DNA of 64,000 bases from contig JAODTK010005621.1 in the NCBI GenBank assembly GCA_026419785.1, forward strand, positions 124,001 through 188,000. The letters run 5' to 3'. Below the pieces are notes generated by a model. It was not told the DNA's origin and did not search any database. It saw only the letters and a program-made list of their open reading frames with translations. Below, piece by piece: positions 1 through 64,000 of this stretch. How positions within the stretch are numbered: position 1 is the first letter of the stretch; the number at the start of each line of letters is the position of its first letter. Source of the DNA: Sclerodactyla briareus (lineage: Eukaryota > Echinodermata > Holothuroidea > Dendrochirotida > Sclerodactylidae). The position numbers and the translations under genes are program-made.

Positions 1-2390
1 CAATATCGTGCTCTCGAGTGCAACCATCCATAGCGTAAACGATAAATTGAAGGAGTGAATCAGTTTTGTAAGTTAAAGGACTAAATAAGGGTTTCACTTA
101 GTTGACGTTTTACAATATTCAACGTAGGTGTAATTGCGAGGATGTTTTTCAAGAGTTGGTTTTTATCAACTTTGCCTTAATCTGGGCGGAGATATTTTCA
201 TGGTGAATTTATCAAACATTGATGGCAACCAATAGTTTGTTCCGTCTGTGTGGAAGCATGGATGACACTGTATCATCTTTTGTAAAACGATTTTTGTGTT
301 TTTCCTATAGCAATTCTTTATTTTCATTTTGTATGTTCTCGAGTAAATGAATGGTTGAGAGTTTAAAGAGAAGCTTTATGGTTTAAACAGAAGCTTTTAG
401 GGTTGTCTTTGAATTGATTATTTGAATTCTTGATTTTTTGTTTAGTTATTGTTGCATATTATCATCTTTGTGTGCCGATTTTTGGAATCTGCGGAGACTG
501 AGACGATAACCAGGGTGTCATAATAAACGTGTACCTATAATAAGGCTCTATGGAAACTGCTCGTCTAATGGGTCTTTGACTCTGTATTACGACCCATATT
601 ATCATATAATCTTTTATCTAGCGTATTAGTATGAAGTCCTTATTGCAATCAGTATGTGAGTTGCTATCCTTTCTCCTTCTATTATTCATCTTCACGTTAG
701 AGTAAACTTTCTAGTCTATTAATGTCTGATCTAGTGTCGGAGGAGACCCCTGTTCAATATCGCTGACAGGGTTGTCCCCCAACGACGAAAGTGTTTTTTT
801 GAAATTATGTTTGTTCCTTTAACCCAATGGATAAGTGGAAGGTAAAAAACTAAGCTCTGAGCTCAAATCCGCCCTCTTCAGCCCTGTGCCTACTGGGCAC
901 TTCAGAGATTGAATTATTTATTTCATCCGACCCGAGGTTCGCCTTTAGTTCGTAGGTCACCCGCACTAATGTAGTCACCTGTACTAAATAATATCCTGCA
1001 AGCACACGTTTGGCCGATAAGACTTTTTTCTAAACGGATATTACTTTACTGCATAATTTTGTCTACCGGCTGTTGCAAACGAGCTTTGAACATATATTTA
1101 TAAACAATTGCAGAGGCATGTCTTATGCAACTGATGATTATTGCTATGGTTACTGTAGTCAGAGTAACCCTGACATAATTCCTTGTGCTATTTCTTGTCG
1201 GTCCTGCAGGAGATTGGTTGAGTGGACTCTTTACTTTTTTTACCCTCGTTACAAATGTAATGAATTTATCTGTCATTGTCCCTGATCTGACATCAGTTTA
1301 TATTATGTGTGTGAATCCGTTACTTCCCCCCACCCCACCCCTCCAAGAGTAGGGGGGTGGGTGGCAACTGCAGTTGGACCCACGGGATGAAGGATTTTAA
1401 CCGTGATATACCTGTCTGGCAGTCTCTACCGTTACTGTGAGCGTGTAGATTTGTTGTTACATATCAAGATGTTTGTACATATAAAATGACATGTCGAGGG
1501 TTGTTATGCCAAAACACTTCAAAGTAAAATAAAGACTTATGTTATCACTACCCTGCATTCTGCTTCTTTTCCATATTCTGCGGAATGCCACTGACACTCT
1601 GCCAGTTGCTCACCACCCAGTGCATGCCACTGGATTACAGAGGCCTTTGAAGGTACAATGGCTTGTTGCTTACTAATTTGCAATTCAACGTAATCATTCC
1701 GATATTAGCGCTCAGGGCGCTCGCGAAGTTCCAGGGAGGGCGTCCTTTGATAGTATATTTAGGCCTACATATTCCTATTCGCCAACTCAGACAACCACCC
1801 ACGTGAGACCCCCAACGCTGTGTGTTCAGTCTGGAGATATTTCAGGGGAGTGAAAGGAGAAGAATTGACTTTCGGTGAGGTAATTGATCTATACTCCGAA
1901 ATCTCTGGTGTAGTCAGAAATCTCAGGTGTAGACCACTTGTACGTATTTGTTTGGGAAGTTGGGTGAGCACAGTCTTGTATCAAGACGATGATACTTGAT
2001 ATTCCCGATTACCACTCGCGGAATTTCTGCAGTGCGCCATCACAACACGCATACGTCCTTTCGGGGTTTGTTGTTTGTATCATCGTCTTGTCCAAATTGC
2101 AATCTGCTTCCAAATCGATGGGAGCCAATCACAACACTGAAGGGGAACACACCCCCGCTCCGATTATTCAAATAGGTCTGTGGCGAGTGGTTGTACCGTA
2201 ACAGCTGTTACCACACTTGACATCGAAGATTGCCGTTTAGAAACACTTGACAATTCAAACAGGATTCTTTCACATGACCATGCCACATTTTGCTAATTTT
2301 GGACAGACGGATATTTTCAGCAGCCAGTCGGGCTGCATCTTTTTTGTGTAGACAGATAGAACAATCCTGCTTCAGGAAGGGCTGAACCAA
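1..2390. other. No recognisable gene; weak tRNA-like SINE words
   Basis: At 818-885, TAACCCAATGGATAAGTGG and GAGCTCAAATCCGCC loosely resemble A and B boxes of a tRNA-derived SINE. C/G tracts occur at 1325-1365. No exon or RNA gene was recognised with confidence. Confidence 0.25.
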
Positions 2391-2800
2391 GGGCGTGCGA
2401 TTGTGTTGACGGTTGGGGGGGACGGACAAATGGATACCATCTAAGTCTAAGCGGAGCACCCCACAGGTTGGCGTGGAGCGTGTGAGAAAATTTTTCGTTT
2501 GACAGATCCCCTAAATTGCAGGAAACGGCACTTCCCAAGCCTTATGTGGACATTAGCGCCGTCTTTAAAATTGGTAACAAATTTTCATTTCAGGAGGTCT
2601 CCTAAACTTAGGGATAAATTTCAAGGTTTCGCGTTGGTGGCTGTGCTTCCAAACTACGATGCAAGTGATGTCCCAGTCCTTGAAATGAGCAATGACAATG
2701 GGCCCTGGAAACAAACCACGGTAATGCGTTTTCGCGCGAGATTTTGCAGGATCCAATTTGACAACGACATTGCATGGCCCTCTCGGACCTGTACTTAGCT
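2391..2800 (+). mobile_element. 5' fragment of the ~1.65-kb inverted-repeat element (GGCGGCGAT family)
   Basis: The segment beginning GGGCGTGCGATTGTGTTGAC parallels the 5' end of the full copy at 47866. Shared landmarks are GACGGTTGGGGG, GGACGGACAA, CACAGGTTGGCG, AAAATTTTTCGTTT and the GATCCAATTTGACAACGAC block. Homology stops near 2800, where the hairpin that borders the tandem array begins. The element was therefore truncated at this point. Confidence 0.65.
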
Positions 2801-2807
2801 GAGTTTT

Positions 2808-2837
2808 TGTCTCGCCTGAACTTGTTCAGGAGAGACA
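2808..2837. repeat. Hairpin motif, left border of tandem array A
   Basis: TGTCTCGCCTGAAC, then TT, then GTTCAGGAGAGACA form a 14-bp stem with one mismatch. A close copy with more mismatches lies at 6058-6088, just after the array. A reverse-oriented version (AGGCGAGACAAAG) occurs near 12990 at the end of another repeat block. The motif therefore behaves like an element end. Confidence 0.7.
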
Positions 2838-3159
2838 AGTGGTAACTTTGTTGTGTGGGTCTGTCTGGTCTGTCGTCCGTCTTCTGTCGTCCGTATGTGG
2901 GTTTTAGTATCTCCTGACGTGGAAGCCACCATGCTGAGGCCTTTTTGTGGAGGGTGCGCGGTGAACGCCGTTGCGATGTGCATCCAACTTTCGTCCCGAA
3001 AAAGACCAGCCCTTTGCATAAATTTGCTATTGATGAAAATGGACCGACGCTTGTGTTACAAGATTATATCTTGATCGGGTTAGGCATTGGTATGCCGTGG
3101 GGGTATATAACAAACTATGAAGAGTACAGAAACTGATCCGGATTCCTGCATGATATATG

Positions 3160-6050
3160 CTAATTAAGTAGTTCTAATTTGCATAATTCTGGATAGTTTG
3201 CGTTGTTGGATAATTTTGACGAAACTTGGTGGAGCTGGTTTACTATAGTCCCAATGAATTTTACAGTAGGGAGGAGCGGCCCAGAGGCATTTAATGTAAT
3301 AGCTGTCATTCAGGTCACTAGGGGTGCAAAAATGTTTTTCTGGCCATATCGGAGAAGAATTGAATGTCTGTGAAGGATCATCATTGTGATATAATTGGTG
3401 ACTGCCTGTGTGGGACCTCTGACCTCCACTTGACCTCTGTCGGGTGGTCATGTGGTTAAAGGTTGAGTCTTGAATACAGTCATTTAGGAGACAGGCACAA
3501 AAATTAGAATGGTTTCTTTTCGGACATGTGATAGACCTTGTGTGCTCATGGAGGAGACCAAATCCGCTTCGATCGGAACGCATACTTTGGTCGGAAAGGG
3601 GTCAAAGTTTAAGTTAAAAGCTTTTTCTGACAAAACATGGGCGGTTCATGAAATGCAATATGCTTCTAGGATGGATGTCATAATGGAAGTAACATTTTTT
3701 ATAAAAAAACCGCCAGGTCATTGAAAGTCCATAAAAGGTCACTTAGGGGTCAAAAACTGAATTTGAATTGTGGCAATAGCATGGGCATGTTCATCAGACT
3801 GTAAAATTCCTAGGGAGTGTATTGTATCACATGAGATTACAAGTTTCATAAAACTGCCCATGTCATTAAGGGTCATTCAAGGTCACTTACGGGTCAAAAA
3901 AATGTTTTCTGGCCTTCATCGGAGCATTGAAATTTGTGACGGCGGAAGGTTCATATTGATTAGAATTGTTGACCTGCATGTTTTTGTGACCTCTGACCTC
4001 AATTTGACTTGTCGGGTGGTAAGGTGGTTTTAAAGTGTGAGTTCTTGAATATAAAAGTGTGTTATTTAAGCGTTACGGGCAAAAAAAAAAATAGAAAATG
4101 GTTTATTTTGGGATAGGTGATAGACCTTTGTGGCTTCAGGAGGAAACCAACTCCCGCGTGGATCGGACGCATACTTGGTAGTTACAAGGGTGTCAAAGTT
4201 AGTTAATTTAATAGCTTTTTTCGCAAGACATTAGGCATGTCATGGAAGTGCAATATGCTTAGGAGTGGGATGCATAACCTGGAGAGTAACAATTTTTATA
4301 AAAACGCCATGTCATTGAAGGTCACTTAGGGTCAAAAACTGAATTTAGTAATTTTGCAATAGCACTGAGCATGTTTATCCGAATGCAAAATGCTCCTAGG
4401 AGTGGATGTATAACGTGGAGAGTTACAATTTCATAAAAAACCTGCCATGTCATTAAGGTCAATTAGGGTCAAAACGTTTTCTGGCCATAATCGGAGATTG
4501 ACGATTTGTGAGGCTGGAAGGTTTCATATGTCATTATAATGTTGACCTGATGTGTGTGACCTCTGACCCAATTGGAACTCTGTCGGGTGGTCATGTGGTT
4601 AAAGGTTGAGTCTTGAATAAATGTGCTATTTAAGGAGTACGGCAAAAAAAAAAAAAACCATAGAAACTGTTAGTTTTGGATATGTGCTAGGACCTTTGTG
4701 TGCTTCATGGAGGAAAACAACGCCCGCTTTGATCGGACGGAACTTTGGTAGTTACAAGGGGTCAAAGTTAATGTAATAGCGTTTTCGCAATAAAAATTAG
4801 GAATGTCATTGGGAATGCAATATGCTCTAGGAGTGGATGAATCAATGGAGAGTAACAATTTTTATAAAACCAGCCATGTCATTGAAGGTCACTTAGGGTT
4901 CTCAAAAATGAATTAGTACTTTTGGCAATGCTGGGCTGTTCATCAGAATGGCAAAGCTTCTAGGAGTGATGTATCACATGGGAGTTCAATTCATAAAATA
5001 AACTGCCATTCATTAAAGGGTCACTTAAGGGTCAAAAAATGTTTTATGGCCATAATCGGAGAAGGGGAATATGTGAAGGCTTGGAGGTTCCACTATTGTC
5101 AGATAAGTGGTTGACCTGCATGTGTCGTGACCTCGGACTCAATTTGACATGTGGTCGGGTTGGTCATTGGTTAAAGGTTGAGTCGTGAATAAATGTTGCT
5201 TAGGTAAGGAGTTACGGGCAAAAAAAAAATAGAAACTGGTTATTTCGGATATGTTATAGCCCTTTGTGTGCTTCATGGAGGAAACCAACTCCCGCTTCGA
5301 TGGACACTACTTCGGTTAGTTACAAGGGGGTCAAGGTTAATTAATAGTTTCTCGCGATAACATGGGCGTGTTCATTGGATGCAATAGCTTTAGGGTGATG
5401 ATCCCATGGAGAGTAACAATTTTTATAAAAACCGCCATGTCATTGAAGGTCATCAAGTCACGTAGGGGTAATTAAAAAACTGATTTAGTACTTTATAGGC
5501 AATAAGCACTGGGCATGTTCAGAAGGTCAAAATGCTCCTAGGAGTGGATGTATCACATGGAGGTTACAATTTCATAAGAACGGCCATGTAATTAAAGGTC
5601 ATTCAAGGTCACTTAGGGGTCAACAAATGTTTCTGGCCATAATCCGAGAATTGAATACTGTGAAGCTGGAAGGTCACCATTGTGATATATTGGTGACCTG
5701 CAGGTGTGTGACCTCTGACCTCAATTTGACCTTGTCGGGTGGCATGTGGTGAAAGGTTGCGTCTTGAATAAAGGTGCTTATTAAGGAGTGAGGGCACAGA
5801 AATAGAAAAATGGTTAGTTTGGTTATGTGAGACCGTTGGGTGCTCATGGAGGGAAAAACAACTCCCGCATTTGACGGGACGCATACTTTGGTAATTACAA
5901 GGTCAAAGTTAATTTAATAGCTTTTTCGCAATAAATTGGCGTGTTCATTGAATGCAATATGTTATAGGAGTGATGCATCACATGGAGAGTAAAAATTTTA
6001 TAAAAACCGCCATGTTCATGAAGGTAATCACAGGCACGTAGGGTCACAAT
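3160..6050 (+). repeat. Tandem array A, about five copies of a ~575-bp monomer
   Basis: The landmark 'GGCAAAAA...TAGAAA-TGGTT' recurs at about 3495, 4079, 4642, 5217 and 5785, a period of 563-584 bp. Other landmarks recur with it: ACCGCCATGTCATTGAAGGT, CTAGGAGTGGATG, GACCTCTGACCTCAATTTGA and GTCGGGTGGTCATGTGG. Copies differ by many single-base indels. The same monomer in reverse orientation forms the arrays at 25.98-30.24 kb and 36.85-37.93 kb. No coding potential. Confidence 0.9.
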
Positions 6051-6057
6051 TGGATTT

Positions 6058-6088
6058 TGTCTCGCGTGAATTTTGTTCAAGGAGGGAC
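6058..6088. repeat. Hairpin motif, right border of array A
   Basis: TGTCTCGCGTGAAT ... TTCAAGGAGGGACA is a diverged copy, in the same orientation, of the hairpin at 2808-2837. The flanking bases are also similar (GGTCACTTTGT against GGTAACTTTGT). The two copies bracket array A. Confidence 0.65.
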
Positions 6089-6601
6089 AATAGTGGTCAC
6101 TTTGTCAGGTTACACCTGCAGAAGCTCTGGTTGTTGAGATAGCTGGGGGGGGGGGAGTGGGTGGGGACACTGAGGAATAAGACAAAAAACTTTATTAGGT
6201 GAGACCATGTTCACTCACTATGAGCTGTTGGTCACCTTAGTCAGCCAAAAGAATCAGTGGTCAAGGGGTTTTGCAGTGTGGATAAATTGCTTCATTCATG
6301 CAATGTTCAAGTTTGTGGAATTCCAATGCAATGTATTAAGTGTGGTTCACCAATTGGTCCTTGGATAAGTGAACTGCTTAATGGGTCAACAGAAAGTGAA
6401 AGTACTGGTCGATTTGCAGAATTTGAGGCAATAGTAGTAACATGTCCACAAAAATTATATGGTTAGACATGGTCGAAATCAGTCCTTATGGTTTTAATTG
6501 CGTCACCCTGATGGAGGGTAGGCTGTTTCTGTTAAATTGCTAATACCAGAATCTTAAAGAGCAACTCATTAAAGCCTTGTAATTGTTGAATGGTTGATAA
6601 T
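6089..6601. other. Unique-looking spacer
   Basis: Between array A and the 2.18-kb duplication lies a 9-bp G run near 6145 and otherwise ordinary sequence. I see no coding or RNA feature. Confidence 0.5.
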
Positions 6602-8779
6602 AGATGAAAACACTGATCGCGTAACCAAGGCGAGACCACTGGGGGCGATTCGCCTTGGTTACACAAAGATTGCCCATTTTATTTCTTTGGGGACCACAGT
6701 TCGCAGGGGAGGGACACTCCTTTCGGGCAGACAGGTGGCCAAATGAGTCAAACACAGAAGTAAAACGGCAACTGCGCGCGAAGCGCTCGCGAAATTTAAC
6801 GTTTGGACCTTTGAACATTCCAGCGAAAAGTCAGGATATAAGGTTGGAGATGAATCTTCACCTGATTTCCATCATAGCCTGTGCACGAAATTTGTGGCGT
6901 TCCTGGCTTGAATGCTTTGACGGCTATTTACGGGGTTTCTACCCGCTACCGTGTGCACGCACCCGCTTTCAAAAAGGGGTCGCACCCATCACCAGTGATG
7001 CTGGAATTTGCAAATAAACATGATAAAACCAATGCCAAAAATCACAGGGACCCGCCCAGTTGGTTTAGACTTACCCCTGTGACTCACCTCCTTCCCTTAA
7101 AAAACAACATTTTTAATTTTTAGTTTTTTCTTTTTTTTCTTTGGAACTATCTCTTAATTGGCAATTCTTGTTCTAAAATTTTGAATCATTAATGCCTTTG
7201 TGACAACCGCAGTTGTCGCGGTCCTGCCGATTTTCGATGCCGCACGGTTGCCCTCATAGTGATAGTATTGCACCGTGCATTGACTTTCACGTGGTCGCGA
7301 CCCATGAAAATAACAAAAAAAGACACACAATCACAGATCCCGCCCAGGTGGTAGACCTGACGACCTTCGCATAACCCCCTTCACCTCGAGACAAGCGATT
7401 TCTATGGTGGTTGTTGTTTAGGGAATAAACTGGTCCCATAGCAGGAAATCGACAACGTTCCCATGAATTTTCCAAAAAATTTCGAAAAATGAAGCAGCGA
7501 AGAATTCACTCAATAGACCATTTAGGTCGGTCATTTGATTCGTTAAGCACAGGTTACTGCGGGAAATGTCGGATACAGTGCAGCGAAATGCGTCGGGCTC
7601 AATATTGGGGGGGGGAGCCATCCCCCCCATGATCGCCGCCCATGGCCAGCAACATAATGTCTTAACGCAGCCTAGGTGAGCACTCCCGTGTGAATGTACG
7701 CGTAATACAATAAATTAGTAGCACATATATCCAGAAAAGACTAAATCAGCCGTCCTCGGTAGAGAGAAATATACAAAAAGAACGATTGACACAGGAAGCA
7801 TTCGCCATTTCATATTGGTATAAACGGGGTTCAGTTGGGGAAAAACCTACTTAGCTTGTTGTAAACAGGATAACTCGACCCTACCTGGATGGACGAGGCT
7901 CTACCTCGATGTGGGTTCCCATACTTTAGGTTCTGATCCCTGGTGTTTTGGGGTCATGTCAAAGGTCATTTGAGGTCAAAGCCTGGGAAAAATTTCTAAC
8001 ACGAATGCCTGGTCTGATCAAGTCAAAATGGTATGCGCTTCCTCAGGGGAAAGCAAGGATTCATTCATTGGTTGGAAGAAACATGCAGCCTGAAAAAAAA
8101 AAAAAAGATAATACAAAGGCTGCTTTCATGATTCATCCAAATTCTATCTCTTTAGAGCTCTTCTGTAAGAATGAGGGCACTGTACAAAGCACAGTTAGAA
8201 TCGTCATCAACAGGAATAGAATCTCCAGCACAGCTGGGGCTTGGTTGGCACGATCGTGCTTGGTAATCGTTTGGCTTGGCGCAAAAAACAACCACCTGAT
8301 GGGATGTCAACACGGTGCATGTTCCCTAGATTCAATGGATCTTTGTGTTCATTATTCTTCCCAATAATGAGAAAACAATTGAATTATAACACACATCAGA
8401 GGGCATACAGAAAATTGGGCGGCTCTATCAACCCTGCCAGGCTGGCCAGAGAGATGGACCCTTTTTTTGAGCTAATTATTCCTTTTTTTTTTTTTTTTTT
8501 TTTTTTAGCTCCATGCTTGTAAGCTATGGAATCTGCATTCAATCATCGTCCCAGTGTGCCTTTTGGACCCCCAACGGGCTCATTCTGCTGATGGTGTGAC
8601 CAAACTTGAACACAGTGGGGTTTATTGACCATGGAACAGTTTGACTAGTGATGGTCAAGGTGCGAAACGTTCAGTAGGGGGGCTAATACCCATTATATCA
8701 TTCTACAAATTTTGTTGCACAGTGGCTGATGTTTGGTAGTCAGCATGGATGGTCTAAAGCTGTACTTTGGGGTGTTAGG
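6602..8779 (+). repeat. 2.18-kb direct duplication, copy 1
   Basis: Starting at AGATGAAAACACTGATCGCG, this block is matched along its length by 8780-10957. Landmarks: GCGCGCGAAGCGC, CGGCTCAATATTGGGGGGG with ATGATCGCCGCCCATGGCCAG, TAACTCGACCCTACCTGGATG, CACTGTACAAAGCACAGT, a T20-type tract near 8485, and GGTGCACAGTG-type repeat at the end. Its first part (to 7640) is a 5'-truncated GGCGGCGAT element. The copies differ by scattered indels. Confidence 0.9.
6619..6661. repeat. Perfect 13-bp stem hairpin
   Basis: GTAACCAAGGCGA and TCGCCTTGGTTAC are perfectly complementary around a 17-base loop. The counterpart in duplication copy 2 (about 8797-8840) has lost bases in both arms, so the pairing there is imperfect. 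Confidence 0.75.
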
Positions 8780-10957
8780 AGATGAAAACATGATCGCGTA
8801 ACCAGGCGAGACACTGGGGGCGATCGCCTTGTTTATCACAAAGATTGCCCCATTTTATCTGTCTTGCGGGACCACAGGCGGCATGGGAGGGACCACTCAT
8901 TATCGGGGCCAGACAGGTGGCCAAATCAGTTTAAAAACACAGAGTAAAAACGGAACTGCGCGCGAAGCGCATGCGAAAACATTTATACGTTTGGAACTTT
9001 GAACATTCCTCGAAAGTCAGGATATAAAGTTTGGATATGAATCTTCACCTGAATTTCCATATACCTTTGCCACGGAATTGTGGCGTTTCCTGGGCTGAAT
9101 CTTTGACGGCTATTTTAAGGGTTTCCACCCGCACGTGTGCAACGCACCCATCTTTCAACAGTGGTCGCACCCATACATTGATGTGGATTTGCAAATAAAC
9201 AGATCAACCCATGCCCAAAAATCACAGGACCCGCCAGGTGGTAGACTTACCCCTGTTGCCTCAACTCCTTCCCTTAAAAAAACAACAAGGTTTACATTTG
9301 GGCATGCCATCGAAAATCCAGGCAATAGTTGTACTTCGACTAATTTTCTTAACTTTTGAATCATTCATGCTTTTTGACAAACGCAGTTTGTACCGTTCCC
9401 TGGCTGCATTTTTTAATGCCGCACCGTGTGCCCTCATCAGTTCATATTGACCACCGTGCATTCGGACTTTCAAGTGGTCGCACCCATGCATAAACAAAAA
9501 AGAACAAATCACGATCCGCAGTGGTAGACCTACCGCCCTCGCCTCACCCCCTTCCCTCGAGAAAGCGATTTCTATGGTGCGTTTGTTTGTTTATTTGACT
9601 AACTGATCCCCTAGCAGAGAATCGACAACGTCCAATGAATGTCCAAAAAATTTCGAAAATGGAGCAGGCAGGAAGTTCACTCAAACTAGACCATTTAGGG
9701 AGGTCATTATGATTCGTTAAGCACGGTTACTGCTCGACATGTCGGATACAGTGTCAGCGAAATAGCGTCCGGCTCAATATTGGGGGGGGGACGCCATCCC
9801 CCCCATGATCGCCGCCCATGGCCAGAAACAATAATCGTTTAAACGCAAGACTAGGGGAGCACTCACGGAATGAATACGGTAATAACAATAAAACTTATGT
9901 AGGCCACATATATCCCAGAAAAGACTAATCAGCGTTGCTCGGTAGGAGAGAAATATACAAAAAGAACGATTTGACACAGGAAGCAGTTCTCATTTTCATA
10001 TTTTGGTATACACCAGGGGTCAGTTGTGGGAAAAAACTACTTTAGATTGTTGATAACCAGGATAACTCGACCCTACCTGGATGGGGACGAGGCTCATACC
10101 TGTAGTGGGTTCCCATACTTTAGTTCATGATTCCCTGGTTGTTTGGGTCTCATGTCAAAGGTATCGAGGTCAAAGACTGGAAAAATAGCTCTAACACGAA
10201 TGCCTGGTCTGATCAAGTCAAAATTGGCTATGCAGCTTCCTCGGGGAAAGCAAGTGCATCATTCAATTGTGTCTGAAGAAACCTGACAGACTGAAAAAAA
10301 AAAAGATTAAAACACAAGCTTGCTTGAATGCTTCATAAGTCTATCTCTTTAGAGCTCTTCTGTAAGAATGAGGGCACTGTACAAAGCACAGTATGAATCG
10401 TCATCACCAGAATTAGAATCTCCAGCACAGATGGGGCTTGGTTGGCACCGATCGTGCTTGGTAATCGTGGCGCAAAAAAACAACCACCCTGATGGAATGT
10501 CAAACCCAGTGCATGTTCCTAGATTCAATGGATCTTGTGTTCATTAATTCTCAAATAATGAGGAAAAACAATTGAATTATAACACACATCAGATGAGCAT
10601 ACAAGGAAAATTTGGGGCTTATCAAACCTGCCAGCTGGCCAGAGAGACCTTTTTTTGAGCTAATATTCCTTTTTTTTTTTTTTTTTTTTAGCTCCATGAT
10701 GGTTAACGCTATTGGAATCTGCACGTCAATCTATCTGTTCCAGGGTGCCTTTTTGGACCCCAAACGGCATCTGTGAGGATGTTGACCACAAACTTGAACA
10801 CAGGGGTTATTGACCCAGGAACATTTGACGTAGTGATGGTCAAGGTAGAAAGTCATTAGGGGGGGCTACTACACCATTATATCTCTACAAATTTTGGTGC
10901 ACAGTGTGATGTTGGTCATAATGATGATCTTACAGCTGTACCTTTGGGGTGGTAGGA
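8780..10957 (+). repeat. 2.18-kb direct duplication, copy 2
   Basis: This is the second copy of 6602-8779, of equal length. It ends at GGGGTGGTAGGAA, where it continues into further units of the short tandem repeat at 10880-11580. Copy 1 ends at the same point and joins copy 2. Unequal exchange between these repeats could have produced the duplication. Confidence 0.9.
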
Positions 10958-11580
10958 ATGTTTGGTCCAAAGTCCCACATGGGTCCATTTATGATACTTG
11001 AAATGTTTCCTCAAGTTGCATGTAATGATTCTTGGGTGGGGGGGTGTTCAGGAATTTCGGGGGACCAGTTTGGGCCCTGGAGCAGATATGTGAAATACCG
11101 CAAAATCTTGTAATCTTACCAAATTTTGTGCACAGTGTGACATTCGGTCATAATGATGGTCTGACCGCATAATTTCAGGGCCAGAAGATTTAGGACCGAA
11201 GCCACCCCCCCCCCACCCCCGTGTGTAATTAGGCCTCTTACAAATTTTGGTGTTGTGTTGGACATTCGTTAGAACAATGGCCTAACATCCATACATTCGG
11301 GGTTGTTCAGGAATTTTTAGTCAAAGGTCCCACTCGGGCCATTTGCACCAAAGGGGTCTCAAAATGCCACGAAAGTAACATGTAATGGTGGTCTCTGGGT
11401 AGAGAGCCATTGGGGTGTTCAGGAGTTCTGGTCCCTAGGACCCAGTATTGGGTTACCACAAAATCTTGATCTCCTAATAAATTCTTGCTTACACAGTGTG
11501 ATGTTTGGTCATAATGATGTCTAACAGCCAAACAACCTGCCAAGAGGTTAGACCCAAGGCCCAAGTGCCACCTTCATTAA
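10880..11580 (+). repeat. Short tandem repeat, period about 118/236 bp
   Basis: The block 'CAAATTTTGGTGCACAGTGTGA...GGTCATAATGATG' recurs near 10883, 11117, 11238 and 11475, spaced 234, 121 and 237 bp. Between them lie 'GGGGTGTTCAGGAATTT' and 'GTCCCACNTGGGTCCATTT'. The same family occurs in reverse orientation at 31110-31890. Confidence 0.75.
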
Positions 11581-11599
11581 ATGGCCTCACCTCCCTATT

Positions 11600-12419
11600 G
11601 ACAAACAAGGCGATCGCTAGCAGCCCAGGCTTCTTTGCCTGTTAAAATGAAAATTTCCTCCATTATTCATTGCTTTGATTTTCCAAGCAGCAGGGACATT
11701 CCATAAAGCCCCCCAACCCCCTGCCAGGCAAGCAAACATCATCCCCTCCCCAAAAGCCTATCCCAAGAAGCATGGCAAGGATGTCCCAAACTATATCTTT
11801 CGGAACCTCCACATTTTTCTATCTTTAATGCAATTTTTGACATATAATTGACATCTATAGCAACACAGTCACAGACCATTTCCAAGTACAGCTAGGTCTG
11901 AACATACTCCATGGTCTGAAGAAACAAACATAGGTGATGACAAATTGATGGGCTATCTCTCTTTGGTAGCAAGCCCCTATAAAGACTGTGGGTTGTCAGT
12001 AAGAGAGAAGCTACATCAGGTCTGTGGATGGAGACGTTAAAAGGCGAGCCCAGTGAGCAGAATTCTCACCCCTGCTCGTTTACTCAGTGGCACTCTTCGA
12101 AAAGAGTAGGCGAGTTCGTGGTGACCTTCCCACCAAGCGACACCAGGTAAAGAAGAGGCACAAGCGAACAAAGAAAAATGTTACAGGATATTTTGTAGGG
12201 TAATCAACCTAACCAAATTGGATGGGTAATGTGAGCAGAGAGGGTTTGCTGGGCAGCTTAATAACAGCAGTAAAATGTCAAAGGAGCTATGGTTCACTCG
12301 GTCCTCCGTGCTTTATTCTCGCAGGAGCTATTATATGAAGGGATTCAATCAAATTCAGAACATCAAAATACATCAAATCCAGAAAATGTTAACAGACCAT
12401 ACCTACTGAGTTTGGCACA
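11600..12419. other. No recognisable gene
   Basis: Ordinary mixed sequence. A short inverted repeat (CTCTTCGAAAAGAG, near 12095) and pyrimidine stretches are present. No conserved coding block was found on either strand. Confidence 0.4.
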
Positions 12420-12995
12420 ATTCTTAAGTGGAAATTAATAAATTATGCAAATTAGGCACATACAATGACCTCTACTGACCCAGCTGTACATTTAAATTGA
12501 TCAGGATCAAAGGTGGATCACAATACCAAGTTTTACGGAAATCCAACAAACTTTCAAAAATTGCATAAATATGCAAATCAAACACATTAAATGACTCCAG
12601 TAACTCCGACTTCACTTTTAAATTTCGGGGACCCATGGTGACCACATCCACCACGTTTCGTGGGTGAAAATCCGACAAACTTGAAAAATTGGCAGAAACT
12701 TATTGCAAATTAGACCACTTACTTAGCTATTTTAGGCTGTCATCCAGTCTACATGCCAAAACTACATCACTGTAACCCATACGGTTCTTGCCGTAATATT
12801 GCTCCAACGAGCTAATAATAATTTACATAAAATAGCGAATTACTCAATCTAATCAGATCGGTACACCCAACCCGGTGCTACACACAAAATTTCTTCATAA
12901 TCGCCTCCAAGGTTTGTGAAGGAAATCATGCTACAGAAGGTGACACACACACACCATAGTGCCACTAGTTCTTCCTGAATTTCATCAGGCGAGAC
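12420..12995. repeat. Diverged repeat related to the tail of the TATATCCCCGC elements
   Basis: Repeated phrases (TATGCAAATTAG, AAATGACTCC, CCACGTTTCGTGGG, TCCGACAAACTTGAAAA) match in kind the unit found at 30240-30800, 35650-36060 and 37930-38520. The block ends near 12990 with CATCAGGCGAGACAAAG, the reverse of the hairpin that borders array A. Confidence 0.5.
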
Positions 12996-12999
12996 AAAG

Positions 13000-14288
13000 A
13001 ACATTCATGGGCTCATGCACAGAGCTGCTGCCAATATTGCTAAAACGTTGCCAAAACTTACTTGAAGTGCAAAAACACAAATTTTGTGTTAAAATAAATT
13101 GATCACTGTTACACTGGCACAAACCATCTGAAGATCACGGATTGCGATAGGACGTAATAACTCCGGACAGCCTTCAATTGCGAGTATTCTATGCTGGAAA
13201 TACAATCAACTTACACCATGGTTCATGGTTCCATATGCATGTTCTTGCTAACCACCAAGTTACATGGAATTTGAGCCCCCTGCTGACAAGAAAGCGTGTA
13301 TTCGTCTCATCATGCACTTATGAACAATACAGTGTCCCACAGGCTGTGATAGTACTACCAAAGGTTGTGAAACAAGAGAGCCATGAACTCTATGATTCCT
13401 CGCCTGAGAGATTGGATTAGCTCAGTTGGAGGAGTCCGGACTGCCAATCGAACAATACGAAAAAATGAGGTTCTCGCCACCTGAAGAAAGTTCATTTTTT
13501 GGTGGAATTAGCATCCCCAAAAATTTTAAACAAATCCAGGTTCACCGAGGCCATTAAATGGGTCTAGGCTAGTTTGCATAATTTAAGCAAGAATTGAATA
13601 TTAAGCAAGGTAATTTGAGTCAAGATGAACTTCAATTGAAACTCATAGGTTGTGGTTCACTTTTGGTCATGAGATTATGAAGGCATCCACATTACCAAAG
13701 GAAAAAAGATATTCATTCATTCTCTTATAGTCCTCCACTTATTGTTTTCACAAAATTGTTTCAGTGAAAAACTACATTGAGCCACATGAAGATGAACAAC
13801 ACAGTGCCATATGGTATTCATATTGGCACTGTCAAATATTGACATGATTTTACTTCCAAGCGACGACCCACTCGGGAATATTACATAGAGCAGCACCGAA
13901 AAACACCGGGGATGTCAACGGGGCAATCACACAAGTTCGAGGGCAAGATTTCTTTCATTTTCATAAGATTTCTTTTTTTTTTTTAGCAAAAACTGCAGTA
14001 TGATATTTCATCAAGATCGGCCTTAGGGTATCAGAGAAGTTCTGCTATTGACCAAACATAACAGAGAGCTGCCCATAGTCACAAAGTCTCTATGAACTTT
14101 TTTTTTTTTCAGAAACAAAAATGGTCATCTTGATATCACCTTAGCCATGTAAAACACGTAGTTTTGACAATGCACAGTGCTCTCCGCTTGAAACCATGTC
14201 AATAAGCCTTTTTAGCACTGATGAAGTCGGTATCCCACATGCATGATGCATGTTCTGTTCAAACAGTTATCTGTCCTGTCTCACACAT
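13000..14288. other. No recognisable gene; one weak tRNA-like stretch
   Basis: GGATTAGCTCAGTTGG at about 13415 resembles an A box (D-arm) of a tRNA or tRNA-derived SINE, followed by GGAGTCCGGACTGCCAATC. No convincing B box follows; GAGGTTCTCGCC is the nearest. Otherwise nothing recognised. Confidence 0.25.
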
Positions 14289-14290
14289 TA

Positions 14291-14610
14291 GGGAGTTTGG
14301 ATTTCACGACGGCGACGGATGATGCAATGTTAAAACTACTGCGCATGCGACAACCGCCATACTACATCCACGACGGGTGTCCCTATGACGTGAACGTGAA
14401 CCCAACGCGCGGCATCATTCAAACCGGCTGACCACGGAATTCAGGAATTTTAGTCAATACTCGAACGCGCAATACGCTGTCTACAATCGTGCAACTGGCA
14501 CATTGACCCGTCGTAGAGATATAAAGCACCTCATCACTGCGAGCCGCGGCTTGGTCTACAACGTGAAAAAACATACGTCATACAATGCTGTCGTGAAATC
14601 TAAATCTCCC
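14291..14610. mobile_element. 320-bp MITE with TA target duplication
   Basis: The left end GGGAGTTTGGATTTCACGAC is matched in inverse by the right end GTCGTGAAATCTAAATCTCCC. Both ends are flanked by TA (14289-14290 and 14611-14612), a size and target pattern typical of Tc1/mariner-type MITEs. The interior is CpG-rich and contains TGCGCATGCGAC, close to the NRF1 palindrome, and a CRE-like TACGTCA. No coding capacity. Confidence 0.8.
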
Positions 14611-14619
14611 TATTATGTA

Positions 14620-15978
14620 AATTATTTTATGCCCTTTTTTTGTGTTGTATATTGTTCTCCAAATAATTGAGAAATGCCTGTAGCAATTAAGGTTCAAGTG
14701 CCTCCCTCCCATGTGTGAATATCATTAACTCCACCCTGCCCCCCCCCCCCCCACTGTTTTTTTGCCATCCAGACAGGATTCGAAAGGATTCGAAATGGGT
14801 CAAAAAATATTGCCAAGAAAGAGCAAAAACAAAACGTGAGCCCGTCCTTCAGCAAACATATAAATTTATTTCTGTAAAGCAGTGAATGTTTAGAGAATAT
14901 GAGATATGAAGAGTAAGTAGCACAGTTAAGGGCACTGAGGGCAGACATTAGATATGCATAGATAATTTGTTTGGAATTCATAGCATGATTTGTTCAGGCA
15001 CGAGTCTAGTAAACGAACAATTTGAAATCATTATCATAGAAGCCAATGAGAAATATTTCAACCTCATGTTATTCAATTAGCGCATCGGGCCCATAAACCT
15101 CTTTTGAAACAGGGCTAGACCCTAATTTTTAAGGAGTTTGGAACAAATCGACTGGTGATTGCTACAAAAGAGGAATGCATTCATCCAGGCCTCCAACATT
15201 GTTAAACAATACTTAATTTACTCCGTCATTCTGATTTTAATATCATACCGCATAATTGTGACCAAATAATGTCCCAATTGAACGGCCGATCAGAAGTGAA
15301 CCAAACACAGGGTACGACAAATCTAAAAATATCACAGAGGGTGACTATGAGAATTCAAATTCTGTACCAGACCTAAACTATAAGTATGACGGGGGAGTCT
15401 AGATTCCATCACCTTTATTATATTTGTGAACCAGTCGTATAAATAATAGGCTATGGTACACTAAAAGGTAATCACAAATGTGTCCTTGCTATCGTCATTC
15501 TGTTCGTCTTTCAGTCTGCCTCACCAGCGTAGTAATACAGGTTACACAGCTCTGACCTCTTTCAACTTATCGAGCATGTCCAAACTATGCATAAAATCCT
15601 GAAAGGGTCTACATTTCGTTAGCCCTGGAAAAGAATGGCTCTCTTAAAATGTCTTTTGTGATCCATAACACCAAAGTCAAATAAATAGAATCTGACCAAT
15701 GAGCATCTGGCAACTTTTTTTCATCTTTCACACGAAGACAACCTGTACTATGCTCTTGCTGTCGTAAAATTCGATTGTAATATGTCTAGCATTGAAGAAA
15801 GTCCTGGTTTGTATGAGTTTCTGTCATTCTGACTGTTGTGGAGAGTCCCTCTGTGTGATTTAAAGAATTCCATGGAAGGTTTTCAACTTAACCGGTACCA
15901 CCGCATCTTAGTTACAGAATAGGCGCGATGAAGGAACCAGTAGTGCGAAGCTGGCCGTAACAAAGTCTGTGGTAGTAA
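14620..15978. other. No recognisable gene
   Basis: Contains a C12 run at about 14740. No conserved coding block, RNA gene or tandem repeat was recognised. Confidence 0.4.
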
Positions 15979-16129
15979 CATAGTACCGGGTTGGCAACCC
16001 CATCGCTCTTTTCTTTTTCTTCCTTTCGTCATAAATTGTAAAACTTTGCCATGCTGAAAAAACACGCGTTTGCAGACGAATAGTATGGCAAACGGATAAG
16101 GGCGATGGGGTTGCCAACCCTGTACTATG
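15979..16129. mobile_element. 151-bp inverted-repeat element (MITE-like hairpin)
   Basis: The left arm CATAGTACCGGGTTGGCAAC, continuing CCCATCGCTCTT, pairs with a right arm ending GTTGCCAACCCTGTACTATG. About 30 of 32 positions match. The loop is about 87 bp, and no coding sequence is present. Only 270 bp separate it from the prdx6 copy A stop codon, so it may be part of the 3' flank or 3' UTR of that gene. Confidence 0.8.
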
Positions 16130-16399
16130 TGAAAATGCCAGACACTCAGTAGCATAGCAGAGGGGGGGGGGGGGGTGCACTCGAAGGGTAAGTAGAAGAG
16201 CAATGTAACTATATTTTTATATAAACCCTTCTAGGCACTACTGGCATGCGATTCAGTTAACTCACTGCTGACAGTGAAACCTTTCAGGGCTATCAATAAT
16301 ATGAACAAGAATTTCCCCTTCCTCACAATTATATCCGACTACATTGAAAAAAAAACATCCACCATCCACTAAACGAATATAAAGACTCTCCTCGTCAAG

Positions 16400-16544
16400 T
16401 CACACAGATAATAATTCTGACGGGTCTGGGGTGAAGCGCATGTACTGTTTCCCGGAGTGGCAATTTCTTGACGGTCCCCCCTTGGAGAGTTTTGGCGGTG
16501 TCCTCTTGTTTGACCGAGGGGAGGACCATACAGTCCCCACCAGA
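16400..16544 (-). CDS. prdx6: prdx6 copy A terminal coding exon
   Basis: After a TTTTCAG acceptor the exon reads [21 protein letters not shown] frame slip follows at the place where the family has LFPKG, then VKKLP, and after another slip [10 protein letters not shown]. The tail matches the family end 'MVLPTIPEEEAKKLFPKG...LPSGKKYLRYTPQP'. The frame then runs SELLSV to TGA at 16400-16402, seven residues past the usual C-terminus. Copy B stops right after TPQP. The extension is either real divergence or a product of an indel near the stop. No clear polyadenylation signal was seen in the next 200 bp on the minus strand. Confidence 0.87.
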
Positions 16545-19500
16545 CTGAAAAGCAAGAGAATGGGAACATTTTATCAGCAGAAATTGATCGATCAGGTTGA
16601 AAAACTTGGTGGCTGGATGGGCATGCCACTGGCGAGGTTTTCGAGTTACTTCATTGTTTGCATAGTGTGATTAGATTTGAATTAAATCCAATTAATGACC
16701 CCAATATTTGTCCACAGCATTTCCCATTGATTCTCTCTGTTGAGAGGAGGGTTGATACATAACACCCTGGCTCTGCAGAGCCGGCAGCAGCTAGAAGGGG
16801 ACTGTCTAAATTTATCTGTCTGCACAGAGGTGGAATGGATAGAGGCAATGAGGGACTTACAGGCAGTTTCTGTAGAAAGATCTGGATCACCTTCTCATTA
16901 TGTAGGTGCTGGCGTGACTTCAGCCTTGGTGGAACTATCCATGGTGGAATGAATCTAGGCAATGAGGGCCCAGGAATGAGTTGTGCTGGGTACATATAAA
17001 GTTGTGCTGAGCACAATAGCAAATTATTAGGCCAGGTGGCTAGAATGTTTTCAAAGTCATTCCAAGTGATGTCAGTAGGTCAATCAATGTGAACCAACAA
17101 TAAATGTGGAATGGTGAAGAACATGCAGTGTATTCGCTAGAGGAATTTTGCGTCCGCAGCTACCAAGAGCGTTTCAAACTACGCTTGTGCCGTGTGTAGT
17201 TTTTCACAGCCCTCTAATTGAGCTATCTGTCAGAGGGATTTGTTCAGATCTCTTCCCATCAAGACTGCAAGCCAGTTGTGATGGTTTACGATTCACAAAT
17301 TTGTATGAAAACAGGTCTGCATCAAATGTTACAGGTTTGTGTGTTACGTTCGTAACCAGTCTCAGCACATGGTAAGTAATGAAAAGGTATAAAAGGTCAC
17401 GTCCCCTATGAGGACCATTTACAAAATGCGCTTGTTTTAGTTCTGAAGGTAGGGTGACAATTCTACCGACATTGGCCTTGAGCGAGATGCCTCAGCCTCG
17501 GCCTTTGAAAAAAGGGTGGGTAGTGACCTCGGCTTGAAAGTTTGTAGCGGCCTCGTCGAACACTGCGATGTGGTCAAGGTTGTGGGGCCTAGTTGTGTTC
17601 AGTTCGAGTGATTGTTGAGAGTACTTGTGGAGGAAGTGTGATAGGCCTCCCTAGTGCCTTTGAAGGGTAGTTTTGTGTATACCTCTGCCACCTGTGCATG
17701 CTCCATTAATTTTGATAATGAATTAATTTATGACCACATACTACAATGCAGGATCTACACTGTGATTTATGACTTGCACAAATGTGACCAGCCCAAGTTT
17801 TACTTTAATATGCGATGATTCGGTTCCATCGGTCTTCGAAGTCGAGGACACGCCAGCACACGTTTGACTGTTTACCGAGCTCCATTCGAACTACTGGGTA
17901 GAATCCACCAGGAGCATACGTGGAATTGTTTCATGAAATCTCAACAGACAATGTGCCAAAGCAACGAAGAAAGCCAACAAGTGGGGGAAATAATTAAACG
18001 GAAACTTTACGACTGATCAAGAAGTAGTTACAAGTCGGAAGTTGTACAAATCTCTTGTGAGGGCCGCACCTGTACCACAGTATATACCAGAAGAGGTGTC
18101 TTATATGGTAAGTCCATCCTTCCCAAATCAGCGGACATTTGGCAACGATGCAAGACCAGGTAAGAATATTCACCAACGACAATCCCATCCATTCCCACCG
18201 ACTCCCCCATTCCATTTGTCGTATTTCTTCCTGACAGCGATGATTGGGTCCACTGGCTTTGAATATTGGAAGATTGGAAACTGCAAACACTGGTGGAATC
18301 AATTAAAGTTCACTTCAGAATATTACTGTTGTTTGAGCATCTCACCTCAGCCCCAAAAACCCTCCTACCCCCCCCCCCCCTCTCCAGCATAGCACTTTTG
18401 TTCAACTCTTTTCCCTACTGCCAGTTGGCTGGCGTGGCCATTTCTTGTCAGCCAGTCAGCTGCAGCGAATCCAGGGACCGGATGATCTCATGTGGGTGGA
18501 GAAGAATGCATGTTTATTCTATATAGAGCAGCAGTTGTTTGTATTTGTAAACAAAGGGTTTCATTACTTTGAGGGTAACCCACCCTTGAGTACAAGGGTC
18601 ATGTCAACCTAACATGGCTATTTTGGTAATCTAATCTAGTATACTCAGGCGGAAACCCAACCCTCAGAAAGAATTCCAGGCAGAATTCGAGTGTTGAAAA
18701 GGAGACAATTCGCCTATTGCACCAATGTGCCCTGTAGTCCAAGAGGTACCGGGGACTCATCTGTAAGGCAAAAGTCAATCCGATAACTGTATCTCTACCA
18801 ACTTAAAGTGACAAAATAACAAACAATGGGATCCTGATGGTAAAATGCAAATGGCAAAATATCCGCATCACTGTGTTAAACGTCAATAGGGGACCTTTGC
18901 ATCTTATTCCGGACGTCATAAGGTGAAATTAATTAAAGAAAAAAAAACTTACATGGGGAACATGCTACAATCGCCAATGGTGATTGTGGGGTTTTGCATG
19001 CCTCCTTCCATCGGTGCCAGTTGAAGATGATATGCCTGCATGCCATTGTACTTTAAATTGAAAACATCTTCTCAATTCCATTTTCTGATGGTATACTGCT
19101 AAGACGAGATACGGAACCTATTCTAGGCCAGCAAGGATGCAGACCTGATACTAACTTATGGTAACGTCGAATCCCTCACAGGTACACGGAAGAGGCAATG
19201 CCTCTTCGGCGGTCCCTTAATGTGGGGGTAGGGGTAATTCACATGCAGACGCAAACTTGCCATTTGCCTCCACCTCGGCAACAAAGGTTTACCATTTTTA
19301 AAGTCTTTGGTATGACTCGACGTGGAATCGAAAACCCGGTCTTACCGGGTGGAAGGCCGACGCTCTACCAATGTTGCAAACCACTCCAGAAAGTCAGAGG
19401 TCAAAAGACTGTGTTGATAAGCAACATGATCTGCGCTTGTCTGGGGTAATTTCAATTGAATGATTAACCCGCGTGGGCAATTAAGTCCGATGGTTCTAAA

Positions 19501-22500
19501 CATGCTCAATTGTTTGATTCATTCTCTAATTCGGACCACGGCGGTAAATTTTCACCAATTTATCTGGACTTGTTATTTTCAGGTTAAATTTTTTGTAGCT
19601 GTCATGACTTCGGTGTGATGAAACTAAATCACGTAGATGCTATTACTCAAAGTTTCTTCAGTGGGTTGCTGGGTACGGATCGAAGCTTCAGTTTCTTGTC
19701 TGCACCGATGAGGAACACATGGTTGTAGAAAGGGAAAGTGTGAAACCGAGTCAGTGACTCAAACCACCAGTCTTGCCTACTCCTAGCCTATTTGTGAGTT
19801 ATTGCCTGGGGGGTGTTTTGGCTTAGTGTTTTATTATGGGTTCCATGGATCCCACACCAACCGTGACTCGGAGGGGGGGGGGGGGTTGAGAGCCCAATAG
19901 AAGGCCTCCTGCCCTAAAGCCTGTATGGCAACCCTTTGTTTCTTGCAACATTCCACCGAGTGCTCCTCCCTGTGAAAGCACTGTGCCACTCAGACTCCCC
20001 CGCCCCCTATCAAATGAAAATGTCTGGCGATGGTGAAAATACTATCAACCAAATTTCCATGTATTTCCTTCCCGGCCTAAAGCTTAGGCATAGCATATAC
20101 TAATAGCGGTATATCTTTCGTAAAATAGTACACTGCAGATTCAAATATCCACACATCTTTGTGACACTGGAAGATTCTCACCCCGCTTCTCTCCATCTCT
20201 CACCCCCTCTTCTCCTCCACCCCCTCCCCCACCCTCCCCTGATATTCCCCACACTAGCAGTATGTTGCATACATTCTGACATACTCTGATCAACTTCCAC
20301 TTCTTTGGTTAGAGATACACTGTAAACTTTAATGTCCACAACATTATTAGTTAACACTGGAAGATCCTTGCCCTTTCCTCTCCCTCTCCTCTCCCCCCCC
20401 CCCCCCCACTATGAATTCCTCCACACACAGCGTACATGGTATAGCATCTTGCATTCTGTGACCCTGATGAACTTGATTGACACGTCTCACGTATGCGCCG
20501 CATTACAGGATTGCCAGCTCAGCATGGGGGCAGAGCCATTCAACATACAGGGTGTACAGGATGCCTATTGACATGAACCAGGCATTGCCAGCCTGTAATC
20601 ATCCATAGAGCAGTGATTTTGACGAAGCATTACTGATAGAACTCAAGCGAAAACATACATAATAGCTTCATGGCTGCTGAGTAAATACCTGGCTACACTT
20701 CACCACACAGAAATACCTGGCCATGTATTTCACCCTAGTGATTTGTTTGCAATTCTAAGGTTATACCACATTCAAGAGCGGAGCTGATAAAAGCTATATG
20801 ATGGCTGGATGCTGGTTACTAACTATGGGTACAGTGTCTCGGCCCCAGATCAGCAGTTATTTGGACCCATCAATTTTCTTCTTATGTGCACCTGGAAGGT
20901 CCAAATGGGACACTTTCCCCTTGATTGGGTGTGTCCATTTATGTGCCCAAATCGCATATTGGTCGCAATATTCTAGATCAGGCCTTCTCGACTAGGCCCC
21001 CCCCCCCCCCCCCTCTTGAAAAGTGACAACTAGGATGCTATCATTTAAGCGAAATGACGCCATTGGGGGTTGGTTTGGAGTGTGCATGTGAATTTTTCGT
21101 CTGGCCATACTCCTCAGCGTGCAGGAAACCAGCATTTTCCATGCCTTGACGAAATAAATGGACTTCTTCTCCAGGCTGTATTTTGCTTCAAAAATTCCAT
21201 ACTGAGTACCCTGTGTCCAATTGAGCAGAACTCTCGCGCTCTATACAACTAGGAACAACACCCCAGGGCAAACTGAATAGTTGGACCTGTGTCAATTGAG
21301 GCAGGACCTTCTGCAACTCTATACAACATAGAACACCACCCCAGGGCAAACTGAATAGATGGGTACCTGTGTCAATTGAGCAGGACCTTCTGCACTCTAT
21401 ACAACAGTAGAACACCACCCCAGGGGAAACTGAATAGATGGGTAACTGTGTCAATTGAGCAGGACCTTCTGCAATCTAGCAACATAGACACCACCCCAGG
21501 GCAAACTGAATAGATGGGTACCTGTGTCAATTGAGCAGGACCTTCTGCATCTATACAACATAGAACACCAACCCAGGGCAAAAATGAATAGATGGTTCCC
21601 TGTGTCAATTGAGCAGGACCTTCTGTGCCATCAACGGTAGAACACCACCCCAGGGCAAAATGAATAGGTGTGTACAGTGTCAATGAGCAGGACCTTCTGC
21701 GCTCTATACAACATAGAACACCACACCAGGGCAAACTGAATAGGTGGGTACCTGTGGTCAAATTGAGCAGACCTTTGCGCTATATACAACATAGACACCC
21801 CCAGGGCAAATGAAATAGGTGGGTACCTGTGTCAATTGAGAAGGACCTTCTTGCGCTCTATACAACATATACAACCCCAAGCCATCCGTTATTGCAAATT
21901 CAGGATTCTGATTGGGTAATCACAAACACGTAGCGGACTATTATTTTTGCAATAAGTCAGCTTGTTCAGAGTAACACACAACGAATACTGCTCGAGTTGA
22001 TGCGTGTTAAGTAGACGCAGTACTATTGTTGATACGCGAATGTAAGTGCGTGAGCTTTGGAAGTTTTGTTTACACGCGCAGATCCGGCTTTCAGTACGCG
22101 CTCTTCAAAGGGCGCACTGTCTCAACGGAATACAGACGAGCGAAACGACGCGTCGCTCGTTGAATTGGCGAACGCCATGTTCACACGCGCAGAACCTCCG
22201 TTTGCACGCGTGGTTTGTATTGCGTCTCAGTTGGAAAAAGTACACACAGCACGCACTGTTAATCTTCTGTGTGTGGTCCGCAAATGCCATTTACTTCGAT
22301 TGAACCAACGCAATTGTTACCGAGCTGCTTTTATGTTTAGAGATCAAATATATTAGATCTAGAGATATAGATAATCTCCAAGCGTTTGGATAATTCTGGA
22401 TTTGCGGGTTGTGTAGTGTAGAATAGGAATAAACTACAGGGGGGGGGCAGTGAATTTTACTGGTTCATAACACAGTCTCGACTCGATTTAGCTTAAAACG

Positions 22501-24872
22501 AACTCGGCTGCGCCTCGTTCGTTATTTACCTAAATCAGAGTCTCGCCTGTTTATTCGCCAGTAAAAGTCTCACAGTGCAGTTTATCCCTTAATAGAACAC
22601 CACCAGGGCAAACTTATATAAGTAGGTATCCCCTAGGGGTGTATCATTTTTATGAACACAAATTCCCTTTTTTCCCCTACCAAAGTGAAAAATACCAGGC
22701 AGCACCATTCACACTACATTTTGGGTTTCACTACTAACTACAGCAGTGTTATCAACTAGAGGAGGAGTGTGTCTGGCATGACCAGAAAATCAGGAAAGTT
22801 GGAATGACGAGACAACAAAAAAACGTTGTAACAATTTCAACGTAGGACCGTTCCATGGCAAGGAAAGGCAAACAAGCGAAGTGTTCATGAGCACCCTTGG
22901 CTTTCAGGAGGTACAGAATCTTGTAGCTTGATATCATCGCCAGAGGGCTGAATGATATTATTTATCCATGTAAATCTATCGGCCACTGAGGCTGATGATC
23001 TTATTTATACTGTAATCAGTTGCATTCCCCATAAATCATGGTTGAAATAAACAGTTGCTTCAGTAGCGGACTGGGTTGAATCGTATGTGATGAGGTATGT
23101 CTAACTACACTCAACATGGCATGAGGGTAATTAGTACAACGGTCATGATCCGCGTCTCCCAACCCTCAAGGAGATGTGGATTCAGGACCTGGCTCCGACA
23201 GTAGGACTGTTTTCCAGTTTTTGGATTGCAGTAAAGCCAGCAATCTGCCGTCTCTCGAGTCACAGGCGTATTGCTCAGGATGTTGGGTTCGTCGTAACAA
23301 TATGACGTTGCCAGATCAAGCGTTGTTGTCCACATGAGCGACCATAGGAGGAGAGCAGGGGACGCTAGGATTGAAGCCACACCTGTGAGAGCCAACATGA
23401 CCCGTCGTAACGGTTGATCACAGGGAGGGACGTCGCAAAGATTCCACCAATCTTAAGACAACTTTTCCAGCAACATGCCACGTCTTGAATTCTTTCAAGG
23501 TTTCAAACACCCCCACTATTCCACACGTTTACTCTTCCTCTGAAACCACTAATTATATGTACGGTTATAGAGTTGCACGTCAATTCTAGAGGAAACATAC
23601 CAACCAACGATACTTTCTTCAACACTCTCTCAAGGGTTCCAAGAAACAGAGCACGAAGCCAAAACGTAAACACTGTGGGGCAGGAAAAAAGGAACTTGAT
23701 CACAAAATTGAAACTTTCCATTCTCATTCATATGTTGGGATACTCCAGGAGTGATATGCTCCAGCAAAGTTGCTCTAAGAGAGCATTGAAACATACTGCA
23801 AAGGCCGTTGGGGAGATCATGAACTACCTTGCCTCCAAGCCTTTCCAAGGACATACAACTTTAACAGTTTCGAGGAAAAGCCCAATAAACCTTGGGGAAG
23901 ACTCCTATTTTAAAACGGGCAGGGAGGGATAATCAATGAGCATGTGGATAGTCGATACTCAACTTCAAACTATATATTACTACGTACACATCTGGCAGTG
24001 AGGGGCAGGACCGGCCTTGTTCCTTCTCCTCTGGGCCAGCAGCCAAACTTGGACCGCCAGCTGTCCCCTTGGAACGGCGGAGATGGGGAAGGAGAAGCTC
24101 TTGAGAGAAGAGTAATCCTGTATGTCCTGAAGATGATTAGATCAAATTATAATAAAATGAGAGCATCATAGGTGAAGCAGTTCATACATTTATTTGTTGT
24201 AATGTTTACTGGAATATAAAATTCACCATTCCAGCATGCTGTGTCCACCAACCAACCATATACTAATTCCACAGAATGAGTAAACTTACTCAATTAGAGA
24301 TGGTTAGCTTGGGTCTCTATCAATCAATATCAGACACTGTCTAAAAGCCTTTCTTTCCACTAATTTCAACACTCCATGGACAGTGTTTTGAAATAGCTGG
24401 TGAGCATGAGGAAATGACTCCTCAAATGAGCAAGATTGCTACAACACACTTTAGGAAAGGGCGTAGCCAGCAGTTTGTACACAAAACTATAGACAGCTCA
24501 TAGGTTTTCAACAGTTCCTCCCCAAATTGCTACACAAGAGACCGGCACTATTTCAAACGCTGCTCATGGAGTGTGTTAAACAACATTTTTGATGGAGACT
24601 GTGAGGTAATTTGTTAGACTGCCTATTAATGATGTTGGGAGAAATGTGTGACTTTCACGTGTGAAAATAACTGCATACCACTTAGGGAGCCATCATATAT
24701 TCCCTTCTGTCCGTACCTTAATCCAGCCATTGTGGCTTTCTGCAGTGTCGCAGGAGAGAGCAATCAATTTGCATTCCTCTCCCCAAATTCCCCAACTCGT
24801 TTGGCCACAGCTCCCAGCTCAGTGGTGCAGACGGGGGTGTAGTCGGCAGGATGGGAGAAAAGAATGCCCCAG
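16400..24872 (-). CDS. prdx6: Peroxiredoxin 6 copy A, spliced gene (exons 2 to 6 found, exon 1 not found)
   Basis: Five minus-strand exons together cover the 1-Cys peroxiredoxin from just before the catalytic site to the stop codon: 24872-24717, 24126-23988, 19718-19647, 18490-18418, 16544-16400. The family reduces hydrogen peroxide and phospholipid hydroperoxides in the cytosol, and the vertebrate enzyme also has phospholipase A2 activity. Introns are about 590, 4269, 1156 and 1873 bp. The third holds a minisatellite and an inserted element. Introns at several points argue against a processed pseudogene. Every exon has at least one 1-nt indel, mostly in short homopolymers; this fits uncorrected long-read error, but a decayed gene cannot be excluded. 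The first exon, encoding the N-terminus up to the residue before the lipase-motif serine, should lie above 24872 and was not located. Copy B lies about 37 kb upstream on the same strand. Confidence 0.85.
16670..17190. repeat. Dispersed repeat in the last intron of prdx6 copy A
   Basis: Blocks here are shared with 39835-40375: TTAATCCAATTAAT, CAAGTCATTCCA, GATGTCAGTAG, ATGCAGTGTATTCGC, GAATTTTGC-GTCCGC and AGCTACCAAG. They occur in the same order and orientation. The middle part is not similar, so one copy may carry an internal insertion or deletion. Confidence 0.55.
18000..18392 (+). CDS. Unrecognised open reading frame or exon, antisense inside the last intron of prdx6 copy A
   Basis: From an upstream TAA near 17990 the frame stays open for about 130 codons. 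It includes [20 protein letters not shown] and then [18 protein letters not shown] sits at 18108 and a second plausible donor, CAG/GTAAGA, at 18160. A pyrimidine-rich stretch ending GACAG at 18237 could be an acceptor, giving a 78-bp intron that keeps the frame. I do not recognise the protein. In a window with many indels an uninterrupted frame of this length is mildly notable. No start context, homologue or downstream exon supports it, so chance remains likely. Confidence 0.22.
   Translation, partial: GNFTTDQEVVTSRKLYKSLVRAAPVPQYIPEEVSYMVSPSFPNQRTFGNDARPGKNIHQRQSHPFPPTPPFHLSYFFLTAMIGSTGFEYWKIGNCKHWWNQLKFTSEYYCCLSISPQPQKPSYPPPPSPA
18418..18490 (-). CDS. prdx6: prdx6 copy A exon encoding the [11 protein letters not shown] region
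   Basis: Translation gives [13 protein letters not shown], then MATPANWQ. This aligns directly with the copy B exon at 63785-63855 and with the vertebrate 'EILRVVISLQLTA...VATPVDW' segment. Between the two parts the copy A frame contains TGA, but the length equals copy B exactly. A GG run one base short and an AAA run one base long would remove the stop, so compensating homopolymer errors are the simplest reading. The acceptor reads CCACA where copy B has CCACAG, so one G is missing there too. The donor is CAG followed by TAGGG, probably CAG/GTAGGG with one G lost. It sits between introns of 1156 and about 1873 bp. Confidence 0.82.
19309..19382 (-). repeat. tRNA-like sequence (tRNA-derived SINE head or tRNA pseudogene)
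   Basis: On the minus strand, 74 bases contain TTGGTAGAGCGTCGG (A-box-like), CTTCCAC (a possible anticodon loop, TCC) and GGTTTTCGATTCC (B-box-like), beginning GGT and ending ACC. The acceptor stem pairs at about five of seven positions, and the anticodon stem is poor. That favours a SINE or a decayed gene over a working tRNA. It lies in an intron of prdx6 copy A. Confidence 0.4.
19647..19718 (-). CDS. prdx6: prdx6 copy A short exon (GxDKKLKL segment)
   Basis: The exon reads [12 protein letters not shown], then after a 1-nt slip YPAT and, after another, RNF. It ends with GA before a GTAATA donor. The family landmark is 'VFVFGPDKKLKLSILYPATTGRNFDE', so all the pieces occur in order. The terminal GA plus the T that starts the next exon would rebuild the Asp codon, followed by GAG for Glu. 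The upstream boundary is less certain: the bases before GTGTTC read ACCAT, without the expected AG, so either the acceptor has a base error or the exon starts a few bases away. It lies 4.27 kb downstream of the previous exon because a minisatellite and an inserted element occupy the intron. Confidence 0.8.
   Translation of the reverse strand: MFLIGADKKLKLRSVPSNPLKKL
19850..21200. repeat. Intron of prdx6 copy A with a ~200-bp imperfect tandem duplication and C/G tracts
   Basis: Two adjacent units, about 20125-20325 and 20330-20495, share CACTGGAAGATYCT, a CT-rich tract, ATTCCYCCACAC, GCATRCATTCTG and ACYCTGATCAACTT-type blocks. C or G homopolymers of 9-14 bp occur at 19873, 20394 and 20998. 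No coding signal. Confidence 0.5.
21215..21884. repeat. Minisatellite, about 8.5 copies of a ~77-bp unit
   Basis: The unit CAATTGAGCAGGACCTTCTG, followed by CGCTCTATACAACATAGAAC, ACCACCCCAGGGCAAACTGA and ATAGATGGGTACCTGTGT, recurs near 21227, 21303, 21380, 21462, 21536, 21615, 21692, 21767 and 21841. Long frames on the minus strand with repeated LFSLPWGGV are a by-product of the repeat, not a protein. The array resumes as a single partial unit at about 22590. Confidence 0.92.
21885..22588. mobile_element. ~700-bp insertion interrupting the minisatellite
   Basis: Minisatellite sequence stops at ...TACAACATATACAACC and resumes at about 22590 with TAGAACACCACCAGGGCAAA. The intervening DNA is unrelated and CpG-rich (many CGCG and ACGCG steps at 22030-22250). 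It ends in a large imperfect palindrome. No transposase frame is visible, so this looks like a non-autonomous insertion. Confidence 0.55.
22448..22576. repeat. Large imperfect palindrome
   Basis: Left-arm blocks (TTTTACTGG, CTCGACTCGATTTAGCTTAA, ACGAAC, CGGC) are matched in inverse order in the right arm (CCTCGTTCGTT, TAAATCAGAGTCTCGCC, CCAGTAAAA). The stem spans about 60 bp per side with mismatches and only a few loop bases. Confidence 0.7.
22600..23980. other. Remainder of the large prdx6 copy A intron
   Basis: No exon of the gene was found here. Possible tRNA-like words occur near 23110-23200 (GGATTCAGGACC). A plus-strand frame at 23573-23932 (119 residues) is unrecognised and probably chance. 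Confidence 0.4.
23988..24126 (-). CDS. prdx6: prdx6 copy A exon after the catalytic exon (central region)
   Basis: An acceptor (ATCTTCAG) precedes GACATACAGGATTAC, which reads [17 protein letters not shown]. This corresponds to the family segment 'DINAYN...PFPIIAD' right after the catalytic exon. After that the frame drifts through at least five 1-nt indels, but pieces are clear in successive frames: QLAV, then a GLLDPEEKD-like stretch, KAG, and PLTARC before a GTACGT donor. The order and spacing match roughly residues 85-131 of PRDX6, including the 'REL(A)...LGMLDP' and 'GMP(L/V)TAR' landmarks. Indel density here is the highest in the gene. Exon identity is secure from flanking splice sites and the N-terminal half. 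The exact protein sequence is not. Confidence 0.85.
24290..24640. repeat. Foldback in intron 2 of prdx6 copy A
   Basis: ACACTCCATGGACAGTGTTTTGAAATAG (24369-24396) is matched in inverse by CTATTTCAAACGCTGCTCATGGAGTGTG (24548-24575). The weaker outer flanks could not be paired. The size would suit a small MITE, but no target duplication is evident. Confidence 0.5.
24717..24872 (-). CDS. prdx6: prdx6 copy A exon with the peroxidatic cysteine
   Basis: Read on the minus strand, the exon follows an acceptor ending CACAG and ends before a GTACGG donor. It encodes [20 protein letters not shown], then a stretch through GEFGERNA and [17 protein letters not shown]. The PVCTTE motif is the peroxidatic cysteine site of 1-Cys peroxiredoxins, with the Cys codon at 24827-24829. 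The first base completes the serine codon before WG, which in vertebrate PRDX6 belongs to the GDSWG lipase motif. The reading frame breaks after GERNA: a run of A residues appears one base short, giving AATTGA where the family expects a Lys-Leu codon pair. Restoring one base continues the family sequence. The exon matches roughly residues 32-84 of the usual 224-residue protein. Confidence 0.93.
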
Positions 24873-25789
24873 CTGTGAATCAGGAACAAGTATGCAACAG
24901 TGTAGAGTGATTCCTTGCCTAGTGACGGCCGCTTCAACAACTGTGTGTTCCATAAGAAATACTCAACTGCTTTGTCAAACAATGACAAAGACGAATAGTT
25001 ACAAAAAGCCTAAATATCAAAATAAAAAGTCTCAACACTAGACTTGAATCTTGAAGGAATCTCGTCTCTCTCAGGTGAGACCTCTTACAGAACTCTAAAG
25101 ACTTTGGATGATGTACTCCAAATGGCCAACCTACAACATAGCATATGTTCTCTCTATTTCTTACATAAATCAGTCATGTTCACAAAGGGTGCATAGATAG
25201 ACACACAGATACACATGCCACCTGATTGCAAAATGGATCCTTTTGCACTGGACCAAGATTGCCTTCAGGAGCATGTACCCAACTTTTATGGGGGGGGGAC
25301 TTCTTTGGACTGGTATGATTTTTTACTTATATGAGCTTTTTCTGTACAAGCCTCTTTTGGCTGCCTGTAGGCAGGACCCTACACGGGGGTGGGGAGGTAG
25401 GGTGGAGGTGTTTCTTCCTTCCAGTGTGTTTCCGCATTCACGATTCGATGGCCACATTTCCTGTACTACCAATGTTCCTCTCAGCTACACGCCGACTTGA
25501 CTTCACTTGAGGCACTAAGAGTAAGAGACCAACTTCCAGGTTCTCAGAGAATAAACCAGTTTCAGGGTGCCACCCCCCCCCTTCCTCTAAGTTACATGCC
25601 TGCCCTCTAAGTCACTCCTATTTCCTGCCTAATAATAAGTTGCGGGACCCTTGTAAGGGCCGAAATAGGAGAGGATCATTCAGGGAATCCGTGAGAGGTG
25701 GCAATCAAGTTAGTACACATAATTGAATTGAACTGATATCTCATGTTAATAGTAGTTATTCATTCAAATAGAAACTAGAAAATGTCGTC
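24873..25789. other. 5' side of prdx6 copy A, no exon 1 recognised
   Basis: I searched this stretch on the minus strand for an N-terminal exon (LGD-FP-F-A-TT...FHD-LGD) and did not find one. It contains homopolymer runs (G8 at 25291, C9 at 25573) and otherwise ordinary sequence. Confidence 0.4.
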
Positions 25790-28436
25790 GGTTAACCGCC
25801 AGACTATATATCCCGCATCTCTCATCTTCAAAGAAATTGGTGAACATGAAACCGGGACAAAATTCGTGGAAAGAAGACATTCATAGACTTGTGAGCACAA
25901 CGGGTACGGTAAAAGTGGTCATTCCATAATGCACTTGTTAATTGTATGAGGCAAATCCTACAGCCCCGTAAAGGTCGTCCTTAAATCAGCACATTTATTC
26001 AAGATTCGACTTTAACCACATGGCCACCCGACAGAGGTCGAATTCAGGTCAGAGGGAACACCATGCAGGTCACACACATTATATCACAATGGTGAACATC
26101 CAGCATTCGACCCAGGTATCAATCTCCGAGTATAGCCAAAAAACAGGTTTGGACCCCCTAAGTGACCCCGAATGACCTTTAATGATATGACAGGATTTAT
26201 GAGAATGTTACTTCTCCATGTGATACAATCACTCCTAGGAGCATTTTGCAACCTGATGAACACACCCAGTGCTAGCAGGAAAAAAAAGTATAAAATCAGT
26301 TTTTGGACCCCTAAGTGACCTTTAATGACCTTCAATGCTTGGCGGTTTTTATGAACATTGTTACACTCCATGTGATGCATCCACTCCTAGTCGCATATTG
26401 CATTCCAATGAATGTCCAAGTTATGCAGAGAAAGGGTATAAATGAATTTGACCCCTGTTAACTACCAAAGTAGTGTCCGATCGAAGCGGGGTTTGTTTCT
26501 CTCCATAAGCACACAAGCTCAATCACATATCCAAAAATTAAACCAGTTTCTATTTTTTTTTGCCGTTACTACTTAAATAAGCACATTTTATTTTCAAGAT
26601 CGACCTCTAACCACAGACCACCCGACAGAGGTCAAATTCAGGTCAGAGGTCGCCACACACATGCAGGTCAACAATTATATCACAAAGGTGGGAACCATCC
26701 AGCCTTCGCAGATATTCATTCTCCGATAGGAGCCAAAAAAAGTTTTTGACCCCTAGTGACCCCGAATGACCCTTCCTTTAATGATATGACCAGTTTTTAT
26801 GAGAATGTTACTCTCCAGTGATACATCCACTCCTAGCCTAGGAGCATTTTGCATTCTGATGAACCCACCCAGTGCTATTGCCGAAAAAGTTCTGAAATCA
26901 GTTTTGGAACTAAGGTAACCTTTAATGCCTTCAATGACATGGCGGTTTTTATGGAAAATTGTTACACTCCAGTGATGCATTCACTCCTAGAAGCATCTTG
27001 CATCCACATGGAACATGTCCAAGTTATTGCGAAAAAGGTATAAAATTGAACTTGACCCCTTGTAACTACCAAAGTAAAGTGTCTGACGAAGCGGGAGGGT
27101 GTACCTCCATAAAGCACATGAAAAAGCTCTATCCACAATCCAAAAATACAGTTCTCTAATTTTTGCCGGAACTCCTAATAAGCACATTTATTCAAAATTC
27201 GACCTTTAACCAACATGACCACCCGACAGAGGTCAAATTCAGGTTCCAGAGGGTTCAAACACATGCAGGTCAACAATTATATCACCATGGTGAAACATCC
27301 AGCCTTCGCCAGATATTCAATTCTCCGATTATAGCCCCAAACCAGTTTTTGACCCATAAGTGACCCCGAATGACCTTAATGATATGGACAGTTTTTATGG
27401 AATTGTACTTCCATGTGATACATCCACTCTAGGAGCATTTTGCATTCTGATGAACACACACAGTGCTATGCCGAAAAAAGTTACTAAAATCAGTTTTGCC
27501 CATAAGTGACCTTAATGACCTTCAATGATATGGCTGGCTTTTATGAAAATTGTCAAACTCCATGTGATGCATCCACTCCTAGTCGCATATTGCATTCCAA
27601 TGATCATGGCCAATGTTATTGCGAGAAAGGTATAAAATTGAACATTTGACCCTTGTAACTACCAAAGGAAGTGTACGAGCGAAGCGGGAGTTGTTTCTCT
27701 CCATAAAGCACACAAGCTCTAAGCACAATATCGAAAAATAACCAGTATCTAATTTTTTTTGCCAGTAACTCACTTAATAAGCACATTTATCAGATTCGAC
27801 CTTAACCACATGACCAACCCGACAGAGGTCAAATTCAGGGTTCAGAGGTCACACACATGCGGTCAACAATTATATCACATGGTGAAACCATCCCCAGCCT
27901 TCCCAGAATTCAAGCTCCGATTAGAGCCAAAAAAACAGTTTTTTGACCCCTAAGTGACCCGAGGAACCCTTAATGATATGACAGTGTTATGAGAATTGTT
28001 ACTCTCCATGTGATCCATCCATCCTAGGAGCATTTTGCATTATGATGAAACCCACCAGTCTATTGCCGAAAAATAGTACTAAACTCAGTTTTGACCCCTA
28101 AGGACCTTTAATGACCTTCAATGATATGGACGGTTTTATGAAAAATTGTTACACTCCATGTGATTGCACCACTCCTAGAAGCATATTGCATTCCAAGGAA
28201 CATGTCCAATGTTATTGCGAGAAAGGTATAAAATTGAACTTTGACCCTTGTAACAAATACCAAAGTAAGTAACCGATCGAAGCGGGAGTTGTTCCCTCCA
28301 TAAAGCACCAAAGCCCAATACATAACCAAAAATAACAGTTTCTATTTTTGCCCGGTAAACTCCTTAAATAAGCACATATCAAGATTCGACCTCTAACCAC
28401 CCATGACCACCCGGACAGAGGTCAAATTCAGGTCAC

Positions 28437-28437
28437 C

Positions 28438-28514
<77 letters not shown>

Positions 28515-28547
28515 TTTTGTCCCCCCCCCCCCCCCCCCCCCCCCCCC
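28437..28547. repeat. C homopolymer tract (two runs split by TTTTGT)
   Basis: About 77 C residues, then TTTTGT, then about 28 C residues, inserted in one satellite monomer between AATTCAGGTCA and GAGGTCACACACATGCAGG. These two halves are contiguous in every other monomer. The proline and glycine frames over it are artefacts. Either a real (C)n expansion or a sequencing or assembly fault. Confidence 0.9.
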
Positions 28548-28885
28548 ATGAGGTCACACACATGCAGGTAAACAATTATATCAAAATGGTGAACCAGCCA
28601 GCCTTCGCAGATATTAATTCTCCGATTATAGACAACAAACAGTTTTTGAACCCTACAGTGCACCCCGAATGACCTTTAATGATATGACAGATTTTATGAG
28701 AATTGTACTCTCCATGTGATTACATCCACTTCTAGGAGCATTTTGCATTTAGATGAACACCACCCAGTTGTCTATTGCCGAAAAAGTTCTGAAATCTTTT
28801 GACCCCTAAGTGAACTTTAATGACCTTCCATGACATAGCGGTTTTTAGAAAAATTGTTACACTCCATGTGATCATCCACTCCTAG

Positions 28886-28990
28886 GTTTGTTTTTTTTTT
28901 TGTTTTGTTTTCCTTTTGGAGTGTTGTTGGGGGGTCTGTTGGGGGGGTTTTTTTTAACAAATAATTTTTTTATCTTTTTTGGGGGGGGAA
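28886..28990. repeat. T/G low-complexity insertion in a satellite monomer
   Basis: A ~105-bp stretch of T and G runs interrupts the monomer between CACTCCTAG and AAGCAGATTGCAT, which are adjacent (CACTCCTAGAAGCATATTGCAT) elsewhere. It lies only 340 bp from the C tract, in the same read-scale neighbourhood. Confidence 0.8.
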
Positions 28991-31109
28991 GCAGATTGCA
29001 TCCCAATGAACATGTCCAATGTTATTAGGGCGAAAAAGGTATAAAATTGAAATTTGACCCCTTGTAAATTCCAAAGTAAGTGTCCGATCGAAGCGGGAGT
29101 TGTTCCCTCCATAAAGCACATGAAGCTCTATCACATATCAAAAATAAAACCCAGTTCTACTTTTTTTGCCGTAAACTCCCTGAAATAAGCCACATTTATT
29201 CAAGATTCGACCTGAACCAACATGGACCACCCGAAGAGGTCAAATTCAGGTCAGAGGTAACCACATGCAGGTCAACAATGATATCACAATGGTGAACCAT
29301 CCAGCCCGCAGAATTCAATTCTCCGATTATAGCCCAGAAAAAACAGTTTTTGACCCCTAAGTGACCCCGAATGACCTTTAATGATGGACAGTTCTTATGC
29401 ACAATTGTTACTTCTCCATGTGATACATCAATCCTAGGAGACATTGATTCTTATGAACACACCCAGTTCTATTGCCGCGAAACAAGTACTAAAATCAGTT
29501 TTTGACCCAAGTGGACAGTTTTAAATGACCTTCAATGACATGCGGTTTTTATGAAAATTGTTACACTCCATGTGATGCATCCACTCCTAGAAGCATATTG
29601 CATCCAAATGACAGTCAATGTTATTGCGGAAAAAGGTATAAAATGGAACTTTGACCCTTGTAACTACCAAAGGAATTGTCCGATCGACGAGGGGTTGTTT
29701 CCCTCCATAAAGCAATGAAGCTCTATCAACATATCCAAAAAATTAACCAGTTTCTACTTTTTTTTGCACCGTAACTCCTTAAATAAGCACATTATTCAAG
29801 ATTCGACCTTTAACCACTGACCACCCGACGAGGTCAAATTCAGGTCTGAGGTCACACAATGCAGGTCAACAATCATACCACAATGGGAACCATTCCAGCC
29901 TTAGCAGATATTCAATTCTACGATTATAGCCAACAAACAGTTTTTGACCCCAAGTGACCCCGAATGACATTTAAGGATATTTACAGTTCTTATGAGATTG
30001 TACTCTCCTGTGATACATCCACTCCTAGGAGCTTTTGCATTCTGATGAACACACCCAGTTCTATTGCCGAAAAAGTACTAAAATCAGTTTTGAACCTAAG
30101 GGACCTTAATGACCTTCAATGACTGGCGGTTTTTATGAAAAATTGTTTACACTCATGTGATGCATCCACTCCTAGTCGCATATTGCATTCCAATGAACAT
30201 TGTCCAATGTTATCGGAAAAGGTATAAAATTGAACTTTGATCAGGACAACTAATATGCAAATTAGTCCCACAAATTTCCTCAGTGATCTTGATGATATGA
30301 AAAAATTTATCAGGACTGTAGTAGGGCCCTATCACACAAAGTTTCGTACAAAAATCCCTAAAAGTTGAGAAAATAATTGACATATACTCTAATTAGCAAC
30401 TAATATGTAAATTAAACACACATAATGACCTTCAGTGATTTCAAGGCAATTGAATAAATTTATCGGGATCTGTTAGAAGGTCCTACTACCAAGTTTCGTG
30501 AAATCAAACAAAGTTTTATAATTCTTGCCTAATGCTTATTGGGCCAACTTATGCAAATTATCATGCAAGATGACCTCCAGGACCTCGGCCACATTGGGAA
30601 AATTCATCTGCACTTATTGGCCATATCAACCAAGTTCATGAAAATCCAATGGGGTTTGAAATTAACATACATTATGCTATGATTAGGTACTGGCCAAAGA
30701 AATTGCAAACTTGACCTCGGTGACTTGAAATTGTCGCCATGTTTTTCGGCTCCACCATCTACCCACAACCCACGTTTAGTGTAAATCGCACGAACTTGAA
30801 AATTTCGCCAAAAACCTGCCCAATAAGGGCAGCAAATATCGATATAGCCCATTTTCGAAATTATCCGAAGATTTTACTCATACGGACATGTTTACCAAGT
30901 TTTGGGTCAATCAAATGAGTGTTAAAGAAGAAAGCGCTAACGCCTAAAGTTTCCGGCAGGCGGCCGGCCGGCGGCGGCGGCGGAGCCGGCGGCGGCGGAA
31001 GAGATGGCGGCACACGGCCAAAAACATAATCCCGAACACTTACAGTGTGCGGGGATATAACTAGGCAGTGGAAGGATCAAAGCTTCTGCACCATGGAGCA
31101 TTATATTGA

Positions 31110-31890
31110 CTAAGAGGAATGGCAGCCTATTTGAAAAGGAAAACTACGGAGCATATGATGGTGAAGCTCAAACCCACAACAACTGTACCAAGACAAATGT
31201 ACAACCCCACCCCTCATGGTGATGATGTTCAAGATCATGAGGCCAAGAAGGCAGTTTAAATAACATGGCCCATTGGCCCACATGATGGCCCCAGGGCCCA
31301 CACGGGGCCTGGTACTAAGTCTAGGCAACAGGGGGGAAAAAAAAGGGTATGCTATTAGGCTATCACTATGACCGAGTAATAGCAACTGTGCAACAGAATG
31401 TAGGAGATAAGATTAGCGGTATTCAATAATGGGCCCTCGGCCCAAACGGCGTGAGCCCAAAATTCTCAAAACCAACACTCCTCAGGCCCTCTACTCAAGA
31501 AACCATTACAGTAATGAAATCATTGAAGCGTGTGGGAGGAAATGCATTTCAAGTATGATGGCATGAAAATTTCATAAAATGGGCCCTTGGGCCCAAAGTG
31601 GGATCTTGGACCAATTAATTCCTGAACGCCCTCAGGTACGGCTGTCTCTGTCGGGCTTATTAGACTATCATTATGACCGAATGTCACACTGTGCACCAAA
31701 ATTTCCTAAGAAAAAGCGAGAAGCATTTTGTCCCTGCGTAATTCCACTGATGGGCCCCAGGACCCACACTGGGCCTTGGGTCCTAAATCCGCTGGGCCCT
31801 GGGCACCTGGCTGAAGAGGTACGGCTGTGGTTTTAGAACCATCATTACGTCTGAACATCAGCACTGTGCATTGAAATTAGCTTAGGAGAT
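31110..31890 (-). repeat. Reverse-oriented copy of the 118/236-bp tandem repeat
   Basis: The reverse complement of 31667-31700 reads ATTTTGGTGCACAGTGTGAC followed by ATTCGGTCATAATGATAGTC, matching the 10880-11580 family. Other units lie near 31370 and 31842. GGGCCC-rich phrases (GGGCCCAAAGTGGGA) correspond to GTCCCACNTGGG in the forward copy. Confidence 0.7.
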
Positions 31891-31993
31891 ACATTTGAAA
31901 AAATTTTCCAACATAATGGTCCAAGTTTGGTCAACATTCATATGCATGCAGAAGACTGTTTGTGAGCCAAAAAGGCAATTATGGACGACCACT

Positions 31994-32060
31994 GGATAGA
32001 TAGACACACTGGAGAGTAGATCGATAATAGATAGATTATAGATATATAGATAGATAGATG
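31994..32060. repeat. TAGA-type microsatellite
   Basis: Interrupted TAGA/GATA repeats (ATAGATAGACACACTGG...TAGATAGATAGATGATAT). Confidence 0.8.
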
Positions 32061-33599
32061 ATATCGCAAACATGCATGAATCATAGCTCAACCAGCATAG
32101 CGGTTTGGGCTGAAAATGTACCTGTGCCGAGTGTGCGACTGCACTTGAATGACAAGTCTCGCCAAAAATATTAGATGTCACATGACGTGTATTGAAAATG
32201 ATGCCATCAACTTTTGTTTCATTTCATATCATGTTCGTAAAGTTACGATTTTTTAAAAGGTTATAATTATCACTGCTAAGTTGGCAAATTTTTGCAAATA
32301 GGGCACAGTTGATGATTATTTCAATCTACCAAATTTTTGAAGAAAAAGAAAATATGTCTAACTTTCCTTATAATTGGTAGATTGACATCATAAAAAGGTT
32401 GCCAGTTTGCCCAAATCAACAAAATTAATATGAAATTTGAGGATCTCTTCCCAACCAAACAGTCTATAACTGTGACAACGTGATATTTGAATGAACGTTC
32501 ATTCTCTTTACATTAACAACAGAAAGCGTACTTAATTTGGCCGGACTATTCGCGCTTTAGGTCAAGCAAAAGCAACTTTTGGTATGTGTAACATGTACCG
32601 GACTGCAGGGAAGCTGGCAGAGACAAATTCTGGGTGGAGAATGTTTGGGTGGTGGAGATCAGTGCCATTATGTTGTGCATGTCTCATGCATATCAACACA
32701 AGGGTTTGGGGGACATTTTCCTTTCAGGCTTGATTATGGCTGACTGATGCCACAGTCGGTTTGCAGGATCACAAGAACCCAACATATTTTTATCTCCTCT
32801 CGACATGCCCGTTGTCCAGTATAGGCCGTGTTTATCAATGGATTGGCCTTTATTTTATAGGTGATACACCCAACAAAATACAGCTGTCCAATAAGGAATA
32901 ACCAGTCGGTCTTTGCCTGGTCCAATAGCTACATATAGTATGCTGGGGGATGGGGGGGGGGAGGGGACCTTACCAGCTGCTTTGGGGTGGTAGCCTTTGG
33001 TGGTGGGTGTTAGCCTCTTCAATTTTCTGGGTTGAATGGGTACCAAGATATATAACAAAGTTTACCCCCTCCAGTCCATCAAGTTTGTTCTTCAACCCCA
33101 CTGCAAATCAATACCTGGTAGCAGGACTGAGGGAGTGTTATTAGCAAACTAACAATGCCCTGCAGGCAGATACGTGGTAAATTCCTTGTTCATATTAAAA
33201 CAACAGAGGGTACAGCCTATCCGCTGTGTAGCCCTCACTTCATAATATCCAGCCATAAGAAACTCTACAGGCAAAACCATCCAATTTGAACATGAGGTTG
33301 TGAAAGGGATGAGAGCGGACAGACCATTTTTCCCCAATTTATAATCAAAGAGTTCAATGCGAATGTTTGGGAATTTCCCCCTCCCCAGATCAAGGCTCAA
33401 GCCTGTGAGTAGCTAAAATCTATCAGTATTATGTATATTTGGATTGCATGTGCAGTATTACTGAAGGAATTCGACGTCTGCCTATTATGCCCCTTACAAA
33501 TTGCCAAGGAACCCAGCCTTCGCCAGCCAAAATAGGTGTGATGCTTGTTCGAAAATATAGCCACTTTGTGAACCACTAATCAATCCATCCCAAGCATTG
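32061..33599. other. No recognisable gene
   Basis: Contains a G-rich tract near 32944-32965. A minus-strand frame at 33149-33400 is open but unrecognised (see rejected items). No splice-consistent conserved exon was found. Confidence 0.4.
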
Positions 33600-34455
33600 G
33601 TTTCCTACAACTTATACATGTGTGAAACAATTGAGCATTGTCCCTAACACATAGGTACACGAGTGGAACTATTGCTTGAGGATTGTCCATGAACATGAAA
33701 TATTTGAGTGAACATTTGCCTGAGCATTCCCTAACACATAGACCAACCATTTCCAGGAAGTCTTCCATACATCTTTCACGTCACAGTCTTTTCACACACG
33801 AAATGTTTTCATCGTGACTCCCCAACTTCCATACAGTGGTTGCACCCTTTCAAGTGAAACTATTGCTAGCTGGTCCCTAACACATTAACCCGGAACCATT
33901 GCGTATTAGGGATTGTTCCTCACACATAGACACATGTGAAACCAGTGCCTATTGGGCATTGTTCCTCACACCTAGACAACTGTGAAAACATTTGCCTTTA
34001 GGCATTGTTCCTCACACATAGACACATGTGAAACCATTGCCTATTGGGCATTGTTCCTCACACATAACAAATGTGGAAACCATTGCCTATTTAGGCAATT
34101 GTCCCTTACACATGGACACATGTGGAACATTGCCTATTAGGCACTGCCCCTACACATAACCCTTGAAACCATTGCCTATAGTCATTGTCCCTTACAACTA
34201 GACACATGTGGAACCAGTGCCTATTAGTGCCATTGGTCCCTTACACAAGACAACATGTTAAACATTGCCCTTAGGCATTTGTTCCCTCACATAGACAAAT
34301 TGAAAAACCATGCCTATTCGGCATTGTTCCTCACACATAGACATATGTGAAACCTTGCCTATTGGGCATTGTTCCTCACACATAGACAAATGTGAAACCA
34401 TTGCCTATTAGGCATTGCCCCTTACAAATAGACACATGTGAAACCATTGCCTTTA
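33600..34455. repeat. Minisatellite, ~46-bp unit, about 12 good and several decayed copies
   Basis: The unit CACATAGACACATGTGAAAC, CATTGCCTATTGGGCATTGT, TCCTCA recurs every 46-47 bp from about 33890 to 34450. Degenerate units (ACACATAG, GTGAAAC, ATTGCCT-type words) extend back to about 33605. The core CACATGTG is itself palindromic. Confidence 0.88.
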
Positions 34456-34479
34456 CATTGCCACCCAATCCAACTTCCC

Positions 34480-35440
34480 CACACTTACCCATGGGCCATT
34501 GTCTCCCCCACACTGGCCCAGTTGTATTTTAAAACCTTTGGAAACAGGGAAACACAAGGCCAGCTGACCAACACTGATCTATTCGGCATCAAAAAAGGAA
34601 ACATGCAACACAATGACTTTTGCTATCTTCTATTGATGTCAACGAACCAGTCTGCCGAAATTGGACACCAATTAGCTTTTGAAGATTGTGTCCAAGCCAT
34701 GTATTAATAGGCACACAACAGAGCAACACATAGGCACTCCTCTCTGATAACTCTGAAACAAGTTTGAGAACTGAAGCTATGGCTGTCAATGTGCTAGCAT
34801 TCCAAGCATCTTTTCTTGGGCACAATGGATTGATCGTGGGTATACGGGGAGATAATTGTCCAGTAGGCCACGCTCCTTTTTTACTTAGCTGTAAACAAAA
34901 CTTAAGGTTGAATTCCCAATCACTCTCCTTTTATATCAAAATCATTAGTAATTTATAGCTGAACAAAGTTCTAGTGACTATATTCTGATTATTTCTGAGA
35001 GTCACTTTTAAATTTCATATATTTGACCTCCTGTCCTGTGAGTCGTGCTGGATTTCACCAGCGGTAACTGACTTTAGTTTATCTGATCACCATACACGCT
35101 AAAGCCAAGCCATCAGCATCATAGTAAAATAACAATTCCACTTTTGATAATTGTGTGAGGAGTACATACAACTGGCTGCCAGCTCTGTACTGGTGTGGAG
35201 AAAGAAGGCTGCCGTGATTAATGTCATGAATACCTCTCGAAATCGAAAAGTGTGGGTCACATCCCTCAAAGACCAAGCGCACACGGGCCAAACGAAGGCA
35301 AATATGGACGGAATGGCTGAATAGATAGATGGAGTGGAGACTTGTGGATCACAATACCCTGTAGCTCAAGCTGATTCGAGCTAATGAAAACTTTGTTCAC
35401 AAAAATATTAGAACTTGACTTGGTAAATCGGGCAAACCTC
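34480..35440. other. No recognisable gene
   Basis: Plus-strand frames at 34438-34707 and 34764-34958 are open but match nothing I recognise. No repeats stand out. Confidence 0.4.
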
Positions 35441-35446
35441 CCCGTG

Positions 35447-36278
35447 TATATCCCCGCTTTTGAGCAATCATAGGGAAGAAGTATCGAACAAACCACCCCC
35501 ATAACCCCCCATTTTGGTCAGAAGCCAAAATAAACTTCATACACCAAACAAAGTTACTTGCTAATAAGCCATGGAGGTCAATAGGCGCGCACCATGATTT
35601 TGCAAATTTGACACATGAGGGCTTTGAAATGACTTTTGAATGTAAGCAGCCCCCCCATCATCAAGTTTCGTTCAAATCTGACAGAGTTTGGAAAATCGCA
35701 AAAATTCCGCAAATTTTACCTCCGATGATCTTGGAATGACCTCCACATTTTTTGGGATCAACAATAGTCCCTACCAACCAAGTTTCGTTCAAATCCGACA
35801 AATTTTGGAAAATCGCAAAAAAAATTCCGCAAATTTGACCTCCTATGATCTTGAAATGACCTCCACATTTTTTTGGATCACAATAGTCCCGAACCCAACC
35901 AAGTTTTCTTCAATCCGCAAAGTTTTGGAAAATCGCAAAAAATTCACAAATTTTACTCCCTCCGATGTCCTTGAATGAACCTCACCACCTTTTTCGGGAC
36001 AACTATAGTCCCTACCCACCAGTTTCGTTCAATCCGACTAACTTGAAAATTTCACGTAAATTAAATGCAAATTAGCGGCCCCGCAGCATTCAGTGATGCC
36101 CCACTTTCAAACTTCATCCGAGATTTCACCAGGGCGGGACATGAGTACCAAGTTTCAGATCAATCGTTTAAAGCGTTAAGATATGCGCAACGCCTAAAGT
36201 TTCCGGCGGCGGAGCCTTGGACGGCGGCTACACCCAAAACCATAATCCCCGGACACTTCCAGTGGTCGCGGGGATATA
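35447..36278 (+). mobile_element. Element 3 of the TATATCCCCGC family, without satellite
   Basis: TATATCCCCGC (35447-35457) and GCGGGGATATA (36268-36278) are perfect inverse 11-mers. The interior has 3.3 units of about 117 bp (CAAGTTTCGTTCAAATCCGA, CAAATTTTGGAAAATCGCAA, then TTCCGCAAATTTGACCTCC; starts near 35664, 35780, 35900 and 36021). It then has the family tail CGCCTAAAGTTTCCGGCGGC ... AATCCCCGGACACTTCCAGT. TA adjoins both ends, consistent with a TA target site. Length about 830 bp. Confidence 0.75.
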
Positions 36279-36715
36279 ATCATCTTGTATACTATGCAGC
36301 AGTACTGTGTAGAGTCTATGGGCGGGGCTTTGCAATGATCCGGCCGCCCCTGTGCTGTCATAGATTTCAGTCCTCAGAAGTAAAAGTTTGAAAACTTTTA
36401 GGCGTGTGGGTTTTGACATGACCTCCTCTTTTCTATCAATCCATAATATAAACCTAAGTTTAACGTGCAGAGTGCAGATTTTGGACGCCTGCACAGTCCC
36501 GGAACATCAAGTTCTTCGACTAACGTCACTGTACAACACAGCAATGAACAATACCATGTTCAAATCTCAGCAGGCCAGAAGGCAGTTTTTGCAAACAATA
36601 GCCTATTGGGCCCCTGTAATGACTTTGACCTTGATCTTCATGTCGTCCAAAGATGTCTTACAGTCATAAACTTTACTCAGTTTGGGGGTCAACTCCATCA
36701 AAGAACTAAAAATGC

Positions 36716-38755
36716 GGGCGGGTAAACTGCCAGACGTCTAGCTCCCCGCATCTCTTATTCAATAAATTTGGTGAACATGAAACCGTACAATATTCGTAGA
36801 AAGCAGCCATTTATAGCCTGTGAAGGCGACAACGTGTACAGGTAATGGGTGCTCCTAAAATAAGCACATTTATTCAAGATTCGACCTTTACCACATGACC
36901 GACTGCCGATCAGAGGTCACATTAGGTCAGAGGTCCACACAATGTAGTCAACAATTCTATCACAATGGTGAGCCATCCCGCCTTCGCAGATATTCAATTC
37001 TCCGATTATACCCAATAAACAGTTTTTGACCCCTAAGGTGACCTCGAAATGACCATTATTGTATAGACCCGTTTTTTGAAAATTGGTTACTCCCTCCATG
37101 ATTATCATCCATGCTCCTAGAGCATTTTGCATTCTGATGAACCACCCCGTGCTATTGCAGAAAACGTACTAAAATCAGTTTTTACCCCTAAGTTAACTTT
37201 AATTACCTTCAATGACAGGCGGTTTGTGATGAAAATTGTTACACTCCATATTATGCATCCCTCCTGAAGGCATATTGCATTCCATTAACATGTCCAATGT
37301 TATTGCAAAAAAGATAAAATGAACTTGACCGCCTTGTAACTACCAAAGTAAGTGTCCGCTCGAAGCGGGAGTTGTTTCTCTCCATAAAGAACAATCACAT
37401 ATCCAAAAATGACCAGTTTTCTATTTTTTTGCCCTAACTCTTTAAATACGCACATTTATAATTCAGATTCGACCTTTAAACCACATGACGCCACCCGACA
37501 GAGGTCAAATTCAGGTCAGAGGTGCATAACCCATGCCATGTCACAATTAAGATACAATTGTGCACATCCAGCTTCGCACATTCAATTCTCCATTATAGCC
37601 AAAAAACAGTTTTTGACGCCCTAAGTGGCACCTCCGATGACGCGTTAATATATGACAGTTTTTTATGAGAATGTTACTCTCCATGTGCATAAATGCACTG
37701 CTAGGAGTCATTTTGCATCTGATGAACACAAACCCAGTGCTATTCACGGAAAAGTACTAAAATCAGTTTCTTCGAACCCCTCAGTGACCTTTAATGACCT
37801 TCAATGACATGGCGGCTCTTATAAAAATTGTTATTCCCCATGTGAGGCATCACTCCTAGAAGCAATGGCATTCCAATGAACATGCCCAATTTATTGCGAA
37901 AAAAGTATTTAAACTCTCATTTTGGACTGATCAGGATAACAATATGCAAATTAGTCCCCACAAATTTACCCTCCAGTGATCTGATTTGCAATTGAATTGA
38001 CAGACTTGTTGTAGGTCTATTTACAAAGTTTCGTCAAAATCCTTAAAGTTGAGAAAATATTGCATTAATTATTCTAATTATGCTAACGAATATGTAAATT
38101 AAACACACATAATGAACTTCAGTGATTTCAATTCAAACGCAATTGAATAATTTATCGGTACTGTTAGAAGGTCCAACTAACAAGTTTCGTGAAATCCAAC
38201 AATTTATAAATTTGCCTAATTGCTAATTGGGCCAACTATCTGCAAATTAGTCAGGCAAGATGACCTCCAGTGACCTCGGCGACATTAGGAAAATTCATCG
38301 CTTTGATAGTTGGCCCTATTCACAACAAGTTTTCATGAAAATCCATGAAGTTTGAAAATTCACATACCTTCTGGCTATAATTAGGCTACATGGCTTCAAG
38401 AATGCAACCTGACCTGGATGACCTGAAATTGTCGCCATGCTTTCGGTGGCTCCAACAACTACCCTCAACTACCACGTTTCGTTAAATCGTCCAAACTGAA
38501 AATTTTGCGGCAAACCTGCAAAATAGAGGGCAGCAAATATAGAAATAAGCCCATTTTCGAACTTATCCAGATTTTACTCATACGGACAATGTTTAACCAA
38601 GTTTTGATTCACTCGGATAAAGTGTTAAAGAATGAGAGCGCTAACGCCTAAAGTTTCCGTGCGGCGGCGGCGAGCCCGGCGGCGCGGCGAGACGGCGGCA
38701 ACAGGGCCCAACGCTAATCTCCCCCCCGACACTTACAGTGTTTGCGGGTATATAA
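36716..38755 (+). mobile_element. Composite element 2: same family with ~1.9 satellite monomers
   Basis: The left flank GGTAAACTGCCAGACGTCTA, GCTCCCCGCATCTCTTATTC parallels composite element 1 (GGTTAACCGCCAGACTATAT). Monomers start near 36850 and 37425. The tail from 37925 (GATCAGGATAACAATATGCAAA ...) ends with GGCGGC-rich DNA and ACTTACAGTGTTTGCGGGTA, TATAA. The orientation is the same as elements 1 and 3. Homology extends about 20 bp left of the CCCCGC motif, so the true left terminus is not exactly fixed. Confidence 0.75.
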
Positions 38756-38759
38756 TGAC

Positions 38760-39834
38760 CAATTGAGAGAAAAGACAATTTCACACAGTCCCTCTTGTGC
38801 CCCTTTTATGACCTTTTAACCTTGAACTTCCCATGGTTAAAATATGTCCCAAGATCACTGAAACTTGGTCCAAATTATCAGGTGTACCAGTATGCTTCCA
38901 TAAACCCTCCGGAAATCTTTTCAGTCCTTTTGTTACTTCTTTTCTTCTCAGTGTTGACTGGCAGTGTTTTACACAACAAGGCACATGTCGCAAACTGATC
39001 TCACCTTATCCCGACCTGTGCCAGTACAGCCATTTGATCTCCTGGGAAAGATATTTATTTATAAACGTGGAAGACGAGAACCGGGTACAGGACATACAAC
39101 TACGGCACCATCAGTATTGGCGCGTACTACCCCTGATAAAGGAGCTGGGCTCGATGCTGAGCAATTCCACCGGTAACTCAGGTTGACCAGAGAACTATTT
39201 GGACAAAGGCTATTCTGACACAGATAAGTCTCTGGTGGTAGGAAGATATCAGATCGAGGGAAGCTATCTACCCGAGGCAATGGCTGACAATATATCTGAG
39301 GTAGGTAGGCCTCCGGGGTTGGATAGACATGCCGAACGCAGCCTATCCCTTCCTCCCAGTCCATACCCAATCGCATTTGACCGATGAGGATATGTACGTT
39401 AGTTTCTAACACGTTTTTCTCTTACAAGTACACAATGTATGTACACAACCCCCCTCACACATAGACACCACCTTGATACCCCCCTCCCTCCACAACACAT
39501 ACACACGCGGTCCCCATCACTGAAAACAATTTGTTTTCCTGCACATTATCCACTTTTGACCATAGCCATGCCCACACGCGCTCTATAATAAGCGTCCGGA
39601 AAATTTTTGCTTCGCTCATCAAGCTAATGTCAGGTCTCTGTTTTATGCTGCGGGAGAGCAGCTCTACAGTCATCATGTCTCTCCGTCCGTTCGTTAGTTT
39701 GTCTGTTCGTTCGTCCCTTCTGATCGTCACGTGCATTCAGAAAGGTCTAAACCAAAATGCGATCAGGTTGAAATTGGTGGGTCGAGTGAAGGCTTGCTAG
39801 GCTAGCAGTAGCTACAGTTAGTTCGCATCATAGT
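38760..39834. other. No recognisable gene
   Basis: A 117-residue plus-strand frame (38833-39186) and a 117-residue minus-strand frame (39059-39412) overlap. Neither is recognised or splice-supported. The stretch 39430-39510 is C/A-rich. Confidence 0.35.
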
Positions 39835-40375
39835 GTTATAAGATTTTATTTAATCCAATTAATTACCCCCAATTTCCAACTTTATTTTGAGCTCTCCTAC
39901 TGCCAGACAAGTTTGGTTACATACTCCATCCTTGCTGAGCAGTGTTTCCTTATCTGTCAGACAGGTCCGTTCTGCAAAATAGTTGACAATAAAACCTAGT
40001 GTCCAGGGGGTGTGATTTGTCTTTCATGCATCTTGCGCACTCCCCCCCCCACCTAAAATGCTGTTTAATGGTAACTGGTGGAGTGTTCAAACTATAAACT
40101 ATGAGTGTCAACATGTTAGATATTCATTTCGTGGGAAGTGTGTTTCCATGTTCACTGCCACAGGCTGGATGGGCCCACTGTGATAGCAAATATTAGGGCT
40201 AAATGTAATGTGGTAGACAGTTCCAAGTCATTCCATGGTTAGGAACAGATGTCAGTAGAGGTCCAGTGAAATGTGGAACAAAAATGAAATGTGAAATGGC
40301 GAAAAAATGCAGTGTATTCGCAACGAGAATTTTGCTGTCCGCCCCCAGCTACCAAGCGTTCGACTTGCACTTGTT
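39835..40375. repeat. Second copy of the dispersed repeat seen at 16670-17190
   Basis: It shares TTTAATCCAATTAAT, CCAAGTCATTCCA, GATGTCAGTAGAGG, TGCAGTGTATTCGC, GAATTTTGCTGTCCGC and AGCTACCAAGCG in the same order. The first copy lies in a prdx6 intron. No prdx6 exon was found next to this one, so it is taken as a dispersed repeat. Confidence 0.5.
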
Positions 40376-40714
40376 TTTTTACAGGGAGTTCACAGATGGA
40401 CACTGACGTAGGAATGGCCACCTAGGTGTCTGGGTCCACCCGGGGATTGTAACGTTTTACGTTTTATTGAGGACCGAGGTAGCACACCCGAAGGAATACC
40501 ACTGATGTACATCCGCAAAAAACGAGAGGGGTCGGGAGAGGAGGAAGGAGGGAAACATCGGGCGATGTGAGGAAAAAGAAGAGGGGAGGTGCACTAGGCG
40601 AACCGATTACTGCTGAAACTTTCATTGGGTAATTGGACCCCCGTTGGACCAATTGGAAGGGAGCACCACATTCCAGCACCCACATTATTACGTTGTGATG
40701 AAGATAGCACATTT

Positions 40715-40985
40715 CGTAAAAAGTGGTGCTGAAGGTTTGGAAGAGGGGTCAAAATTTCTGAAGCCCAGAAATGGAAAGAAACGGGTCATTTCCTTCCAAC
40801 GTGTTTGACCCTCACCCACACTTGTGCACCACCCATATGTTTGACCTCCACCCCCCATTATTATTCGATTTGTCCATTCCTCTGCCGAAATGTAATGTGG
40901 TGCTGGGGTAAGAAGAGGGTCAAAATTGTTGAAGCCCGGAAATGGAAAGAACCGGGTCATTCCCCATTTTGACACCTCCCCTCCA
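40715..40985. repeat. ~180-bp imperfect direct duplication
   Basis: GGTGCTGAAGGTTTGGAAGA, GGGGTCAAAATTTCTGAAGC (from 40723) and GGTGCTGGGGTAAGAAGAGG, GTCAAAATTGTTGAAGCCCG (from 40900) are parallel, each followed by GAAATGGAAAGAAMCGGGTC. Confidence 0.7.
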
Positions 40986-40999
40986 CTTGTCGAAACGGA

Positions 41000-41879
41000 C
41001 AAACTCACATATTACTGTTGACGTCTAGCATGCATGCATGTACTGTACAGACAAACTGTCAATCATTTCTACAATTGCAGTGTCACTTACAACAGTTCCT
41101 ACTTGCTGGACTTGCCGAGCAGCAGCACACAGCTCAAAACAGAGTCCATTACATAGGTTTTTTCCATTTTTTTGTACTGTTGAAGGGTGATTTCTCTCTT
41201 ACCCTTCTTTCACACAACTTTAAATATTCCCAGCTAAACTAGTACAACGAGGTCAGAATAGTAAAACTAATACCTGTGTTTCTTGCTTCCCCATAAGGGC
41301 CATTCACAGCAAAGTGTGCCCTCGCAGTGCAGTGCTTGGTTTCATCAAGATTCCCCGGTTGCTATGCTGCACCGAATCGGTCTATGGGCCTGTCAATTTG
41401 TTACTACCAAATGGCGGGTGGCATGCCACCTGGTGCAATTTTCCCAGGGTGTTGAAGAGGTCCTGTTTAATGTGTAAGTCAATGGAGGGGCCCTGAGGAT
41501 AGCGGTGTGCCTCCTCAAACTAAGAGTAGGCTGTTGCATTTTTCAGTCGTTGGAGCATGCTGTTGAAAGACCTTTCCGCAATAGCCTCTCGTCATGCATT
41601 ATTTTTCTAGCTCCTGGGGGCAAAGTGGGCAGTCTATGGAAATCCAACTAGGAATTCATTGGATAAAATTGATTTCTTATGTCGAGAATTAGGCCCCCTA
41701 GCACATTTTCGTCAATTCGTCATCGATAAAGATGTAATCGAATATCGCGGCAACCATACTAAATTTTAGAGAGATATTCTCGGATTAATGAGTAGCTTAT
41801 TGAAATTTAGAGCCGTTGCAGACTACCCTGCAACTTCTGACTTCAGTTCAAAATGACACACACATACTGCACTCAAGCA
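41000..41879. other. No recognisable gene
   Basis: A stretch at 41301-41470 has an acceptor-like (CATTCACAG) and donor-like (GTGTAAGT) context, but no recognised protein and stops in two frames. Nothing else stands out. Confidence 0.35.
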
Positions 41880-42450
41880 TAACTCGATTGAAACGCTGCA
41901 GTGTTGATCTTTGATTCTCACACGAATCGCCCCTTGGGCGGTTGACTGGTGGGTCTTCTTTGTCAGGTTAGATGTAATTGTCCATGAGCTGCTTGAAGGA
42001 GAGCCCACTAGGGCAGATTTGAGCTCCGCTGAAAGATCTTTCCACGGTGGATGGGGCTTTGGAATAGAGCGAGTACTTTTATATCAATCTTTCGAGCTTG
42101 GGGAATATATATTTCAGTTTCGTGAGCGAGAGCGTGTTTTATGCAATACAGGTTGAAATGGATGGAAGCGCATCCGTACTTGGGGTGATACCAGGAGATT
42201 CCTTGTAAGACTCTGAACGAGTCGCGCCTTGGTCCTCCGTATCTCTAGCTTGTCCCAACTGAGATCTACTAACATATTGTTGTTACTACTGGTCTGCCTG
42301 TAGTATTTTCACAAAACATGCTGCTGTGTTGGATTTTTCAAGAGCATCTTTATGTGTATCACGAATAGGGTCCCATACTGCACTGGGTATTCCAATTTCA
42401 GGCCTCCGAACGAGGGGTCTTATACTTATAGGCAATCTCCTTTGCAGTGG
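41880..42450 (-). pseudogene. 3' end of a second LINE (reverse transcriptase C-terminal tail)
   Basis: The minus strand gives, with frame shifts, LEYPVQYGTLF...HIKMLLK, then a YRQTSS-like block, LSWDKLEIRRTKARLVQSYK, and later LSAELKSALVGSPSSSS. These are the usual landmarks of the C-terminal tail of CR1/Jockey-like ORF2 ('LEYxxxVWDP...HIxxLEKVQ', 'YxxTSSVTxML', 'LxWxxLExRRxxARLxxxYKI', 'WNxLPxExxxA'). Another C-terminal block already exists just upstream (42624-42956), so this is a separate element of a different subfamily, truncated and lying in the same orientation. Confidence 0.65.
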
Positions 42451-42539
42451 GATGACAGTTCCAAAAAGATCCTGGGAGAGTTTTTACCGGATTACTGGAG
42501 GGCCATCCTCTGAAAGGATGGGGCCTAAGGATAAGTAGG

Positions 42540-45260
42540 TTTTTCAACCCTGAAGATCCTACTGCTCCTCTAGAAGGCTCTTAATATGTTGCGAGTGGTG
42601 CAGTGACTACTTCCCCTGGCAGCTCATTCAAAGTCTTCAAATAAGCTTGAAGTAAGAATGTTTCCAGCTTCTAATCTTACGGCAGTTGGTCGGATTCTCC
42701 TTCTGTGGCCTCTAGTTATTGTTCCCCACAAATTTGATGCTATCGGCAATATTAAATTGGTGTTCTCAGAATTGTTATACAAGTTTGAGGTCTTGACGTG
42801 AATGCGGCTTTCTAGGGTCGTTAGTTGAGCTCTTAACCGTCTCATAGCGGTGATTTGTCTATGACCTCCGGGTACTAGTTTTGTTACTCTTCCTTGGATA
42901 GCTGCCATTAATTTAGCTATCTTTCGCCAGATACGGATCCAGACCGGGCACCACAATAGTTCAAGATGGGGCCAACCAGCGACTGTATAGCTTGAGTATG
43001 ATGTCGTTGTCGAGTTGGTGAAGTTCCTTTTGATGTGATGCCAACCACTCTGTTTGCTTTTTGCTGCTTCTAGCAGCTGGCTAAACTTTCAGTGGTGTGC
43101 TAATTATCCAAGATGCCTTCTCCTGTTCTTTATGCTTAGTTCTGTCTCATCTGTACTATTTGTACATCGGATTCCTATGTCCGTAATGAAGGACGAAACA
43201 TTATCATGTTGAATTGACATTTGCCATTTTGTTGTCAATTGCAAGAGTTTGTGATGTCCTCTGTAGACGATCCCTGTCTTCGGCCCTCACTATTGGGTCT
43301 TGTTTATAACTTTGGTATCATCTTGCAAATTTGCTTAGTCCGATGTTACAGTTATGTCCATATCATTTCAGAATATAGTGAAAACAGATTGGTCCAAGAA
43401 TTGAATCCCTGCACAACTGAGCGTCACTTTCTTCCATCCGATTCCACTCTTCAAACCACCTCTCTGCTTCCTTTGTCTCTCAACACTTCTTCCAGCCAGA
43501 AAAAACGACCCTCGATCCAGGCTTTGACCTTTGCGATAAGTCTTTTATGAGGTACTGTAACGAATGCCTTCCTCAAGTCCAAAGACACAACATCCACTGG
43601 AATGCCTCTGTCCATATAATCGGTTAGTTTGTCCAAGTACTGCAATATTTGTAAGACACGATTCCCCTGTCTACAACCATGCGTGCGTCCCGCTACCCCA
43701 AGGTGTATTTCCTCCAAGGCCCAACAATAGCTTCTCTTAGTATTTTTTCCATCACTTGCATGGTATTGACGTTAGGTTTACTGGTCTTAATAATTGAGGA
43801 CATCTGAACCGTACTCCTTTTTTGACAACAATGGGTGTATGTTTGCAGTTTTTTTCAATACTGGAAGAGCTGTGCTCTAATGATTTTCTGTACATCAAAA
43901 CATAAGGGTTCCGCTATTTCCGTGGCAGCCCTTCAAAACTCTGCAGATATCTGGCCCGTCGCTTTACTGCTCCAGTTCTTAGTTGTCCAATACCATTGTC
44001 CTCTGAAATGTGACATACCTCAGTGTGAGTCAAATCGAATTTACATTGTCCAGCTGTTGTATTTGTTATTCTATTTGGTGATACTGTTCTGAAAAGTTAT
44101 TTTTTTTTTAAAAGTCTATGTGTTTCTTTTTGTTGAATAAGAAATTTCCTTGGTCATCTTTATTGGTCGACTTTTCTTTCACTTTTGTTTAGAAAACGTA
44201 CATAGGCATAGAAACACCCAGAAAATCTTGGGTCTCCTAAATTTTGTTTGATAATCCCTTCAGTTTTTCTTCGCTTAAGATTTAATACTCTCTTTACCTG
44301 TCTCTGCATTTCTTTGTAGTATGCCCAATGGATGCTGTCCTTGGTTTCTAGTCTTCCAGGCCTTCTCTTTTTCACACTGTTCTTTTCACCTCCTTTGTCA
44401 TCCACCCGTTGGGGCATTTCTATTCTGGTTCTTCCGTTTCGGCACCAGTAATCTATCTTGTTCATTGTACTCCTCTTTAAAGTTGTCTCACATCTCTGCA
44501 TGATTTTCTTCAAATTTTGCGACCAATTTATCTTACTAAGCTCTTTCTTGATTTCGGACCAATTTGCTCTCCTCCACTCTGGTTTTTCCTGCTGCGGAGT
44601 ACGTAATTTGTAACACCCTTGTCTGATGATCGTTCTCCACGTTCGACAGTTGTGCTCGCTGTTTCCCATATGTTCTCTGACTTCCATACTGTCAATCTTT
44701 TCCTCCTCTGTTGTCAAAGAGTAGGTCAAGTATGTTTTCATTTCTTGTGGTTCAAACATGTTGGTGCCAGAATATCCTGCACAATTTGTGAGAATTCATT
44801 TGCTTGCGAAGTATGACTGCACAGACAGATCCCATTATTATCTGGGTAGTTGAAGTCCATGCTAATACTATTCTTTCGTGTTGCTAAGGTTGGATACGCT
44901 GGATGCATCCAGAAAATTTTTCTTTCTTCCGCAATGCTTAGGCTTGCCGTGCTCTATAAAATACTCCAATGTAAATTATTCTTTTGCAGTTGATCCGACA
45001 ACACAATTGTTCATCATACTGTCCTATTCTCGTCTATTTCTACTGAGGGTAGAAGCTGTCCTTACGTAGATTGCCAAACCCTCCGCCAACTTTTTTTCCT
45101 ATCGCATCTGTCGCACTGAAAGCCTGGTTGTTAAATTAACTTCTTCATCTGTAATGTTAGCATTACTCACAATGTTGCGGTCCACAAAGATTATGTCCGT
45201 TCGCTTGACCATAACATAGGCCTGCAACAAGGCCAATACTTTTGAAAAGGCTTCTTGTCA
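42540..45260 (-). pseudogene. CR1-like LINE ORF2 remnant (endonuclease and reverse transcriptase), frameshifted
   Basis: Several conserved blocks appear in order on the minus strand. Near 45130-45050 a DEEVNL...AIYVR block matches the endonuclease N-terminal half. Near 44860 MDFNYP corresponds to the endonuclease GDFN motif, and near 44640 GNSEHN to its SDH motif. A basic linker follows (44600-44160). The reverse transcriptase reads VDVVSLDLRKAFVTVPHKRL at about 43610-43540. The catalytic FADDTK is at 43311-43334, split by one extra A. A C-terminal block with WCP, TKLVPG and LTTLE lies at 42956-42750. Each block is in a different frame, so the element is dead or heavily affected by read errors. 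Confidence 0.85.
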
Positions 45261-45319
45261 ATTAAATTAAAGACATCAAATAAAAATCTTCATTTTCCAG
45301 TGGGTCTCTACTTTACATT

Positions 45320-45845
45320 ATTTACAATATTACATGTTCCCGTTCTGCGTTCTCACCTCTGTCTCCTTAACCTCCGCTCTCTATCTGGTGGACCAACTTC
45401 TACTAGTTGGACGAGCCTACCTTTCCTTATCCGCAAGTTTTGTTCCCCTCGCTGCATCCTTCCTTCATTTCTTCTCTCAGCGTAGTTCTCCTTCCTTGCT
45501 AAATGTTAAATCGGCCGTATGTACCCACATCGGCTATTGTCTTTGGTTATGGTGTGGGAGCTTTCTTGTAAAACCATATTTTTTGCTTCTCCTATTTATT
45601 AGTCCGACGGCTGATGTTATCTTCTGTCCGGCCGCTGCCAACTTGTTCAATGATAGACCTCCGGGACATTTCAGCTCTTGATAACCGGACTACTTTAGCC
45701 TGAATAGCGTACAATGTTGTATCCTGACTCTCCTCTGCCTTGACAAGGTTGCTAATGATGATCATGTTTCCTTTTTCCCTCTCTATCATTTCGCCAACCT
45801 CTTCTCTTCCAGTTCTGAATAGGCTTCCCATGATCGGTTATCCTT
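45320..45845 (-). pseudogene. LINE ORF1 C-terminal half
   Basis: Directly upstream of the ORF2 remnant on the minus strand, a frame reads EREKGNMIIISNLVKAEES and continues through VVRLSR and EQVGSGRTEDN. Further on, a shifted frame gives ADLTFSKEGELR. CR1 and L2-type ORF1 proteins typically carry 'EREKRRNNIIIxNLPES', 'VRLGxxxxxxxRP' and 'PDLTxEERExxKxLR' in this order, so the match is to the RNA-binding region of ORF1. The 5' part of ORF1 appears at 46930-47250, separated by about 1 kb that does not look like LINE sequence. Confidence 0.65.
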
Positions 45846-45849
45846 CCGT

Positions 45850-46925
45850 CTCTCCTCATTTATAGTGCGGGTATCTTGAAGCGGTCAGTATCAGAGCGGT
45901 ATAGCGCGTCTTTTTTGTACAGGAAGGCGAGCATGTAGACGCGCAACCGAACGACAATGAGCATCATGCACGTACATTTCAACGCCAACAGGGACTGCCA
46001 TCGTCGAGATGAGGCAAAACAAGTGAGTGCTCTATTATTCCATTCATTGTTTCCAAAAAATAAACAAGGGGTAACCCCAGTTTTTCATGTTTCAGCAAAT
46101 GATCTGAGACGTACATTTTGCAGACAAAAATGTGCTGGAAGGATGAAATGAATAAATTTCACTTAGTATTAAAAGTTAGGTTGTATTACGGACTATCAAC
46201 AGCAGAAAGAACGTTTAATGCACGCAGTGCAGTGTGGGAAAAAGTCACGAAAAACAATACGGCGGCGGCTTTTTAAGAGACATGTTTTGTTTATGTCTGA
46301 CAGCGATGCTGCGGTCATTATTTTCTAGGGAAAAACGCGGGAACGGCACATGGCAGTTCGGCCCATATGACGACATTGGGTTAGTGGCAAAACCCCCCCC
46401 TCAACAAGTGGGGGCATGCAACTGAGTCGATATGTTATCAGTCCTTCAGGTGATTCTAGCAAGTTGAAGTTTAAAAAAAATGTGATGACGCATGCAGCCA
46501 TTGGACACATCCCAAGTTCTTCTGCAAGATTTGGAGGGGTAAAGGAGGCAGAAACATTATACTGTCCTCATTGCTTGGAGGGAGAAGAAAAGCTGCTGTC
46601 AAGCGAATGTTCGATTTGGAAACTTTACTGAACTCAAATGTTTACAACATTATTTAGTAGAGCAAACATTGTATTTACAGCGGTCACGGTCATTAAGCTA
46701 GTTCATACTTCAGCGTGACGGACTCAAACATACGGATTGATGGCGCTACCTCTATGACAAAAACAACAGCTCTGATGCGACGCGGGGATTCCTTCGAGTG
46801 CTGCTTGAATGAACTGCGTGCTATACAGAGATACGGAACACACATAGCGGATGTTTCGGGTAAGTTGTAGAAAAATTAATTCAAGTTCTCGTCATTTTTA
46901 AACCATCGAAAAATTCCGTTTAAGT
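45850..46925. mobile_element. Probable insertion splitting the LINE ORF1
   Basis: The two ORF1 halves at 46930-47250 and 45320-45845 lie on one strand with about 1.07 kb of unrelated sequence between them. I see no coding homology in it. A plus-strand frame at 46416-46631 encodes an unrecognised 71-residue peptide ending with a CPHC motif. No clear terminal inverted repeat or target duplication could be picked out by eye, so the boundaries are approximate. Confidence 0.35.
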
Positions 46926-46929
46926 GACC

Positions 46930-47250
46930 GACTCATGGTCGTTCCATTATACTTCCATACTTCGTCCCTGTTTTCTTTCGCGTTCTCCTCCGTAATCGTC
47001 AACCTCGCTTCCTGTTTGTCTCAGGTTCTTTTCCATCCTCTATGTAGTTTGCCTCCATTTGATCTTGCTTTCATTTTCACCTGTGTTAGGTTCAGCAACC
47101 ACTTTCGACAGCCTATTTCCTGCAAATTTTACAATGCCACAGTATTTCCTTCGTTCCGCTTCGTCCAAATTTTTCTATAGCTCGTATAGAATCTTCCTCG
47201 ATTGCCCCAACAGTTGCAGGGTATTCATGCAATTGATCTGAAATGTACAA
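46930..47250 (-). pseudogene. LINE ORF1 N-terminal part with PHD-like finger remnant
   Basis: On the minus strand a frame reads IEEDSIRAIEKFGRSGTKEI followed by LWHCKICRK. The W-x-C-x-x-C ending is the C-terminal signature of a PHD-type finger, found in ORF1 of many CR1-like LINEs in invertebrates. Basic, coiled-coil-like sequence follows (VDDYGGERERKQGRS and KKTGTKYG in alternate frames). The same strand and element type as the ORF1 half at 45320-45845 suggest one original ORF1 split by an insertion between about 45850 and 46925. Confidence 0.6.
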
Positions 47251-47259
47251 AATTTTCCC

Positions 47260-47865
47260 AATTATGCTAACACAAAATTGCCCCCGAAGTATCCCGCAGC
47301 ATCAAAAAACTATCCCACAGTGCACCGCAACAGGGATAGGCTAGGCCTATTTGCGGGAAAGGACAGGCTAATGTGTGATATGTATAGGTCTTCTGGCATA
47401 TTTTAAACTACCTGTCCCAACATTTTCGTAGAAAGTCGAAACATGCCCCCCTCGTTAGTTCTGCCGTGAAAAAATTGGGTATGATTTCTCCGAGTGTTTC
47501 ATCCATGGTTATCGGGACTCTATCCGAGTATTGATTCACCGGGCCAACTATTCCCGATTCGAGCTAAATTACCTGCTGTGCCTACACAGAGTACCTACAG
47601 TGGGCCATTTTTTCAGTAATCAGTATAGCGAGCTGCTGCTGCAGTGCAGGGCTGCTGGCCTCTTGGAATTGCGCCGTGCGTTGATAGTCAGTGGGAAATG
47701 TGTGTTGGGTATATGGGCAGCACCAACCAGGGCTGGGGTACGGAGGAAGGCCGGTTAAGTCGAATGTCACTGAAATACTCGTATTGTAAAATGCTATGAT
47801 AGCTCTGTGCTGCTCCATAGACAAGGGGCGGCTTCAATTTGCAATTGGACAAGCCTACAGCCAAG
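47260..47865. other. No recognisable gene
   Basis: Spacer between the LINE ORF1 remnant and the inverted-repeat element. No conserved coding block was found. Confidence 0.4.
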
Positions 47866-49522
47866 GGCGGCGATTTGTGTTGGCGGTTGGGGGACGGACA
47901 AGATGAATACATCTAGCGGAAGGCGCCACCACAGGTTGGCGCGTAGCGTACAATAAAATTTTTCGTTTTGCAGACCCCTAGATTGCGGAACGGCACTCCC
48001 ATGCTTCATGGGACAGTCAGCAGCATCCTAACATTGATAAAAAAACGTATTTCAGGAGGTTCTCCAAAAAACTTATCGAATAGGATCAATTAGGTTTTGG
48101 CTGGGTGCTGTGGCATCTGAAATACGATGCAGGGAGGTTACAGTCATGAAAGAATCAATCGAAATGGACAAGGCCACCACCACTACGTTCGTGCGCAAGA
48201 CCCGCGGAGATTTTGCAGGACCCAATTTGACCAACGATCGACATGCACTGACCACTCTCGACCCTAGCACTGACGATAGGGACTAGGCCTGGTTTTTAAG
48301 AGTACGGCCCCGTTTTTATCCTCTTGCGGACCACAGGTGCATGGCAGGGACATTTCCACTTGGAGAGCCGACTTTGTGTCCCAAATGAGTATTAACACAA
48401 AAAGAAAACGCAATGCGCCGCGAAGCCGCGCGCGAAAATTTACACGTTTGGACATTCCAATCTAAAGACAGGCAATTTTGGATAAAAAAACGTATTCACA
48501 AAATTTTTAATCATGTCTTTGCACGAAATTGTGGCGTCACTGGCCGAATCTTCGATGACTTTTTGGGGTTTCAAACCCCACCGTTGCCTTGTCCCCTTAG
48601 TATGTGCACAGGGAAAGCAAACCAACTTTCAAAAAAGGGTCGCCCCCATAAATGATTGCCGAAACTCTTATTTCAAATTTGCAGATAGACATATTTTGCC
48701 CACAACAAATCATAGGTCCTGCCAGGTGGTAGACTTAACCTCATCGCCCCAACATTCTGCCCTTCAAGACAAAGAGTTTAACTTTTGGGCATCCATCAAA
48801 CATTCAGGCCATATTTGGACTTCACTTTTGGACAGCCTTTTCTTCACCTAAATTTTTAATCACGTCTTTATGACAAAGCAATTTGGGGCGTTCCCTGGTT
48901 GCATTTCCGATGCCGCACCTGTGCCCTCATAGTGATAGTATGTGCACAGCGTAGTGCATCAACCTTTCAAACCCGGGGTTGCACCATAAATAAATTAAAA
49001 AAATCAACAAGATGCCCGCCAGGGTGTGTGGTATATGTAGACATACCCCCGTCGTTTCAACACCTAACATCAAGATAGCGATTTGTTTGACAACGTCACA
49101 ATGAAGGAGCGACACGCCTTGGCTGGTGAAGTATTAGTCTATGTAAACGTAGAGATTGGAGGAGAACCCTCTTTTATTTGATATTGGAACAACCCAAGTT
49201 AATTTCAGGCATTTTTTGTTAAGGAACTCATATGTCTGCAGAAGGCACGTCGTATGTCTGAACACTCCGACACATGAAATACCCACGCGCAGCGCGCAAA
49301 AATTCGAAAAGGGAGCAGCAGAATTCCCTAAACTCGACATTTAGGTTCATCAGGTGCATTTGTTTAAACATGTTGCTGATGGATATGTCGGATACAGTCA
49401 GCGAAAATAGCAGTCGGGGTCAAATATTGGGGGGGGGGGGGGGGACACAAATGCCATTGCGGTCCCCCCAACCCAAATATTGGGGGGACGCTCCCCCCCA
49501 ACCGTCCCCCATGATCGCCGCC
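47866..49522 (+). mobile_element. Full-length ~1.65-kb inverted-repeat element (GGCGGCGAT family)
   Basis: The left end GGCGGCGATTTGTGTTGGCG, followed by GTTGGGGGACGG, is inverse to the right end, which contains CCAACCGTCCCCCATGATCG, CCGCC. The interior has CGCGCGAAAATTTACACGTT, a pair of GTGCACAG-type blocks, and near the right end an ATATTGGGGGGG/CCCCCCCAATAT-type palindrome. No long frame encodes a recognisable transposase. Related copies: 54799-56429 (reverse), 2391-2800 (5' part), and the 3' parts inside the two halves of the 2.18-kb duplication. Confidence 0.75.
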
Positions 49523-49836
49523 AATGGCACAAGCATGCATTTTAGATATTATTGGGAGGTTCACTGTTGCACTCCTCTTGTCGATCCGCATCTGTGTGAC
49601 TCCGGTGACCTTTTCATGTATGGGGGAGGGGGGGGGGGGGAGGTGGGGAAGAGAGTGATATGGTCATTTTTGGATCGCAATGCACTGTCTGATGGAAAAC
49701 ATTCAAGGGTTTGACCCGTGTGACCTTGTGTGCCAGATATTAGATGTTACAAAGTTTTCATTTTTAAAATTAGTTCAGTTAGGTGGTCGTACAGATTTGT
49801 AATAAGTTTTTCTTCAATTTTAGTGTGTCAAACTAA

Positions 49837-52798
49837 AGGCCTGTGTAAACTGTCAACATGTTGCGACATTGTGTCGCAACATGCTGCCGACACATCAGAG
49901 CACATCAGGGACCAGCTTTTTGGCCCTGTATACACTGGACACAAGTTGCGACACAATTTGAGACACAAGTTGCGACACACACTGGCAAACATGTTGCCAA
50001 GAAATTGCAGGGAAAAGGGTTGATTTTTAAGGAAGATGCGGAATGCGAAGCGTGTTTTGACGGCATCTGCAACGATATCGCCCATTGTTGCTAATAATAT
50101 GAAGAAAGAATAGGAAGCGAAAGGAAATAGAAGAAGAAAAGAGACCGGTGGACCAGGGCCTGGATTAACATGGGCGACCAGCACGGGGCCTACATTGCCT
50201 CCTAAATGAGCTCAATTCGAGCAGGTCATTCCTATATTCCTTATTTTCTCCCTCAGATACTGGCGAGAAGTGATGTCATTTTCTGCTTTATTTCGTAGCT
50301 GAAAAAATTAGAAGTCAGATTATAACTATATGCCGTACGATTTAGGAAAGCTGTCATTGATACTTAGATTAGGGATTTTCAATGAAGTGACATTTCAATG
50401 GAAATATCAGTGGGTGGGAATTTTATTGGGTGGGCTGATTTACAGTGGCGTCAGCCAAGGTTGCCCCCCTCGAAGACTGTGTGCCTCCCCCGTTGTGCCC
50501 CCCCAATGAGATTTGTGATTTTCGAAAAAATATCTGTAGTCAGTATTCGACTCCAGTTGATATAGGACCCTGGCTTAATTTGTTGTTTTTGTGTTTTTTA
50601 TGACAAGAATGGCAGTAATTATGCCAAATTTGCTCGAATTCACTAAAAGTTATACAAAGTTCGTGCTTCGCGCGTGGTATTAGTGGTGGCAATTCGTCCA
50701 ACTATCCGTGAGGTGGAAATATACAACAAAATTCTAATTGACCTTGAAAACAACTATCAACCTCTTTGAGTTTACAAATAGGACCCTTTACTGAGCCTCT
50801 TGTCCGTCTTGTCCTCTGTCAACAACGCGCAATTCGAACTACAGGACTGGGTTTGAGCCTAGGCTATCAGGTGCCTTAGATTTTCAAACGCGTGTTTTCT
50901 CCATGGGGCTAATATATCAGTCCAGGGAACTTAACTATCGGGAAGTTCCCTATGGGCACGAAGTTGATATTCATGGTGGGACAGTGGAGCTTAAAACTGG
51001 ATAAATGTCCTCAATTGTTGCTGGGATTCTGATTTCTTCAGATGTGGCCATGGAATACGGAAAATTGTGCGTGCTCGCACTTGTGTACGGTAGTAAGAGC
51101 AGTAATTGTGAACATTCTGGCCAAAAATGCGGTGGCAATGATAGGGATGAAGTCCGATAAAATGTCCAAATTTTCCACCATACAAAATTTGTGATCATTC
51201 ATAAAATGCCCATGTTGGGAGCTGTACACGCAGATTAAACGCACGGGAAAGGCCCATTCGGCCAAATGGGGGTTTGCACAACACCGAACAATTTCGTGTA
51301 CGCTGAAAGCTAAAAAAGTAAAGTCGGGGCAACGATAGGATCGGATTCCGACAAAATGTCAAACTTTTCCACCGATTAAAAACTTTGTGATCAAAAATGG
51401 CCCATGGTTGAAGCTTGGAACCGCCAGCCTAAAACGACGGGAAAGGTAATTTCCGGCCATCTGGGGGCTTGCACAACAACACAAATTTCCTTGTTACGCT
51501 TCGCTCGCTTAGATAGATACTTGTGCCCCTACAAAATGTCGGTTATGGCTTTACTGTTAGAGGCCAACGAGCGGCCTTCGAATTCCCCCCCCCCGGTAAC
51601 GTAATCAATTCATCAAATTCTTTAGAAGCAAATTGAAATAACTTAACAAGGTGACATGCTAGAACTCCAAAAATTGGGGTGGGTTTTGATTGTCCTCTTT
51701 TCACCTGGGCTTGTTTAAGAAAATGTTACATGACCCTTGGGCTTTAAAGAAAAAAGGGAAAGGGGTCGGATCAAACTCCACGCCCACCCCGTACGCCAAA
51801 ATATTTTTATATGACTTTCCATTATATTTCGTAAAGCGTAGAAAGATTACATCATATGCTGATTTATGTTATGTTATACAAGGGCAAAGAAAAGCGAAGA
51901 AAGGGGGGGGGGGGGTGCGGAAGGTAGACAGGAAGAGTTCGAGTTAAGCATTCCACGCCAAATTTTCACCCCTGTTTTCGTATGGCTTCCCACTATATTT
52001 TTTTTTGTCAGGGGGCAGCTGATGTTGCCGGTCGGGGCATAAGATGCCCGATCCCCTCAAGCAAACCCTGACGTCGCCCCTGGTGGATACGGCATATTGG
52101 CTTGTCTAAATGTTTCAAAACTGACCAAGCAATTATTTTTTGTGCGTGTCATTAAATGACTGGCAGAAGTTCCCTCAAATATTAGGGACCCACTCCCCCC
52201 GAGGGGCCTCCCCGTCCATCTCGCACTTTTCAATTGGTAGAGGATGAGGTAGCATCGGGTCGTGTATACTAGATCATATTGATTAGGCTACCTTGTGAAT
52301 GTCATGAGGTTTATATATCATCACCACCACTCCAGATTTTGGCAAGAATCCTCGTGCGTCGAATACTGTTTGTGAATGACGGTGTGAAAAAGTAAACTGT
52401 TAAACTATTTTAGCATTTAAGCAAGCCATCCTCATTTGGTGAACGTCAGGCCAGCATTTATAATTAAAGAGGCCCAGTATACCACTGACGTAGGCTCTAC
52501 AACCTTCCCACACTTTCAAGCGAGCTTCTATTTTGGCGTCATTGACTAGAATCGCAGACGATAATCAGCTGATCCAAGTATGACTCTCGGATTGGTCAAA
52601 GCCAGGACACACAGGACACATGTTGCCAAAAATTGATTTCAATTATTGGACACAAGTGCGCCAACAATGTTGCGCAAAATGTGTCCTCTGTATCTGATGT
52701 TTATGCTCTGTACACACTGTCAACATTTCGGACACAAGGAGTCGCGGACACATGTTGCGACACATGTGTGCAACATGTTGACAGTGTTACACAGGCCT
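49837..52798. mobile_element. 2.96-kb Harbinger-like element with TAA target duplications
   Basis: Both ends carry AGGCCTGTGTAA-ACTGTCAACATGTTGC in inverse orientation (49837 onward; 52798 backward), about 30 bp with one 1-nt difference. TAA lies immediately outside on each side (49834-49836; 52799-52801). Subterminal TTGCGACAC repeats follow at both ends (49860-50000 and 52610-52790). GGCC-starting ends with 3-bp TWA duplications fit the PIF/Harbinger superfamily. The interior shows no recognisable transposase, so it appears non-autonomous, or coding is hidden by indels. Confidence 0.7.
51130..51510. repeat. ~200-bp imperfect tandem duplication inside the Harbinger-like element
   Basis: GTCCGATAAAATGTCCAAAT, TTTCCACC ... 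(from 51150) is repeated as TTCCGACAAAATGTCAAACT, TTTCCACC ... (from 51347). Each is followed by TTTGTGATCA, GCCCATGTTGG, ACGGGAAAGG and GGGTTTGCACAACA-type words. Confidence 0.7.
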
Positions 52799-52801
52799 TA
52801 A

Positions 52802-54798
52802 GTGACATGAGGTCAAAGGACAACTCTTACATAATGTGCTCAGTTTTTGAAATACAGGGGCAAAAGAGGGTAATCATTGTCAAATGGAACATGTGATTTA
52901 ATAAAGCTCGCGACTCTCTGCAGGATCCAAACTCCTGCGTTCCAGTTGGACACTTGGCCCTGATAAAAAATAGAGCTCAAAGTTGGTTTTAATACCATCC
53001 TATAGCCCAACAAACATGTGTAGTACAACTGGAATGCATAAGGGATGCTGAGACTGGGTGCACGTCATCGAGGGGCAATGGGGGAATATCTTTCAATTAA
53101 AGATGGTCATGTCATCAAAGGGTTTTGAAGGTTGGCTCAAGGGCAAAAACTAATGCTACATACTGAAACTTTGGGGTGTCAGTCCCCGACATGGATGGAA
53201 TTGTAGGCAGACGCGTAGCCAGCCTTTCGAGTCAGGAGGGAGGGCAAGACGATTGTTCCCCCGATTTGTCTTTTCCCGGAATTCCCTCTGCTCACGAGGG
53301 GGTGGGGTGTGTAAGCGGGGATGGGGGGTGAACTATGAGGACTTGGTGAGGGCCTCGTAACAGGCTTCTTCGTACCTCACTAGACACCATTACACTCAAT
53401 GCATTTGGCCCATTTCATTTTCGAGATCATTCAATTGAATCCGCGGCCGGCCAACTATTTACCGGAATTTTCCCCATAATCCTTTTCGTTTCACACCTTC
53501 CACTCGCTTCCATTCCCCTTTTTCAGCCTAAGATTTCCCGATTTTCCCCTCCATTCAGTTGTGTCGAGGGGGGGGTGGGGGGGGGGGCGTAGGACAGGGT
53601 GGTCTCATCCCGGGGAACATTGTCCATGAAAACGTCACGTCATTCTAGGGTCATCAAAGTCGCTTCTTTGAGAAAACTGCAAAAAAATAACAATACTGCT
53701 GACAAAGTTGACAATTTTCTCATCCCCGATCTATTGGAACCGAAACCAAACACCAAGTACGGGCAAGGAATCGAGACATCGGGATGTCATGGTTTGTTTT
53801 GTTGTTTCAATTGAGGAAGTATGGAGTTAGAGATTACAAAAGTAATACTCCACGGTGGAATTGCGGAGCTTGCAAAGTAGCTGATTGAGGGATGAATTTA
53901 ATTGAATTACTTCAGACTGCCATTTATCATGACCCCCTCCCTCCCCCTCCTCATTATCCCTTCAATATCACGCAAAATAATAACTTCGAAACTGTTCAGA
54001 ATAGAATTGGTCGACCAATTCGATAAAATCCAAACCTGTTTTTTTTTTGGGGGGGGGGGGTGCGTGGGGGGGTGTGGGGGGGGGGTTGTCAAACGGTAAT
54101 GTATTGAATTCTGAGCTATTCCAAGTTCGATAATATTTTCTACACGTGTTAACAGAGAAGCTAATGTTTGCACTCTCTGGTAAAACTGCAATGCCTTTTA
54201 CTGGTTCCAAGTCTGATAATACATGTGATGCACGTGTGCTTGATGATGATATTGTGTTTCCATTTCTCATCAGTTGTCCCTTGTTTCATTTCAGTATATT
54301 GGTTAGTAAACAGACTTTGAGGAAGTTGAATTTTTTGATATCTAAGCTGTGAGTTGTGATCCAAGGGATTGGTCTCACAATCTAGAACAACGACATACCA
54401 TGGGCGTCAACAGGGGGGGACGGGGGGTCATGTGTCCCCCACTTTTTGGGCAATGCTCCCATTGACTTACATTTTTACACAGTCAAATTTTGAAAATGTT
54501 GGCCAACATTCCCACCCCCCCACTTATTAGAGGGTTGGTGATTTGGGTGACGCCTCATGACGAATACTAATAAACTATCCGGGGATTGGCATGCATGTGA
54601 AATGTTGGGATACAATCATATCATTTCAGCACATCAACAATGATCAAACAAAAACTACTGCCACACAACTGTTTATTCATCTTCTTTGTTAACCCTTAGG
54701 GTGCAAAGGACGTCTATGGACACCAGACCAGAGGAGATTCGCGATATGTGCGGTATGAGCCCAGGATCGTATTTTTACCGTCATGCATGCACTTAATG
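52802..54798. other. No recognisable gene; several G tracts
   Basis: G-rich runs at 53568-53590 and 54049-54086 interrupt otherwise unique-looking sequence. No coding block was recognised on either strand. Confidence 0.4.
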
Positions 54799-56429
54799 GG
54801 CGGAGATCATGGGAGGGGGGGGGGGGGACGGCGTCCCCCAATAATTGGGTTGAGGGGGACGCCAAGGCATTGTCCCCCCAATATTTGAGCCAGACTGCTA
54901 TGTCGCTGACACTGTATCGACATACCAGGCAGCAATGAGTTTAAAAAAGGCATGTGTGACTAATGATCAGTTCAGTGGATTCTGCTGTTCCATTTTCGAG
55001 TTTTTGCGCCCTACGCGCGGGGTATTTCATGATCGGTCGTGTAGACACATGAGGTTCCTTGGGCAGACATATTATGTTCCATAACAAAGAGAACTGCCTG
55101 AAATTCACTTCGGGATGTTCTTATATAATTATCCATGAAAGAATGGTTCTCCTTCACTCCTCATCGTTAGCATACGAATGGCTTTACCAGCTGGTGTGTC
55201 GCTCCTTCATCGAAACTAAATACAATCGCTATTGAGTGAAGGGAGAGGGCGACGGGGTGGGTCTACACCTGGCAGGATCTGTGATTTTTTTATATTTATG
55301 GTTTGCGACCAATTGTTGAAAGTGGGTGCACGGTGCACCATACTTCACTATGACTGTATGATGGACACACAGTTGCGGCATCGAAATGCAGGCAAGAAAA
55401 CGCCCACAAATTGCGCTGTCAAAAATACATGATCAAGGGGAAGGAAAGGCTGTCCAAAAGTGAAGTCCAAATTTTGCCCTCTCTAAATTTCCGATGGAAT
55501 GCCCAAAAGTGTAAACTTTGTTGTCTTTGGAGGAGGCGATGGAGTCTACACTGGCGGGGACCTGTGATTTTTGGGGAGGGCAATTTTGGTCCATTTGCCA
55601 AATGTAAAATAGAGTATTCGGCCAATCAATTTATTTTGTGCGACCACTTGTTGAAAGTTGGGTGAGGACGGTGCAAATACTGAGGGGGCAGGCACACGGG
55701 TGCGGGTGGAACCCCACAAAATAGCCACCAAAGATTCGGCAGGTAAGTGGAACGCCACAATTTCGTGCAAAGACATTAAAAAATTAAGGGAAGGTGAATA
55801 TCTCCAAAGATTGCCTGACTTTTCGATGGAATGTTCTGAAGTGTAAACATTTTCGCGCGCGCTCGCGCGCAGTTGCAATTTTACTTCTATTATTTAAACT
55901 CGTTTGGCCACAAATCTGGCCCCGATCAGAAAATGGTCCCTCCCATGCGCCTGTGAGTCCGCCAAAAGAAGATAAAGAAAAAATGGGGGCCGTTAACCTT
56001 TGAGTAACAAAACTACGTCCTATCAAGTGATAGGTCAGAGTGGTCAGTGCAATGTCGATAGGTGGTCCGGACTGGATTCTGTAAAATCGCCGGCTTCGCG
56101 TGAATGTAGTTGGTTGTTGCTCATTTCCATTGATCCTTTCACGCGTACCCTCACTTGCATCGCATTCAAGAATGTCCAGCACCGAACGCAATACTGGAAA
56201 ATTGTTCCCAATTTTGGGAAACCTTTCCTGAAAAAAAATTTGTTATCAATTTTAAGGAGGGATGCTGCTGCTTACTGTCCCCATAAAAAGCATGGTGCCG
56301 GTTTCCTGTAATCTAGGGGGTCTATCAAACGATTTTTTTTTTCTTGGTACGCTACGGCCAAATTGTGGTGGCGCTCGCTCAGATAGTATTGTCTGTCCGT
56401 CCCCCCAACCGCCAATACAAATCGCCGCC
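54799..56429 (-). mobile_element. Second full-length GGCGGCGAT element, reverse orientation
   Basis: It begins on the plus strand with GGCGGAGATCATGGGAGGGG and ends with CAAATCGCCGCC. The reverse complement aligns by landmarks with 47866-49522: CATTTTCGCGCGCGCTCGCG, GGTCCCTCCCATGCGCCTGT, ACTTACTGTCCCCATAAAAAG-type and CCGTCCCCCCAACCGCCAAT. The copies lie 5.3 kb apart as a long inverted pair. Confidence 0.75.
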
Positions 56430-56489
56430 TTGCCTGCACTTATCCTTGAGGAGTGAAAAATGCAACAAACCTAACATCAACCAGAAACC

Positions 56490-58055
56490 CAAAAAAGGCT
56501 TAGTGATTCCTTGACTCTTTCTGCACCATACAGCCATACACAAGGACAAATGGGAGATGGCACCAGCTCATTCTGGGCAACATAACATATGACCAAATTT
56601 CCCATTTTTCCTCAACAACCAATACGTTCCTATACTCTTGATAAGAAAGCTACAAAAAAACCCCCACTATTCAAGATTTTCAGACTTTGACCTATGTGAA
56701 TCAGATGACCTCTGACCTACAAACCCCAACACCCAATAGGGTGCATGAACCTATTAAGGTGGAACACACATACCAGTATGAGCTCAATCCATCCAGATGG
56801 GGTCGAGTTCTCGTGTTCCCAAGCGGAAAATTACCAAAACTTGACTTTTTTTCACAAATTATCTTTTTTGACCAAAATTAACTCCAACCCAAACCAAAAA
56901 CCAAATATGGTTACCGTACCCCCAAAAGAAGAGACCACATCAAAATTTCAACTCTGATCATACCAACCTTCTGACTTTCGTGATTTTCAAAGAAGAGAAA
57001 TTTTTCAGGACTCTGACCTCTGGTGACCCCAGATGACCCTGACCTGCCCCCAGAAACAATAGAGCCCCATATGAACGGGGAGAAGAAAAAGGGAAAGGGG
57101 AGACCTATAGACAATTTCACTGATCGGATAAACCATTCTGCACTTATCGTGTTTACCTGTTTTCAGACTTTTACTCCTCTGGTGCCTTCAGATGACCTCT
57201 GACCTGTCCCAAAAAAGTAGGTTCATGCCCCCATCATGGGACACACATACCCGTCAAAAATTTGTTTACAAGCAAATGGCCAATATATCGTTTTCACAAA
57301 TTTTCCATTTTGAACAAAATCACCGCCGACCTGAACAAAAAAACAGTACGGTTCCTGTACTCCCCATAAGAAACTTATACACCAAATTTCAACTGATCGG
57401 ACCAACCATTCTGCAACGATCGAGTTTACAAGGTGTTTCAGACTTTGACGTCTGGTGACCTCAAGACCCCGACCTGTCCCCGGAACCACTAGGGGTTCAT
57501 TGTGACCCGGGTCATGGGGAACACCTATACGAAGTAGAGCTTCACACCTCTTGGTGGGGTCGAGTTATCGGGTTTGCGAGCCCAAATTGGCCTAAATATC
57601 GACTTTTCACAAATTACTATTGTTTACCAAAATTTACCCCCGACCTGAACCAAAAATAGTAGGGTTTCATGGAATCCCCATAAGATAGCTAAACACTAAA
57701 TTTTAACTTGATCGGACCAGCCATTCTGGACTTAGCGTTTTACAAGATTTTCAGGACCTCTGACCTCTAGTGACCTCAATGACCTCTGACCTGACCCCAC
57801 AACAATAGGATCATTTACTCATCATGGGTAACACACTTGCAATTATGAGCTTCATCATCACTAGGTGGGGTCGAGTTATTGTGTTACAAGCTGAGCGTCC
57901 CTACGCACACACACCCACACAAACACACACTGTCATGACTAGCATAGCTTTCCGACTTCGTCCAGGGAGGGGGGAGGATCAAAAAGCCGCTCACGCTGCT
58001 CCGGACGCTCCTCGAAAGTTTTGATTGATTTGAACAGTACAGTCTCTCCGACACT
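56490..58055. repeat. ~315-bp tandem-repeat element with CA-rich end, copy 1
   Basis: It starts with AAAGGCTTAGTGATTCCTTGAC. Units carry TGACCTCTGACCT, GGTGGGGTCGAGTT, TTCACAAATT and GAACCAAAAA-type words at spacings of about 310-315 bp (GGGTCGAGTT at 57555 and 57869). It ends with GTTACAAGCTGAGCGTCCCT, a CA-rich stretch and GACTTCGTCCAGGGAGG. A matching element lies at 62505-63600. Confidence 0.7.
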
Positions 58056-58059
58056 AGTA

Positions 58060-61000
58060 GATCAGATATTGACTGTAGCAACGTGAAGATGACGCGATAG
58101 GAAGGAGAAATAATAGCAAGATCAACATACTGATCGCAAATAGAGTATCAATCATACTAGAGATTAGGCCTTCTTTCCTGAGCTACCCTTGCATCACCAA
58201 TCATGGAAAGTACGGGAACACAAACTCTCGTAGTCCATCCTTGCCAAGTAAATCACCAGTGGGATAACCATTGACTCGAAAGCATAATGCTCAAGTGGGT
58301 ATCTTACGCCAAAGTTCGTGGGCTCACGAATAGACTGATAGGAGACTGAAACGGATATTTCGGTAATGTCCATATAACCAGTTTTAGGCACCTTACGTGC
58401 CCGAGAGATCCCTATAAACAATAATGGTCCTGGTGGTGTTTTTTGCCCAGTTATCATCGTGAAAGCATTAAATCATCTCGAAAATGTCACAAATGTTAGA
58501 CTGACCCCAAAGATGTTGTTATGTATCCAAGATAGGATAGCCAACCTACAGGAAACTAGGAGACTGCCGGTTATGTTTCCTACTGTTCCCTCCACGTGTT
58601 TCAGACTTTGGGCCTCCTTTTAGCTGTGACCTGCCTGAGGATAACACGCTAAACTACGCCACGGCAACTTACCTACCAAATTTATCAGAGCCTTTCCACT
58701 ATTTCATCGAAACTTTATAGAAAGTTTTTTTGTCTTATTCTTCTACTGTTGAGAACTCCTCTCTTTTCTTCTTTCCCCTTCTTCTTCTTCTTCAACTCTT
58801 CTACAGTAGTATAAGATACCTAGCCCACTACTGGCCGTAACTTACTCGTGATTCACACTCGCGTGGTTTTCGTCTTGATAAATTATCGCAAAACTATCTG
58901 TATCATATGCGGTCATCGGCAGGTATCCATAGCGCCCATGATCGCCAGCATAAACAAAATCAAGATGGAGTGTGTCTCTCCGCGCGCCCCCATGTTGACC
59001 GCAATTGTAGTACCCGCCGCCGCGCATTCATACGTCACTCTTCCAAGCCATTGGCCAATAGAACTAAAAATATAGGCTACAATAATCCATGCAAAGAATT
59101 GGGGCCTAAATTTTGGGGACCAGGAACAGTGCACAAGTGCAGACCAGAAACGAACGGTGGTCGAATTGGCTGCTATTGGGCTTTACTGCAGTGGCTGTAC
59201 GCGATATCAGCGCTCACCTACTTACACGGAATTCGACTCCGGTCGGGTCCTTCCATTATAAATGGTACCGGTACCTGAGACAGCTGATGCCTTTTGCGCA
59301 CAGGGGAGCTCAGCCCAAGGAATGGAGCAGGGACAAAACGAGGGGGAGCAAGGGGGGAGCAATTTGCTCACGTTGCCGTATGCGTGTTGTGAATACCCCA
59401 CCCCCACATTAAGGTACGCAAAAAGACATAATCTTGTTCCACGTACTGGTGGGGGTTCACAGCTGGCAAAATGTGCAGTTTATCCAGGTCTGCACCTGGC
59501 TGGCTTGAATAGGTCCTAATCTCTGCTCGGCGAGTATATATTAAAAAAAACCTGTATCATGTACGCTCTCTATATCGTGGCTCTCTACTAAAGTTAACAG
59601 TACTCGATTTACGGATATTTGAGCTCTGACTCTGTTGACTTCAGGTAACTTAGAATAATCCAAACAGTAAAGATTGTATACTCCATATGAACAACCTAAC
59701 ATTTAATAGAAGCTCTTATTTGCGTTGGGTTGAACCAGTTAGCTAGGATCCATAGATGCAGATGCGTATCCGGGATAAATGTAGAAATCACATATTTACG
59801 AAAACGAATGGTTGTTTCAGAAGAGAAAACACCATAAGTTCATGCGAGAAAACCATAAAAATACAGCAGCCCATGCAAATTGTCGTTGATTGGCTGTTCA
59901 AGGAAGATATCCATAGAAATTATTAGCGATGATACGCATCCGCATAAGCATTGGTACATGTGCTTATTTCGCCTATTCAGCGTTGGTTTGCCTTCATTTA
60001 TGAATTTTTGGCTTCTGTGGAACCAATATTTATCTTGGCAACTGAATAGAACATATTCAAGCACCAGCCCCCACTCAGTTCACGTAAATTGGTGATTTTT
60101 CACATACGCATACGCATCTATGGAATCCCAGCCTAACTTGTTTACAATGGACGTTGTCGATACCCACGCGTATATGTAAACATTAACAGGAGCAATTTAG
60201 TCTAGGTGGTTGATCGGCCTAATTTCCCTAAACAGTTCTGAAATTGTCCTGTAAAGAAAACAAACAAGAGAAAACTAGAATGCCCCGATATGAAAGATCA
60301 TTTGCGCGAATCATATTTTTGTAGAGAGTATCACCGGATTGGGAACCGATGTTTGTTTGTTTTTTGGCCAAAGGGTGAACGGAAGTTTTTTAAAAAATGA
60401 AGACATCACAGTAATTGCAAAATTTCTATAATAAATATAAGTTTCTCAGATATAAAAAGAAACGAAAAGAAAGGAATAACTAACAGAGAACAAAACGCTT
60501 ACGATTATATACTGTGCTCTGACAGCTTATAGCATACTACATTTTGTGTCAACTCATTGGATAAAATACAGCAATGTGCAATTCGATATGGGAAATATCG
60601 GGCGCGGCGATATGTTACATTTCTCCACATAGCCATGCTTACACGACTCTGTTGATACAAAATCTTCGTGTGTACAATGCAGTATATATCGGCTAAACCG
60701 TACTACACGATACAGTCATCACATAATGTTATACTTCGCCACAAACCGAGTACGCGTTTAAAAAACACTACGGAATGTTTTGCCAAATGACCGAAATGAG
60801 AGCCAATTGAGATTACTTTGTGTGATGGTCCGGTGTTTTCCAAACGTTCCTCTAAAACAGGGATAGAGTTCCTATAGGCCTAGTGACACTGCTTTTTCCT
60901 ATGTCTTCTGATACTTTCAAATTCGATAAAAATGTTTTGGAATAATACAGACCCTTTTCCGTACTATTCGTGTCAGGCCTAGCCAAACAATATTCCCCCC

Positions 61001-62269
61001 CCCCCAAAAAAAAAAAAAAACACATCCGAGCCGATAAAACATTCAGAAACCGATTTGTAATCGTTTTGTATTCACTGCATTCATTCACAACCTTTCACAG
61101 GCCAGTCCACTTATGCTTACTTCATTCAGTTATTGCAACTTTGAATTAGTGTCTCTCTGTTTCATTCTGACAAAAAATAAATATTTCTTGAGTTTGTTAC
61201 CTGTCAAACCCCTATTGCAACCGTTCCTGTGAAATTTTGGTGCCAAAGGCACAGTGTCATTCAGTATTAGAATCAAGGAAATCTCAATATGAGAAATTCG
61301 TGATAGAATTGACTGATTTTTTTTCTTTTCTTTTGCCGGAATGAATGATTGAAGATCTATCCTGATGACCGACCTCCTGAGTCGGAAGAATATCATCGAT
61401 GCAGCTAGCAGCGAAATTGTGATGATTCGCGGTAGATTTCAGGTCTGAGATACCATATAAGGGGTATATGCGGGGGTGCAGACCTGACTTCATAAATGCC
61501 CAATCCACGTGAGAGGATACTTTCAAGCTGTAATCGATTTGCAGAGATGAGATAGGGCGATAGGAGAAAAGTTATTCAAGCAGAATGGAGGGAGCATTAT
61601 GTATAGGTAAAATTACTACTTGTACGATTGCGATTGGATGCCGCAACACCGAAGAGAGTCTATCTTTCCAATAAGGCCAATCAGCATCCGTTTACAGGAG
61701 CTGTAGTATTTTCATGATTTCTCTGCATACAGTTTTTTTTTTACTCTCTTCGCTTCCATATCAACGTAAAAATGCAAAAAAAATTACATTCATACCTACA
61801 CTCCGTATACGCTCTCATAGAATCCTACCTTCAGTCGGCTTGACTCGATAGATGCGCAAGCGGCATGCGATATGGATGTACAAATTGCAGTTCTGCGAGG
61901 GCGAATGATGTTTTCCAGAGGGAATTCCTGGAGCATGAGTCATAAATATATAGTCCGGTACTCACGAAGAAGCTCAAAACCTCATCAAGAGATAGTTTAT
62001 ACAATCACCTTGCTGGAGTGCGGCATCAATACCGCATTGTACATAATGATAATTTTGCCTACTCAGTTTTGCCCGCCTAATTTTGCCTGCTCCTCCTATT
62101 TTATTCGAATGATCATTTTCCACTACGGGACTGGTTGATTGATCTGCAAACCAACTGCAGCTTTAGAAATTTCCCATGTTTTTGTACTTGCGTGAATTGG
62201 TCATTTATGGTGACGTGCCGAGTGCATCCTACGTGCGCGTCTATGAAGTCCTACGGTTCGAAAAGCCAA
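58060..62269. other. Mostly unique-looking DNA without a recognised gene; CpG-rich patch at 58965-59080
   Basis: The patch contains GCGCGCCCCCATGTTGACCG, CCCGCCGCCGCGC, TACGTCA and CCATTGGCCAATAG (a double CCAAT site), followed by AT-rich sequence, a promoter-like combination. An 87-residue minus-strand frame lies at 58194-58457. No conserved exon was recognised nearby. The interval includes a CTT-rich run at 58780 and a C10A14 tract near 60995. It forms the 3' flank of prdx6 copy B. Confidence 0.35.
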
Positions 62270-62397
62270 CTATGGCTGCGGGGTGAAGCGCATGTACTGT
62301 TGCCCGGATGGCATCTCCTTGACAGTTACACCCTTGGGGAAGGAGTTTGGCCGGTCCTCTGGTTGACTGTGGGGAGGACCATACAATCACCACCAGG
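62270..62397 (-). CDS. prdx6: prdx6 copy B terminal coding exon
   Basis: A CTGTTTTCAG acceptor precedes CCTGGTGGTGATTGT, which reads [13 protein letters not shown]. One G appears missing in the following CAGAGGAC. The downstream frame is then clean: FPKGVTVKEMPSGQQYMRF, followed by TPQP and TAG at 62270-62272. This is the canonical PRDX6 C-terminus (vertebrate LFPKG...PSGKKYLRYTPQP). The intron to the previous exon is about 1.39 kb and contains a ~315-bp tandem-repeat element and an A20 tract. Copy B lies upstream of copy A on the same strand, so the two are head-to-tail tandem paralogues. Confidence 0.92.
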
Positions 62398-62504
62398 CTG
62401 AAAACAGGAGAGAGAAAACCTGATAAAATGAAAGTAATATCTTTAAAAAAAAAAAGAAGAGAGTCCCTAAGATTGATGGAATAATCAAGTCCGTGTTTAC
62501 AGCA

Positions 62505-63600
62505 ATCAAATAGCCAAAAGGCTTTGTGATTCCTTGACTCATTTCTAATGAGCTATATCCAGATACAAGAACAAATGGGAAATTTACCAGCTCATTAAGG
62601 GCGAGTGGGCAACAAATGACATTTCTTACGCATTTCCACATCATATTATATCTTGTCACAAGAAAATGCTAACATCTTGACAAAGCAATAAGGTTTTGTT
62701 CCTTGATGGGAGACCTACTGTCCTACATACAACATTTCAGCTTGGTCAGTGTCACAGGGCTATTCAGAGTTTGACCTTTTGTTGATCTTAGATGGCCTTT
62801 GACCTGACCCTTAGAAAAAAGGTTTCATTCACTCAGTACTGGGTATCCATACATAAACCGTGTTCACAAGCAAAACAAATTCCGACTTTTCCACCAAAGA
62901 TGACCCAATCTACATGAAACCGAACACAGGTTCCTGTACTCAACAAGAGAACTACGCCCCAAATTTCAACTGGTTTTGATTCTGCATTCAGAACACTCCG
63001 TGTTACATGGTTTTCAGACTCTGACCTCTGGTGACTTGAATGACCTCTCAGTACTCTGACTCCCAAAACAATAGCGTCTATGTCCTCATCATGAGGAACA
63101 CACATACCAATTATGAAAAAGCAGCATCCATTCAGATTGGGTCGCATTCTGGTGTCACAAGCTAAACGTGGCCAAAAATAGTGATTCTTCACAAATGTCC
63201 TGTTTTTTTTTTACCAAAAATTACTCAAAGATCTACACTAGGAATACGAGGGATTCTGTACTTCCCGTGAGAAGCTCTACAACCCATTCCAACCTAATCA
63301 ACCCAAGCAGCTGGACTTATTCACAAAGATTATCAGACTTTGATCACTTTCAATCACATATGACCTTGACCCTGACCTCACTAAACAGAGTTTATTTTAC
63401 TCAAAATGAGGAGTATACGTACCATGTATGAGCTGGATCTAGCTATCCTCGAGCTATCGAGCCGTCACACAATTACACGCGGCACATTACATAACACACA
63501 TGGTAACACACTAACATCACAACATACACGCAAAACATACGCACGCCACACACAAACTTACTAGCACCACATAGACTCTCTGACCTCGTGGAAAAAAAAA
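62505..63600. repeat. ~315-bp tandem-repeat element, copy 2, inside the last intron of prdx6 copy B
   Basis: It begins CCAAAAGGCTTTGTGATTCC, as at 56495. Units near 62770, 63016 and 63337 carry CAGACTNTGACCTYTGGTGA-type words and GGGTCGCATTCTGGTGTCAC, AAGCTAAACG. It ends with CA-rich sequence and CTCTGACCTCGTGG followed by an A20 tract. Confidence 0.65.
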
Positions 63601-63612
63601 AAAAAAAAAAAG
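63590..63612. repeat. A tract
   Basis: An uninterrupted run of about 20 A residues follows CTCTGACCTCGTGG at the end of the tandem-repeat element. It could mark a retroposed 3' end or be a simple repeat. Confidence 0.7.
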
Positions 63613-63784
63613 GAAATTACAACCGGCATAGTACTGAGCCCGGGTTGTACTGTAGAGGAGTTTTCATGCAATTATATAACAACATTATGTTGTTAAAATT
63701 AGCTAGCGAAAAAAGGACCCCATCACTAAGCAGTTGATTATTGGTATAATAGAGGTGAATCCCATTTGCACCACCAAATCCAAC

Positions 63785-63855
63785 CCCAATTGGATGGTGT
63801 GGCCACTCTTGTTAGGGCAGTCAGCTGCAACGAGTCCAGGACACGCAGGATCTCA
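63785..63855 (-). CDS. prdx6: prdx6 copy B exon encoding the EILRVLDSLQL region
   Basis: A textbook acceptor (CCTCCACAG) is followed by TGAGATCCTG. The exon reads EILRVLDSLQLTALTRVATP, then SNW, with no frame break. It is a direct homologue of the copy A exon at 18418-18490, with the same length and the same intron phase: the first T completes an Asp codon. The 3' boundary is uncertain by a few bases, because TGGGGTTGG lacks a clean consensus donor. Earlier exons of this copy must lie beyond the right edge of the window. The better frame here than in copy A suggests this stretch has higher consensus quality, or that copy A has decayed. Confidence 0.9.
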
Positions 63856-64000
63856 CTGTGGAGGGAGAGAAGAAGAAGGAAGAAGAAACGGGGGGGAAGG
63901 GTAGGGAAAAATTAACGAGGGTCTCGATCCATACATCAGCGCATTGTTTTGAAAATGATAACTTCAAGAGGAGCATTCAGGTTTCAGATAATAAGGAGAG

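Follow-up and report, generated by a model that had tools for sequence, protein, structure and literature searches.

The 1-Cys peroxiredoxin PRDX6 (PRX6) uses glutathione and occurs in all 19 of the animals surveyed in PMC9925728; in the sections of that paper drawn on here, the full phospholipase triad is recorded in 19 of 28 metazoan PRX6 sequences, and is thus not universal. The same sections name multiple PRX6 genes for Oscarella and Drosophila, and Table 1, which counts isoforms, gives two PRX6 sequences for Lingula, three for Branchiostoma, two for Ciona, two to three for some others and one for each of the two echinoderms surveyed (PMC9925728). The word "tandem" is absent from its main text. 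In the sections drawn on here, PMC4690020 is confined to the gene structures of prx1 and prx2, and PMC7694339 describes tandem copies of a glutathione peroxidase and none of Prx6. Among the matches listed in a literature search on tandem or multiple PRDX6, no title concerned a tandem PRDX6 pair.

The stretch analyzed here (the window) comprises 64,000 nt of a contig from the holothuroid Sclerodactyla briareus. It probably carries two anciently duplicated PRDX6 genes arranged head-to-tail on the minus strand, with copy B upstream, represented by exons 5-6 at 63855-62270, and copy A downstream, with exons 2-6 at 24872-16400. Their parts, in the order of transcription, are as follows:

63785..63855, minus strand: copy B exon 5, EILRVLDSLQLTALTRVATPSNW; scan score 84.5; acceptor CCACAG
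62270..62397, minus strand: copy B exon 6 with the stop (TAG), ending KGVTVKEMPSGQQYMRFTPQP; tblastn E 9e-8; scan score 122.5
47412..47506, minus strand: probable first exon of copy A; start codon ATG at 47506-47504; phase-2 donor AG/GTAGTT
24873..47411, minus strand: copy A intron 1, as it would follow from that exon; 22,539 nt
24717..24872, minus strand: copy A exon 2 with the peroxidatic Cys motif; tblastn E 5e-14 (two-piece match); scan score 173.5
23981..24126, minus strand: copy A exon 3, from spliced alignment, with several frame slips and a 3' end that falls somewhere within 23981-23988; scan score 46.5
19647..19718, minus strand: copy A exon 4; several frame slips; scan score 57.5 (next 33.5)
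18418..18489, minus strand: copy A exon 5, aligned to copy B exon 5; scan score 65.5 (next 42.0)
16400..16544, minus strand: copy A exon 6 with the stop (TGA at 16402-16400); acceptor TTTTCAG; scan score 82.0

A tblastn search of the window with human PRDX6 (the query being identical to PDB 5b6m) recovered minus-strand matches at 24886-24717, 62374-62273, 63854-63786, 18489-18412 and 16483-16421, and a weak one (E 0.38) at 19718-19646 that corresponds to copy A exon 4. A frame-tolerant spliced alignment based on the human and 2v2g sequences, which reaches 273.3 on the minus strand versus 30.7 at best on the plus strand, added exon 3 of copy A (24126-23981). Spliced alignment also produced pieces that were dropped as chance. 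For copy A, these were a first exon placed at 25484-25385, a false exon replacing exon 4, alternative first exons and very small exons near exons 4 and 5; for copy B, they took the place of exons 1-4 and even covered exon 5. We relied instead on single-exon scans, in which five exon profiles were run each alone, frame-tolerant and on both strands, with five places listed per strand. The copy A scores for exons 2 to 6 (173.5, 46.5, 57.5, 65.5 and 82.0) and the copy B scores for exons 5 and 6 (84.5 and 122.5) all exceed the best other match among those listed for the respective profile (in the order of the exons, 37.0, 32.0, 33.5, 42.0 and 32.0). With these five profiles, no third PRDX6 copy stood out among the matches listed for either strand of the window. 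The first-pass annotation, which had read five exons of one 1-Cys peroxiredoxin and the last two of another off the same strand, in head-to-tail order, is thereby borne out, and the ends that it assigned to the pair, 16400 and 63855, coincide with the TGA stop of copy A and the base at which exon 5 of copy B starts. It had further held that short slips conceal the exons from ORF scans, and such slips can indeed be placed in both copies.

The best solved relatives of copy A, searched as a translation with X at most of the uncertain places, are PRDX6 structures (1prx, 7.2e-55; 2v2g, 5.7e-54), followed by 1xcc, 6p0w, 7kuu and 5ykj (2.6e-44 to 3.6e-36), which we take to be PRX6-type entries; entries named only Peroxiredoxin start at 3.2e-26 and those named thioredoxin peroxidase or Peroxiredoxin-1 at 1.8e-14, all of this among the best 60 of 111 matches. 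Copy B gives the same order: PRDX6 leads with 2.6e-20, the four entries taken as PRX6-type follow between 7.6e-14 and 1.1e-6, and thioredoxin peroxidases start at 0.41. Membership in another peroxiredoxin class, the alternative that the first-pass annotation had itself raised, is therefore ruled out, PRDX6 being the best class for both copies. In Pfam, copy A scores 59.4 bits for AhpC-TSA (cut-off 26) and, with X at the slips, 19.6 bits for 1-cysPrx_C, just below the cut-off of 21.1, which copy B exceeds with 26.2 bits. Eight NCBIfam models for copy A and three for copy B all fall below their cut-offs, the library being prokaryotic.

The peroxidatic motif, PXXX(T/S)XXC in its PVCTTE-type form, is intact in exon 2 of copy A. 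From the phospholipase A2 triad His26-Ser32-Asp140, Asp140 is present (GADKKLKL), Ser32 spans the junction of exon 2 with the putative exon 1, and His26 is unreadable in frame. Copy B has a PRDX6-type C-terminus, ending in MRFTPQP followed by the stop. Judged by their family, the two copies would encode cytosolic one-Cys peroxidases. The genes would be transcribed and spliced independently of each other, each yielding a cytosolic protein that uses one Cys to reduce hydrogen peroxide and lipid peroxides, with glutathione as the reductant, and that may also carry phospholipase activity. We infer that both copies are expressed and active, and that copy B has an upstream part preceding its exon 5.

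Several further features lie in and around the two genes. Three tandem arrays are present: a 76-nt unit repeated about 8.6 times at 21210-21869, within intron 3 of copy A, and, within its putative intron 1, a 46-nt unit repeated 12.2 times at 33894-34452 and a 120-nt unit repeated 3.2 times at 35662-36038. A C homopolymer of roughly 109 nt (96% matches) at 28439-28547 is possibly an assembly artefact. By eye, a dispersed repeat rich in GACCTCTGACCTGACCCC-like words was seen at 56500-57900 and 62500-63450, also inside intron 5 of copy B. The longest stop-to-stop frame of the window (44163-44795, minus strand, 211 aa) matches no Pfam family at E values of 0.1 or below and could be a worn transposable element. 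Pfam searches with 10 of the 12 longest of the 170 stop-to-stop frames of at least 75 aa gave nothing above cut-off, and the window contains no known RNA family at the gathering threshold.

The first-pass annotation overlooked a likely first exon of copy A at 47506-47412. Here, an ATG is followed by DETLGEIIPNF, and the donor, when joined to exon 2 (C/TGG), gives the Ser32 codon. This is the best minus-strand site in 24900-62250 at every setting tried. With an ATG and a donor demanded, it scores 23.0 and 25.3 under two settings, versus 2.0 for the next same-strand site and 8.0 for the best site on the other strand. These scores were reached by 0 of 82 and 0 of 79 resampled sequences, respectively, in runs that share the same resampled sequences and hence are not independent, with the ATG demand added and profile positions 1-6 dropped after the candidate had been seen. 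If the match were instead due to chance, copy A would be 5'-truncated or have an unrecognised first exon, and the gap between the copies would be 37 kb. Two observations speak for this: without the ATG demand the score of 19.3 is reached by 5 of 60 resampled sequences, and the second half of the exon, including His26, does not align in frame as read. Set against the distance to the next sites on either strand, the resampling with ATG and donor (its post hoc ATG demand included) and the recovery of Ser32 at the junction, they leave a chance match unlikely in our judgment. Given the likely exon 1, copy A would consist of six exons spanning 47506-16400 (31,107 nt), and the stop of copy B is probably separated from the ATG of copy A by 14,763 nt. 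Without it, the distance from the copy B stop to copy A exon 2 is 37,397 nt. The spacing of about 37 kb between the copies proposed earlier thus holds as far as exon 2, but not as an intergenic distance, most of it probably being intron 1 of copy A. It is also conceivable, if very improbable, that the pair forms one transcription unit, with the exons of copy B at least sometimes spliced into copy A across the 14.8-kb gap; were this true, chimaeric PRDX6 forms with swapped C-termini would result.

The relationship between the copies, which had been put down simply to a tandem duplication, can be stated more closely: two same-strand paralogues are indeed present, and the duplication is an old one. 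By blastn, the copies are identical at 73 of 91 positions (80%) over exon 5 and its edge and at 112 of 137 (82%) over exon 6 and its edge; a comparison of 15000-26000 with 61500-64000 returned nothing beyond these exons and edges at E 0.01, the introns being without a match. In global alignments, exon 5 has 59 identical, 11 mismatched and 12 gapped positions, and exon 6 has 102, 18 and 9, respectively. The assembly appears inaccurate, and allelic differences in marine animals can be large, so one might suppose that the copies represent alleles of a single gene that were misassembled one after the other. However, mismatches at 11 of 70 aligned bases in exon 5 and 18 of 120 in exon 6, together with the unlike introns of the two segments compared (15000-26000 vs 61500-64000 only), rule out such an allelic or haplotype duplication for practical purposes, and we give it hardly any credence. 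With shared exons 80-82% identical and compared introns that do not match, the copies are, as judged from the alignments, diverged paralogues and not alleles, and their duplication is old rather than recent. NG86 estimates across 45 codons free of indels are about 0.10 for dN and about 0.45 for dS, and the differences at the three codon positions number 9, 1 and 11, the third-position excess alone not being significant (p 0.056). Purifying selection has probably acted on at least one copy.

As assembled, copy A does not read as an open frame through canonical introns, which is a property of a working gene and not of family membership. The spliced alignment places 13 frame slips in the approximately 570 nt of its exons 2-6 and one in exon 6 of copy B (slip penalty -8 in both cases). 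As to the GT/AG introns anticipated for copy A, exon 2 is flanked by CACAG and GTACGG, exon 4 has no AG acceptor in the 40 nt upstream, and exon 5 is without an AG at the position of the copy B acceptor and has a donor out of phase as read. The identical phase claimed for the intron shared by the copies holds on the acceptor side, both exons 6 starting in the same frame after TTTTCAG, while the donors are unclear as read. Together with a C-terminus that as read departs from TPQP and a stop, the slips and the missing splice sites of copy A might be real mutations, in which case copy A would be a pseudogene in decay and copy B the working gene next to it. We consider this rather unlikely. Copy A preserves exon 2 and its motif well, with one slip in 156 nt; dN/dS is about 0.2, albeit over 45 codons picked as indel-free and with the constraint possibly residing in copy B alone; and copy B too has a slipped exon 6, and its exon 5, like that of copy A, ends uncleanly as read. 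Slips seem more frequent per base in copy A than in copy B, although the counts made by eye, 13 in 575 nt for copy A vs 2 in 195 nt for copy B, do not differ significantly (p 0.38). Moreover, two non-coding tandem arrays have at least as many indels per base, with 28 events in 679 columns at 21210-21869 (25 of them, relative to the consensus, being 1 nt) and 29 in 576 at 33894-34452; 53 of these 57 events are 1 nt, and the substitutions number 26 and 35, respectively. Repeat arrays also gain indels naturally. The occurrence of indels in both copies and their equal or greater density in the two arrays favour assembly noise, and we infer that most of the frame-breaking indels are sequencing or assembly errors, as expected of an inaccurate long-read assembly.

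With regard to known systems, human PRDX6 (PDB 5b6m, 1prx) is the best match of both copies; the shared features are the peroxidatic motif region and the C-terminal domain. The peroxiredoxin 6 of PDB 2v2g, presumably from Arenicola marina, is nearly as close to both; its sequence opens with LGEVFPNF, against LGEIIPNF in the likely exon 1 of copy A, and shares CMV in exon 6. The C-terminal end of copy A as read differs from both the human protein and 2v2g, and frames are broken in this assembly. The locus has little significance beyond annotation, serving as an example of a small-exon gene concealed from gene finders by an inaccurate assembly. As multiple PRX6 genes are already reported in some animals in the sections of PMC9925728 drawn on here, the pair is an ordinary one, adding one more case of neighbouring, diverged PRDX6 paralogues.
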